DNA of 64,000 nt from NCBI GenBank assembly GCA_033065855.1, contig JAVXUO010000086.1, positions 1 to 64,000 on the forward strand, written 5' to 3'. Source of the DNA: Escallonia rubra (lineage: Eukaryota; Streptophyta; Magnoliopsida; Escalloniales; Escalloniaceae). Both the position numbers and the translations under genes were made by a program. This document shows, piece by piece, positions 1 to 64,000 of this stretch; position 1 is the first letter of the stretch; each line of letters begins with the position of its first letter. The notes under the pieces are model-generated. The model worked only from the letters and a program-made list of their open reading frames with translations, was not told where the DNA came from and searched no databases.

Positions 1-172
1 GTGCCTTCCTAGTGTTGTGCTCCTCTCCCCTCCCTTATTTGTATCCCCCTCCCGCTCTTGTCCCCGCCCCTTGTTATAGTTGATTCACAGTTCTGAACAT
101 ACTTTTTATATATTTTATTTTTCAATTTGTATAGAATTTGAAATTTGAATACATATACTGTGTTTTAGGGTT

Positions 173-295
173 GCAGGATTATACACGAAAGATCCTCTTT
201 TGCCTCTGTCTTTAGCCCTATGTCTCTTATCCCTAGGAGGTCTTCCTTCACTAGCAGGTTTTTTCGGAAAACTCTATTTATTCCGTTGGATGGAG
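173..295 (+). pseudogene. ndhB: Plastid ndhB exon 2 fragment (nuclear plastid DNA)
   Basis: Reading from 173 gives [20 protein letters not shown] followed by [17 protein letters not shown], which is the well-known stretch near the C-terminal part of NdhB, a membrane subunit of the plastid NADH dehydrogenase-like complex. The similarity stops at about 295, where the expected CGWQAGLYFL stretch is replaced by unrelated sequence. There is no ndhB sequence upstream of 173, so only about 40 codons remain. Seen: the protein match. Inferred: a fragment of plastid DNA transferred to the nucleus, with no function. I could not identify 296-411, which may be more organelle DNA. The CACTA element at 415 interrupts it. 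Confidence 0.85.
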
Positions 296-424
296 AAAGC
301 GCGGACTCACTTACTTAACTACCATGGGAAGGGGCCATGGGGATCCAACCGAGCTTACTTCGATCGCAGTTATTTCATGTCCTTCTCCCAACTATCCAGT
401 ACATCCCTAGCTTTCACTACAAGA

Positions 425-775
425 AAACAGACTTCAGCGACGGGGAAATCCGCCGTAAAAGCCCAAAATCCGTCACTAAAGGAATTAGCGACGGATTCAC
501 CGTCGCTAAAAATCCCTCGTATAAAAGCCCGTCACTAATAGTTTAGCGACGGAATTTTTAAATCCGTCGCTAAATATGTGATTTTTACCGACGGATTTAT
601 TTTTCATTAGCGACGGAATATCCGTCGCTAATTATATTTTTAAAATTTTAATTTATTTTCTTTTTTGTCCAATTAGCGACGGATTAAATATTTAGCGACG
701 GAATATTCCGTCGCTAAATATTTAATTGAAAGGAATATTTTAGTGACGGAATAAATCTGTCGCCAAAAGTCAATA
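425..775. repeat. Left subterminal repeats of the CACTA element
   Basis: About a dozen copies of TTAGCGACGGA or its reverse complement TCCGTCGCTAA in alternating orientation, with AT-rich spacers. In En/Spm elements such motifs are the binding sites of the TnpA protein, so these are probably the targets of the protein encoded at 1043-2665. Confidence 0.8.
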
Positions 776-1042
776 TTTTTTTTTAATTTTTTTTAATTTT
801 TCAATTACCTAAACCTGTACAGAAATACAATTCTCAACAACAACGCGCAATAAGTGAAATACAGAAAAAAATATATAATCAATTATAAAAAATATTTATT
901 ATAAAAGAAACTAATACATGTACAAGCCGGGAACCGGAGATAGCCGGGAACCGGAGATAGCCAGTTAGGAGAGGGGATAAGAGTACAACCCGGGCGCGGG
1001 GGGGGGGGGGGGAAGCTAGGAACGGGCACGGGAAGGGGCTCA
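776..1042. other. CACTA internal non-coding region
   Basis: An AT-rich stretch followed by a short direct repeat (AGCCGGGAACCGGAGAT, near 926-960) and a run of G (998-1012). It is the 3' untranslated side of the minus-strand tnpA-like gene. I see no gene. Confidence 0.5.
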
Positions 1043-2665
1043 TCAGGGGTTCCTGAGTCCCAGATCTGGATCCTGCTGAACCGGGGCCGGGGCGGCTGGT
1101 CCAGCAGTGCCCTGCTCCCTCATCATCCGGCACACCACTGTAGCAATGCGCTCGATATCCTCCTCGTGCAACTGAGGCCGAGGAGCCGGTGTCTGTGGAG
1201 GGGCAGCAGGGGGTGAGGACGCTCCTATCACGGCACGAGGAGTCGTGCTAGGCAGGCCGCGTATGCGGCCTTTCGGCCGATTCACGACCTCTGGCGTATC
1301 CAGCCATCGCTTCAACCCCCCAGTACTCGCAGCCGTACTAGTGGACGCTGATGGCTGTCTGGACTGCTGCTCGGACCCCATTAGCTGTTCATACGAGGCC
1401 TGCAAAAATAGTGGTTTAACGATATGTTATGGCATTAATTAACGAAACAGACATCGAGGATAGAAAGAAACATATTAACTTAAATAAATTGACTCACATC
1501 GATCCGCCGGGCAATATCTGAAATATAGTCGCCCGCCTGGTGCGTCTCGTCCTTGTCCTTCTTCCGCACGTGCGTCTGAGTATAGGTCAGAGCTATGACC
1601 TCATCCTCCTCTAGATCCGGGTGCTCGACCGCGTTCATATGTCGGACGATGTCGTGTGGCACCGACCCCCCCGTGTGCGTCGGATCTCTGTTCTGTCTGT
1701 TCTCAGCCCCGCTCTTACTCTTGGCGTCCCAACCTGGATCCGCAGCCCACCGATCTATCATCTCCCCCCATACACGGTGAGATATCCAATGTGGGGGATA
1801 TTTCGTCATGTCCGTCATCGGGGCACCCGCGGGCAGCGCCCTCTTCGCCCGGTCCCGTGCATCGTGGAGCCATCGGCGGTAATTCTTGCCGATGTAGGCA
1901 AAGAAAGCCTGCTGCCCCAGTCCCTGCTGCTCAGGCGTATCAAACGTGAACCCCTCCTGTAATGCATTCAATAACACAAATTAACAACATAAAACAAACT
2001 GTAATTTAACATTTACTAACGCTGAAAAAAATACTTCACCGTACCAGCCACTCCTCCCATAGGGCCTCCCTCGCAGCGGCATCCCATTCCTTCCAGTACA
2101 GGCGTGGCTCGAAGAATCGGCCCTTCACAAGAACGCCGATCTTCGTCCTCGCCATATTCTCCAGGATCCTGCCAAAGAAGTAATTAAATTAATTAATACA
2201 GTTCAAATATAAATTAACACCCAAAATTTTTAAACATAAGGCATGAGGTGATATTTTTAGTACTTACAGGCCCTCCTGCGTGAGCGTAACTCTCTGTTTA
2301 CGCTGGGGGTCGATGCGTACCCCGCGTGTCGGACCACGGCCTCGTCGAGATCCTACAAAACACAGACATTAATACAGTTCAAATATAAGGCTAGCGAAAA
2401 TGTAGGAAACACCGTTATCAACTATACCTGAGGTAGAACCCACGGAAGATGGAGACGGCTGGGGCGACGACGATGGCTGGGGCGACGGCGATGGCTGGGG
2501 CGACGGTGACGGCGACAGCTGGGGCTGGGCCCCCGATGGCTGTCCGCGATCACTCTGTGCCTCGTCATCAGTAGGCAATGACGAGGTGGGACTAACCGGG
2601 GAGGAAGCAGCTCGGCGTCCAGCCCGGCCACGAATAGCCCGTATCCTATCCATATCTGACTTCAT
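1043..2665 (-). CDS. TnpA-like CACTA protein (plant Transposase_24 / Ptta family), five exons
   Basis: Five exons on the minus strand join with good GT-AG borders and consistent phase: 2665-2428, 2352-2268, 2168-2045, 1956-1498 and 1399-1043, giving about 420 aa with no break. Exon 1 encodes a Ser/Pro-rich tail with PSPQP repeats. Exons 3-4 hold the conserved core: FFEPRLYWKEWD, then EGFTFDTPEQQGLGQQ, the YIGKNYRRWLHDARDRAK block and the PPHWISHRVWGEMIDRW block, as in plant Ptta/En/Spm Transposase_24 proteins. Exon 5 ends with a short predicted helix (HEEDIERIATVVCRMMRE). By analogy with maize TnpA it would bind the subterminal repeats. The start at 2665 (MKSDMDRIR) or 2653 cannot be decided. 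It looks intact, unlike its partner gene. Confidence 0.8.
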
Positions 2666-2833
2666 ATAGATTATATACAAAGACATTAACACGTGAAAAA
2701 AAAAATTAGGCATAAATCATCATCAGCACTATATATATATATATATATATCTACGGATGTGCAAAAACACATCAATAAACACCAAGTTCTAAAATGTTAC
2801 TACATTTTTCCCGTGATGTTACAACATTACAAG

Positions 2834-3583
2834 TCAATCATTTTCAGTTTGCGAATCATCTTCATCACTATCCTCGTCGCCCTCTTCTTCGTGGGACTCG
2901 TCGTCCTCTTCATCTTCTAATTCATCCTCTTCATCAGTAGACTCGGTCACATCATCTCCAACACTTTCAACATCTTCCGCGTCATCATCTACGACTTCTT
3001 CTCCCACAAGAAGTGTTGTTGGAAGAGGAAGATCGTCCTCCTCGTTGTTGACCTCAACAGGGAACAAGACACGTGGTTGGTCGGCTTGAAAGGAGTCTAG
3101 CTCACTGTCATATGTCACGGGCAATTTCTTGGACTTGATAGTTGTATACCAATGAGATTTGGGATTGGCGACGTCCTCCGCGTAAAAGACTTGTACAGCT
3201 TGACTAGCAAACACAAAGGGCTCGTCTGATGCAAGTCTTGACTTGACATTGACATCTACAATCCCTTGAGAGCTAACACGGATTCCTCTGCTGCATGTGA
3301 CATCGAACCACGTACACTTGAACATTACCAGGCGGTTTTGGGAACCCAGATATGTTAGCTCAACAATCTCATCTAACTCTCCGTAAAAATCCATGCAATT
3401 CTCGGCATAACAGTCGCCGTTGACCAAGACTCCACTGTTTTGGGTTTGTTTTGTTCGGTCATCATCTTTTACGTTAAACCTAAACCCGTTGATGATATAA
3501 CCTCCGTAACAGGATGTTTGTTTGTTAGGGCCTTCGGCTAGTAATTTCAAGCAGGAGGCCACTGGTCTATCCATTGACTGAAC
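2834..3583 (-). pseudogene. Last exon of a TNP2-like CACTA transposase (DUF4216 domain)
   Basis: A minus-strand open frame of about 250 codons begins after a plausible acceptor (ACAATAG at 3584-3590) and ends at 2834. It reads SCYGGYIINGFRFNVKDDDR, then QNSGVLVNGDCYAENCMDFY and LVMFKCTWFDV, the DUF4216 domain found at the C-terminal side of TNP2/TnpD transposases. It ends in a long Glu/Asp-rich tail. In the family the catalytic Transposase_21 domain and DUF4218 precede it. Neither is visible in 3584-11000 outside the hAT, so I infer an internal deletion of the transposase gene. Confidence 0.78.
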
Positions 3584-3659
3584 CTATTGTAGATGACGGT
3601 AAACATTAAGGATAAATCAGTATACTAATTGGCCACAGAACTGTATATAACACATAATA

Positions 3660-3960
3660 TAATTTCGTTAAATAATCTTAGGGTTATTTAGTCCTAATTA
3701 GGGTTTTGATGGTGCCGAGTAGTGTTGATTAGTCCTAACTAGCGCTAATTAGGCGTAATTGGGTTATGTTAGTACAAATTATGACTAATTAGGCTAACTA
3801 CAATCAATATGCGCATAATTGGGTTCATTTGGGCTAATTTGAGGTAATTACAGCTAATTTGAATTTTATCAGGTTCTTAGGGTTAATTAAAACTAATTAG
3901 GCTCGTTAGAGCTAATTAGGGTTAATTGATTTACTAAAATATTGTTAATCAGGACTAATT
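3660..3960. repeat. Degenerate GGGTTAATTAG repeats
   Basis: Many loose copies of GGGCTAATTAGG or GGGTTAATTA-type words. No open frame. A related TTTAGGGTTCAATTAG array lies on the other side of the hAT insertion (9001-9392), so the two probably formed one low-complexity tract of the CACTA interior. Confidence 0.5.
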
Positions 3961-4019
3961 AGGGCTAATTATAGCCAGCGCTGGAGCCACGATTAGATTC
4001 CAGGGGGTGCATTAGAGTT

Positions 4020-4320
4020 GTCAAACGGGCCGGGCGGCCCGCGGGCTGGCCCGACCCGGCCCGGTTTCGGCCCGGGCTGGCCCGGCCCCGTGGATGAACA
4101 GTAGCGGCCCGCACACATAGGGCCTGGGGCCTGGGCCTGGACCAGGCCTGAAAATTCTGGAAAACGGCCCGGCCCGGCACGGCCCGGTTTTGGCCCGGGT
4201 TTGGCCCGGCCCGGGTTCGGCCCGGTTTCGGCCCGGTTTCGGCCCTGTTTCGGCCCGGGCTTGGCCCGGTTACCTGGCCCGGTCTGCGGCCCGGTTTTTG
4301 GCCCGGTTTGGCCCCACCAT
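4020..4320. repeat. hAT left subterminal GGCCCGG-rich block
   Basis: More than twenty overlapping GGCCCGG/CCGGGCC words, mirrored at 8050-8235. Such GC-rich subterminal motif clusters are typical of this plant hAT group and probably bind the BED-finger transposase. The high GC here creates long spurious open frames on both strands. Confidence 0.75.
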
Positions 4321-4924
4321 TTTTTGAATCTTTTGCTTTTCCCCCCCTTTCTTCTCCCCCTTTTCCAAACTTCCACTTTTACCCCCCCAACAGCTATATA
4401 ACGGCTAGTTTGGGGGGTATTTTAGTCTAACCTATATTTTTCAACTCCTTTACACTCTTACCCTCCCCAACAACTATAAACGGATAGTTTGTAGGGGTAT
4501 TTTGGTCTTTTGTGAAGTTTCTAAAATCTATAAATTCACACCATTTCTCTCCAATTTTTCACACCAATCTTCTTACTCTCTTCTTACTCTCACAACAAGC
4601 TTTGCTACTAGTTTCCTCTCCAATTACTAGTCTTGCTAATTACTACTAGTATTTAGTAATTAATACTCTTGTTTATTAATTACTAGTCTTGCTAAATTCT
4701 TTTTAATTACTCTTACTCTCTAATATTTGTTACTCGTTCATTCTTTTAATTACTACTAGTATTTACTAATTACTACTCTTGTTTATTAATTACTAGTCTT
4801 GCTAAATTCTTTTTAATTACTAACTCTCTAATATTTGTTACTCGTTCATTCTTTTAATTGTTATTTCTTATTACTACTCTTATACTTGTGTATTTAGTTA
4901 CTCTTACAAAGTTTAGCGTGAAAT

Positions 4925-7201
4925 ATGTCTGGATTATTGAACAAAATGAGGCGTGCAACGTCATCACGAAAGAAATCATCATCATCGCAAGCACCACCAC
5001 CAGCACAAGCGCCAGCGCCACGGCCATCAGAAACACTAATCCAAGCACCAACACAACCATTCGTTCGTGGACGAATGAGTACAGGCTCTATGATAGATAC
5101 CCAAGCCAATTGGGAGTTCAATCAAAACATTCCAGATTTTGAATACACGCCTGATGAAGACCCCCCGCATTATAGTCAAGGACGCAGCTCGGTTGGCGAA
5201 GCTACTACTCAGTGGCATAATCTCAACCCTATGCCTGGTCATGATGAAGAAGGGCCGAGCAATGCCTCCGATAACGTGCCAGAAGTCCAAAGGGGGAAAA
5301 AGAAGAAAGCCGAGTGTTGGAATCATTTCGACTTAATTACGGTGGACGACATCCGAAAAGCTCAATGTAAGTACTGTCTTAAATTATTTTCGACTGGTAG
5401 TGGTAATGGACATCTTAACAGGCATTACCCTCAGTGTGCACCTCGACAAGGCCACGTCGAACCTACCCAAACGCAATTATCTTTTGACGGTAAGTTATTT
5501 GTTTATAATCAGCGAGAGCAAAGAGACGGTCTCGCTGAATTTGTTATTCACGATGAACAAGCCTTTTCTTTTGCCGATAATCCTAAGCACTCTAGATATA
5601 TGAACACCTACGTTCAACCTTTGTACAAAAAGGTTCATAGAAACACAACGAGGTCCGATGCACTCCGACAGTACAAGGCTGCCAAAGCACGCCTTATCGA
5701 TTATTTCGATAAATTTGACGGTAAAGTTAGTCTTACTTCTGATATTTGGCAATCTCCTTATACTTTTGTTAGTTATTCTTGTGTGACCGCTCATTGGATT
5801 GATGCAAATTGAGTTATGCACAAGAGAATCATCGCTTTCGAGCACTTCCCTTATCCGCACGATGGAATGAACATTGCTACTCTTATATTAAAAGCATGCA
5901 ACACATTTAAAATTAAGGATAAGATTATGAGTGTTAGTTTTGATAATGCTTCTAATAATAAAGCTGCTGTTGCAGCTTTAAAGGAGACGCTTCAACCTGT
6001 ACTTGATGGTGAATTATTTCATGTTCGTTGTGTTTGTCACATTATTAACTTAATTGTTCAAGATGGTTTAGGTGCTGCAGGAGATATTCTGCTCAAAATG
6101 AGGGGTATGACAGCGTATGTTAATGGCTCGAGTTTGAGAACACAACAATTTAAAACGTTGTGTGTTCAATATAATATGCCTCGCAGGAGAGCAGTTACAG
6201 ATGTGGTCCACAGGTGGAACTCTACATACCACATGCTTTTACACATTCTGGCATACCGAGAAGTCTACACGCATTTTCTACTAACCCAGTTCCCAGCCGG
6301 CTTGCCAACTCAAGAGGAATGGCAGATGGCCACATACCTAGCTGAATTTTTGGAGGTATTCTACACGTCAACCAATTTATTGTCTGGTACGTACTATCCC
6401 ACCTCTCCTCTCGCTGTAATAGAAATTCTGAAGATGGCTACAATGTTAACAAAATGGAGATATATAGGACCCTTTAGGGAAATAGTACAAGTGATGGATC
6501 AAAAATTTAATAAATATTGGAAGAAACTGCCTGCTATTTTTACTGTGGCTACTTGTTTAGATCCTAGGTTAAAGTTGCATGGCGTGAACGCCTCGATACA
6601 AGAGATATCGAAATTAATGCGCTACACAGCAGATGACACAACCTTGCTCACAGCAAAAGTGAGCAAGAGGTTTGAGGACTTGTTCAACCTCTATCGTAAT
6701 TCTGCTGACGTGCGCGGGCGAGCTACATCATCATCCACTGCTGAGAGGTATTATGCGCCATACCTTCAGGGCTTTGAACATCTAGTAGCAAGACAACTAC
6801 CAGGTGAAGGTACTTCTAATTCGGGAGGTTCGTATAATTTTTCCTCTTTTAATGAGATTGGTGTATATGCAAATACTGATCATTATTCTGATTTATCAAG
6901 GCAAGAACAGATTAATTTTAATTTGTTAAATTTTTGGAAACAAAATCAAAACATGTATAAAACTTTATCCCAAATTGCACGGGATGTACTGCCAGTGCAA
7001 GCCTCCACGGTTGCTTCAGAGTCGGCATTTTCAGCAAGCGGGAGGGTTTTGGATGACAGGAGGAGTCGTCTTAACCCCGAGTCGCTCGAGCTATGTGTAT
7101 GTTGGAAGGATTATCTTGATGCGAAATACCGCGAGCAAGATAAACCGATTGATGATAGGAAGAGCAGTGACTCAGATATTGAAGTACTTCCGGATGATTA
7201 G
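4925..7201 (+). pseudogene. hAT transposase, zinc finger BED type (RICESLEEPER/DAYSLEEPER-like), one nonsense codon
   Basis: A 758-codon frame interrupted once, by TGA at 5810-5812. The residues around it read HWIDAN, stop, VMHKRIIAFEHF, where the family usually has Trp, so a TGG-to-TGA change is the obvious reading. Order of parts: Ser/Pro-rich N-terminus; BED zinc finger at about residues 136-182 (CKYC, then HLNRHYPQC); RNase-H-like catalytic core with LTSDIWQSPYTFVSYSCVTA before the stop and FHVRCVCHIINLIVQDGL after it; a DUF4413-like region with SPLAVIEILKM and KFNKYWKKLP; and a C-terminal hAT dimerisation domain (QASTVASESAFSASGRVLDD, ending in a region rich in RSRLNPESLELCVC). The rest of the frame is open, so the break is probably recent. 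Confidence 0.92.
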
Positions 7202-8049
7202 GTAATTTGTTTTTATTTTCCTCTTTTGATCCTTTTGGTTGACGTTGCAGATTTCTTGATCTTTGATTGCTGATATTTTGGATAGACATGCATTATTATT
7301 TTGATTGTTAGAGTTTTAAGAATAAATTTTTTCACAAAATATACTTTTTTCCATATATATAAAATAATTTTTTACACGCAAGATATATATTTTTTTGTAT
7401 ATATAAAAAAATAGGTAACTTCGCCTGTTTGTTTACAAGCAGCCGGTCCCAAGCCCGGATAAAAGGAGGAGGGCCTATGAACACATTTATTATAATGAAC
7501 ACCTTTAGCCAGAGACTTCTAAGATTTAATGGTGGCAATCTCAAATGTTGTTGAAATAACTTTTAAGAAAATCTGTGTTTAGAGATAACAAATCTGCGAA
7601 ATATACATGTTCACGATGAGAGATCATCATCAACGATATTCTCGCAAACATTCTTACATTAGCCCTTGGGCTCAGAAACTGTACATTTGGAATAAAGAAA
7701 TTGCAGGGTTATTAGGCTTTATCAAGAAGTTTGTTAGGTAAGATATTCCTAACTTGCTGATCTTGGCCATTCCATTGTGCCTTTGCAAGTTTCTTCCACT
7801 TAAAGAACCCTAGAAACTGAGTATTTGCTAACAAGAAACATCAGCAAAGCTTGCCCTCATCACTTTCTCATTTTTGAGAACATTAGGTTGATTAATTTGA
7901 AGTTGATTTACTATTAAAACATTTTGTGAAAGTTGCGCATGTTAAATAAGATTTAATCAAAGTTTCAACAGTTCAGACCGGTCATTTAAGTAATATGCAT
8001 CTAAAACTCCCTATCTTTAAAATTGAATAACATGAAAAAAAAAAAATAA
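7202..8049. other. 3' non-coding part of the hAT element
   Basis: AT-rich sequence between the transposase stop and the right subterminal block. I see no other gene. Confidence 0.6.
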
Positions 8050-8361
8050 AGGGCCCGGGCCTGGCCTAAGCCCGGCCCTAAATATTGGGCTTAGGGCCTG
8101 GGCCTGGACCAGGCCTAGGATTCCCTTCGCCAGGCCCGGCCCGGCCCGGCCCGTTTTCCCCTCTCTTGGCCCGGCCCCGGCCCGGCCCGTTAGCAGGCCC
8201 GACGGGCTTGGGCTGGGCCGGCCCAAGCCCGGCCCTTTGACATCTCTAGGGTGCATGCTAAAAATGTCGCATTAACCTAACTAACCTAAATTTAATGCAC
8301 ATTCAACAACCTCAATTCCGACACCTCATATAGGGTGTCGATATGGTGTCCGATACGTTTC

Positions 8362-8529
8362 TGACACCTCCGGACACGTGTCAGACACATACCGACACGT
8401 GTCTGACACATACCGACACGTGTCTGACACATACCGACACGTGTCTGACACATACCGACACGTGTCTGACACATACCGACACGTGTCCGACGCCTTTGGA
8501 CACGTGTCCGACGCCTCCGGACACGTGTC
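8362..8529. repeat. 21-bp minisatellite with CACGTG cores
   Basis: Eight consecutive 21-bp units of the form ACACATACCGACACGTGTCTG, the middle five nearly identical and the outer ones diverged. A more diverged unit lies on each side (8340-8361 and 8530-8553). Each unit contains the palindrome ACACGTGT, whose core CACGTG is the plant G-box. 21 is a multiple of three, so several long but meaningless heptapeptide-repeat frames cross it. It lies in the CACTA interior. Confidence 0.9.
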
Positions 8530-8553
8530 CGATGCCCAGCGACACGCACCTCC

Positions 8554-9000
8554 GGACACATCGGCATACGTTAATTTGTTTTCTAAATGTCGGACACCGT
8601 CGATCAGACGTGGTGTCCGTGTCTGCACTAACTAACAGGTATCTCAATCCAATTGGGTCCTATCCTCCGTCAACAATCTCAATTCTCAATTCTCAAATGC
8701 TCAATGCAATAAAAATTAACAAAAATCACACATTCAATCCAATTGGGTCCCATCCTCCGTCAATAATCTCAATATCTCAAATGCTCAATGCACAATTAAC
8801 AATCTAAAATCATCAATTAACAACCTAAAATCATCAATTCATAATCGCAATTACTTCAAATGCACAGCTAATAACCTAAAATCATCGATCAATAATCACA
8901 ATTATAAAACGCACAATTAACAACCTAAAATTATCAAACAAATGATCAATGTTCAAATTTTTTAAAAAATGTTCAAAATTCACATATCCGATGCGCTTGA
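8554..9000. repeat. Short direct repeats in CACTA interior
   Basis: Two copies of a stretch beginning CAATCCAATTGGGTCC (near 8646 and 8738), followed by further CTCAAATGCTCAATGCA and CCTAAAATCATCAAT repeats. No coding signal. Confidence 0.6.
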
Positions 9001-9392
9001 ATTATTTTAATTTAGGGTTCGATTGTATTAGGGCATTCAATTTAGGGTTCAATTAGTTTCATTTAGGGTTCGGTTCGATTAGGGCATTCAATTTAGGATT
9101 CAATTACTTCAATTTAGGTACAATTAGGGGGTTCTATTGATTCAATTTAGGGTTCGGTTGATTTGAGGCATTAAATTTAGGATTCAATTAGTTCAATTTA
9201 GGGTTCAATTAGGGGGTTCTATTGATTCAATTTAGGGTTCGGTTGATTTGAGGCATTCAATTTAGGGTTCAATTAGTTCAATTTAGGGTTCGGTTGGATT
9301 AGGGGGTTCAATTTGGGGTTCAATTAGATTGGGGCAATCAATTTAGGGTTCAATTAGTTCAATTTAGGGTTTAGGGTTTAGGGTTTAGGGTG
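9001..9392. repeat. Degenerate telomere-like TTTAGGG repeats
   Basis: Roughly twenty TTTAGGG or TTAGGGTTC words separated by CAATTAG-type spacers, ending in four perfect tandem TTTAGGG units (9363-9391), the Arabidopsis-type telomere repeat. Position and degeneracy argue for a low-complexity tract, not a true telomere. Confidence 0.7.
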
Positions 9393-11029
9393 CAGTTAGA
9401 AAGAACAAATACTTCTCCAAGCCTTGTTAGGTGAAGTTACAGAATTCAATCGATTTTTACCAAAAGGCAAAATAACCCAATACATAAATATTGCACATAA
9501 AACTAAATAAGCTGTACCCCTGGGGTCTTTGAAGAAGGAATTTGGAGTTTTAAATCTTTAGTTTAAATAACTAGTGTGAAGTAGGTTTTAGTTACATTTC
9601 CAAGACTATGTGAGAGAATTTTTAGCCTATGCTTACGCGATGAGTAATAGGGCATAGTTACTCACCGTTATCACATTTCTTCCTAGGATATACATATCCT
9701 CCAAGACCCGGTAACACCTTATATCTATAATTTTTTGTAATGTAGTTTTAAATTTCCTTCAATGCAGAATTGAGAGGGCTTGTATGGCCCAAGCGACGAA
9801 AGCTAGAATGCTAGATACCTAACAGCTTATGCATTCCATGCTCGCAATGGTGCCTACCAGAACTGGGTTCATGATCATGTGGCTGTCATTGGATCTTCGA
9901 CTCCAAATAACTTATAATCTACTATAAGTTTCCTTGTGCGTCATGGTAAGTATCATGCTCATATCTTTAGCAATACTAATGCAATAGCCAGAAGGTGAAT
10001 TTTCAAACTATGTATCTTTATTTTATCAATGATATTCTCCCCAAATTAAAAGAACATCGATTATTTTCAACAAAAAAAAAAGTTAAAAATAAACTGTGAA
10101 AACATTGAAAAAGCGTAAATAGTAAGTTGACTCCACCATTCTTCTTAGTTGCTTTAAACTTGAATCTCGAGATATGGTACATAATCCAGAGGACAGGACA
10201 TACATGTAGTACCAATTACTAGAACCAAAATATTATCCGATTAAGACATCGGAAAATGTTTTGCAGGACAAAATGCAAAAAACTTTCGTTAGTATAAGCT
10301 GAAACTAGCACGTCCAGACGAACCAGAAGTGCATGACCAAGTTACAGGAGTTTGTCCATTCTGCTGGGGTGATAGTGCTGTCAGGTTAGAGGTTTTTCCT
10401 TGCAGCAGGGAGCGAGTCCATTTGAGTGCAATGGGTGCATTTACTGTTAGTTAAAAAGTGACTCGATTTAACGTATTTAGCGATGCTCATTATACAGTGG
10501 TGAAGCAGCATTTGTACTAGTTTTGACATCGTGCATTACATATGAAAATAACAACCGCTAAAATACTCATCGAAAAAACTCACTGAGTTTACAACCGCAC
10601 TATCACCCCATATTCTCTGTTCGCATTGAGTTTACAACACCAAATGCTGTGAAAAATTGTCACTGCAAGCAATATAATTATCTTTTTATGGAGTTTATTT
10701 TCAATAGTAGGAATCGAGAATTAGAACCCTAGCATAGATGGAAAATTGCATTTGAAAGCATATAAAGTGCTTGAATTAAGGTTAGATGTAACATACTTGG
10801 GCTGATTTGAAGATGGGCGGCGCGGTTGTGGTGGCGGCGCAGCAGTGGTGGTGGCGGTCCTTCGGTTTTGAAGATGGGCGGCAGTGGTGGCGTCAGAGGC
10901 GGTGGCAGGATATATTCCGTCGGGGGCTAGGTTGCCGGGGATGGCGACGGAGGATAAATCGCCGGTGAGAGAGAGAGAGAGAGCAACGGGAGAAAGAAAA
11001 GAAGAAGGGGATCTGATCTATTTAAGGCA
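9393..11029. other. CACTA interior without recognisable gene
   Basis: No open frame with a recognisable product. At about 10800-11010 there is a G-rich tract ending in a GA run. On the minus strand it reads as a CT- and CCG-rich leader close to the right terminus, the position where a CACTA promoter and 5' leader for the minus-strand genes is expected. That is inference from position and composition. Confidence 0.4.
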
Positions 11030-11325
11030 TTTACCGACGGAAAATACCCGTCGGTAAAAGTCCGTCGGCAAAACCCTACTTTCACTGACGGGTATTTTTA
11101 CCGACGGAATTATTCCGTTGTTAAATAGTTTTACCGACGGAACACACCCGTCGGTAAAAGTTCGTCGGCAAAACCCGACTTTCACCGACGGTTATTTTTA
11201 CGGACGAAATTATTCCGTCGTTAAATAGTTTTACCGACGGACTTTACCCGACGGGTGTGTTCCGTCGCTGAAAACACTTTTAGAGACGGAATTTTGTCCG
11301 TCGCTAAAAGTCCGTCGCTAATTCC
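11030..11325. repeat. Right subterminal repeats of the CACTA element
   Basis: Alternating TTTTACCGACGGA and TCCGTCGGTAAA motifs, with the GCGACGG form seen at the left end returning only in the last 60 bp. They match the left array in role but differ by one base in most copies. Confidence 0.75.
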
Positions 11326-11344
11326 CTCTTTTCTTGTAGTGTTT

Positions 11345-11830
11345 GGGAGAGGAAGAAGCTGGCCTCTCCTTCCCTTTTATCTCTTGCTTCAGGAAATTCA
11401 TTAACGGCTCATACTTCATTCACTCAAGCAGCTTTTAACATAAGCATATGGGGGAGCGACATACTCTACTTGTGGAATGGGGGAGTACGAGTCTGCCACA
11501 ATTGTGGTCATCCTTTTGAGACAGCACTGCATGTTCTTAATATCTATCTTCCCGCCTATTAAGTAAGTTAGTTCGAGATCGAAACTTGACTTGAGATAGA
11601 CTAGACTTCTAGTAACAGTAGGTTGCCCGTGTGTGTGTTGAATTGGATCTTAATAAGCCTCTTCCTTCGAAGGTTAAAGTCAGGGGGCGATGGCTTAGCG
11701 TCGAATATGAAGATCTTGGACTTATATGCTTTAACTGCAAGGGGGACGGGGAAAGGTTCATCGATTCCGTACTGGCAATTGATCATCAATTATTTAACCC
11801 TAATGTGGATTGAGAATTGAGGTTTGAATT
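11345..11830 (+). pseudogene. LINE ORF1 fragment (DUF4283 / zinc knuckle region)
   Basis: Around 11625-11760 one frame reads VCVELDLNKPLPSKVKVRGR, then WLSVEYEDLGLICFNCKGDG, the segment before and including the first half of the CCHC_4 zinc knuckle of plant L1-type ORF1 proteins. The knuckle is incomplete. At 11500-11560 another frame has a related block, VCHNCGHP. The fragment lies directly right of the CACTA target site and has no full-length frame. It may belong to the same broken plus-strand LINE as 13735-13930 and 23590-24530. Confidence 0.6.
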
Positions 11831-11877
11831 TGAATTACATGTTTGGGTATTAAAAAAAAATACTTTCAAAAAATATA

Positions 11878-12272
11878 TATATTTTTAGCGACGAATTTTA
11901 TTCCGTCACTAAAAGTCTTTAATTAAAGTGTATTGAAAACCTTTTAGCGACGGAAATTTCCAGTCGCTAAAGTGGTCCATTACTTTTTGTTGGCGGACTT
12001 TTAGCGAACGTCCTTCGGTAATACCTTTAGCGACGGAAAATTCTGTCGCTAAAAAAAAAGAAATTAAATTAAAATACGAAAATTATCTTTAACGATGGAA
12101 TGTCCATCGGTAATTAGTTTATCTTTCTATCACTAAAGGTTATTTTTTTGGCGACGGTTTCCAAATTCAGTCGCCAAACTTTTTAGCGAAGGGGTTAAAA
12201 ATCTTTAACGACATAATAAGGACTTTTAGAAACAGAATTGTTCGTCACTAAAAGTCTTTTTTTCTTGTAGTG
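11878..12272. mobile_element. Right end of a second CACTA element
   Basis: Several TTTAGCGACGGA / TCCGTCGCTAAA-type motifs, more decayed than in the first element, end in TTTTTTTCTTGTAGTG at 12272. No matching CACTACAAGAAA end is present between 11345 and 11878, so this is a solo right end left by deletion. Confidence 0.7.
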
Positions 12273-13734
12273 TTCTAATTGGAAACGAAAATGATGAAAA
12301 TGGAAATACTAAATGAAAAGGGGAAATGAAAATGATAAAGCTATAGGCTCCGCCAAATTTTTTTACACTAACGTAGGAAAAAACTTTGGTGAAGTTGCAT
12401 CCTCACCGGCCTTTCAATCTCTGTGGATGGTCTTGATGACGCCTAGAACATTTCTACAGTAGATACCTCTGCAATATAGGATCAGTAACCAATATTTGAG
12501 GTTAAAATCAGAAGCAATCATTTTCTCAATATGAGAGAGAGAGAGCAACGGTATGACAATTTCGGTGCATGTAGCGCTAGACACTAGAATTACAATTTTA
12601 CACCTAGAACTTGAAATACATCCATGAAATTGGCTTCGAAACTAAAAAACTTGAAGGGTTAATTATACACGACCTCCGTAAAGTTTGCCTTTCTTACATC
12701 CAGTTCTCCTTATGTATTGAAAATACATTAAGCTCCACTATATAATTTTTGAGTGACAGAGTTAAGGGAAATAATAAAAAGACAATGATACGCTTCTTAG
12801 AAACATAAAATTACCCAACCTTGGCCTACGACTTTCATTGCCAACCTTGTACCTCTATTTCAGCCTCTATCAACGGCCTACCGCCAAGCCCCCCACCTCC
12901 GAATTCTCCCTCTGACCTCTTACTCCCTCTACCTCCATCAGATCATTGGCCCTCGCAAGCACAACCACACAACCCCGCCACCATCGCATAACGGCCGTAA
13001 CCCCGCGCTGCCTCAACAACCCACCACCGACTACTACAAGCCGCATTACCTTAACCCAACGTAATCAATCACCACAACCAGCAGCATCATGGCCCACTAC
13101 AACCTCCAATCGCCAGAATCAACAACACATCAAGCACCACAACAATTGTAACCATACCTCAATTTTCACCCCCCATCTACGTCAATTGCAGCGGTGAGAA
13201 GATGTAAGAGAGCCCAGATCTGTACTATGGAGTGCACGTGCACGTGCATGTGTGTGTGTGTGGGTGGGTGAGTAAGCTGTAGATAACGACAGTGATAGCA
13301 ACGGCAACAGGCAGCGATGGGGAGCTTAAGAGCGGCAGTGGGTGGTACAGGTTGTGGGTTTTGGTTAGCAGTTGTGTGCCCGCGTGTGTTTTGGTAAGAA
13401 CATACGACAGTGGTGATGGTAGTCTGTGCGTGTGCGTTAGCTGTGGTGGTCGCTTTTGTGTGTGTGCTCGCGCGCGCGTGTGTTCACCTGTTTATATGTG
13501 CGTTGATAGGCAGTGAGTGGGAAATGAAATGTGTCTGGTGGTGGGTTGGTGTTTCATGTTTGGACAGTCGATGGGTTGCTGATGTGTGCATGATGGGCAG
13601 AAGGAAACTTTTGGCAATGGTGGTTGAGCGTTGACTGGTAAGGACAAAGACGAAGGCTTAAGGGCATTTTTGACTGATCATAACTATATCTACGATGTCT
13701 AACCTTTCTATGGATCTAGCGTAGTAACTTGGTT
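12273..13734. other. Unassigned low-complexity region
   Basis: 12273-12900 is AT-rich. The stretch from about 12655 resembles the ends of the Mutator-like element at 47932-49005 (TTAATTATACACGACCTCCG), but no partner end was found. 12900-13200 is C- and A-rich, and 13225-13510 is GT-rich with microsatellite runs. The open frames here are compositional. I see no supportable gene. Confidence 0.5.
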
Positions 13735-13930
13735 GGTCAAAAATATCTTAAATAAGGAATACAATGGCAAATGGGGAATGATTGGTCTATTTCTGTTTGG
13801 ATGGACCGGTGGTTGTCAAAAGTTTCATCCGATCAATTACAACTTTCTTGTACCGAACATAATGATTAATGGCATATTTCTGACTTATTCATTTCAAATT
13901 TTTGCCTTTGGAACTTGTCAGTTTCTTTTT
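13735..13930 (+). pseudogene. LINE ORF2 fragment, plus strand
   Basis: One frame reads QMGNDWSISVWMDRWLSKVS and, further on, WHISDLFISNFCLWNLSVSF, matching the segment between reverse transcriptase and the zf-RVT region of plant L1-type ORF2 proteins (typically VGNGSSISVWFDRWL). It contains at least one stop. It ends where the minus-strand LINE begins, consistent with that LINE having inserted into it. Confidence 0.6.
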
Positions 13931-14072
13931 TGAATTCAGGTAAGAACCCTACCTGCTGTATAAGCCAACATTCAAGTACAAACGTTTTACAAACCTAGCA
14001 ATATAAACAGAAGAGCCAGATACATAACCTATCACACTAGTTATTTACAACGACCCAAATGCCCAACCCGCC

Positions 14073-14489
14073 CTATGGCGGCCGATGCACTGCCACTTCC
14101 GCACGAGGTCGCAAAATAGCCTGGCCACCTGGAGCCCGCCAGTTCATGGATACTGGGGGGTACCATCTTCCGGCAACACGAGCTAATCTTCGGGCTTCAG
14201 CTAGACCGTGCTGACCCGCCACACTCAAGGAGCAAAACTGAGTGTCATCCAACCTATAATACAAGTCAAAAAGGGCTGGGGAACTTGTTGTGGTCAGATC
14301 ATCCTTCCCTGACAACTGTTGAAACAAAGAAGCATCATTAGTAAATAACTTAAGACTAAAAAAATTATTAGTCAAAGCCCAGTAAATAGTATAAGCAAGA
14401 GCAAGCACAGATGCCACAGATCGATCGGTACAACATAGTGCACGTGCAAAGGACCCTACGTAACGGTCATTCGCGTCAACTGCCTCCAT
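14073..14489 (-). pseudogene. RNase H domain remnant of the LINE
   Basis: A 138-codon frame downstream of ORF2 with DANDRYVGSFARAL near its start and GLAEARRLARVAGRWYPP at its end, the latter like the C-terminal end of the RNase H (RVT_3) domain of plant LINEs. It is separated from ORF2 by about 150 bp carrying stops, so the domain is no longer continuous with the reverse transcriptase. Confidence 0.55.
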
Positions 14490-14636
14490 ACCAATACCCA
14501 GACATAGTCTCTCAGGTACCCAAACCAGACTAAAGTATAAATAGATGGCCGTGCTTGCCGCATCAGAAGACCCGTGAGAAGAGAGAATAATAGGCCTGCG
14601 TGACCCCAGCTGCGGTTACCCTGTCTGGACATTTGA

Positions 14637-17600
14637 TCATGCCCCCTTGCTTTGCTGTCCCCGGGTCTGTGAGAACACAGTCCAGGCCGCAGAATTCGAC
14701 TGCGTCATGCGGTTAGTATGAGCAATAACACTGCTTGGAATAAATCTGCCTGCTTGGAACACTGATTGATTGCGTGCTAGCCAGATGGCCCAAAGAGTCC
14801 AAGCCAGGATCTCAAAGGCCTGTACAGGATGGGTACATGCATTGAAAGGTGTAGAAAGCCATCCAACCAGCCACTTCGATAAGGATACGTTGTGATTGTT
14901 CAAGCGGAGACAGAGGTATCCGCCAAACCAGACTGGTCTCACCACCTCACAATAGAGAAATAGATGGGAGGCGGACTCCTCAGAACGCAGACATAATGGA
15001 CATTTGATGGTAGTCTCGATATGCCTGTGTCGTAGCCCAACCCGCGTCGGCAGGCGGTCCCACAAACATAACCATAAAAACATAAGAAGTTTGTGAGGGA
15101 GCTTAAGTTTCAACAGACGCCGCCACACTATCAACGGGATGGTAGGAAAGGTGATAGAGCTGCAGCCTTCTGATGCCAAGAGCTTATAAGCCGAGCCAAC
15201 GGTAAATTCACCATGAGCCAAAGGTGCCCAATACCATTGTTCTGGATACCCGTATGGCGACAAATATAAGCTTCGGATGGTCTGAACTACCTGCCCCGGA
15301 AGATGTGCCGCGAGTTTATTGCGTATCCACCCATTTTGAGGATCCAGTACATCTGCTACTGTCCAGTGGAGTGTCTGCGCAGAACGTAGCGGCTTAAGCG
15401 ACTGAGTTGAATAACCGGGTACCCAATTGACCTCCCAAAAACTAAAAGAAGAGGACATGGTAGGCTGGCGCCATAGTCCTTTAAGAAGGAGATCCCGTCC
15501 AAAAAGCAACCCTTTCCAGCTATACGAGCTCCTCTTGTCAGACTTGGAATCTAAAAAATTTGCTCGTTGACAATATTTACCTAAGAGCACTTGGCTGAGT
15601 AAGCTGTGTGGATTCCAAAGCATGCGCGCACCTACTTTAGCAAGAAGTGCTTGATTCATCCATTGAGTGTTACGCATGCCCAGTCCGCCCTGACAGTGGG
15701 GTTGACACAAATGTTTCCAACTAATCCAGTGAAGGTGCCCTCCTGAGGTTGTGCCAGACCAAAAGAAATTAGCAAGAATGGAGTGAACTGCCTGGCAAAA
15801 GTGTCCCGGTAATCTAATGACCGACATATAATGACTAAGCATAGGCCAAACTACAGCTTTAATCAACGTTAAGCGGCCTGCACGACTAAGGCAAAAACCT
15901 GTCCACCCTTGGCATCTTTGCCTGATTCGGTTCAATAACCCCACCAAAATATCTTTCTTGTGATCTGTCCAGTCTAAGTGGATCCCCAGATATTTGCCTG
16001 ATCCCGAACTTAACGGGACTTTGAACTTTTGTCTTGCAAACTTGGCTAACCTCCAAGTACTATTCATGCTCACATTGAGGTTAGATTTGCCAAAATTAAT
16101 CATTTGGCCAGACTGATGGCAATAACTTGCTAAGGTGTGCTGTAGGTAACGGATAGAGTCATAGGTGAGGTGAAAAAAGAGGAAGCAATCATCTGCAAAA
16201 AAGAGATGCGTAATGGGGGGAGACTGACGAGATATCGCAATACCTCGCAGATCGTTCGACGACACGCCCTCACATAAAGCTGCAGATAGAGCCTCGGCAC
16301 ACATAAGAAATAGGAATGGGGACAGTGGATCACCCTGGCGAAGTCCTGACTTGGGCTTTAATAAGGGACCGGGCCTACCGTTCACCAATACTGAATAGGC
16401 AACCGTTGAAACACACTGCATTATCAACCTCACCCAATACAAGGAAAAGCCATTGGTAGTTAACACCTGTTCTAAAAAATCCCATCGGATTCGATCATAG
16501 GCTTTGCTCATGTCTAACTTTAATGCAGCTATTGGTTGCTTCCCAGTTGTCTGGTGGCGAATGAAGTGTACTAACTCTTGAGCAAGAAGAATGTTATCCT
16601 GGATATGTCGACCCGGAACAAACCCATTTTGAAATTGAGAGATGATAGAGGCCATCACCGGTCGGAGCCGATTAACCAGGATCTTAGAGATCAGTTTGTA
16701 AAGGACATTGCACAGACTGATTGGCCTGAAGTCTGTGACTAACTCTGGGTGCGATTTTTTTGGAACAAGAACAATGAAAGTTTTATTAATTTCTCTCAGC
16801 ATCTTCCCCGAGCGAAGGATCGACAGAACTGCCGAAGTGACTGATGGTCCCACAATATGCCAGTAGTGTTGAAAGAATAGCGCCGGCATACCATTAGGGC
16901 CAGGGGCCTCAGTGCCGCCAATCCGTTTAAAGGCTACATCCACCTCATGGCCAGAGAATGGGCGATCAAGGAAGCTCACTTGTGCCGGTGTGAGGCGACA
17001 TTTGAGATGCCTCAAGATGGAGTAGTTGCCAAAATGACGCCCGTTGTCCTCTGAATTTGAGCAAGAGAACAATGCAGAGAAGTAATCCTGAAAGAGGTCC
17101 CGAATGTGATGTTCATCGCTAGTCCAGGTACCAGCGGGTGTAAGTAGGCATGCCACATGATTTCGTTGCCTACGAATGTGGCAAGTCGAGTGAATGAATC
17201 GTGTATTGCGGTCCCCTAAAGGCAACCATTTATCGCTACTCCGTTGAGCCCAATACGTTTCTTCATAAGTTAAAAGATGATCATATTCAGCTCTTAAGTC
17301 TTGATCACGTCGTTGTTCGTCCGCTGTGTCCACATGTGCATGTCCTTCAGAAATAAGGCGCTGAAGAGAACTAATTCGCGAGGCCAAGTTCCCAATCGCT
17401 GACCGATTCCAGAGCTTGAGGTCAGCCTTTAGAGATCGAAGATGTTGCACCACTCTGTACATTGAGGATCCCGAGAGCCGGCAACCCCAAGCATCGCGCC
17501 CGAGTTGCTGACACGCTGGGTACTGAACCCACATAGCATCAAAACGAAAGGGCCGACCCCACCATACCCGGGTCGGCTTGGTATTCAACGAGATAGGGGC

Positions 17601-18317
17601 ATGATCCGACCGGAAGATGGACATATTCCGAGCCTCGACATCAGGAGATAAAGACTGCCAAGGTGCATTGGCAAAAACTCGATCGAACACCTCATAAGTA
17701 CACCCATTGTCTCGTCGATTATTGGTCCAGGTGTACTTAGGCCTGTGAACATGGATGGGTAGAAGACTCAGAGAGTCAAGGAAGGTCTGTAAGTCATCAC
17801 AGCCCGGAATGGAGTGGCGATGAATGCCACATTTATCCTTAGGTGAAAGAACTTGATTGAAGTCGCCGACAAGCATAAGGCTTCCGCTGTACGAAGATAG
17901 GATAGCTGCTAATTGCCACCAAACTGCTCTACGCTGAGACATGATTGGATGGCCATAAACAAACCCCACGTGCCATGAATAATTAAATTCATCCGTGACT
18001 TGCATCAAAATTAGATTTGCATTTTTAAGAATTAGATTCATTGGAAGCGAGTCATCCCACCCTAACCATAATCCACCCGCAGTCCCAGAAGCGTCAACCC
18101 CTACCGATGATGGAAACCCATGCCGCAAAAGCTTCCGAGATACAACTTGTACCTCGGATTTGGTCTCCATTAGGAACACTACATTAGGCCTGGCCGTTCG
18201 GAGAGCCTTTCCGAGCGCCCGAACTGTGAGGGTGTTCCCAAACCCTCGACAGTTCCAACTGAAAAGTTTCATTGATATGATTAGGGTTGTTGCGGGACAA
18301 CCACCGAAACCACACAT
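14637..18317 (-). CDS. LINE ORF2: endonuclease and reverse transcriptase
   Basis: About 1226 aa, open throughout. The N-terminal APE-type endonuclease has MKLFSWNCRGFGN at about residue 16, then LVGDFNQV and FRSDHAPIS with its catalytic Asp/His. The reverse transcriptase has ALKLDMSKAYDRI, GLRQGDPLSPFLFLMCAEAL and the FFADDCFLFF active site. The zf-RVT region has VWRRLLKLKLPHKLLMFLWL and CPLCLRSEESASHLFLYC. It nicks the target DNA and copies LINE RNA in the nucleus. The first ATG (18317) overlaps the ORF1 stop in the sequence TGATG. The start could also be the later Met before KLFSWNC. Confidence 0.92.
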   Translation of the reverse strand: MCGFGGCPATTLIISMKLFSWNCRGFGNTLTVRALGKALRTARPNVVFLMETKSEVQVVSRKLLRHGFPSSVGVDASGTAGGLWLGWDDSLPMNLILKNANLILMQVTDEFNYSWHVGFVYGHPIMSQRRAVWWQLAAILSSYSGSLMLVGDFNQVLSPKDKCGIHRHSIPGCDDLQTFLDSLSLLPIHVHRPKYTWTNNRRDNGCTYEVFDRVFANAPWQSLSPDVEARNMSIFRSDHAPISLNTKPTRVWWGRPFRFDAMWVQYPACQQLGRDAWGCRLSGSSMYRVVQHLRSLKADLKLWNRSAIGNLASRISSLQRLISEGHAHVDTADEQRRDQDLRAEYDHLLTYEETYWAQRSSDKWLPLGDRNTRFIHSTCHIRRQRNHVACLLTPAGTWTSDEHHIRDLFQDYFSALFSCSNSEDNGRHFGNYSILRHLKCRLTPAQVSFLDRPFSGHEVDVAFKRIGGTEAPGPNGMPALFFQHYWHIVGPSVTSAVLSILRSGKMLREINKTFIVLVPKKSHPELVTDFRPISLCNVLYKLISKILVNRLRPVMASIISQFQNGFVPGRHIQDNILLAQELVHFIRHQTTGKQPIAALKLDMSKAYDRIRWDFLEQVLTTNGFSLYWVRLIMQCVSTVAYSVLVNGRPGPLLKPKSGLRQGDPLSPFLFLMCAEALSAALCEGVSSNDLRGIAISRQSPPITHLFFADDCFLFFHLTYDSIRYLQHTLASYCHQSGQMINFGKSNLNVSMNSTWRLAKFARQKFKVPLSSGSGKYLGIHLDWTDHKKDILVGLLNRIRQRCQGWTGFCLSRAGRLTLIKAVVWPMLSHYMSVIRLPGHFCQAVHSILANFFWSGTTSGGHLHWISWKHLCQPHCQGGLGMRNTQWMNQALLAKVGARMLWNPHSLLSQVLLGKYCQRANFLDSKSDKRSSYSWKGLLFGRDLLLKGLWRQPTMSSSFSFWEVNWVPGYSTQSLKPLRSAQTLHWTVADVLDPQNGWIRNKLAAHLPGQVVQTIRSLYLSPYGYPEQWYWAPLAHGEFTVGSAYKLLASEGCSSITFPTIPLIVWRRLLKLKLPHKLLMFLWLCLWDRLPTRVGLRHRHIETTIKCPLCLRSEESASHLFLYCEVVRPVWFGGYLCLRLNNHNVSLSKWLVGWLSTPFNACTHPVQAFEILAWTLWAIWLARNQSVFQAGRFIPSSVIAHTNRMTQSNSAAWTVFSQTRGQQSKGA

Positions 18318-20392
18318 CAATCATTAATATCCATATCAGTAGGCATGTTAAGATATAACAACTGAGTCAATAAAGATGCCATACCTGGCGGCAAAGGTTG
18401 CTGGCCAGTTGTAGCCCGATGTTTCTTATGAGAAGCCTCATCCACAGCGGACGAGCCAGCTACACGTTTCCGAGAGCCCGCTGAGGTTGCTGGGGAGGAA
18501 TGCGAAGCCTCTGACACCCCGAGTACCTCCTCTGTCTGTACAGCAGACCCACCATCCGAAGATACGTAAATAACCGAGAGATATGCTGTGGCCGACGAGG
18601 CCTCCATCTCCTTCGAGGGATCTGTCTCAGAGTCCGAGTGGTGTGCTATAGGGCCTGAGCGGACCGAGCTACCTGGGAAACTAGGTGCAATCATATGGAA
18701 ACCTGGCATAACCATGCCCCGAGGTGTCTCTCCCAGCATCAAGGATTCCGAGAACCGTGCTCGGGCCACGCCGCCGTAAGCGAGTGGAACAGGTGGTGCT
18801 GAATGACCATGTGTAGCACCATTAATTAAAATTAGGGGCCTGTTAGTGCCATTTTCGTGATGCAGGTCCATGTCTATGCCATTTGGCGCCATATGGTGCG
18901 GCCCACTTGTCTTTGGCCTGTCCATAGTATTGGTGGCTTGAGAAGTCAGCCCATGGTGGCCTGTTAAGACACTATCCAAAGGAGCAGCCGTGTGATGCGG
19001 TCCAGGTAGACGAGTGGGCCAAGGCCCACTAGCTTGGCCTTTCCCCAGCAGCTTGTCCATAGTGTCCTCTCAAAGAGCAGTTGTCTTCTTCTCTCCAGAA
19101 GCGACGACAGCAACAAGGTCAATACCTTGGAGTTGCCGCCGCTCGTCCTCCAAGGCCACTGCCGGAACAAGTTGACCACCGCCCCGCCGCTCCTCCTCCT
19201 CTACTGCCAGCTGTCCTCCACGTGCAAGGCAGCCCGGCATGCCCACCGCCCGCTCTTGCCGCAGCCACGTGGCAACACGCAAGAGGGCCGAATCCACCTC
19301 GCCGGCCTGCACCCCACCGCCTCCAACGCTGGCCATTCCCGTCGCCGACGGCGACTGATGTTCTAAGCCACCGTTTCCCCCTGGTGTTCCCGTCGCCGTG
19401 CCCGGTTGATTGCTCCCCTCCTGCTCCGATGAACTTGCCAATGAGGGGGAGTCAGAGATAATGAGTGCCTGTAAGTCTTCTAACGAAGACTCTGAGTCCA
19501 TGGAGTGCTTGCGATCATGATAGACGAACCTCAAATCAGCCTGCCCCTCCACTTCCACCAATTGCACATGACTAGTACGATTAAAATTAGTGTTCGGCCA
19601 TGCCAGTAGGTGATCGTCGAATAATGCACGATGATCTTGCTGGAGTAATTCCAAATGTGGTGCCAGCGCAGATTGCGCAAAACCTTGGTCAACTCTATAA
19701 CCTGCCTCTTCCACAGATTTATTGCACATATAATTCGAATGCCCGATTATACCACAACGGAAACAAACTTGAAATATTTTTTCGTAGCTAAACGGAATCC
19801 ATTCTGGTCTCCGGTTACCCAGCAATGCGACGTATGTTCCTGCAACTACCGGCCTGAAAGGATTTATTCTAACCCGGGCTCGAATGTAATCGTATGTTCG
19901 ATTGCCGTCCGGCGGCCAATCTACCGCTACCACAGGACCAGCCGCCCTCGCAATAAGCGTAGCATCCTCTTCGTTGAAGTATTCATACGGCAGCCTATGT
20001 AGTTGTATCCATACCGCAATTTCGTCAAACCGATGCTCGTGGAGTGGGGTGTTAGGAATTAGGGCCTTGAGGATGATCAACGCTCCACACAAATTCCATG
20101 GGCTGCCAGCCAAAAAAAGGTCCTTTGCATCCTCCCGTTCAAAGTGAAATAGGTACAACCCTTTGGCTCTTTCGATTCGGATAGAACCCCCGCCGTCCCA
20201 ATGAGCTTGAACCTCCCGTTGAACCCGGCGCGTAGAGAATTTCTGGTAATCTACAAACTTACCGACGAGCGTAGTAGCCCATCGCGCACGCGCATCCAAA
20301 CGCCGTGCCGAGTCAGCAGGTATTAACCATCCCCTCCTAGCAACTGAGTCGCTTGCTTCGGTGTTAGTATTCCCATAGCTGGGACTAGACAT
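18317..20392 (-). pseudogene. LINE ORF1 (DUF4283 and CCHC zinc knuckle), one frame change
   Basis: The first part, 20392 down to 19070, has a DUF4283 RNA-binding region (LVGKFVDYQKFSTRRVQREV through LYLFHFEREDAKDLFLAGSP) and a zf-CCHC_4 knuckle CFRCGIIGHSNYMC (C-x2-C-x4-H-x4-C). It runs into a different frame near its end. The second part, 19060 down to 18317, is a Ser/Pro-rich tail ending MPTDMDIND. A single frame change between about 19060 and 19200 would explain both. ORF1 proteins coat LINE RNA. As a LINE gene it is probably non-functional in this copy. Confidence 0.8.
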
Positions 20393-20398
20393 CCTGTA

Positions 20399-22810
20399 GC
20401 TTGAGAGTTGAAACTATAAAGGAGTGTGATTTTGTGACAGGTTTACCGCGGACTCGTGAAGGAAATGATGCGATTTGGGTAATAGTAGATCGTCTTACTA
20501 AGTCTGCACATTTTCTTACTTTGAATATGAAATATTCCATGAAAAAACTAGCTAAGCTATATATCGATGAGATAGTTCGTTTGCATGGAGTTCCTGTTAG
20601 TATTGTTTCCGACAGGGATCCACATTTTACTTCTCAATTTAGGCAAGCTGTCCAGCAAGCTCGGGGTACACAGTTGGCCTTGAGTACAGCCTTTCACCCT
20701 CAGACAGATGGTCAGAGTGAGCGTACTATTCAGACCCTGGAGGATATGTTACGAGCTTGTGTGATAGACTTGAAAGGTAGTTGGGATTCACATTTACCAC
20801 TTGTTGAATTCTCTTATAATAACAGCTACCATTCTAGTATTGATATGGCTCCTTATGAGGCGTTATATGGAAGAAAATGCAGATCTCCAGTTTGTTGGTC
20901 AGAGGTTGGGGAATGTAAGCTTATCAAATCTGATATTATTCGTGAAACCACTGATAAGATACAAGTAATTCAACAACGTATCCGTACAGCACAGAGTAGA
21001 CAAAAAAGCTACGCCGACACTCATCGACGCGGTTTGGAATTTTCGGTGGGCGACTTTGTTTTTATTAAGATTTCTCCAACGAAAGGAGTCATGAGATTTG
21101 GTAAGAAAGGTAAGCTATCTCCGAGGTTTGTTGGGCCTTATGAGATTTTGGAACGGGTTGGTGATCTAGCGTATCGGGTTGCTTTGTCGCCTTCATTATC
21201 TGGGGTACATAATGTCTTTCATGTATCTATGTTGCGTAAATATCAGCCAGATCCATCACATGTGTTGCATGATCAACCGGTTCACATAGAAGCAGATATG
21301 TCTTACGTTGAGCAGCCGGTGGAGATTTTGGATCGTCGGGATCAAGTATTGAGGAATAAGGTCATTCCATTGGTTAAGGTCAAATGGCAATACCATGATA
21401 TTGAAGAAGCTACCTGGGAGCGTGAAGATGAGATTAGGTCAAAGTACCCGCACTTGTTCACATGATCAGGACCGAATTTAGGGACTAAATTCTTTTAAGG
21501 AGGGAAACGTGTGAGGCCTCAATCTTAATTAGGTTCTAATCATTCTATTAAGTTTAAACATATTTAATTTTGATTGAAATAATATGATCGTGTTATATTA
21601 TTTGTCTACATAAAATGAATATTGAAATTAAGTTGTGGGTCCAAAATGTAATTATGTAAAACTTTAGAGTTAAAAAGTAGTTATGCAAAGCTTTGGGGTC
21701 AATTTCAAAATATCCTAAGTTAGCCATAAGGGGTCACGTGAAGGGGTGTGGGATTAATAGCATTTTGGTGTGCCACCTATGTTTGGTGGTGAGTAATCAA
21801 AGGAAAGAATAAAAAAATGGGAAGAGAAGTTAAGTGGATAATTTAGAAACAAAAGAGAAGGTGGAAGGGAAGAGCACCATTCGGCCAAGAGAAACAAAGA
21901 GAAGGGAAAGAGTGGGAAAAGAAAAGAGAGAAAGACGAAGGAAGAAAACAAAAGAGAGAAAGGAAGAAGAGAAGAAGAAAATAAAGAGTAAAGGAGGGGG
22001 ATTTGCATCAACTTTCTCCTATTGGCTTGAGCTTAATTTTCTTGGTAGGTTATCTTGTTCTTTTAGGTTTTAAAGCATGTTAGAGAAGTATTATGAGTAG
22101 TGAAATACTTATAAACTTGCTTGTAATGGTCTTAAGAGAGAGATATGTTCAAAACCTGCAAAACAGTCATGAAAATGAAATAACTTTGGTGCCTAGAAAT
22201 GTTTGGTTTTAGATGAGATATGGGTTTGGTTATTTTATATGTTGTACTAATACATGTGTAGAGTATACACACCAAATATCAGATTATTTCAAGCACTATT
22301 ACTATGGTTTAAAATTCGTGGATTGAAACCTATTCTGTGAAACTGTACAGTCATGGAATTAGAGTACTTTTGATGCTTAGAAATGTATACTTTTAGTTAA
22401 GATATGGACTTGGTTATTTTATATGTTACACTAGTACATGTATAGAGTATACATACCAAATTTCATATTATTTCAAGTACTATTGCTATGGTTTAAAATT
22501 GTCAGTTTTGCTTAACACATTCCCTCCAAAAATTGTTTCACTCATATTACATCTAGTACTTTTGCCATTTGGGTTAGAAGACGTTTATTTCTGGCCCTAT
22601 GTCTAGGGAGGAGTCTTCTCAGTAGCAGTAACTTATAAATATCTGGACGCAACGTGGCTTAGACTTCTTCCTTAGTTATCTTTGTGCGTTCCAGTACTTG
22701 GGTCAAACTTTGGAATCTCTCACTATCAGAGCAATTCAAAATATTTTATATGGCAATTTCTTCATCGAAGACTAGCAGTCTCCTCGGACCTAATTAAGAG
22801 AAATTGCCGG
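20399..22810 (+). mobile_element. Ty3/gypsy LTR retrotransposon, 3' part with one LTR (fossil)
   Basis: Chromovirus-like Ty3/gypsy remnant. 20401-21465 encodes the latter part of integrase (HPQTDGQSERTIQTLEDML), a GPY-type segment (SPRFVGPYEILERVG) and a C-terminal chromodomain-like end (LVKVKWQYHDIEEATWERED). A purine-rich tract (AAGGAGGGAAA, 21498-21508) precedes the LTR, which starts near 21510 with TGTGAGGCC. The right end of the LTR is not certain. The upstream part of the element is absent, cut off where the LINE abuts. Broken and old. Confidence 0.82.
22164..22506 (+). repeat. Tandem direct repeat inside the gypsy LTR, two units of about 180 bp
   Basis: Unit 1 (about 22164-22330) and unit 2 (about 22350-22506) share stretches such as GGTTATTTTATATGTT and AGAGTATACA followed by ACCAAAT and a shared ATGGTTTAAAATT end. 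Confidence 0.75.
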
Positions 22811-22819
22811 ATATCATAT

Positions 22820-23468
22820 CGGTAAATCAAATCTATGTGTCACCACAGGGATGATGCCTGTGGTGCATGCCAAAACGGCAAAACTACATCGTTTTTGAGT
22901 AAAAACCCATTCCATACAATCGTTTCTTCACCATCTTCCCTGCCTTCTTTCTTTCTCGCCTTTTTTTTGGACAGAGACACACCTCCCTGCCTCTTCTTCC
23001 TGGCCACCATCACCGCCACACGCTAACAGTACTCTCAGCCATCACAGCTGTTACAATTCTTACATCTATCATCTGACTGGTGAGATCTCAAACTGGTGAC
23101 CCAATAAGGTTCTTCATCTTCCTTTCTTTAGACATAAATGAACCCAAGTTTCTTGTTAGATCTACCCACATAATCAAACTTTGATTTGCTTTAAGCGGAT
23201 TAATGCAATGGAACGGTGTTTCAAGTGTTATGGGGATTTTGTAAGGACTGGGGGAGAAATGGAAAGATTATCTAATAGCAATAGGTGAATTGGTTATGGC
23301 CAGTGAGGCATGGATGGAATCATGTTAACTGAAGAAGAAGATACAGGCAGGAAAGGAGGGTAAAAGACGAATGGGAATTGGGTTTCTAACTTTTTTTATG
23401 TCAAACGGTGTCGTTTCGTGCGCACCACAGGCATCACGCCAGTGGTGACGCACAGATACGATTTCCCC
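22820..23468. mobile_element. Small non-autonomous Mutator-like element, about 650 bp
   Basis: Terminal inverted repeats of about 70 bp: the left end carries AAATCAAATCTATGTGTCAC and the right end its counterpart GTGACGCACAGATACGATTT, then both continue with a GGCATCA/TGATGCC region and an AAACGG-like block. The flanks have ATATCATAT (22811-22819) and ATATCATAA (23469-23477), 8 of 9 bases equal, the 9-bp size expected for Mutator. No transposase is encoded. The interior is pyrimidine-rich and unrecognised. Confidence 0.72.
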
Positions 23469-23589
23469 ATATCATAACTGCGCCACTTTAATTATAGCAT
23501 TTTGAAACCCAAGATCATTTCTTCCTTGGGTGTCTTAAGATTCAAAATATTGGCTTCAAACTTTTGGACAGCAAGGAGCTCCTAGCTTA

Positions 23590-24530
23590 TCTTCAGCTAA
23601 AAACTAGGTTATGCAATGCATAAACAAACCAATATTTAGGAATAGTTGCTACCTATTTTACCTTGTAACTGTCATGGTTTTACTTTGTGTTATCTGGTTT
23701 GGCAGGAACGGTCTTATATTGAAGGGTGATAAGTTTTCTACGGCACATATTTTGGCTCAAAGTCATAGTCTGTTACTCAACATCAGCGGCACTAACTGTT
23801 TCTAAGCTAGCTTACAAAAAATAGAAATCAAGATTCATTCTGGCATTATGAGGAGTGCAATGAGCTTTGAACAGTTCTACCCCTACTGATCCCTGTGCAT
23901 TATTCAAATAACTGCGAATACACATTTCCACCGGCCAGTGTATTCTATGCTATTTCTATTACAAATCCTAACCACTATATTCTGTCACAAGTCCTAACAA
24001 CTATTTGCAGTATGGTAATGGCATGGTTACATTTAGCTCAGCCTGGGTTCCAATTGGACATATACTGATACTATTTTCTCGGGAGACGAAGCTAGTACAA
24101 TAGTTGCTGCTTTATTACTCGCTATTACATGGCTGTTGCAAATTCATTGCTTGCACATTATTATTCTTATTGCTCACTCAGATTTACTCGTATAGATGCA
24201 AGCTAAAATGTAACTAACAACAGCTGGAAGGTGCATTCCATGCATATCACCCAAGGTAAAGAAAGTGTATTACAACTATTTTCGGCAAGGGCGTCTTTTG
24301 CTTCCAGATCAAGTCAAGGTGTGAAGCAAGAAATGTTTGACTGTGTACATCCTATAATGCATGCTCCCTGAATTGAGCTATAACTTTCCCTTGAGAGCCT
24401 TAGTGGTGATTTATTTTGTAGCTTATAGTTTAGGTGTAACTTTATATTTCACTCTGTTGCACCCTTCTAATGTAATTACAATTTAACTTGGTATATATTT
24501 TCTATTTCTCTCAAATGAAAAAAAAACTTT
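23590..24530 (+). pseudogene. LINE ORF2 C-terminal fragment and 3' end with poly(A)
   Basis: The frame at 23611-23805 contains VMVLLCVIWFGRNGLILKGD followed by KFSTAHILAQ, matching the segment after the zf-RVT zinc region of plant LINE ORF2 (compare LWAIWLARNQSVF in the complete LINE here). The stretch ends near 24517-24526 with an A-run after TTTCTATTTCTCTCAAATG, a typical plant LINE tail. No intact frame. It could be the distal part of the LINE whose other pieces lie at 11345-11830 and 13735-13930. Confidence 0.6.
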
Positions 24531-24770
24531 TCTTAACGGTTCCCAATTACCAACTACATCTGTAACAAAGAGTAACAAAAATAGATAGAGAGAGCCGTGT
24601 TTAATTTTTGGGTGCATTCCAGACGTGCCTAATGTAATTAACCCAAACTAGCATACCACACTCGATTGATTCAAATACAAATCCAAGTCCAATTGGGTGC
24701 TCAAATTCCGCGCACTATCGTCTAGACACGGAACCTGTTTTGGCATTCAAATCGTGTATATTGGTTTTAG
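24531..24770. other. Short spacer, nothing recognised
   Basis: AT-rich sequence between the LINE tail and the (AT)n tract that borders element C. Confidence 0.6.
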
Positions 24771-24788
24771 ATATATATATATATCTAT
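24771..24788. repeat. (AT)n tract at the left edge of element C
   Basis: Short AT-dinucleotide run ending in CTAT directly before the GGGGGCC terminus. The matching (AT)n at 30608-30637 lies outside the right terminus. Confidence 0.85.
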
Positions 24789-24876
24789 GGGGGCCGATCC
24801 CCATCGACCGGTGGGAAAAATCTAATTTTCCCACCCAATCGCTGCTCTTTGCGGCGATTGCATGAAATGCAAAAAA

Positions 24877-24993
24877 CCAATCGCAAGTCTTTCTTGCGAT
24901 TGGAATTATTGAAAAAAAATCCAATCGCAAGAAAGACTTGCGATTGGAATTATTGGAGCAGAAAGCCCAATCGCAAGTATTTCTTGCGATTGG
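24877..24993. repeat. Three 27-bp palindromes in the left end of element C
   Basis: At 24877-24903, 24921-24947 and 24967-24993: arms CCAATCGCAAG and CTTGCGATTGG around a 5-bp centre (TCTTT, AAAGA or TATTT). Mirrored by three at 30457-30483, 30503-30529 and 30547-30573. Likely protein-binding sites for transposition, by position. Confidence 0.9.
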
Positions 24994-26090
24994 TGTCGTC
25001 CTTTTTTATGTCCTTTTTTTCTCCCCTTCTCCCCCCGGTCAACAATCACGGCCTCATGGCCCCCACCCCTCCTCCGGTCAACCTTCCTCCCCCCCCCCTT
25101 GGCCCCCACCCCTCCTTTCCCCCGTCCTTTATTTATTTGTCACTTAATTAGACAGTTTTTCACGAATTTATAAAAAATAGCTAGAGCTAGATTTTGCCAA
25201 AGTGCAAAAAAGAGACCCTAGTTATTTTTAAAAGATATGTATCAGGTAAAAATTTCAGATTTTTCCAAATACTGGAAACGGGTAAACTGATACGCGCAAC
25301 CTTGTAACTTTGCAGTGTAATTTAAAATATCAAGCTAACGCGATTTCGCGCGAAACTTTTTTAAGAACCCTAGGATGTTGGGAAGTTCCATTTCCCAGGA
25401 ATTCGGGCCATTCCGAAGCCGTTAGCAATTTTTTGACGAACGGGCTTTTAAGCGCTCGATCCGGACACCGGTTCGGGATTTTTGGGCGAAAAATCCGTAA
25501 AATACTTTTTAGATCAAGAATGAACTCAGGAAGCTTAAAATAGCATTTTAAAGCACTTTTGAGATTTTTCCTGATGCCAGGGGCATTTTGGTAATTTGTC
25601 ACCCGCGAGGGGTATTTTGGTAATTTTACGGTGTCAAGTTTTTCGAAGGACTTCTCAGTCCATAAATGTAAGCACAGCACCTGAAAGGCTGATTTGAAGC
25701 CGATTCGCGGGGATTAAGTGTCGCTAAAGGTGAAAACTTAATTAGACAGTTTTTCACGAATTTATAAAAAATAGCTAGAGCTAGATTTTGCCAAAGTGCA
25801 AACAAGAGATAATGAACCCCTGAAAGGTTGTTTTTCAAATGACTGCTTAGTCCACAAATGTAAGCAAAGCACCTGAAAGGTTGTTTCGAAGCTGATTTGG
25901 GGCGTTAGGGTGATAATGAACCCCCGGGGGCATTTCGGTAATTTGCCGCTCATCGGGGGCTATTTTGGTAATTTTACATTATACAAATTTTCCAACAATT
26001 ACACTGCAAATAATTTTTATTCTTCTTTTATTTAATTCTATGACTTGTTGAGAATGATATAATTTTTATTTTTTAGATTTCAGTATAAAT

Positions 26091-26564
26091 ATGGATGCCA
26101 CTGGAGGAAGCAATTTTTTTGATGGTTCTAATCCACCTTACGTGGGTCAAGTTGTTCACACACTGGACGAAGTCGAAGCATACTACAGAGCATATTTGAA
26201 AACGATGGGTTTCGGTATTAGAACTAAGACGACTAGAAAACGGGTGAATACAGATCAAATTTGTGCAAGACTATTTGAGTGTCATAGAGGAGCACCGCAT
26301 GTACCCCTGGTCGTTCAGATCAGTGACGAAGGGACTACAAGACAAAGAAAACGGGACACATTTCTGGGTACCGGCTGCAAGGCCCATGTGTATGCAGTAC
26401 ACCGGAAAAATGAAAACCATTGGGTTGTGACGGGAGTGGACACATAGCGAAAGTGTGCGTTGTGTAATAAGATGACTGATCATGACAAGAGAAACCATTA
26501 TAGAGTGTTAGGTCTCGCACCTGGCAGTATGGTCGAGGAGGACGATGATGATGAAGAGTGTTAG
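26091..26564 (+). pseudogene. FAR1 DNA-binding-domain protein of element C, one in-frame stop
   Basis: The ATG at 26091 follows a plausible splice acceptor (ATTTCAG at about 26077-26083), so a leader intron is likely. The frame has 157 codons with one TAG at 26445-26447. The first 118 residues match the FAR1 DNA-binding domain (WRKY-GCM1 zinc fold): HTLDEVEAYYRAYLKTMGFG, then IRTKTTRKR and GTGCKAHVYAVHRKNENHWV. After the stop the same frame still looks coding: RKCALCNKMTDHDKRNHYRV, with a C-x2-C-x5-H-x4-H pattern, and an acidic end EEDDDDEE. FAR1-type domains occur in MURA-like transposases and in host factors derived from them. No MULE catalytic domain follows, so it is a DNA-binding-only protein or a remnant. 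Confidence 0.75.
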
Positions 26565-26673
26565 GGTTAATGTTTCAGTTGTATAACGAATAACTTTTAT
26601 AATGTTTAAATTTGTGATTTGGTTTGTTGAATCTTTAATTTGTGATTTGGTTTGTGGATTATTGATATTTTTG

Positions 26674-27349
26674 GAAGGGCCTATTCGCGCACACTTTAGC
26701 GCCCAATTCATAGCTTCCGAAAAATCTTGTAAATTTTTTGGTTCATTGCACCTCAGGCACGCTAGTTAGTCCATTCGTAAGAATTTCGGCGAAAAACGAG
26801 ACACGTTATTTTTTGGGTTTTCCTATGAAGGGCCTATTCGGGCACACTTTAGGGCCCAATTCATAGCTTCCGAAAAATCTTGTAATTTTTTTTGTCACTT
26901 TTTTTTCGCTCATTGCACCTCAGGCAAGCTAGTTAGCCCATTCGTAAGAATTTCGGCGAAAAACGAGACACGTTATTTTTTGGGTTTTCCTATGAAGGGC
27001 CTATTCGGGCACACTTTAGGGCCCAATTCATAGCTTCCGAAAAATCTTGTAATTTTTTTGTCACTTTTTTTTCGCTCATTGCACCTCAGGCACGCTAGTT
27101 AGCCCATTCGTAAGAATTTCGGCGAAAAACGAGACACGTTATTTTTTGGGTTTTCCTATGAACGGCCTATTCGGGCACACTTTAGGGCCCAATCCATAGC
27201 TCCCGAAAATCTTGTAATTTTTTTGTCACTTTTTTTTCGCTCATTGCACCTCAGGCACGCTAGTTAGCCCATTCGTAAGAATTTCGGCGAAAAACGAGAC
27301 ACGTTATTTTTTGGGTTTTCCAATGAACGGCCTATTCGCGCACACTTTA
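26674..27349. repeat. Tandem array of about 165 bp units between the convergent genes of element C
   Basis: Units start at 26674, 26827, 26994 and 27160 with GGCCTATTCG preceded by GAAG or GAAC, and a partial fifth lies at 27325-27349. Each holds CACCTCAGGCA, CCCATTCGTAAGAATTTCGG and a run of TTTTTTGGG. The units are nearly identical, so expansion is recent. They separate the 3' ends of the two genes, and the 3' coding end of the PMD gene runs into the last unit. Confidence 0.9.
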
Positions 27350-29094
27350 TCCCCCAGGCCCTGACTCTGGGGCTGAGAGCCGTACGCGTCAGGAGGCAAG
27401 CGACTAGACGGCTCCCCTTGGTAACCCCGGTACGCAACACTAAAGTTGTGAAGATCAGTCTTGTACCTCTCAATGGAGCTCTGAGACTGTCAGCCGCATG
27501 CGCGACATACCAATCAAACCGCTCGAGCTGCTTGAACACCTCAGTGCCCTGGTCAACCTAAAAAACATGCATAGAAAAATCACTGTCATCATTTCAGGCA
27601 TGGTCGAGAAGGTGCACAAATAAATATTGAAACAACACTAGGTTGACTTACAATGCTCAATGCCCAGAACTGGTCATAGACCTCGCGTGGCGCATACGAT
27701 TTGGTCCTCACTTGGGAAGGGCGATTCACCCTCGTGCGCGTCACCTTGAGAAACCACTGCAGGTACTCCTCAGTACTGGTGCCGTCGTCCTTGAGCGATA
27801 CAAGGCTACCATACGTTTCTTGCCAAGTATTCCACTGTTGCACATCGTCGCTCAGCAAATTCAAGGCATCAGGCACCTCAAAATTCGGACCTCGACCGTT
27901 CCTGTATGGCCGCATGTCTACAGCGGGTTTTGGTATCCCTTGTAGACAGCCAGCTTGTTTCATAGCTCGATCGGGCATCTGAAACTCACATACTTCGAAG
28001 TGAATAAGTGGCACCCGAACAAAACCTGCCAGCACGTACGACACCGGAAGTTGCCAACACAACTCATCCAACCGATGCATCACCTTCCCATATGGCTGCC
28101 ACGTCACCTGGGATGCATCCATCATATCTAGTTCCCCCCGATAGAACATTAGATGGTGGTGAGGGTCTACCCGTCTCCTCCGTTTGGTCGTAGGCCCCCA
28201 GGCCCACACCCTAGGCCACGTCTCATCGGAATCAGCTACGGGCTGTGGACGACCCGTGGGTAGCCTCTCGTAAGACCAAACCTGTGAACGCAAACATTAT
28301 ATGGAATTAGTAATTAATCACGAATATATTGACACGTCAACCAAGAATATAAATGCTCAAACCTGTAACAGAGTGATGCAGGCGGCAATGGACTTGGCAC
28401 CCTTTCTCGTAGCTTTGTGCAATGCTCGATATAGGTGCGCAAGGACAGCTGAACCCCACGAATACGAGTATACCTCCTCAAGATCCTCCAAGAACACCAT
28501 ATACTTCGGATGCACCGTGTTTTTTTTTGCGTCGGAAGTAATATAGATCCAGTAATATACAAAAAGGAATGCCTTCGTATACGTCACCAAATCATGAGGA
28601 GTGTATTCATCCGGTAGCTCGCCGTACTGCTCTCTCAGCCATTTAAGTTTTATGCCGTTGGTTGTAAGAGCGTCCCTCGGAATTCCCGGAAAATACTGCC
28701 TAGCCATCTTCGCTATGGATGCAGACGTTTTACTCGAAGTAATGGGTCTGCCGTGACATGGGATTCCAAGTATAAATCCGACGTCCTCTAATGTAATAGT
28801 CATTTCACCAAACCGGAAGTGAAATGAGTTCGTCTCGCCCCTTCATCGTTCAACTAGAGCGGATATAAGGCAATCGTCGTGCCAAGACCAAATCCCGCAA
28901 TCGGTGAACACGGTCAAATTTTGACGGTGTAATAGTTGTATTTGTTCCTCGTTCAGTACCCACTCGTCGAGGTGACTTGTGCTTTGAATTGTTTCCAAAA
29001 CACTCCTCTCGAAACCGTCAAATACGTGCCTCGCGACGTGGTCATCGTCATCGTATAGGATTGATGTATCATGAGGTCCAGGGTTGAAATCCAT
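27264..29094 (-). pseudogene. Plant mobile domain (PMD) protein, MAIN/MAIL-like, element C, one nonsense codon
   Basis: Exons on the minus strand: 29094-28363, 28281-27652 and 27557 to about 27264, joined by short introns (81 and 94 bp) with GT-AG ends in phase. An acceptor (TTCTTACAG) directly before the ATG suggests a leader intron. The product, about 540 aa, has the PMD signature: GPHDTSIL, then ISALVER, stop, RGETNSFHFRFGEMTITLED, FILGIPCHGRPI, SWGSAVLAHLYRALHKATRK and LLQVWSYERLPTGRPQP. The family has Trp at the stop position (TGA at 28843-28845), so one TGG-to-TGA change broke it. The 3' end, near the tandem array, is uncertain and may need another intron. PMD proteins are nuclear factors (MAIN, MAIL1) needed for silencing and genome stability, and the domain is also found inside plant transposons. 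Confidence 0.82.
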
Positions 29095-30456
29095 ATCTGT
29101 AAGAACAAAATATAATCGTAAACCAACTTAGCGTCCATAATATTTACATTCCAAAACTGTAACTGAATCGTTAACCTAGCTTACCAACGCATTAGCAATA
29201 GTCATTAAATCATTATTTTAATGTATTAAAATCATTCCTCACTTCCCACCACTCCGAACGCTTAATAACGCTAGTTCCCTAAAATTTAGCGCCAACGTGG
29301 TTATTTAGCAATATCCCCCCCCGATTTACGGGATTTTGCGCCCAAAAAGCCCGAACCGATATCCGGATCGAGCGCTTAAAAGCCCGTTCGGCAAAAAAAT
29401 TGCTAACGGCTTCGGAATGGCCCAAATTTTTGGGGAATGGAACTTCCCAACATCCTAGGGTTCTCAAAAAAGTTTCGCGCGAAATGGCGCTAGCTTGATA
29501 TTTTAAATTACATTGCGAAGTTACAAGATTACGTGTATCAGTTAACCCGTTTCCAGAGTTTGGAAAAATCTGAAATTTTTACCTGATACGGATCTTTTAG
29601 AAATAACCAGGGTCTCTTGTTTTCACTTTGGCAAAATCTAGCTCTAGCTATTTTTTATAAATTCGTGAAAAACTGTCTAATTAAGTTTTCACCTTTAGCG
29701 ACATTTAATCCCCGCGAATCGGCTTCAAATCAGCCTTTCAGGTGCTGTGCTTACATTTATGGACTGAGAAGTCCTTCGAAAAACTTGACATCGTAAAATT
29801 ACCAAAATACTCCTCTCGGGGTGACAAATTACCAAAATGCCCCTGGCATCAGGAAAAATCTCAAAAGTGCTTTAAAATGCTATTTTAAGCTTCCTGAGTT
29901 CATTCTTGATCTAAAAAGTATTTTACGGATTTTTCGCCCAAAAATCCCGAATTGATGTCCGGATCGAGCGCTTAAAAGCCCGTTCGTCAAAAAATTGCTA
30001 ACGGCTTCGGAATGGCCCGAATTCCTGGGAAATGGAACTTCCCAACATCCTAGGGTTCTCAAAAAAGTTTCGCGCGAAATCGCGTTAGCTTGATATTTTA
30101 AATTACACTGCAAAGTTACAAGGTTGCGCGTATCAGTTTACCCGTTTCCAGTATTTGGAAAAATCTGAAATTTTTACCTGATACATATCTTTTAAAAATA
30201 ACTAGGGTCTCTTTTTTGCACTTTGGCAAAATCTAGCTCTAGCTATTTTTTATAAATTCGTGAAAAACTGTCTAATTAAGTGACAAATAAATAAAGGACG
30301 GGGGAAAGGAGGGGTGGGGGCCAAGGCGGGGGGGAGGAAGGTTGACCGGAGGAGGGGTGGGGGGGGGGGGGGGGGGGGGGAGGGGGTGGGGCCATGAGGC
30401 CGTGTTGGTTGACCGGGGGCGAGGGGGAGACAAAATGGACATAAAAAAAGACCACA

Positions 30457-30573
30457 CCAATCGCAAGAAAGACTTGCGATTGGGCTTTTTCCTCCAATAA
30501 TTCCAATCGCAAGTCTTTCTTGCAATTGGATTTTTTTTCAATAATTCCAATCGCAAGAAAGACTTGCGATTGA
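30457..30573. repeat. Three 27-bp palindromes in the right end of element C
   Basis: Mirror image of the left set; one copy has a single change in an arm (30503-30529) and one in its last base (30547-30573). Confidence 0.88.
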
Positions 30574-30604
30574 GCTTTTTCCCACCGGTCGATGGGGATC
30601 GGCC

Positions 30605-30607
<3 letters not shown>

Positions 30608-30637
<30 letters not shown>
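30608..30637. repeat. (AT)n tract at the right edge of element C
   Basis: About 15 AT dinucleotides immediately after the CCCCC terminus. Confidence 0.9.
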
Positions 30638-30639
<2 letters not shown>

Positions 30640-30937
30640 GGCTATTTTTTAAGATTCCCAAGAATGCTTTTATAGCCAAGAACGTATTTTAGGACATTTT
30701 TTATTTGTCGTGGAGAACCTCATTAGCGACATTTGCTTATATAGCACCGCCGTTGTCACACCGAAGGTTCGGATCCCTATCCTCGCCCTTTTGTCTTGTA
30801 CAAAAAGATGTCACTGCAAACGTAGGCCAACCTTTTTAGCCCTCTCAGTAACTTCATCTCGCCGTACCCCGCCATTAACTTATTCCCCGAATTTTGACCG
30901 GTTTCTTCATGTTCTGGTGAAAATGAACATCTTGGCT

Positions 30938-30946
30938 TATATATAG
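30938..30946 (+). promoter_or_regulatory. TATA box of monooxygenase gene 1
   Basis: TATATATAG lies 58-66 bp upstream of the ATG at 31004. The following leader (CTACATATAACTTGATAGGC then CTCCA) is conserved with the leader of gene 2 (39896-39925), which supports a real transcription start between them. Element C ends only about 330 bp upstream. Confidence 0.7.
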
Positions 30947-31003
30947 ACTACATATAACTTGATAGGCCTCCAAGGGAAGGGGGAGAGAGAGAGAGAGAGA
31001 GAG

Positions 31004-34000
31004 ATGGATGCAAGAGAAGTGAATAGTCATCACGAGATCGTGATAGTTGGAGGTGGGATATGCGGCCTTGCCACAGCCCTTGCTCTGCACAGGTTGTTTG
31101 CTTTGCTTTCCTTTCCTTGCAGCTAAGTTACAAACTGATATAGTTCATCTAAGTCTAGTAAGATTTGACATATGCAGGAAGGGAATAACAAGTGTGGTTT
31201 TGGAAAGATCAGAGAGCTTGCGTGCATCGGGCGCAGCTATCGGCATCAGGCCAAATGGTTGGCGTGCCTTGGACCAACTTGGTGTTGGCTCCGTCCTTAG
31301 ACAAACTGCTCTTCCTATTCATGGGTATGCACGCCACTGATTTTTTATGTCTTTCTACCTTCTTCCTTTATAGCATATCTGCCTGAGCTTGCATTTAGAC
31401 CAGGCCAGCAGCATCTTTCCTGGAAGAGTGTGTCAACTTCACCAAAATGAAATTATCGCAAGAAAACATTAGAGTACATTGATCATGAGACTTGAGAGCA
31501 TAAAGAAACTTCCAATTTGGAAAAAGATAAGGCTTTCCTACAAGAGGACCCAAAGATTTTGACGTCAAAAACTTACATTTAAGAGTGGGTTTTGATGTGA
31601 TTTATGATGGTACTTGTCGTTGTCAGATTTCATTTTTATGGGTACTGTGTCGTGCAGGAGAAAGATCTGGCGATCTCCTGGTTAACAGCGACACTTCCAG
31701 GATTGCTAAAGAGGTTTCTAACTTCATCTCGCCATCCCCAACCACCGAACATTATTACTTTAACATCTACAATATCCAACCTTCACCACCGACGTGCAAT
31801 CAGTTGAAAACGAAGATAGAAGAGGAAGATTTAAGACTTGCGATTCAGTTGGAGCCAGATCTGGGTAACTTAGAAGTACACATTGATCGATTTTACAACA
31901 AGAAAAATAAAATTTCGATCGGTGGTTAAATGCGGATCGGCAACTGTGATAAGGTTGAATGGCAGATAATCGTAGAGAGAGTGGATGGGGTGCCTCTGAG
32001 GTAAGATCGTGATGCTGGTTTCGCGTGTAGATCGGTGGTCGGCAAGTGGCCGGACGTGGGGGTGAGAGGGAGATGAGACGGTGTTGTCTCGCTTTGTGGT
32101 CACAGGAAGGTGAAGGTGTGTCGCCGGCGATCGGTTGCAGAGAGAAGATTGGGGTACGTACTGTTGTGGACTTCACGCTGGGAAGACGGCCGTCTCTCCT
32201 CCGAACGCTGCGTTTTGGACAATTTTAGCTGCTTTGATGACGTGGCATAATCTGGTACATCCATTTTGATCGGACGGCTATAACTAGAGTTACAGCATCT
32301 CTGCTGTAATCCTAGTTTTACAGCATCTCTGTTGTAATCCTAGTTACAGCAGGCGATCCGGACCCATATCTGTGCGATTCCTAGTTAACAGCATTTGAAG
32401 ATTGCTAAAGAGGTTTAGAAACTATTTTATTGATACTTTGGATAATTATTTTTAACATTAATCTTTAATATTGTTAAATCGATTTTAACATCTAATAGTG
32501 CAAAGTTGTCAATCGCTTTGGCATATTTCGACGATTTTTACAATCAATTTTTGTTCTACTGGAAGAACGTTTTAAGTGCACATTGAATGCTGAATCTTTA
32601 CAACAAAGAAAAATAAATTTTCGTTCGATTTAAATGTTTGATATGACTACACGAGACATTTTTCACTTTCCAATAAGTATACAAATATGCTAGTGGATTT
32701 ATTTTGTTGTACACTTAACACTTTCTTTTTTCTGACTCAAGGGGACGAGAAATATGGATCGGGAAGGACAAGCAGCTAGAAACAACAATGTAAGTACATG
32801 TGTTGTGCATATTAAGTCTAGTTTTAAAGCGTGCAAGTCACAACTGAGCGAGAATCCATTATCCACCAAAACTCGGATGTGTTATAGATATTTAGTTCCT
32901 TGATTTGAAAACGCTATTATTTTGGTAAAAAGGACTTGGTATGAAATCCACTTGATAACGAGCTCTTTATTTTTATTTTGACCTATAAAGTTACTTTATC
33001 CTTGACCAAACCTAATTTCAATTAGGGTTGATCAGATTTAACGCCATTAAGGTTTCTTCTTATTACAGGGGACTGATTGTGGTGTGAAACATATAAGTCC
33101 ACGTACACCAGCGTAGAAAACTTTATTAATTGGATTTGTGAAATGACGATTTTGACCTCAATGACGTTCAATTATTTTACTCACATAAACTCAACTTGTA
33201 GCCAGACATTTCTAGTTTGAAATAAAACAACTTTAAACATAAGACCAAACAATGCTTCTTCTTCTTTATTAATCCCTTCGTCCCAACTTTTTTGACCAGG
33301 TTTGGCTTGTACATACTTATTTAGAGTATGAGTCATATTATATGAGTTTTTTTATTCTATCCCAAGAGAAAAATAAAGAGAGGGAAGAAAGAAAGTGGGA
33401 CATGAGAGAGAAAATGTATTTGTAGATGATAAAATGTAGAGAGAGAAATATAAGTAAAAAAATACAGTATAAAAAATGTAAATATGAAAAAATACCTATA
33501 GAAGTTCTTAATTTGTAAAGTCATCAATTTTTCTTGAAACCAACCAAAAAAATTTGTAATAGTCCATCGGATGTGATTCTAATGCGTACGAGTAAGGAGG
33601 GCAAGACACTTTTCCGTTATATTTTGTGACAGTTTCTTAATGGAACGGGACTTGGTGTAAAACAATTGCAAACCACAATGTGTTCAATCTAATTTCCCAT
33701 GTCAGATGTTGTTGAGTGTGATAAGACAAAGCTGCCCAGTGTAATTAACCTCTTCGGTTGTTGGTTTCACCTAGGTAGTGCTGATCAAATCACACAACGC
33801 TGTGTTTTTCTTATGACGTGTACTACATAAATAAATGGTTGTTATATATTTTTAATGACTTTTATTTACTGACGCTAAAAAAAAGGCTGTTAAGAATTCA
33901 CGTTGAAAGGGTTAACAGAAAAAGTGACTAGAAATATTTAGCGACTATTAAATGTCACTATATACGAGATTGGTAAAAGATTCTTACAACTCGGGTAACG

Positions 34001-36318
34001 GTCAAAGTTTGTTCAAATAATACAAGTGGAATCTCTTAGCAAAGGTTGAAGAAGAAGACATGAATTGCAACTTTTTGACAGGCCCGGCGAAAATCGTTGC
34101 TTGAAGCGGAGTGATCTTATCAATACTCTTGCCAATGCTTTGCCGCCCCAGACAATCCATTTTAGCTGTCAAGTTGCCTCGGTCAAACTGAACCTTCAAA
34201 CTACTTACCCAACTATTCATCTTCAAGATGGAAGTACTATTGAGGCCAAGGTAATGACGCTTTACCTTCATCTCAGTTGTATAGAACTATTTGTCAAAAG
34301 GTAAACACATGCTTGAAAATGCCATAGATAATTAACTTGCATGAGTAGCAGTCAAAAGGGCGAAGATGTTGTCGGGGATGCGATTCTATGTTTGGCAGCT
34401 CTTTATTTTTGTCTTGTGAATACATCTGCAATTGTAATGCACCCTCCGTAAACGTTGACATTTCATTACTACCGAGAAATATTGTAAGATGATCATCTTA
34501 TGAACTTGTGAAGTAAAGAAGCATAAGAGTCTTTAATCTCTCCTTACTGACGGTAAAACCCATTTGCAACTTTGGTTTATTTCCTTACCAAAAACATAGC
34601 TGCAACAAAACACTAATTAGCTTGGGAAGAATCATATTTAGATCCTACGATACATTACAATATTGCATGCATCTTCAGTCAAACGTGTAGTTCAAATTTT
34701 ACGGGGTGCGATGGAGAAGGAATATCTCGTTCATGGTTTTGGAATGTCACAGGTTTTGATCGGGTGTGATGGAGCTAACTCAGTTATTGCAGATTTCCTT
34801 GAGCTTAAGCCTACGAAACTTTTCAGCCTTCTTTCTGTAAGAGGTTTAACGAACTACCCAGATGGCCATACATTCGGCCAGGAGTTTGTCCGGATGATGA
34901 AGAAAAACACTTTAACTGGAAGAATTGCAATTGATGATAAGTTGGTCTATTGGTTTGTTTCTCGGCACTCGACTCTGACTGGTAGTCTTTTTCTTCTCCT
35001 CCTTGATATCATTTTTGAAACCAAATGACCATGCAGAATTGAACTAAAAAAATGACCAGGTAGAAGACAGATTGCCCCTTCAACCACAACCATTTGCCAA
35101 AATACTTCATCTGAAGTAGTCCGGTACCAACCCAAATCATTGAAAAGGGTGTTAAAAGGCCCACTCCCATGCACAACGTAGCAAAATTAGGATGCTTAAT
35201 TAAGGGTAATATTACGAGCATGATAAAATTAATGATTGTGTTAAGAGATGATTAAACATAGGATATCCAGATATCATAAAAAGATGTATCAGTAGAGAAT
35301 TTCAGTTTACAGACGTGCATGGGTATATTTTACTTCCTTTGTCTACAAAATATTGTCCTCCTTCCTATTTTTGGATGTCTACACAAATTTGTCAATTTTG
35401 AAAACTCAAGCATTTTTATCGCTGGTATTCGTTTTTTACCACCCTATTTAAAGCAATTAAAGATGTCAATATACGAATGTATTCCAGCGCATTGAAATTG
35501 GAAACAATAGAGTCTAGTTAACAGCAGTCATCTACCCCTCCTCAAACTATGTGAAGTCAAAGAGGACAATTTTGTTTACAGATTCTCCTTGTTTAACAAT
35601 TTTTACACGGTGTGAAGTGGTGATAAAATTGCTTAAAAGTGGACAATATATTTTTTGTAGACATTCGTAATTCTCGAAAGGTTGACATTTTCTATAAGGG
35701 AGTCATAAACTGCAGTTGCCAAAAGAATTTTCATTTTTGGTTATTTCTATGTTTCTGATATAGATTGTACATTTGTACATATGAATAGGCGGAGAGGTCT
35801 CAAACAATCCGGAACTCATCAGACAATCAACTCTACAATTTTTAAAAGACTTCCCGACAGAGATAACAGAAATGATAGATACTAGCGACCCAGAATCTTT
35901 GTCATTAACACATTTGCGATATCGTGCACCATGGGACTTGCTATTCGGAAGGTTTCGTAAGGGAACAGTAACAGTAGCCGGAGATGCAATGCATGTAATG
36001 GGTCCATTCCTTGGACAAGGTGGTTCGGCAGGTTTAGAAGATGCAGTAGTGCTTGCTAGAAGCTTGGCACAGAAGATGGCAGATCTTGATTCTGTTAATT
36101 GTGGAAGGACAGAAATGGTTAGCAGGATTGGAGAAGCAATTGACCAATACGTAAAAGAGCGGAGGATGAGGGTAGTGCAGTTGTCAGCTCAAACATATCT
36201 TATTGGTATGTTGTTGCAGACTACCTCAATGCTGGCAAAGATCACTAGCATTATGTTCATGTCTATTCTCTTTGGAGATAGAGATGCTCACGTCAATTAT
36301 GACTGTGGCACTCTTTGA
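31004..36318 (+). CDS. FAD-dependent monooxygenase gene 1 (MO1/CTF2-like), six exons, intact
   Basis: Exons 31004-31092, 31178-31324, 32742-32789, 34082-34250, 34753-34981 and 35789-36318 splice with GT-AG borders in phase into 403 codons with no stop. Family: flavin-dependent aromatic hydroxylase fold (FAD_binding_3), as in plant MO1/CTF2 proteins and zeaxanthin epoxidase. Seen: the dinucleotide-binding GGGICG (residues 16-21) in [40 protein letters not shown]; the DG motif GCDGANS (155-161); and the GD motif AGDAMHVMGPFLGQGGSAGL (about 290-309), which binds FAD ribityl. The C-terminus has a hydrophobic stretch, AKITSIMFMSILFG. No plastid transit peptide is evident; it starts almost directly with the Rossmann fold, so a soluble, cytosolic enzyme is likely. 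The substrate cannot be read from sequence. A TATA box lies at 30938. Intron 2 carries an insert. Gene 2 is a tandem paralogue. Confidence 0.93.
31720..32398. repeat. Insert in intron 2 of gene 1, flanked by an imperfect direct repeat
   Basis: The stretch is bounded by two copies of a GTTAACAGC ... GATTGCTAAAGAGGTTT segment (31680-31719 and 32384-32415). Between them is a GC-richer sequence absent from the corresponding intron of gene 2. It includes two near-identical words AGCATCTCTGCTGTAATCCTAG / AGCATCTCTGTTGTAATCC (32298-32342). No terminal inverted repeats or poly(A) tail were recognised, so its class is unknown. Confidence 0.55.
33271..33560. mobile_element. Possible Stowaway-like MITE remnant
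   Basis: Begins with CCCTTCGTCCCAAC, like the common plant CTCCCTCCGTCCC terminus, followed by a purine-rich GAGAGAGAAA interior. The right end was not found. Lies in intron 3 of gene 1. Confidence 0.35.
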
Positions 36319-37372
36319 TGCATAAGCTACAACTTCGACGCATCACGTTCTCTACAGGATTTGAAATAATCTGGGTTTGATGTTAAAAACTACTTATTTT
36401 ATGTTATTCAAAGGTTTTGGTGCACAAAATTGAGCCATCATCTCCATGGGCCTTGCTTACGAGATGTAATATGCAGAAAACCTCTTGGTACAACGGAAAA
36501 GATATCTTGTTTTGGTATAGGTAATTTTATCATTTTCTATGCGACGTCCAAACAGCAGTAAAAGAAATCCATGAAAATATTTTTAGGAGCTGCTATCTCC
36601 TGAAAAGCTTATTTCAAAAAGCATTCTATGTTGAAGTATTTTTCGTGAAACAAACAGGGCTATAACCTCTATGCGCATCATATGCTTTAAGGGTGTTTCC
36701 AGTATGAAGCTAATAGCTTGAAAATCCTTGTATAGACTATCAAAATTATGGTTGAACTGGACTCTGAATGTTTTTCCTTACAGTATCAAAATTTAGCAAC
36801 ACATTTACACCTCTGGTAAAAGTGATGGAGAAAAATTGAAGCACCGATTCAAAAACTTGTTAGATACAAGTTGGAAATGGAGAAACAACTTGGCTTTGGT
36901 TGGATCAATAGACCCTCCATGGCCCTATTATAAATAAACTATCATCGCCGTATCGTTTTTCTTGGTACTAGAAGTTTTTAGGACACAAATTGCTAATCTC
37001 TTGTGACATTTTAAATAGACAACGGCAATATTCACAACAGGCAATATTCACAACAACTAGAGTCTTAAAGTATGCAAAACAACTGCAATGGCCCTTGCAT
37101 TATGCTACCAGATTGACAAAACTCTCAAAACATTCCATGTCTCAAACAACTTTTTTTTTTTTTGGAATTGATGTCTCAAACAACCTTGATATAGCTAAAA
37201 TTGACCACGAATGTTGTTGGCACAAGGCAACTCGGCGAAACACTCTAAAATAAAGTCAACCCCCCCGTAAAAGTTGGGCAAGACCCTTTGACCAAGCTTC
37301 CAGAATATTCAGCAAGCTCTTATGGGATTTAATTCTACTAGTGTTCCAACTCCTTACACATGAAACATTGAA

Positions 37373-37409
<37 letters not shown>

Positions 37410-37768
37410 CCTACTTTTCTCTAAGTTACTGCCTGTAAGAAGTGAGCATCGGAGAATTTCCCTGCTAGAGCCCTATAAGCGGTCACTCAGTTTCTCTTTT
37501 GCAGTTCAGATTCCTTTAATTTCCTTTGTTCCATATACTTTTTTTTGAGAAGCACCAAATTAGCGTCATTCTTATTACCACGATTATGGTAAGGAATCAT
37601 AGCAAGCCAGTCACATCATACTAGTCAATCTTTTTCACTCATAGGTTTTCAATCATTCAAATCGCACCCTTCTGATCATGGTAGAAGTCAGGAGTGACAA
37701 GTTAAACGAAGAAATATGTCGGAGCCATCCTGTCTTGACTCTCTCACTGAGGATAGAGAGCTTCGCCA
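36319..37768. other. Region downstream of gene 1
   Basis: AT-rich intergenic DNA. It holds a (CA)n microsatellite at 37374-37407 and a duplicated word ATGTCTCAAACAAC (37138 and 37171) around a T-run. I see no gene. Confidence 0.6.
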
Positions 37769-37834
37769 TTGCATCAAGTGGTGTCTCTGGGATGGCCCTC
37801 TAGCAGATATAATATAAGAGATCCATCAGCTAAT

Positions 37835-38165
37835 TTTTTTTCATACTACCCTCCCGGACACCCTGGAGCATCACACAGATATTGCGTGCTAATTTGCGCA
37901 TCGGTCTCATCATGCCTCTCACAATTGATCCTTCTGCCTCTCGGCACATCAAAGTTACAATTATGGCTACGACTACCCAGCCGATTCACAGATGTACCAC
38001 ATGCCGTACACGCTTTAGGCGTGGTACTTCAAAGACATGCAGTTCTTTTATTTATCCCCGACTCAGAAATACATCGGTTGTGTTCGCACTTGCTTCGGGG
38101 CAGAATTCTTCCCCACAGACCGACTCCTGTCTTAAGACATCCTTTTTCAATATACATAAAAGAAG
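37835..38165 (-). pseudogene. Possible decayed Cys-rich coding patch, family unknown
   Basis: One minus-strand frame, broken by a single TGA at about 38019-38021, reads GLWGRILPRSKCEHNRCISE before the stop and CTACGTSVNRLGSRSHNCNF after it, then CERHDETDAQISTQYLCDAP, with evenly spaced cysteines and no low-complexity bias. Plus-strand frames overlap it. I do not recognise the family, and coding status is uncertain. Confidence 0.25.
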
Positions 38166-38405
38166 TAGAGCTCCCGCCTAAGTACAAGATGACCCATATG
38201 ACACCTATGCCTGTGCAGACGATCTAGGTGAACATGCATATTAGTTCGAGACCAAACTCCAAGTTTTTTAAGAAGTCCAATGTCGCACCTTCTCAACCAT
38301 GCTTAGATGGCCTCTAGTTCAAGGAACTTCCCCTTCATTCTATCTCGGTTTTTTTGTCAACTCCCAGATTAATTCTGAAAGCACTTCGTGGTAGTCGTGT
38401 GCATC

Positions 38406-39040
38406 CAGGGGCGGACCTACCTTGTAACTTGGGGGGGGGGGGGGGGAGAGCTGAAGCACCCCTTGACTTTTGATTTTGATTTTTTTTTGGCAATTGCACC
38501 CCACCTCTCAGTTCTCTCTCCTTGAGACCCCGTCCCAGACTCTCACCTCTGTCTCTCTCTCTTTAGATCTCTCTCTACGTGAGTCACTCAGACCGGCAAC
38601 GACCAGACCAAACGGCCATGACCCACTACCTTGTGACTCCGTGAGTCGTGACTCGTCAGTCGTGAGCGGTGAGCCCGTGACGCCGGTGATGGCCACTCGT
38701 CAGATCTGGACTGGAGACAATCTCACCGACCATCGAGAGGTCTGAGACACCGACGGTGGCAACGGCCAACGGGCGACGGTCGCGGACAGACGAACATTCA
38801 GATCTGAAACATTTCTCATTTTCTCTAGCTGTTCGGCTGACGGGCAATTGCTATGCCGGCAACGCCGCGACGGGGAGGACTGAGAATTCTGCCGGTGACG
38901 TTTGCAAGTTCCAACCTCTTCTTTGCTCTGCCAGCCAGGCGCCGACGACGATGATGCGACGATGAGGCTCAACAGTGAACAACAGTCTACAGCAGCCTTA
39001 ATTTCTTGAATTTGAGGTAAGCTTGGCTATTTTCAAACAA
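38406..39040 (+). mobile_element. Left end of a hAT-like element (truncated)
   Basis: CAGGGGCGGA at 38406 is a common plant hAT terminus, followed by a run of G (38431-38446) and a CT-rich, leader-like stretch ending in a plausible splice donor (GAGGTAAGC, 39013). No transposase and no right end (TCCGCCCCTG) were found. The small open frames here are compositional. Confidence 0.5.
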
Positions 39041-39410
39041 TCTGATTTAGTTTAATTCTAGAAATCCGTATTGACATTTTAGTTTAATTTCAGTAATTGA
39101 TTCTATAGAAACATTTTTGGTTAATTTGCTTTGCTAATTCTCAATTGGTGATTATAGGAGGCCATTTTCCTTCTTCTAGTTTCTCTTTCGTTACTAGCTA
39201 ACGCCATCCACAAACTGTAAAGGCACTCCTCGACAGGGCTAAACTGTACATAATGGCAGAAGATATCTTAACGATCGTTTGGCACGAGCCAATGTAAATA
39301 AAAAAGGAAAACTAAAATAGTACTTATATGTTATGTTAACACGACCACTTAGATATTCTATGTAATAAGATTACGTGCAATTTAGAGAAAATATTAACTT
39401 CAATTTCAAA

Positions 39411-39614
39411 TAGGTGTGCAAATGGACAATTTTTTTACTATGCACAAACCGATTAAAACCGACCAAAGCGAACAGTTTAAACTGACTATACCAGACCGTC
39501 CAAACCAACAGTGTTTAATTCAGTTTTGTTCGGTTCAACATTTTTTCAGACCGACGAGTCTCGGTTTGTGATTTGACCTTCAAACCGAACTAAATCTAAC
39601 CGTGTTCATCCCTA
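39411..39614. mobile_element. Small hAT-type MITE remnant
   Basis: The ends TAGGTGTGCAAATGGAC and (reverse complement) TAGGGATGAACACGG resemble common plant hAT MITE termini. The interior has GGTTCGGTTT-like words on both strands. No target duplication is recognisable, so it is old. Confidence 0.5.
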
Positions 39615-39889
39615 CTAATTAGTTGAATATATTTGAGGATTATTAGATGGTAATTTTGAAAGCCGTGAATTGTAAAGTCGGCTATAAGTCACCACTAGAT
39701 ATCGTTGGATCATATTACTGGTGCCGTTGTTTATACGGTATTGTCAAGTTATAAGATATAATTGTTACTACATATTTTATTGAAACGTGATTGTTCAATA
39801 TATATGAGATGTAAAAAAGTACGTAGTATTTGTTATCATCGTTTTACACGCCTGATGAGTGAAATAAAAAAATGGAGTCGATTCTCGGC

Positions 39890-39897
39890 TATAAATA
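39890..39897 (+). promoter_or_regulatory. TATA box of monooxygenase gene 2
   Basis: TATAAATA 44-51 bp upstream of the ATG at 39941, followed by a leader similar to that of gene 1. Confidence 0.75.
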
Positions 39898-39940
39898 CAC
39901 TACACATAACTAGCTAGGCCTCCACGAGAGACAGAGAGAG

Positions 39941-42690
39941 ATGGATGCAACAAGTGAAGTGAATAGTCATCACGAGATTGTGATAGTTGGAGGTGGAATA
40001 TGCGGCCTTGCCACAGCCCTTGCTCTGCACAGGTTGGTTGTTTGCTTTCCTTCCCTTGCATCTTACTTACAAACTGATCCCAGTTCACCCAAGTCTGTTA
40101 AGAATATGGTGTTGCTACACCGTGACCGTAAATATGCAGGAAGGGGATAGCAAGCGTGATCTTGGAAAGATCAGAGAGTTTGCGTGCTTCGGGGGCAGGC
40201 ATCGGCATCAGGCCAAACGGTTGGCGTGCATTGGATCAACTTGGTGTCGGCTCCATCCTCAGACAAACTGCTCTTCCTATACATCTGTACGCCACTGATT
40301 CTATTTGTGTCTGTCTATTTTGTTTCTTTGTACCATATTTGCCTGATTATCGGCTTGCAATTTTCTTTCTTTAAGGCGTACCCTACACATGTGCCAGCAG
40401 AATCTTTCCTCGAACAGACTGTCAACATTGCATTTTTTTTCCTTTTAACACGTGATCTCCCCAAGTGACGAGGTGTTCAGACTTCTTAATAATGCACCGG
40501 GCTCGAAATTTTAAGAGTCCATTGATCACGAGACTCGGAAAGAAGGAAAAGGGTGACCCTCTCGTATAAAAGGACTCAAAGATTTGACGTCTTCATTCAA
40601 GAATGGGTCATGTTGTGATTTATCCGAGTCCTTCACACAACAACAACTACTAAATTTATTAACACGTTCAATAATACTTTCTAAAAAAACTTATTTATTC
40701 CCATTGAATAGTTGCCACCAAAAGTATGCAACTATTATTTAGTGTTGCCCCATAGAAAAATCAATTATGTTTCATCAATCGAGATAGTACAAAAACTTTT
40801 CTTGTCCTGGGACAAGAAAAGTTTGTTCTATATACGTAGCATCCAATAGTACAAAGTTGTTGATTACCTAGTATCCTTCTGCATTGATCAATTGTTGTTC
40901 TATCAGGTGCACTCAGCCTTCCTACTTTTTTCTCTTTACCGTGTACATTATTTGCAGTATGTTTTATGATTCAGGCACCGTTTATTTACTATTTTCATAT
41001 TCAGCTTTTATAATGATGACCAAAACAAATTTCATTTATCGTGTACGTTTATCATTTTCTATTTTTATTTTGAAAAAGTATAACTCAAATAGTATGAAAA
41101 TGTGAAATATTTTAACCTTTTTCCAGCAGCCTCTCACCCAATTACAGAAAAAAAGTAGGTAATTTTTTTTTTTTGTTAAAATGATAGAAGTATAAAATTA
41201 TATTTTCTTACTAGATACGAAAATAACGAAATGAAAATGTGAAATAAAAGCTGCAAATAAAAATGATAGATGGAAAGGCCCTACATTTTTATCTATCTAA
41301 ATTTAAAATTTAGATGTGACTACACAAGATGTTCTGCACTTTCGAACAAGTATAAGAATGCTAATTGATGTCTTTTCCTGTACATCTAACACTACTTTCT
41401 TTTACTCCAGGAGAAAAGAAATATGGCTTCAGAAGAACGATCATCGAGAAATATTAAGGTAAGTACATATACGGTGCATACTAATCTAGATATCTATATA
41501 ATAAGCGAAGCGAGAGTTTCTTTACGTAACACATCATCGAGAGATAACTTCTTTACGTCACACGTCATCGCATTATGTTTTTAATGTGAAATAAAATTAT
41601 AACCATTATAAGTGTCACTTTAGGTCTAAAATATTATCTTGGATGTGGTTCTTATTTCTTGATAAGTTAATTTTCGTATTATTAAACCTTATATAATTAA
41701 AAAATAATAATTCTAAACATTCTAAAATTCTAACAGATTCATGAACTAACTAATTAGGACTTAATTTTGACTATTACATCCTTAAAACCACTCTCTAATA
41801 TGATTATAAAAATTCATATATCTTAAAAATGAAAATAACATACTGGATTTAGAAGAGAAATAAAATGATGTTACAATTGAGATTGAAACAATAGAAATAA
41901 TGTAATAATTCGTAATCAATGTAATGATTTGTTAATATAGTATAATAGCTTTCATAATCCTTTTGTTAAATAAAAAATTTGACATTATTTTTTGGGTGGA
42001 ACCGCAGAAACAAATGAGAGTACAATTATTATTAATTAAAATTGTAATAATGATAAAGCTTATTCATAATTCTGATAGGTGAAAAGGACTTAAAACTGTA
42101 TACTAAATATGTCAATGTATCTAAAGGTATGCAAATATTATTTTGGATGTGGCCTTATTTTTAAGTTTATTTAATTTTGCGGGAACTATATAAGCGCTAT
42201 ATGAGGAAGCCTTATATAATGTGAAAACTAATTCTAAAACTTTAAGTATACGAAATTTCTAGGATTTGATTTTGACTATCGTGTTTTTAAAACTAACTCT
42301 CTCATACGAAGACAAAAAATCACGTATCTAAAAGATATAACTTATGGATATTTAGAAGAAAAAAATTATATTACAATTAATTTAAGTGTCTTGTAATGTA
42401 ATAAATGTATGTGTATTTACACGTAACATCGTCACTGAAAAAAATTATCTATATAATATATAAAATTGATAACCAAATCATAGGATAAGTTTTTGCTTTG
42501 ATAAGACCGGACAATCAACAAAGTGGCTATATAAGCATATATGAGATTTTGAAAAGAAGTCACATATGTATTAAAAAAAGGTGCAATCAAATCAAACAAT
42601 TCTTAATTATTATATTTGAGAAAATTTAAAACCTTTAAGACGCAAAAATATGATATGACTATTATATCCTAAAAATCACTATCGAATATA

Positions 42691-42723
<33 letters not shown>

Positions 42724-44402
42724 GGGAGTTGATCCGTTGATAGCGCTAGCAAAATGGGGTATTTTGCTAGCGCGATCTGGCCGTCCATCCCGAAAGATGG
42801 GCGGCCCAGATCTTTTTTTTTGCGTTTTTTTAAGTACGTCCGCTACATTATGTAGCGGACAATTTTTTTTACTTTTTTTGACAAAAATACCCTTTGTGCC
42901 CATCCGCTACATTATGTAGCGGACAAGTTTTCAGATCTTTTTTCTCTTTCTGTCTTTAATGTTCTGGCAGAAATGACAGAACATCAATGTTCTGTCTCCG
43001 AGTCCGTCCGCTACATTATGTAGCGGACAAGTTTTCAGATCTTTTTTCTCTTTCTGTCTTTAATGTTCTGACATGTACTGTCTCCGAGTCCGTCCGCTAC
43101 ATTATGTAGCGGACAAGTTTTCAGATCCCGTTACGTCCGCTATATTATGTAGCGGACAAGTAGACAGTATATTTTCTGACACATCTCTCTTTCACGTCAA
43201 TTTCTCACTTTCTCTTGTCCTTTCTCTCTCTTTCTCTCTCTTCTTTTCTCCTCAGTATGTTTGGAACAAGCTCAGCATTCATCCTCCTGTATTGATTCAG
43301 CAACTATACCTTTTAACAAACAGAAATTACAACTGAATGAGAGCAGACAAAGGAGCCAAGATTGGAAAGCTGGATGGAGGATTTTACCCGTATTTGGAAC
43401 TCCGAAGCTCACCGCCTGACTCCTTTGAGCAGAATCCGTGGCTTTCAATTCCTCTGTCTACTCTGATAAACAATATAAACACACAACCAGAGAGCTAAAA
43501 GGCCAGAAAACTCCTTCCCGAGGAAAGACTTGCCACAGTTTTCGGGATATGAAGCATATGTTTGTAGTATCAAGATGATAGGGAGGTGCTGTTCACGAGA
43601 AAACAGAGGAAGAAGAAGAAGAAGAAGCTGTTTGGTTAGAGAGGTTCTGGATTCAGAGATGGGGTCAGAGATCCTCGCCGTCCACATCATCGTCGATGTC
43701 CCGGCGCCGCTTGTCCTTGTAGTCTTCCTTCAATATCTTCTCGCCCAGTCCGGTATGTTCACCGGCAGCGACGACGCCGTCCCCCCGACCACCGCCTTAG
43801 CCCTCTTCGCCGCTGCCAGCGGCTTCTTCCTCGAACTCACCATCGGTTTCCTGTAGTTCGGCGAGACGCCGCCGCCGCCGACCGAGCTCCACACGTCCGA
43901 TTCGTCGAGCTCCAAGCCCAAGTCTAGCCCGATGAAAAGAAAATAAAAGCACAGATGAAGAGAATTTATTCGGTTGTTGAAGAAGAAGCAAATGAGGAAT
44001 GGGGGAGTGGAGTGGGGACAGCGAGAGAAAGAAAGAGAGATAGTCAGAACATAAATGAGAAAGAAAGGACAGAGAAAGAGATAGTCAGAAAGTCCGCTAC
44101 ATTATGTAGCGGACAAGTTTTCAGAGAGTATTTTTATCAAAAAATTGTCCACTACATAATGTAGCGGACGGATTTAAAAAAAAGTCAGAACAGTAGTCTC
44201 GATAGTCCGCTACATAATGTAGCGGATGGGCACAAAGGGTATTTTTGTCAAAAAAAGTCAAAAAATTGTCCGCTACATACTGTAGCGGACGTACTTAAAA
44301 AAATGCAAAAAAAAAAAATCTGGGCCGCCCATCTTTCGGGATGGACAGCCAGATCGCGCTAGCAAAATACCCCATTTTGCGAGCGCTATCAACGGATCAG
44401 CT

Positions 44403-44448
<46 letters not shown>

Positions 44449-45951
44449 AGCTGATCCCTTGACAGCGCTGGCAAAATAGGACATTTTGCCAGCGCGATCT
44501 GGCCGTCCATCATGAAAGATAGACGGCCCAGATATTTTTTTTTGCGTTTTTTTAAGTCCGTCCGCTACATAATATAGCGGACGATTTTTGGACAAAAATA
44601 CCCTCCAGCTCCGTCAGCTACATTATGTAGCGGACAGAGACAATACTTTTTTTTCTCTCTCCTTTATCTGATTAATTTTCTGACATGTTTCATGTCCGCT
44701 ACATTATGTAGTGGACAATTTTTTGACATAAATCTATCCGCTACATTATGTAGCGGACAGAGACAGACTCTTTTTCTCTTCTCCTGACATGTCTGCCTCT
44801 CATGTCCCCTCATTTCTTCTTCTTCTTCTCTCTCTCTCTCTCTTTCTTTCTCTCTCCTCTCCATCCTCCTTGCAGCAATGAAAACAACCCACAACACTGC
44901 TGGGCTGGATGAAGAAGCTCAACCCAGAGATCAATGGCGTGAACGGCTCCGAATCCAACCCCACGTCCACCACGGACCCCCACTCCACTCGAGTCTTCTT
45001 CGACAACAAGTCCCACTTCGTCGACCCCGATCCCGGCCACTCCTTCCAGGCCATCCGAGCCAAAATCTTCGGCTCCAACGACACCTCCCTGAACCCGGCA
45101 CCAATGAACGGCTTCGCACAGCAAGCTGAGTCCATGGAACCCGACATGCCCCAGAGAGTCATGAACGGGTTCGACCCCAGCATGATCCCCGTCTACAAGA
45201 CATTGGTGTCCGAATTCGCCGTCTTCGACCGGTGGTTCGCCTCCGTCCCTTCCTCCACCCAGCCTAACCGCCTCTACGTCCACTCCGCCACCTCGCACGG
45301 CGCCACCAGCAACATCCCCTCGTTGCTGGTGATGGAGAACCGGCGTCGCCGACTCGCCGCAGCAGAGGCGTTCGCCTCCTCCCCGAGCTCCGACCACCAC
45401 AACCAACAAACCCACGAAGACGCGCCCCCGCCACGCGTGATGGGTTCGTGGGTAAGCAGCCATGGCTGCCGTGAGAATGTGAGGGCGAGGGGATTGGTGC
45501 GCCTGTGTGTGAAAAAAGAAGGAGAGGCCGTACAAAGTTTCAACGGCCATTCAAACTTTGCGTAAGATAATCGGAAAGAGAAAGAGAGAGAAGGACAATG
45601 AGAGAAAGGACAGAGAAAGAGAAAAAAAAATTAGTCTGTCTACTCGTCCGCTACATAATGTAGCGGATGGAATATGAGAGTATTTTATCAAAAAATTGTC
45701 CGCTACATAATGTAGCGGACGGATTTAAAAAAAAGTCAGAACAGTAGTCTCGATAGTCCGCTACATAATGTAGCGGATGGGCACAAAGGGTATTTTTGTC
45801 AAAAAAAGTCAAAAAATCGTCCGCTATATTATGTAGCGGACGGACATAAAAAAACGCAAAAAAAAAAGATCTGGGCCGTCTATCTTTCATGATGGACGGC
45901 CAGATCGCGCTGGCAAAATGTCCTATTTTGCCAGCGCTGTCAAGGGATCAG

Positions 45952-45985
<34 letters not shown>

Positions 45986-48900
45986 GTGTGTGTTCATATA
46001 ACTAAAAAATAAAAATAATATTGTCGAATTAATTTTAACTATTGTATCCTTAAAAGCACTTTCTAATATTAATATGAAATTCACATATCTAAAACAGGAA
46101 AATAACATATTAGATTTAAAATAAGGAAAAAAATGATGTTACAATTGAGATTGAAGCAATAAAACTAATGTAACTACTTAGTCATATTTATTTCATTTTA
46201 ATATATGCTAACCGTATCGATGTAAAAATTTATCAATATAATATATAGCTTTTAGAATCCCTTTGGTAAAATAAAAAAATTAACCCCTCTTTTTTTGGGT
46301 GGGACACAACCAACAAATGACTTTCTAATTATTTTTAATTAATGTTGTAATAATGATAAAACCTATTCATAAATCTTATAGTTGAAAAGGATTTAAGGCT
46401 ATATACTAAACTTGTTTGTGTATATAAAGATATGCAAGTTTGGACGTGATCCATATTTTTAAGTTTATTTAGTTTTACAGGAACTATAGGAAGACTATAT
46501 TGAAAACATTTGAGAACATTTGAAACTTTTAATTACTATATTTGAGAACATTTGAAACTTTTAAAATAGTTCATTTTTACAGAGGGCCTTACGATCAATA
46601 AAAAGACTCATTTATCTTTTACTTAATTAAAGTTTTATAAACAAAAGAACTATGAGTGCACTTAGTAGATATAAAAACTATTACTTAGCGACAAGTCATA
46701 GAAGATGTAGAAAATAATTCCAACACTCCAAAACAAGGACACATCATCCTCATCGATTTAATTTCCTCATTACTAGCATCTTATAAGAATAAAAGTAAAA
46801 CACACACACACTCTCTCTCTCTCTCTCTCTCATATGTATGAAAATGTTGGTGAAAATGTTGGTTATTATATGGTCGTTCCGTCAAATTTATTTTTTACAG
46901 ACAATAATAACTTATTTGAAAGTAATAAGGTATATAAAAAAGTCTTGCTAAATTTGAAATGTGACGTCATTCCATTTAGATATTTCTACTTAATCATTAT
47001 AATAACCTTCAAAAAAATATGTAGCACTTCAAAAACCTTTGAAGTTAAAGAATTGTCTTCTTAGATAACATGTACAATTCAAAAAGGATACGTCACAACC
47101 TCACCACTTTTAATTTCAACAATAATTGTATTCGCTATTTAGCTTTATATAGCACCAGCATGACTTCTCTACTACTATAAGTGTTAAATTAATATTCATT
47201 TGAAATATTACTTGACAACTTAAACTCAAAGCTTAAAAAATATAAGTATCTAGCGACTATCTATTCTTTATAGCTTAAAAATATATTTTTAATAATGTTA
47301 ATGTTAAAGCGCAAGACGCACACTAAGCGAGAATGTATTGCATGCCAAAAGTTGGGTGTGATATAGACACATAAAACCATTATTTGGAAACATTGAAACA
47401 AGATAATTGCGGATAAAAAGGACTAGATGGAAATCCCACTTTAGAACGAGCTCATTACCTTGAGTTACAAAATTACTTTACCTTAACGCCATTGAGGTTT
47501 CTTCTTATTACAATGGACTGATGTGGTGTGAAATATTACACTCCATCTACACCATGTTAGATAAATTTGGGAACTGAATACGTGGAATGACTATTTTGAC
47601 TTTCATGTTCAATTGTTTAGCCCACGTAAACTCAACCTGTAGCCAACCATTAGTAATTTGAAAAAAAAAGAACTTTAAACCTAAGACCAAACACAACTTC
47701 TGCTTGTATGTTACTACCTATCCAAAACCCTAGCCTCCTAGCACACCATTTGCACCAACCATCCCTGGCGGTTCCAAGATACTTTTCTTAATATTTTATG
47801 GCAGTTTCTTAACGGGACGGGGTTTGATGTACGACAATTGCATAGTACAATGTGCTTAATGAAAATTTCCATACCACATGTATTTGAATGTGACGAGTAA
47901 GCCGACTGTAATCAACCGGCCTTTTCAGCTAGGGCAAATTACGCCTACAACTCCCCTGAGGTTTATCATAATTACACTCAGTGCGTACTAACTATTTTTA
48001 TTATACTGAACTACACTTTTTTCTTTTTCAATTGATAGAGTTAAATAAAATCTATGAAAAGATGATAATACCCCTCCTAAAACAATAAAGAACAAATTAC
48101 ACCTAGAACCCCTTAAGTTTACCTTAATTACACTAAGCCAAGATTTGACCAGTTCACCACCTCAGATCACCCCACACCCACATTACCCTTCCATCACCAT
48201 AAAAAACAAACTTACATTGCCGATCTACACCACTGCCTCGTTACCACTGCCTAAAACAAACTGACCTCCGCCGAGCTTCACCATAACCTTGACGATCACC
48301 AAAAACTTAGATCCAAACAGACATGTATATCTTGGTCAATGATGATGGCGGCGGCAGTGAGACAGTGGTACCAACAGCAGCTTGACCCAATATTGATGCT
48401 TGGAGAGAAAAACTGGTGGTCTTGGATTCGGATCTGGGTAGATCTACGGTGAGTGGGGGGATTGGTGGTGGGGCGGAGGCTTGACCCAATGGTGGTGTTT
48501 GGTGGATATATGTGTTAATGATGGGTGGGGGATCAGTGGTGTGGCGGCGACTTGACCCAATGGTGTTGCGTGGTGGATATATGTAATAGTGGTGGGTGGG
48601 GATTGATGGTGTGGCAAAATTGATGAGAGGAGAGAGAGAGAGAGAGGATATATGTAGTGGTGGTAGGTTGGGGTCGGGGGTTGAATCACCACAACCACAA
48701 GGTGGTAGCTAGGTATTGACCTTTTAGGAAGAAAAAAGTGTAGTTAAGTGGAATAAAAATAGTTAGTCGTCACTGAGTATAATTATGGTAAACCTCATGA
48801 GTTTTAGGTGTAATTTGTCCAAAAGTATTTTGGATATATCATACTAACTAAAATGGTCCCCTAACTTTTTTTTTGATCGTTTTTCTAATGGAATTGGGTA

Positions 48901-50059
48901 TTATGTCACACGGTGACAAACCACTTGGAGCTGAATAATAAAAATAGTTAGTATTTGCCGAGTGTAATTATGATAAACCTCAGTGGTTCTAGGTGTAATT
49001 TGCCCTTTCAGCTATTAGTTTGACCGAGGTAGGGTCACAACTGATGCGACATTTTTCTTATGACGTTGTGCGACATAAAGTCGTAAAATAAAGGAAAAAG
49101 TGCAAAAACACGCCTTATGATTTGCCTCAGTTATAGAAATTCACCCCTGGTTCGTTTTTTCGTAAAGACTCCCTGTGTTGCCGATCATCCAACTTAACGG
49201 GGTGCGGTAAAAACCTCTGTTTTCGTTTGTTGCAAATGGTCTCATGTTGGTGGTTAGGATTTTTAATAAATGCACCACAATCACCACCACATGCGGTCAT
49301 TTGCAACAAACAGAGCTAGATGTATCTTTTTGCAACAGAGCAAGCCACGAGGTATGTTTTTGCAACTTTTACGAGATAGATTCTCTTAGCAAAGACCAAA
49401 GATTGAAAAAGAAGACATGATTTGCAATTTCTTTGACAGGCCTGGCGAAAATCGTTTCTTGAAGCGGAGTGATCTTATCAATACTCTTGCCAATGCTTTG
49501 CCGCCTCACACAATCCACTTTGGGTGTAAAGTTGTCTCGGTCAAACTGAACCTTCAACCTGCTTATCCAGTTATTCATCTTCAAGATGGAAGTACTATTG
49601 TGGCCAAGGTAATGCCGGTTTACCTTCATCTAAGTGTTGTATAGTACTACTTGTCAAAATGTAACTTGCATGCGGTGCCAAAACACAAACTTGTTTATAA
49701 GTCAAAGCACCAAATAAAGCAATAGATCACTTATAGTTCAACTAAACTTGTTTATAGTTCAAGTATTGCGGTGTACTGAGCTTTGTTTGAGAAGGAACAT
49801 CTAGTTCTTGCTTATACCAAGATATCACAGGTTTTGATTGGGTGTGATGGAGCCAACTCAGTTGTTGCCGATTTCCTCGAGCTTAAGCCTACGAAACTTT
49901 TCACCCTTCTGGCTGTTAGAGGTTTAACGAACTACCCAGATGGCCATAAATTGGCTCCTGAGTTTTTGGAGATGATGAATAACAACACTTCAATTGGAAG
50001 AGTTCCAATTGATGAGAAGTCCGTCTACTGGTATGTTGCTCAGAAGTTGACTCCAACAG
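39941..50059 (+). CDS. FAD-dependent monooxygenase gene 2 (MO1/CTF2-like), exons 1-5
   Basis: Exons 39941-40032, 40140-40286, 41412-41459, 49440-49608 and 49831-50059 match those of gene 1. Exons 2-5 have exactly the same lengths and exon 1 is one codon longer ([14 protein letters not shown]). All splice borders are GT-AG and the frame is open: GGGICG FAD motif, [21 protein letters not shown], then [20 protein letters not shown]. The last exon (GD motif and C-terminus) is not in the window. Intron 5 exceeds 13.9 kb because a copia element and its nested LTR element sit in it; sequence homologous to the end of gene 1 intron 5 resumes at about 62505-62710. Intron 3 is 7.98 kb and holds elements A and B and smaller elements. 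Whether the gene still works depends on an exon 6 beyond 64000 and on splicing of these introns. Confidence 0.85.
41493..41690 (+). mobile_element. Possible Helitron 5' end
   Basis: TCTATATAATAAGCGAAGCG preceded by A at 41492 resembles the 5' TC-terminus of plant Helitrons. No 3' hairpin-CTRR end was found in the rest of the intron, so the call is weak and the right limit arbitrary. Confidence 0.3.
41690..42175 (+). repeat. Intron 3 duplication, copy 1 (copy 2 at 45995-46485)
   Basis: About 480 bp that recurs, diverged, at 45995-46485. Shared words include GATGTTACAATTGAGATTGA and TTTTTAAGTTTATTTA. A third partial copy (about 42605-42690) leads into the microsatellite holding elements A and B. 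Confidence 0.75.
42838..43157. repeat. Five 23-bp palindromes, left part of element A
   Basis: At 42838-42860, 42902-42924, 43006-43028, 43092-43114 and 43135-43157. Arms GTCCGCTACAT and ATGTAGCGGAC around one central T. Spacers share AAGTTTTCAGATC. Four more lie at 44092-44114, 44147-44169, 44205-44227 and 44268-44290 in mirror orientation (central A). Confidence 0.93.
43661..43945 (-). pseudogene. Captured fragment of an S40 senescence-regulator gene (DUF584)
   Basis: The minus strand reads [37 protein letters not shown] and [12 protein letters not shown], then in a shifted frame [20 protein letters not shown]. This is the N-terminal half of plant S40-type senescence regulators, small nuclear proteins. 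The shift lies directly after the DW and needs one changed base. The conserved C-terminal half (PPHEFLARQ and onwards) is missing. It is a piece of a host gene carried by element A, and its orientation is opposite to monooxygenase gene 2. Confidence 0.82.
44405..44446. repeat. (AT)n microsatellite between elements A and B
   Basis: About 21 uninterrupted AT units form the only sequence between the right end of A and the left end of B. Confidence 0.95.
44447..45953. mobile_element. Element B: sister of A, carrying a phospholipase C gene fragment, 1.5 kb
   Basis: The left end GGAGCTGATCCCTTGACAGC pairs with the right end (reverse complement AGCTGATCCCTTGACAGC), and the repeats continue with GCTGGCAAAATAGGACATTT and GAAAGATAGACGGCCCAGAT. 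(AT)n tracts lie on both sides (44405-44446 and 45954-45981). Eight 23-bp palindromes of the same sequence as in A: 44560-44582, 44613-44635, 44694-44716, 44736-44758, 45646-45668, 45698-45720, 45756-45778 and 45819-45841. No transposase. Confidence 0.88.
44897..45565 (+). pseudogene. Captured non-specific phospholipase C (NPC) fragment in a chimeric frame
   Basis: In one open frame: [20 protein letters not shown], then [43 protein letters not shown] and [16 protein letters not shown]. This is the N-terminal catalytic part of plant NPC enzymes, which hydrolyse phosphatidylcholine-like lipids and belong to the phosphoesterase family. The match ends at about 45311. The frame continues for about 85 codons of unrelated, Arg-rich sequence, which may be a second captured piece. 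An ATG at 44909 gives a 218-aa chimeric open frame. Known NPC proteins are about 500 aa, so it cannot be a full enzyme. Confidence 0.82.
45954..45981. repeat. (AT)n tract at the right edge of element B
   Basis: AT units followed by TTTGTGTGTGTGT, which mirrors the (GT)n(AT)n left of element A, so A and B share one ancestral microsatellite. Confidence 0.88.
45995..46485 (+). repeat. Intron 3 duplication, copy 2
   Basis: Diverged second copy of 41690-42175. It follows directly after the microsatellite that bounds element B. Confidence 0.75.
46486..47922 (+). other. Gene 2 intron 3, old intron sequence
   Basis: AT-rich, with a (CT)n run at 46812-46831. The part from about 47290 is similar to gene 1 intron 3 (from about 32824; shared words such as GAGCGAGAAT or AAGCGAGAAT), which shows that the tandem duplication included introns. 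No gene. Confidence 0.6.
47932..49005. mobile_element. Non-autonomous Mutator-like element, about 1.07 kb
   Basis: The left end GGGCAAATTACGCCTACAAC pairs with the reverse complement of the right end, GGGCAAATTACACCTAGAAC, and the repeats continue through CCTGAGGTTTATCATAATTA. A perfect 9-bp duplication TTTCAGCTA (47923-47931 and 49006-49014) fits Mutator. Inside, a second, similar inverted pair lies at about 48090 and 48820 (GAACAAATTACACCTAG / GGACAAATTACACCTAA), so a related copy may be nested. No transposase. The interior has GT-rich low-complexity sequence. Confidence 0.85.
49094..49370. mobile_element. MITE-like element next to exon 4 of gene 2
   Basis: The left end reads AAAAGTGCAAAAACACGCCT and the right end, reversed, reads AAAAGTTGCAAAAACATACC, continuing with TGATTTGC and TGGCTTGC. 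No clear target duplication. It ends about 70 bp before the exon 4 acceptor. Confidence 0.6.
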
Positions 50060-50163
50060 GTTAGTCTTTTTCATCTTCTCTTTGACTTCATACTGAACCA
50101 ACTGCCCCATGACCATACAAACGAAAACGAAAACACTTGAGAGTAAAATTTGCTGCTGGCATA

Positions 50164-50441
50164 CGTAGAATTAAAGAGCTCAAGATAAAGATAATTGACA
50201 AAAAAAAAAACAAAAATGAATAGAAGGATTATTTCACTAAATTGTTTGAAGTACTAAAATGATGAACAACTGGTGCTTATATATAGGTTTACACATAACA
50301 AGAATACAAAAAAAAAAAAAAAACATGAACCACTAAACGAATGAGAGATTATTCTGCAACAAACTTTGACTTCATAGAAAATAGGGATCACAACCAAACT
50401 ATAGTCAACTTATCTTAATAACTTTGAATCATTCTTCAACA
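50164..50441 (-). repeat. Copia LTR, left copy
   Basis: 278 bp, from CGTAGAATTAAAGAGC to ATTCTTCAACA. It matches 54860-55032 plus 62385-62499. Confidence 0.85.
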
Positions 50442-51124
50442 ACACCCCCCCCCCCACCCCCCCCCCCACCCCCGATTAGAAGTTGGACACTCTAAGTTGT
50501 CTTTTAAAGTACTTGATCAAAACATCAGCCACCTGCTTATTTGTATTGAAATACTTCAATAAAATGTTATCATTATGCGACCAACTCACGGATGAGGTTA
50601 TGTCGAATGTTGATATGCTTAGTTCTCCAAAGGTAGACATGATTTTTTGTTAATGCAATCATGGCTTTGTTATCACACCAAATCTCTGTTGCTCCTTGTT
50701 GCTTCTTTTGAAAATCTGCATGTAACCTTCTCAATTAAGGTGCTTGGCATACTGAGGATGCTGCAGCAATATACTCCGCCTCATTCGACGATACCTGCTG
50801 TTAGTGCCTTTTTTTTTGAACTCCATGAGACAGCACCTGATCCAAAAAAAAAAAAATGCTTCCAGAAGTACTTTTTCTATCTTCAATAGATCCTGCCCAA
50901 TCACTGTCAGTAAATCCACATAATTTAAATTGAGATACACGAAAAGACCATATGCCAAAATCAATAGTTCCAACAACATATCGCATGATGCTCTTAGTTG
51001 TTCCAAGATGATGCTTCGCGGGAGGGTGCATAAACCTTGAAACAACACTTACTGAAAAGGAGATATCAGGCCTAGTGTGAGTCAAATATGAAACCACCAA
51101 CTATACTTTTGAAAACTTTTCCAT

Positions 51125-51640
51125 TAGCGAAGATCTAGTATGTAGAGACAAGAGGCTTCTCGATGGGTCTATGAGTTTAGACGTAGGGCTGGGTGGCGAC
51201 CCTTCGCTTTCCACTGAGCTAAGGTAATCCCTGAAGCCACCGAGTACCGCGTACGATGTAAAGCGTACACCAGGGTGCAGGACTTCCCTTATTTTTTTCC
51301 TATCGGAAAGTAGGGAAGAAGGCAGTTGTTGAGCAAGTGACACTGGTTGAAGTTCAATATGAACGCAAATTCTGACATCACCACAGCCCACTTGGTTAAG
51401 TCCTAGTTGGTGAATGAGCCTACAAGTGGTAACCAAACAAGGAAGTTGGCGGATTCAATCAACATTCAAGGAAGTCCTTCGCTTCCTTATTGAGAATAGC
51501 TATATTTCACAATTAACTCAAAAGTACTTGCAAATCATATGCTGAATTAAGAAGGGGAGCATGCGGTGATACGGTCGGTACCATCTTGTGACTGAAGCTT
51601 TTCATTCAATTAATTCATAGGGAGTAGCAGCTACCTTTCA
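51125..51640. other. Foreign patch within the copia fossil, origin unknown
   Basis: A GC-richer stretch that does not read as copia, with a 111-codon minus-strand open frame (51101-51436). The wording GGTGGCGACCCTTCGCTTTC and the long frame look like organelle DNA, perhaps mitochondrial, but I cannot name a gene. Confidence 0.3.
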
Positions 51641-54600
51641 ATTTAACATATTAAACAACTTTTGTAGATCTATAGCATATTTCCTTTGTGACAAGAAAAC
51701 TTCGTCTTAAAGTTGTTTAATTTCCAAGCTAAGAAAATAATGCAACATACCCAAGTTTGACATTTCAAACTTTCTCATCATACTATCTTTGAATTCCACT
51801 ACCAAAGAATGAGAAGACCCTAAATATTATGTCATCAACATAAACGCATATTGTAAGAAAGCTATTTGTACCTTGCTTTTTCAAATAAAGTGTAGGCTCA
51901 TTTTCACTTCTTACAATTATTTATTCAAGAAAAAAAATGAATCAATCTTGTTTTACCATGGTCGTGGAGCCTGTTTCAAACCGTAGAAAGCCTTTTTTGA
52001 CTTGTATACCTTATCTTCTTTGCCTCTAAATACAAAGCCTTCGGGTTGAGACACATAAACTTCTTCTTTCAATTCGCCATTCAAAAAAGCCGACTTAACA
52101 TCAAACTGATAAATATGTAATTTAAGTTGAGCAGCAAGGGCTAAGATAACTTTGACAAATTCGAAGCGAACAACATGGGAGAAGGTCTCTTCGAAATCAA
52201 TACCTTGTTGTTGTGAATACTCTTTTGCTACAAAACGAGCCTTATGCCTTTGAACACCCCCCATTGGCGTGGTATTTCATCTTGAATACCCACTTCAAAC
52301 CAATGACATTCTTCTGATCTGGCAAGTCCACAAGCTCCCAAGTTTCATTCTTCTGAATGGTCGTTATCTCCTCTTTCATTTCTTTGCACCATTCTTCATG
52401 TTCAACTACTTCTTCAAAATATGTTAGGGTCTGAAGCGAACAAGGCGAAAGTACATGTCTTATAAAATCTCTCTCAATGATTTAACCTTCCTTGGGGGAG
52501 TTTCATCAGAGTAAGTTGAATTCCTACTGATGTTGGAATGAGACCAATATCCAAAAAAAAAACACATTTTGAGACTTCTCATCAAGCTTCTGACGAGCAT
52601 GTGAATTAATCAAAACATATGCTATACATTAGAAAATTCTTAAATGGCTTACTAATGGCTTCTTATCGTTCAAAGCTTCTTATGGTGTTTGATTCGGAAC
52701 TACTCTTGTTGGTGAAATGTTCTTCAAGTAGACTGCAGTGCCTACTACTTCTGCCCAAAACTGATTAGGAAGACCCTTGGCCTTAAGCATGCTTCTAGCC
52801 GTCAACAACTGTTCAATTCTTCTGCTCAACAATCACGTGTTCCGATGTGTATGGTGCAGTTAATTGCTTTTGGTTCCATTTTTCTCACAAATAGTATCAA
52901 ATTTATTAGATGTAAATTCACCACCTCTATCTGTACGAAGAGCTTTGATGTAGTTATCACTATGCTTCTCAACACTTGTCTTGAATTTCTTAAACTTCTG
53001 GAGTGCTTAACTTAAATTTTAGAAAAGCATCTAACTCATACGACTATAATCATCAGTGAATAACAGAAAATATTTACTCGCCCCAAATGATTCTATCTTC
53101 ATATGCCCAGATATATCAACATGGATTAACTCATTACACTTAGTGGCGCTCCAAGCCTTTCAAGTAGGAAAAACAATGCCTCGAAGTCCTTCTTTTTGTT
53201 AGAAAAAACAACTTTTTTTTAATGAAAGACAATGCGTTGGAGTTCTTATTTCTATTAGAAAAAACACCCCTCTCATACAACTATAATGATCAGTGAATAA
53301 CAGAAAATATTACTCCCCCCAAATGATTCTGTTTTCATAGGCTCACATAAGTTAGGATTGAATAATTCAATACACGTAGTGGTCGTCCAAGCCTTTTCAA
53401 TGGGAAAATATTTTCTACATTGTTCCCATAAATACAACCCTCGCATAATTCATCAAGTGTATTGATATTAGGCAGACCATGAACCATGTCTTTTTGACTC
53501 AGTAACTTCAAACCTCTAACATTTAGGTGCCCATAGCGCAAGCGCCATAGATTTGTTGTATTCCGCTCACTTGCAACAAGAACTTTACTATCAACATTCG
53601 AAACTTCAAGAGAATATATCATGTTTTTAGCTATACGAACACTGGCCATAATCTGTCTGTCATCCAATAAAATAGAATATATCAAAAGCCATTAACTGCC
53701 TAATGCTAAGCAAATTATGAGCCAAGAAAGCGATGAAGTAAAGGTTAAGTAGAAATTTCATATTACCATGGCTTGTTTTGACAGCAACGATACATTTTCC
53801 TTCAACTTGAACTGGCTTATTATCGCCAAGCCTGACTAGCTTCTTTTCAGATTCGTGAATTCTTTTGAGTGCCGATTTAACTCCACACATATGATTAGAG
53901 TAGCCACTGTCTAGGAACCAACTCCACTTTCATTAGTAGTAGTTAAGTCAAAACATGCGATAAATAACTTACTTTCCTTGTATGTTATTATTTCCCTTTC
54001 CTCTGCATAACTAGCTATCTTCTCCTTACCGTCATAATTTGCCGTTATATGCCTGAACCATGGCACCGATAGCAATCAATTCCTCGATTGTTAAAGGATC
54101 CATTGGATCACCCTCTACTGCATCCACGACCGCTGCCATGAGATCCTCACTTACCGTTACCCCTTTCGGTTGATTCGTCATTTTGCCAGTATGACACTCC
54201 CTCTGCTTTGGCTTTTCTTCACTTTTTTCAACTGATCAGCTCATCCTTACTTCATGTGTTTGCAAAGAACCCATTAGTTCATCAAATGAAAAAACAAATA
54301 AATCATTAGACTTTTTAATTGCAGCTACTACATGGTCAAACTTAGTAGTGAAGCTCCTTAAAGCTTTTTGCAACCATAATTTCATCCTCTAACTTTTCAC
54401 CATAAGACTTCATTTGACTCACAACACCACTGATTCTAGAGAGGAAATCTTGTACAGACTCATCGCTTATCAAAAATAAAGTTTCAAACTTTCGCCTGGG
54501 AGATTGAAGTTATGATTACCTTTGCCAAGCCTTGAAACTCTTTTTGCAAAATTTTCCAAGCATTTTTTGATGTTTTTCTTACAGCAATTCTGGAAAAAAT

Positions 54601-55032
54601 TATATCGTGCACTGCTTGTTGAACGAGGAACAATCCTTGGGAGTCTTTCTTCTGTTTTCCCTCAGCCTGGCTTCGTCATCTGTTCGCATACCCATTTTCA
54701 ACCAACTCCCAAAGCTATTGGGACTTCAACAAGGTCTTCCATATTGATGTTCCCCTTTGAATAAGGGAATGAGAGGTTGTGAAACATTTGCACCACCATT
54801 GGCTGCCATGATAAGCCTCTATGCGATTGGAACTCAAAACCTGCTATTGATACCAGAAATGTAGAATTTAAGAGCTCGAGATAAAGAAAATTGGCAAAAA
54901 AAAGAATGAAATAGGAGGACTATTTCATTAAATTGTTTGATGTATTAAATGACGAACAACTGGTGCCTATATATAGGCTTAGACACAACTAGAATTCCTA
55001 AAAAAAATGAACCACTAAACCAGTAAGCCACT

Positions 55033-57070
55033 TGATGCCAAATAAGTGGGTTTGTAATCGACGTGGAGGTGCCACAAGGAATGCAATTCGAGTCAGATAC
55101 CAAGTATGCTGATGTGGGACAACACAAGGGTAGAGAAAGGGCAGAGACCAAGGACTTCCAAGATAGAGCCTGAGGATGGCAGTGCTGCGAGGGCGATGGT
55201 GGGGGGTGAATACACGACGACAGTCATAATCCGATGCTTAGGTCTAGAGTCAAGGTCCTGTATGTTTCTTTCTCTAGAATTCTAGTGTGAGAAAGTTAAT
55301 ATGAGTTCTAAAAAATGTGAAGTCTCCCCAAATGAATTCCCAAGCCCTCTATTCATAGAGGTTGAGATAATGATGTCATCAACTGACACATGGCACTCCT
55401 TGGGAGTGACATGTCACCAATGGGGCCATAAACTGTTGGATCGCATATTCACAGAATGTCGGATCACGTATTCACTCGGCCTACCCCGCACAGCGTCACT
55501 CTGTCTGTCTAGAAAGACTGGCTTCCACAACACCAGTATGGCCAGAGAATCCCCTTGATCTAGCCACCAGTCCAAAGCCCTTATAGAGTCATACAGAGGA
55601 TCGAGAAACGCTGGGAATCTGGCAGCGGTAGGGAAGACCCGACGCCCAACTACTAGGCGGACTAAACGCAAATTCCCTCTAGAGACCTGCTCCTGTATTG
55701 GAGTGACTCGGGAGTCATAGTCCCTAGGGGTGTCGACGAAAGCCCCTAGTGCCAGCGCACGTAGGCTAGTCATGAAGACAACCTGACAAAGATAATTTTT
55801 GAAGGAGTCGCCTATCCCACGAGTGAGTCCTCGTGCCGGAGTACTTAGAGCGCACCAAGGTAGTGTCCCGAAGGAGTCGCTTACAATGGTCGAGGCAACA
55901 TCTTCGAGGAGCTATTTACGTGGCGGAAGAGGAGTCTTCATGATGGAGCACTTGGAGTTCCCTAGCGGAGATAGTGTCCAAGAGGAGTGGCCTATTCTTG
56001 TAGGGTGAGTCATTTGCTAGAGCATTTAGAACGAGCCAAGGTAGTTTTCCAAAGGAGTCGCCTACTTGACGGACCGAGGTAGCATCCCCAAGGAACCGTC
56101 TACTTGACGTGATGGAGTTTTCATGCCAGAGCACTTAAAGCTCCCAAGCAGAGATAGTGTCACAAAAGAGTTACATATCCGCGCAAGATGAGTCCTTGTG
56201 TCGGAGCACTCGGAGCGTGCCAAGGTAGTGTCATGGAGGAGTCACCTACTTGACGGCTCGAGGTAGCATCTGAGACGAGCCATCTACCTGGCGGGGAGTC
56301 TTCATGCCAGGGCATTGCTCCTTGGCGAAGATAGTGTCTTAGAAAGCGAGCCTATTTCTACGGGTGAGTCCTTGTGCCAAAGCACTCGAAGCGCGCTGAG
56401 GTAGTGTCCTAGAGGAATTTCCTACTCAACGGGCCGAGGTAGTATCCCCAGAGTGCCATTTACCTAGTGGAAGGGGATTTTTCATGTCAGAGCACTTAGA
56501 TACAGAGATAATGTCTTGAATGAGTTGCCTATCTCTACGGAATGCTGCACATTTTGGGGAGTGGGTCAAAGCATGTTCCACGAAAAAGGCAAAGTACGCA
56601 AGGTGTGCTGAAAGGATGGACAAATGGCGGGGTGTGGTTGAATGACAAAGAGCCAAAAGGCACGATTGTATAAACAGCACGGTGCATAAGCGCGACGGAG
56701 TGTGTGTGGTACCAGCAGCATGACAATGTGATAGAGAGTCGGGGATGGGGGGCGATTGTATAAGCAACGGGGCGTATAAGCGTGGTAGACTGTGTGTAGT
56801 GCCGGGGGCACGTGACATGGAAATAACACACGAGCGCGACAACGGGTTTCGTAGAGTCGGGCCTCGTACTGGGGGAACCTGAAGCGGAGAAGGCAGTCGG
56901 GCGTGCTGACTACTGTCTCAGAGTAGGGCGTCGTGCCTGGGGCACGTGATGCAAAGACAGTGCTCTGGCACGGTGGTCTAAATGTGCTGGCTGGCCAGGG
57001 CAGGCTGACCCGGCTAGCCAAACGGAATAGTAGAGGTCAAAGTGTGTGTAGCTAGGATTGGATAGCAACA
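55033..57070 (-). repeat. Left LTR of the nested element
   Basis: It contains several diverged tandem units of about 190 bp recognisable by CCAAGGTAGTGTC and GAGTCCTCGTGCC words. The same units are more numerous and clearer in the right LTR. Confidence 0.8.
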
Positions 57071-59499
57071 CAAACCCCCTGCATGCGGTATTCATAGAGG
57101 GCAATTCGAGCGTGTAGCACATGCATATTCGCAAATTCATATTTAGAAGAATTTTTTATGTGTGTTGGCCAGAGAGTTGCTGGCATCATTGCTGAAAGAC
57201 GATGGTGAAGAGTAGGTGGCTCGAGCCACCTGATGCATTACCTACTGAAGCTTGGGAAAGCTTGGACGTCGACACGGAAGCATGATGATGGACGCAGAGG
57301 CGTAGCCAGGCATCACGATACCGGGCGTGACGATGGGCGCTAAACTATGAATTGGAAGATTAGGTGGTTTGAGCTGTCGCGCACACCACCTACCAAGTAC
57401 ATGGACGTCGTGGGGAGTCGCAATGAGGGGTGCGACAAAGGCGCGGTGATTGGTGCAGGGGCAGGGTCGGGCATGGTGACGGGCCAGGGGCGCAATGGCA
57501 GGTGTAGGGGCATGGTCGTCACTGAACGACGAGGCTGAGGAGTAGGTAGCTTGAGCCACCATGTGTACCACCTACCGAAGCCTTGGATGTTGGGCGTCAA
57601 TGTAGGGCTACGACGACTACCACAGAGGCGCGGTGGGGCACCACGCTGCGAGGCACAACGACGGGTGTAGGGGAGCAATCAATGCAAATTTGGTGAAAGT
57701 TGCAAAAAAAATATGTGTGGAAAAGTGACGAAATGAGTAAGGGAGAAAGCGGTGTGAAGGGTGTCGTGAGGTGCACATTGTGTTGTTACAATAATTTTTT
57801 TTGTGAGAATGTGGCGATGGTGAATAGTGTTGGTATTGGTTTTTCACCGAGGTAGGTAGAGGAGGCTGAAGGCCAAAATAGGAGAGTGAGGGATAGGTCG
57901 AAATGGTGTGGGTCGTTAGCTTTGGTGGTTGGCCGAAGTGTGGGCCGAAGCGGTTGGGGCCCCGCGGGGGCAGAGAACCCGCCGTTGTCTCGGCTGTGCT
58001 ACCGGAGGCTACTTAGGGTCTACAGTGGCGTGAAGGTGAGGAGTCGGTCGAGGGGGTATATGGGTCCAAGGTGGTGCATTGGGATAGCTGAGGCGGGTTG
58101 CTAAGGGGTGGCTGAAGTGAAAGCGTGAGGGTCGGCCTTTGTGAAAGCTTGAAGGTTAGTCGAAGGGGAAATATGGGAAGGGGCCGAAGGTGGAAGGGGT
58201 GAGTGGCCAAAGGGGTTGTTGGTTCGGCCATAGGGAAAAGACATAGGGGTGGAGAGGGAGGTGGCCGAAGGAGGGGGTCAGCCTCGAGGGAGGCATGAAA
58301 GTAAGCATTGTGGTAGGCTAATGGGTCGACGTGATAAGTGAAGGGAAGGTCGGCCTTGATGGGTTGGGGTGTGGCCGAAGGTTGTGAAGAAGGCAGTAAA
58401 GAGAAAGTGGAGGGCGACGATGGCGACGGCAAGGGACAGGAGATGATGAAGGAGGGATAAGGGCGACATCACTGGCAATAGGGGAGAGACGCCGGCAGAA
58501 AGAGGCCGAAGGGTGGCGACAGCGCCAAGGTATGCGCGCGGCGCTAAGAAGATACGATTATGATTTTCAGTGTTTAGGGGTATGAGTGTGATAAGGGCAC
58601 GGGTCAGTTTATGGGGTGGGTTTGGTTTGGGTTCGGGTTTTGACCTTAAAGGAAAATAAAGAGCACGGGCAGGGCGCTAATAAGTTAGACAGGTGGGTGG
58701 GTTCTACCCTGGGTTTATGAATTTGAATTTTGAAAATTTGAAATTCGAAATTTTTTTGTTTTTTTTTTTTTTTTTGCCTCAAGGAGGAAGAGATAAGGGT
58801 GGGGTGGGAGGATGAAATTTTTTTGAATAATTTTCTAACTGTTAGAAATAGGATGACAAGGTAGTGGAGGAGGATGAAAAATTTTGTTGAAAATTTTTCT
58901 AAGTGCTGGAAAGAGGATGAGAGGGGTGAAGGGCTACATGAAAGAAAAACTTTTGAATTTTTTTTTTCTAAGTCCCAGAAAGGGGAGAGTGAAGTTTGGG
59001 CAGAGGTGCCAAGGGAGGCTACTGAGGGTGGTGATATGACCGTGAAAGGTCGAGATGAGAGGGATGGGGAACTTGGTTGGCGGGTTGGCATTAATGACCG
59101 ACTGAGTCACAGAGACAAGGGAGGGCCAGCAAGACGTGTTGTGTACATGACCGACCAGGGTGATCATGAGGCTTGCGGGGATGTCGGCTGACAGAGTCGA
59201 GACTTAGTAGCGTGCGTCGAGCCACCTCGCACACCACCAACCAAGTCGCTATGCAATGTGTGGCAGAGGGTGATGTACATGGCCTGCTTGGGGATAGGAA
59301 ATGGGTGGAGCACCCAAGAGAGTAAGCTATGGAATCGGGGCACCTGTCCCTTTCCTGGTATCTGCACTTGCGACTGTTGGCATTTTCATTGGCTGCTTCC
59401 ACTATCGCGGTCAGGGCAATATGAGTTTGGGGCTTCAGGGTCTTTAATGGGCCGACCGAGTCATAGGTGCATCATGCAGCTTCCTTGAGATGTCCCCAA
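57071..59499. other. Internal non-coding part of the nested LTR element
   Basis: GC-rich, with repeated GAGTAGGTGGCTCGAGCCACC- and CGACGACTACC-like words (57210-57640) and a G/A-rich stretch (57700-59150). No recognisable gene. The open frames here are compositional. Confidence 0.6.
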
Positions 59500-60243
59500 A
59501 ACCAAAGCTAGAGGTTTTCAAGGTAGAGATCATGTTCGTGTATTTCATGTTCTTGATGCAAATGGGTACAATGGTCTCATCCTTGCTGAAGTCAGTGCAC
59601 TTCAATCACTTGTGATGAAATCGTGTGACATAGGCGTTGACATCTTCCTTAGGGTTCTAGCGAATTCCGACAATGTCAACGATGGTCACACGCTTCGTTT
59701 CATAGTGAAACTTATCAAGAAAACGCTGGACCATGTCGGACCAAGAGTGGATAATACCATCGGGGATCTTAGGGTACCAAGAGTAAGCGAGGCCAGTTAG
59801 GGACTTGTGAAATTCTCAAAGTTTCAAAGTGTCTTCCTCTCCGTAGTGCTCTAGGGAGCCAACAAAATGAGGGAGGTGCCCGCCAGCATTGCCCTCTTTG
59901 CGGTTAAAGAGAGTGAAGGTTAGTCACTTGACATGGTAGGGCTTGGTAGCGAGGTCGCTACAGAAGGGAGCATGGACGGATAGCTTAGAGGAGGAGTGAG
60001 GTAAGAATGATTCCTTAACTCGGTGGAGGAAGGGGTCAAGGTCATGCTTGGTGACAACATTGGGTGCATGCATCCTGGGGAGAGCCCGGTGTTGGTTGTA
60101 GCTAGTCTCCTATTGGTCCTCCAGGTGATGCTCCTCTTGGATGGCTAGGTTGAGGCTGTGGCTAGTAGTTCTGATTGATAGGGTATGTCAGACAAGGGAT
60201 GAACTGCAATATGATGCTCACCTCTCTAGCAGAGTCATCAAAA

Positions 60244-62379
60244 TAATGCCAAGGAAGTGGGTTCGCAGTCGACGTTGAGGTGCCACAAAGAATGCAGTCT
60301 GAGTCAGATGTCAAGTACATTGATGTGGGATATAACAAGGATAGAGTAAGGGCAGAGACCAAGGATTTCCCAGACAGAGCTTGAGTATGGCAGTGCTGTG
60401 AGGGCGATGGTGCGGGAGGAATACAAGACGACAGTCACAGTCCGATGTTTAGGTCCAGAGTCAAGGTCCTGTGTGTTTCTCTCTTTATGATTCTAGAGTG
60501 AAAAAGGGAATGTGAGTTTTGAAAAATGTGAAGTCTCCCTAAATGAATTCTCAAGCCCTCTATTTATGGAGGTTGAGATTATGACATCATAAACAGACAT
60601 GTGGTGCTCCCTGGGAGTGACACGTCACCAAGGGGGCCACAGGTGCCAATGCTCCACAAATTGTCGGATCGCATATTCACTCGGCCTGTCCCACACATCG
60701 TTGCTCTGTCTGTCTGGAAAGACTGGCTCCCACAACGCTGGTGTGACCAGAGAATTCCCTTGATATAGCCACCAGTCCAAAGTCCTTGTAGAGTCCCACA
60801 GGGCATCGAGAAAAGTCGAGGACTTTGTAGCGGTGGGGAAGACCCGATGCCTAACTGCTAGGCGTACTAGGCACGATGCCCTCCGGAGACTTGCTCCCGT
60901 CTTGGAGTGACTTGGGGGTCATAGTCCCTAAGGGTGCAGATGAAATCCCCCAGTGCTAGAGCACGTATGCTAGTCACGCAGACACCCTAGCGGAGATAGT
61001 TTCTAAAGGAGTTGCCTATCCCGCGGGTGAGTCCTCGTGCCAGAGGGTTCGGAACGTGCCAAGGTAGTGTCCCGGAGGAGAAGCTTACCCGACGGGCTGA
61101 TGTGGCATCTGGGATGAGGTTTTTACCTAGCAGAAGGAGAGTCTTCATGCCAGAGCACTTGGAGCTTCCTGGCGAAGATAGTGTCCCGGAAGAGTCACCT
61201 ATCCCCGTAGCGTGAGTCCTTGTGCTGGAGCACTCGGAGCGTGCCAAGGTAGTGTCCTAGAGGAGTCGCCTACTCGACGAGCCAAGATAGCATCCCAGAT
61301 GAGCCGTCTACCTGGCAAAAGAAGAGTCTTCATACCGGAGCACTTAGAGCTCCCTAATGGAGATAGTATCTCAGAGGAGTTGCCTATCTTTGCAGGTTTA
61401 GTACTTATGCAGGAGCACTCGAAGCGTGCCAATGTAGTGTCCCGAAGGAGTTGCCTACCCGATGAGCCGAGGTAGCATCCTGGAGGAGCTGTCTACCTAG
61501 CAGAAGGGGAGTTTTCATGCCATAGCACATGGAGCTCCCTGGCAGCGATAGTGTCTCAGAGAGCGAGTCTATCCCTGCGGGTGAGTCCTTGTGCCAGAGC
61601 ACTTTGGAGTGCACTGAGTGGGAGGCGAGTCTTCGTGCCAGAGCATTTAGAGCTCCCTGGCGGAGATAGTGTCTCGGAAGAGTCGCCAATCTTTACGGGA
61701 CGCTGAAAACTCCGGGGAGTGGGTCAAAGCGTGTTCTATGACCAAGGCAAGGTACACATGGTTTGGTGAAATGATGGACCAACGAGGGGCGTGGTAGTGT
61801 GACAGAGAGCTCGAGGACGCGACTGTATAAGCAGCACGACGCATGGGCGTGGCGGAGTGCGTGCGGTGCTGGTGGCATGATAATATGACAGAGAGCCAGG
61901 GGGCACAACTGTATAAGCAGCGCGGCGCATGGGCGTGGCAAAATGCGTGCGGTGCTGGCAGCACGATAATGTGACAGAGAGCTGAGGGCGCGATTGTATA
62001 AGGTGCGCGGCGCATAGGCCTGGCAGACTGTTTGCATTGTCGAGAGCGGTGATGAGTGTCGCAGAGTTGGTGTGGCAACTAATGTCACAAAGTTGGACGT
62101 CGTGCCGGGGGCACGTGATGCAGAGGCGGTGCATCGGTCCAATTGGGTACAGCCAACTGGGATAGTCACTCAGTGCAATCGACCGACTAGGACCGATCGG
62201 TAGGGGCAGCTTGCCGGTGCGGGTGGTCGACTGGGGCCGGCTTGCTTGAGCAGCCGGCCGACTAGGGCAGGTTGGCTGTGGTAGCCAGACGGGATAGCAT
62301 ATGTCCAAGTGTGCATAGCATATGTCCAAGTGTGCATAGCATATGTCCAAGTGTGCATAGCCAGGATGAGATAACAACA
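60244..62379 (-). repeat. Right LTR of the nested element, with internal tandem units
   Basis: About four tandem units of roughly 190 bp at 61000-61690 (GAGTCCTTGTGC ... GTGCCAAGGTAGTGTCC ... CTTCATGCCAGAGCA), two or three units of about 90 bp with GCGGTGCTGGTGGCATGATA-type wording at 61800-62040, and three direct copies of CATATGTCCAAGTGTGCATAG at 62299-62360. Confidence 0.8.
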
Positions 62380-62504
62380 CCACTAAACAACTAAGCCACT
62401 AAAAGATCATTCTGCAATAAACTTTGAATTCATAGAAAATAGGGATCACAACCTAACTACATTTAAATTATCTTAACAGCTTTGAATCATTCTTCAACAG
62501 CATC

Positions 62505-62778
62505 TACGCCTGCTCAAACTCTTTAAAGTCAAAGAGGATAATTTTGTTTACAAATTGTCCTCGTTTTACTTTACGTTCTTCAACGGCATCTACGCCTAGT
62601 GTGAAATAATGATAAAATTGCTTAAAAGTGGACAATTTGTTTTTTAGTCATTCGTAAATAGAAATTGGTTGACATTTTTTTGTAAGGGAGTCATAATTGC
62701 AGGTTTTTTTTGCTAAAGGGCAATATTGTTGAATCTTAAGAGTTGGAGCTCAATATATAGATATACAAGTATTTCTCA
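62505..62778 (+). other. Remnant of gene 2 intron 5 downstream of the copia element
   Basis: Similar to gene 1 intron 5 (35525-35720): TCAAAGAGGA followed by ATTTTGTTTACA, then TAAAATTGCTTAAAAGTGGA and TAAGGGAGTCATAA. This shows that the intron, and probably the gene, once continued here. Confidence 0.75.
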
Positions 62779-62781
62779 TCT

Positions 62782-63300
62782 ACTAGTAAGGATCACGTGC
62801 TTTGCACGTTATATAGTAATCTGAAATAATAATATTGTGAACATTGGTAAAAAAACACAATTTAAATTAATTAATACGACTATTATAACTAAAATATAAT
62901 AATAAATCATTGCTAACCGCTAATCAATGACTCGAAGTATAATAAATTAATTGCACAAAATATGGTCTTAACCCGAATTTTTCACGCCAATTATCACTAA
63001 TAATTTTCACTATTTATCATATTTATTTCTTTATTCACATCGAGTTGCTGCTAAACAGAATGCTGACTGTTTCATATTATATCTTGTTATCGAAGGTACA
63101 CTGACATTGTAATTAGTCTCAAACATCTTCCACAAAATATCAAACTCTCACGAAACACTACAAGTTTGATTGTACAGTAATAAAAGTGAAAAAAGTGTTT
63201 AGAGATAATTAATGTCAAGTGTATATATTTGAGTTGTCTAATTTCCTATAATATGTTTTGGTGACATATATATAATTAAGTATAGGAAGTGAAATTGAGA
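62782..63300 (-). mobile_element. Helitron 3' terminus, minus strand (truncated or extending right)
   Basis: On the minus strand the sequence ends ACGTGCAAAGCACGT, then GATCCTTA and CTAG with T following (62783-62810). The 6-bp stem with a 3-nt loop followed about 8 bases later by CTAG is the Helitron 3' end structure. The 5' TC end was not found up to 64000, so the limit given is arbitrary. Confidence 0.5.
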
Positions 63301-63776
63301 AAAAGTTTGAATTATAGTTGTGATATTAAGAAAGTTCAAAAATTAATCCGAAAAGGATTGTCGAAAGTAAAGTGTCTAACGGGAAGAAGTTATGGTTAAT
63401 AATGTATACAAAGTTTGTAAGACGAAATACGTTATGAGTTTAAATTTTATATCTTTAAAATCAAGAATCAAGCGAACTCAAGAGATCTAGCAGAATACGA
63501 ACTGCTTAGGCAACAAATTTAGCAGGCCTAGCTTTTAATGATCTTTCCAAAGTTTTTCTATCGTTTACTTTTAGAATTTTGGTACTTTTTCCTGCAAGCA
63601 TCACCACTAAAGTTCATGTACCAAAAAAAATCACCACTAAAGTTCAAAATATCTTTATTTAGTATTTTTAGTATCATTCATTATTCATGTTGTTTCTTTC
63701 TGTATAGTGATGACCATTTCTTGTAGTAGTGGTTACGGGGGGTCAAAATATATCCTGCAGTTTATTTGCTTTTGTT
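63301..63776. other. AT-rich region, nothing recognised
   Basis: Contains a repeated word ATCACCACTAAAGTTCA (63600 and 63630). No gene and no exon 6 of gene 2 seen. Confidence 0.5.
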
Positions 63777-64000
63777 ACTCCCTCTGTCCCAATTTTTTTT
63801 TATCATATTTCTTTTTTGGGCTGTCCCAAAAAAATTGATCAGTTTTCAAGTTAAGAAAGATTATGTAGGTGTTTTTATATGTTTACCCTTTGTGCACTTT
63901 CTTTTATTCTACTTATCTCGCCGTATTTAATCCTTAACAAACCAATTTTCTCTCTATTGAACCATTTTTTTCCTCCCCCTCTCTCTCTTAGGATAGAATG
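63777..64000. mobile_element. Stowaway-type MITE, left end (runs off the window)
   Basis: TACTCCCTCTGTCCCAA is the typical plant Stowaway (Tc1/mariner) terminus with its TA target. The purine/pyrimidine-rich interior continues to the window end. Confidence 0.6.

Follow-up and report, generated by a model that had tools for sequence, protein, structure and literature searches.

Mutator-like elements in AT microsatellites of Escallonia rubra and a larger relative encoding a transposase and a predicted PMD-Ulp1 protein

A 64,000-nt stretch of Escallonia rubra contig JAVXUO010000086.1 (assembly GCA_033065855.1), referred to here as the window, contains three elements, A, B and C, which lie between AT microsatellites (Table 1). 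A sequence-only reading of this DNA had proposed that the three are bounded by (AT)n and have similar outer ends, and both the positions of the runs and the comparison of the ends bear this out. When an AT run is defined as at least 12 bp, the window contains the five runs that flank the elements and a single further one, at 2730-2750, away from A, B and C. The terminal 11-mers, GGGGCCGATCC in A and GGAGCTGATCC at the right end of B and the left end of C, agree at 9 of 11 positions, as had been claimed; the left end of B reads GGAGTTGATCC (identity 8/11), and the right end of C lacks the terminal GG. By self-BLAST, the terminal inverted repeats (TIRs) extend over ~970 bp in A, 200 bp in B and ~335-360 bp in C, at the identities given in Table 1.

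Table 1. Features of elements A, B and C and their flanks (positions within the window)
Feature	Position	Strand	Remarks
Left (AT)n flank of A	24771..24784	.	CTAT separates run from element
Element A, transposase-deleted Mutator-like element with long TIRs	24789..30607	.	both ends GGGGGCCGATCCCCATCGACCGGTGGGAA
Left TIR of A	24789..25809	+	94% to right TIR across 969 bp
Three iterated inverted repeats, CCAATCGCAAG-5nt-CTTGCGATTGG	24877..24993	.	left TIR of A, period ~44 bp
FAR1-domain ORF of A	26091..26447	+	N-terminal remnant of 777-aa transposase frame
166-bp tandem repeat, 3.7 copies	26734..27349	.	between transposase remnant and PMD gene of A
PMD gene remnant of A	27349..29094	-	exons 1-2 and start of Ulp1 exon
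Right TIR of A	29613..30607	-	
Matching iterated inverted repeats, less regular	30457..30582	.	right TIR of A
Right flank of A, (AT)15	30608..30637	.	
Left (AT)n flank of B	42709..42723	.	adjoins (GT)n
Element B	42725..44404	.	200-bp TIRs at 95.5%
Iterated palindrome GTCCGCTACATTATGTAGCGGAC	42838..43114	.	B left end; more copies at 44092-44290
B/C array junction, (AT)21	44405..44446	.	42-bp run common to B and C
Element C, non-autonomous	44447..45952	.	TIRs 78% alike, right end without GG
ORF of C with Phosphoesterase-family (PF04185) fragment	44882..45565	+	E 1.4e-30
Right (AT)n flank of C	45953..45981	.	

The terminal repeats contain palindromes of two designs: the repeated unit of B and C, GTCCGCTACATTATGTAGCGGAC, has 11-bp arms around one base, and the inverted repeats of A have arms of 10-12 bp around a 5-bp spacer. 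The earlier description of perfect iterated palindromes in the terminal repeats is thus right as to iteration and, given the spacer in A, too strict as to perfection. Of 158 occurrences of the inner half-site GTAGCGGA on the plus strand of 20 loci, 141 are accompanied by a partner no more than 14 bp away, and a CAATCGC/GCGATTG core recurs in the palindromes of A-type copies and, arranged otherwise, in those of the copy at C16. The palindromes may act as binding sites. A doubtful but serious alternative is that they are no protein sites but arose as by-products when fold-back TIRs formed hairpins or underwent template switching; MuTAnT and other fold-back Mutator-like elements (MULEs) also have palindromic ends (PMC4486113), and many subfamilies have an imperfect outermost B/C palindrome. 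Across 50 of 58 matched B/C-type ends (32 distinct; eight were left out as shifted or divergent), 78.8% of cells in this outermost palindrome were paired, compared with 75.3% on average, and 78.1% at most, over 1000 shuffles, and pairing fell to 19-28% when the 3' side was slid by -3, -2, -1 or +1. Two-sided changes were many at one column pair (24/44) and numbered one to three at three other pairs, but with pairing barely above the shuffle maximum, covariation is weak proof that the outermost palindrome has been kept. The partnered half-sites and the recurring core count against an origin as by-products, although both are still compatible with a structural one.

Both types of end are repeated far beyond chance in the 566-Mb assembly, where the A-type end (29 bases, at most two mismatches) has 540 matches (264+276) and the B/C-type end (23 bases, exact) has 1225 (618+607), and where the reversed pattern used as a control for each search has 0. 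TATATA was found within 0-2 bp of 75 of the 85 A-type ends checked, which came from the first listed contigs and are a non-random subset of the 540; it was absent at 10, and at C450 and C1004, besides L018, both ends lack it. Similarly, in the 20 fetched loci related to A (top-scoring matches, and so non-random), AT repeats adjoin 34 of 36 ends. The remaining two ends bound one copy, L018, the only one outside AT repeats among the 19 such loci with a located end. One A-type subfamily ends in GGGGTTCGATAC, without GATCC. For the B/C type, a by-eye count found that 56 of 58 matches have TATATA or ATATAT among the 14 bp before them; of the two without it, the one in L044 is no real end. The proposal of elements with related outer ends in AT microsatellites therefore holds beyond the window, and a majority of copies in non-AT flanks, the result that the sequence-only reading had named as telling against it, was not found among the ends examined. 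L018 is flanked on both sides by the 9-bp target duplication ATTTTAGAA, as expected of a MULE that prefers (TA)n when a copy lies outside AT repeats; duplications of 8-11 bp were seen at this one A-type copy and at none of the B/C types.

The junction of B and C is one of several arrays, since the ends of other elements lie across AT repeats at L009, L015, L016, L022, L025 and L026, and such end-to-end stacking follows if (TA)n remains on either side of every insertion. In the window and the fetched loci, an end motif is present at 92 of 264 AT-run borders, nearly all of them A-type or B/C-type, which are the ends by which the loci were chosen. Five of the 92 are singletons; one is a B/C-type end with an insertion, and the other four or so hint at further families.

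To account for these positions, it is proposed that the MULE lineages of A, B and C pick (TA)n microsatellites as targets, and that insertion would create a 9-bp duplication which is invisible within (TA)n. An unlikely alternative is that the (AT)n is largely made by the elements themselves, through insertion at short TA-rich sites followed by gap-repair stutter, so that targeting is weak and expansion strong. Consistent with such growth, maize TAFT elements are reported to have nothing longer than short TA tracts at their empty sites, the tracts having lengthened once the element was in place (PMC5907723), the empty sites of MuTAnT have on average fewer repeats than occupied flanks (PMC4486113), and the runs flanking A differ in length (14 bp on the left, 30 bp on the right). 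However, MuTAnT empty sites still have nine TA repeats on average (PMC4486113), and L018 shows a simple 9-bp duplication with no expansion of TA. It seems probable that the preference for (TA)n acts at the moment of insertion, and some of the (AT)n may have grown afterwards.

Element A is a deletion derivative of a larger element of 11-13.6 kb, which contains an open transposase frame of 777-779 aa with FAR1, MULE and SWIM domains and a second gene with plant-mobile-domain (PMD) and Ulp1 exons. The three domains are present in the two frames read, at L057 and L062 (MULE domain, PF10551; E values 7.4e-33 and 6.9e-33, respectively). Among 139 FAR1 matches, 86 lie in frames of at least 700 aa, three of which (C435, C202 and C3165) have a stop within the matched stretch; for 56 of these 86 frames, a PMD and/or Ulp1 exon is listed in convergent orientation within 12 kb. 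All 57 transposase-Ulp1 pairs within 10 kb are convergent. A full element with an A-type end occupies C16:73102-86748, with inverted ends and TATATA at both of them; its transposase was read in L062, and its left half and its Ulp1 and PMD exons were placed by coordinates. Full elements like it were placed by coordinates at C79, where the PMD exon has a stop, and at C390. With a MULE-domain transposase, a 9-bp duplication and long TIRs all present, the A-type elements are Mutator-like.

Element A lacks ~1.83 kb of transposase body at about 26440, within the transposase frame; the DNA flanking this gap matches L057, which also contains the 166-bp tandem repeat, at 97% identity on one side and 93% on the other, and the FAR1 ORF shares 85-92% identity with the listed FAR1 matches. 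The PMD gene of A is broken in exon 1 by one stop and two frameshifts, whereas its exon 2 is open (27652-28281); of the Ulp1 exon just the initial 209 bases are kept, with one frameshift and without the protease part. The deletion, the broken exon and the absent protease rule out A as an intact gene carrier, and the two ORFs that had made it appear a gene-carrying member are relics of the larger element, one of its transposase and the other of its PMD-Ulp1 gene. In copies without transposase, pN/pS was 0.94-1.60 for the FAR1 and PMD exons and 0.56, below neutral, for the Ulp1 exon; for full transposase frames it was 0.50, from one pair only. It is highly improbable that A, as a non-autonomous element, took up its FAR1 and PMD ORFs from the host and retained these genes for their function: PMD (PMC5418596, PMC8616336) and likewise FAR1 do occur in host genes, and PMD exons are open in several transposase-less copies, but the FAR1 ORF matches what in 86 cases is the N-terminus of a long frame, the gap flanks match a transposase locus, FAR1 and PMD exon 1 give pN/pS values near 1, and 11 of 19 copies have a frameshift in exon 1. 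As a relic of the larger element, A would be mobilized in trans by the 777-779 aa transposase.

B and C belong to distinct families whose outer ends are similar. No transposase domain was found in B, and the two of its interior ORFs that were scanned gave zero matches above the Pfam cut-off. C had been viewed as a decayed coding member, but its longest plus-strand ORF scanned matches Phosphoesterase alone and recurs, entire or partial, in other C-type copies, so that a decayed transposase carrier is rejected; the fragment is probably captured, Pack-MULE-like cargo in what would itself be a MULE. That one transposase serves all three elements is unsupported, as the inner TIR sequence and the palindromes differ and the outer motif alone is similar. 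B and C would be MULEs served by a related transposase, at which a sole pointer hints: of the MULE-domain places listed no more than 12 kb from a listed B/C-type end, six in all, four lie inward of that end and two outward, and two of the inward ones, at C142 and C163, lie ~1.7 kb inside it. Two-ended B/C-type elements of 8.3-8.4 kb are located at C23, C54 and C387. In summary, it is very probable that A, B and C are MULEs which strongly prefer (TA)n, that A is a trans-mobilized derivative of a transposase and PMD-Ulp1 element, and that C carries captured cargo.

The TAFT elements of maize, reportedly described by Wang and Dooner in 2006, are said to be transposons flanked by TA repeats (as cited in PMC4486113 and PMC5907723). 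The core of the present observation is known, as (TA)n-targeting MULEs, their arrays and their related ends have already been published, and the view that such elements are hard to class is not shared by the literature, where the relatives are classed as MULEs (PMC4486113, PMC5907723, PMC8449440). For example, MuTAnT and AutoMuTAnT of Medicago truncatula are MULEs in (TA)n with a 9-bp duplication outside microsatellites, terminal GGGG, long fold-back TIRs and a putative autonomous partner, but AutoMuTAnT is 4.9 kb long with a single ORF, compared with the 11-13.6 kb and second gene, PMD-Ulp1, seen here (PMC4486113). The SaTar elements of guayule and rice, which include Micron, are also non-autonomous MULEs in (TA)n; they form mixed-family arrays without nesting and have autonomous MULEs with similar TIRs at the same sites, and they differ in their size (0.4-1.9 kb) and, in guayule, in their 10-bp duplications (PMC5907723). 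The term 'mobile domain' has 0 occurrences in the available text on SaTar (PMC5907723). The Ac-mMITEs of pineapple share the (TA)n preference, the clusters, two families with related TIRs and duplications (9/10-bp) outside microsatellites, but comprise MITEs only (PMC8449440).

The second gene of the full element is predicted to encode PMD fused to an Ulp1/SENP-type protease (C48), convergent with the transposase gene. In the gene model at L027, which has three GT-AG introns, PMD (E 1.6e-69) precedes C48 (E 5.7e-21), and alignment of the protease part to SENP2 places H, D, Q and C as expected. The PMD of this model weakly overlaps DUF1985 in Pfam, a domain that occurs together with Ulp1 domains, so Ulp1 proteins already published for MULEs may carry, as DUF1985, a PMD-like region in front. 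A search that was short on subscription papers found none naming both 'plant mobile domain' and 'Ulp1'. Kaonashi (KI) MULEs, too, contain an Ulp1-domain gene that runs opposite to mudrA, and Ulp1-domain genes are also carried by grapevine MULEs and known in TIR-MULEs of melon (PMC13317346, PMC2528002). However, KI-MULEs are non-TIR elements (PMC13317346, PMC2528002), so the E. rubra elements share with them the reversed Ulp1 gene (57/57 pairs) and depart from them in their long TIRs, the inverted ends of the C16 element, their (TA)n position and the PMD ahead of Ulp1. PMD is likewise carried by MULEs of grasses and Amborella, where PMD-C is fused to the transposase instead of being part of a separate convergent gene fused to Ulp1; the authors of that work guess at an anti-silencing use (PMC5418596).

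For MULEs that target (TA)n, candidate autonomous partners are on record from Medicago (PMC4486113) and guayule (PMC5907723), but for the abundant elements of pineapple the authors found none (PMC8449440). The E. rubra genome has many copies of a candidate partner whose transposase frame is open, making the choice of (TA)n testable with an expressed transposase. In addition, one transposon protein appears to unite a plant silencing-pathway domain, PMD, with a SUMO-type protease, and this fusion makes the published guess that transposon PMD/Ulp1 domains counter silencing directly testable. On the model of the VANC/KIU proteins, whose action is on motifs of related elements (PMC13317346), and of the MAIN/MAIL silencing pathway (PMC5418596, PMC8616336), one could speculate, as a long shot, that PMD-Ulp1 is a family-specific anti-silencing factor which recognizes TIR palindromes and de-SUMOylates a host silencing complex, opening motif-bearing elements, both full-length ones and deleted ones like A, for transposition. 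If true, anti-silencing by PMD-Ulp1 would explain the joint persistence of the motif arrays and the PMD-Ulp1 gene.

Three elements in the window, A, B and C, had been placed by a sequence-only reading between AT repeats, with related ends; their positions were borne out, and AT runs bound all three (see the table). It is very probable that they are Mutator-like elements (MULEs) which prefer (TA)n microsatellites, and that A is a deletion derivative of a larger coding element, a confidence slightly tempered because B and C are classed as MULEs by inference and because copies on contigs C450 and C1004 apparently lie outside AT repeats. By self-comparison, the TIRs span ~970 bp in A (94%), 200 bp in B (95.5%) and 335-360 bp in C (78%), and iterated inverted repeats are visible in all three elements. 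The ends originally quoted are alike at 9 of 11 positions, the left end of B at 8 of 11, and the outer GG is gone from the right end of C. Read by motif, the A-type and B/C-type ends appear similar: GGRGYYGATCC or a sequence near it is found at most A-type and all B/C-type ends; GGGGTTCGATAC is the end of one A-type subfamily (L027 plus many genome-wide A-type ends). In addition, the (AT)n bordering B and C is itself adjoined by (GT)n tracts at window 42690-42708 and 45982-45995; some fetched loci, too, are flanked by compound microsatellites.

Coordinates of the elements and of features within them
Feature	Sequence	Position	Strand	Basis
Element A	window	24789-30607
Element B	window	42725-44404
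Element C	window	44447-45952
166-bp tandem repeat between A's two convergent gene remnants	window	26734-27349
Full-length A-type element	C16	73102-86748
PMD exon 2 of C16 element	C16	76861-77490	+	by coordinates
Ulp1 exon of C16 element	C16	77793-78659	+	by coordinates
Two-ended A-type element	C79	300400 to ~312420		by coordinates
Two-ended A-type element	C390	70404 to ~81804		by coordinates
Two-ended B/C-type element, 8.3-8.4 kb	C23	58552-66988		exact-end pattern
Two-ended B/C-type element, 8.3-8.4 kb	C54	172802-181090		exact-end pattern
Two-ended B/C-type element, 8.3-8.4 kb	C387	42182-50509		exact-end pattern

The genome (566 Mb, 3222 contigs) was searched with the first 312 bp of A, 40 of the 589 candidates were scored, and 20 loci were fetched, which are top matches and not a random sample. 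BLAST placed 36 A-type ends in 19 of these 20 loci and none in L020, the third end in L009 coming from a neighbouring element. Among these top-match loci, AT repeats adjoin 34 of the 36 ends (short or imperfect at the left end of L015 and both ends of L022), and the two ends outside AT repeats are those of L018, an A-type copy whose flanks, ...TTATTTTAGAA / element / ATTTTAGAAATAC..., form a 9-bp duplication. Genome-wide, the 29-base A-type end occurs 540 times with at most two mismatches (control, 0), and among the matches listed, contigs C9 to C1004 carry 85 zero-mismatch ends, 75 of which have TATATA 0-2 bp before them. The ten others include the left end of A in the window, counted there because CTAT separates it from the AT run, one L018 end, and both ends on each of C450 and C1004, the last four known from pattern positions alone. 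For the B/C-type end, an exact 23-base pattern has 1225 matches (control, 0); in the window and the fetched top-match loci, TATATA or ATATAT lies within the 14 bp preceding 56 of 58 matches to this end. B and C meet at a single 42-bp AT run, and in L009, L015, L016, L022, L025 and L026 an AT repeat separates an A-type end from the end of another element, an arrangement reported for SaTar elements (PMC5907723) and pineapple mMITEs (PMC8449440).

The palindromes keep their positions from one examined A-type copy to the next, and the copy on C16 has the CAATCGC/GCGATTG core with its palindromes arranged differently. On the + strand of 20 C-type loci, 141 of 158 GTAGCGGA half-sites have a partner at most 14 bp away (scrambled 8-mer control, 0 occurrences); at many B/C-type ends the outermost palindrome is imperfect, and its pairing barely exceeds that of shuffles. 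It is plausible that these palindromes are putative binding sites. Further iterated palindromes, TTAGCGACGGA...TCCGTCGCTAA, lie at window 483-755, one of them perfect over 44 bp (683-726), and perhaps represent a different small transposon.

Within A, a + strand ORF encodes a FAR1 domain (E 4.6e-10); a plant mobile domain (PMD) is encoded in two ORFs of the - strand. The FAR1 ORF had 150 scored genomic matches among those listed; with 11 left out (the window copy, nine fetched copies that lack a transposase body, and C1881), 86 of the remaining 139 belong to frames 700 aa or longer, mostly 777-780 aa, and three of these 86 contain a stop within the matched stretch. FAR1, MULE and SWIM domains are present in the 777-aa and 779-aa frames of two transposase loci, L057 and L062. 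Bases 1042-1652 of A are 97% identical to L057 and bases 1656-2561 are 93% identical, and these stretches, which adjoin in A, are separated by 1.83 kb in L057, whose outer ends fall outside the fetched stretch. Given the long FAR1-MULE-SWIM frames and this intervening 1.83 kb, A's FAR1 ORF is, as judged from sequence, the leftover of a transposase. In L057, repeats similar to A's 166-bp tandem repeat extend over ~1.4 kb, as far as the fetched stretch reaches.

Full-length relatives were also found. The 13,647-bp C16 element has an A-type end adjoining TATATA on both sides, and its right half (read as L062) contains the end, repeated inner TIR units and, on the - strand, an open transposase frame of 779 aa. 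The elements on C79 and C390 each have two ends adjoining TATATA, frames of 779 and 777 aa, respectively, and PMD and Ulp1 (SUMO-type protease) exons ordered as in C16, with one stop in the C79 PMD exon; on C1004, two A-type ends without TATATA lie 12,948 bp apart, with a 528-aa frame. Among the matches listed, all 57 transposase-Ulp1 pairs at most 10 kb apart are convergent, and of the 86 long frames at least 40 have a convergent Ulp1 exon within 12 kb, at least 39 a PMD exon, at least 23 both and at least 56 either. Three more pairs within 12 kb (C1121, C1638, C2694) are non-convergent, the PMD exon on C1121 being part of a neighbouring A-type element. A's inner TIR units are repeated several times upstream of full transposase frames in L058-L061 and L062, which makes the TIRs of those loci longer than A's. 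Among 150 MULE-domain places listed, long transposase frames fall into length classes of 777, 779, 782 and 783 aa, a hint that open frames exist in several MULE families.

The gene opposite the transposase could be modelled in L027, a copy without a transposase body, as four open exons (870 aa) separated by three introns (81, 94 and 84 bp), all GT-AG. Its protein matches PMD at 72-421 (1.6e-69) and Peptidase_C48 at 648-853 (5.7e-21), with weaker, overlapping Pfam matches to DUF7745 and DUF1985. The best match among solved structures is SENP2 (E 5.8e-9), with alignment of His, Asp, Gln and Cys, which we take to be the catalytic residues. In the window copy the protease part is missing, and exon 1 carries two frameshifts and one stop.

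Pooled among the window copy and copies without a transposase body, pN/pS was 0.96 for FAR1 (11 copies), 0.94 and 1.60 for PMD exons 1 and 2 (19 copies each), and 0.56 for the Ulp1 exon (19 copies, 11 of them over the first 208-209 bases only); we read this as relaxed constraint on A-like derivatives, with an Ulp1 value that fits neutrality poorly. The transposase value of 0.50 we read as constraint, a thin reading from the single pair L057 and L062.

An interior ORF of C encodes a Phosphoesterase-family fragment (E 1.4e-30), and the interior at 44860-45560 is nearly whole in L039 and L040; nine further C-type loci carry larger parts of it (>95% identity), and another six carry short traces. 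Since this interior recurs across C-type loci, these elements probably constitute a Pack-MULE-like family. For B, two interior ORFs scanned had no match above the Pfam cut-off, and its interior had no counterpart in the fetched C-type loci. Among the 100 ends listed are 21 two-ended B/C-type elements, 17 of at most 2.2 kb, one of 5.3 kb and three of 8.3-8.4 kb, and the last three could be candidate autonomous partners of B and C. Six MULE-domain places lie within 12 kb of a B/C-type end among the matches listed, two outward of that end and four inward of it (C142 and C163 at ~1.7 kb; C131 and C85 farther).

Several of these features have published precedents, including (TA)n-targeting MULEs with 9-bp duplications, arrays, related TIRs and autonomous partners (PMC4486113; PMC5907723; PMC8449440) and Ulp1 genes in MULEs, in reverse orientation to the transposase (PMC2528002; PMC13317346). 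PMD has been described only from angiosperms (PMC8616336), and another report describes MULEs with PMD fused to the transposase, for which its authors guess at an anti-silencing role (PMC5418596), whereas in the Escallonia element PMD belongs to the convergent PMD-Ulp1 gene. The single features are thus known, but the literature searched did not show them combined in one element, a (TA)n-located MULE that has TIRs, a transposase and a convergent PMD-Ulp1 fusion gene; this combination appears to be new.
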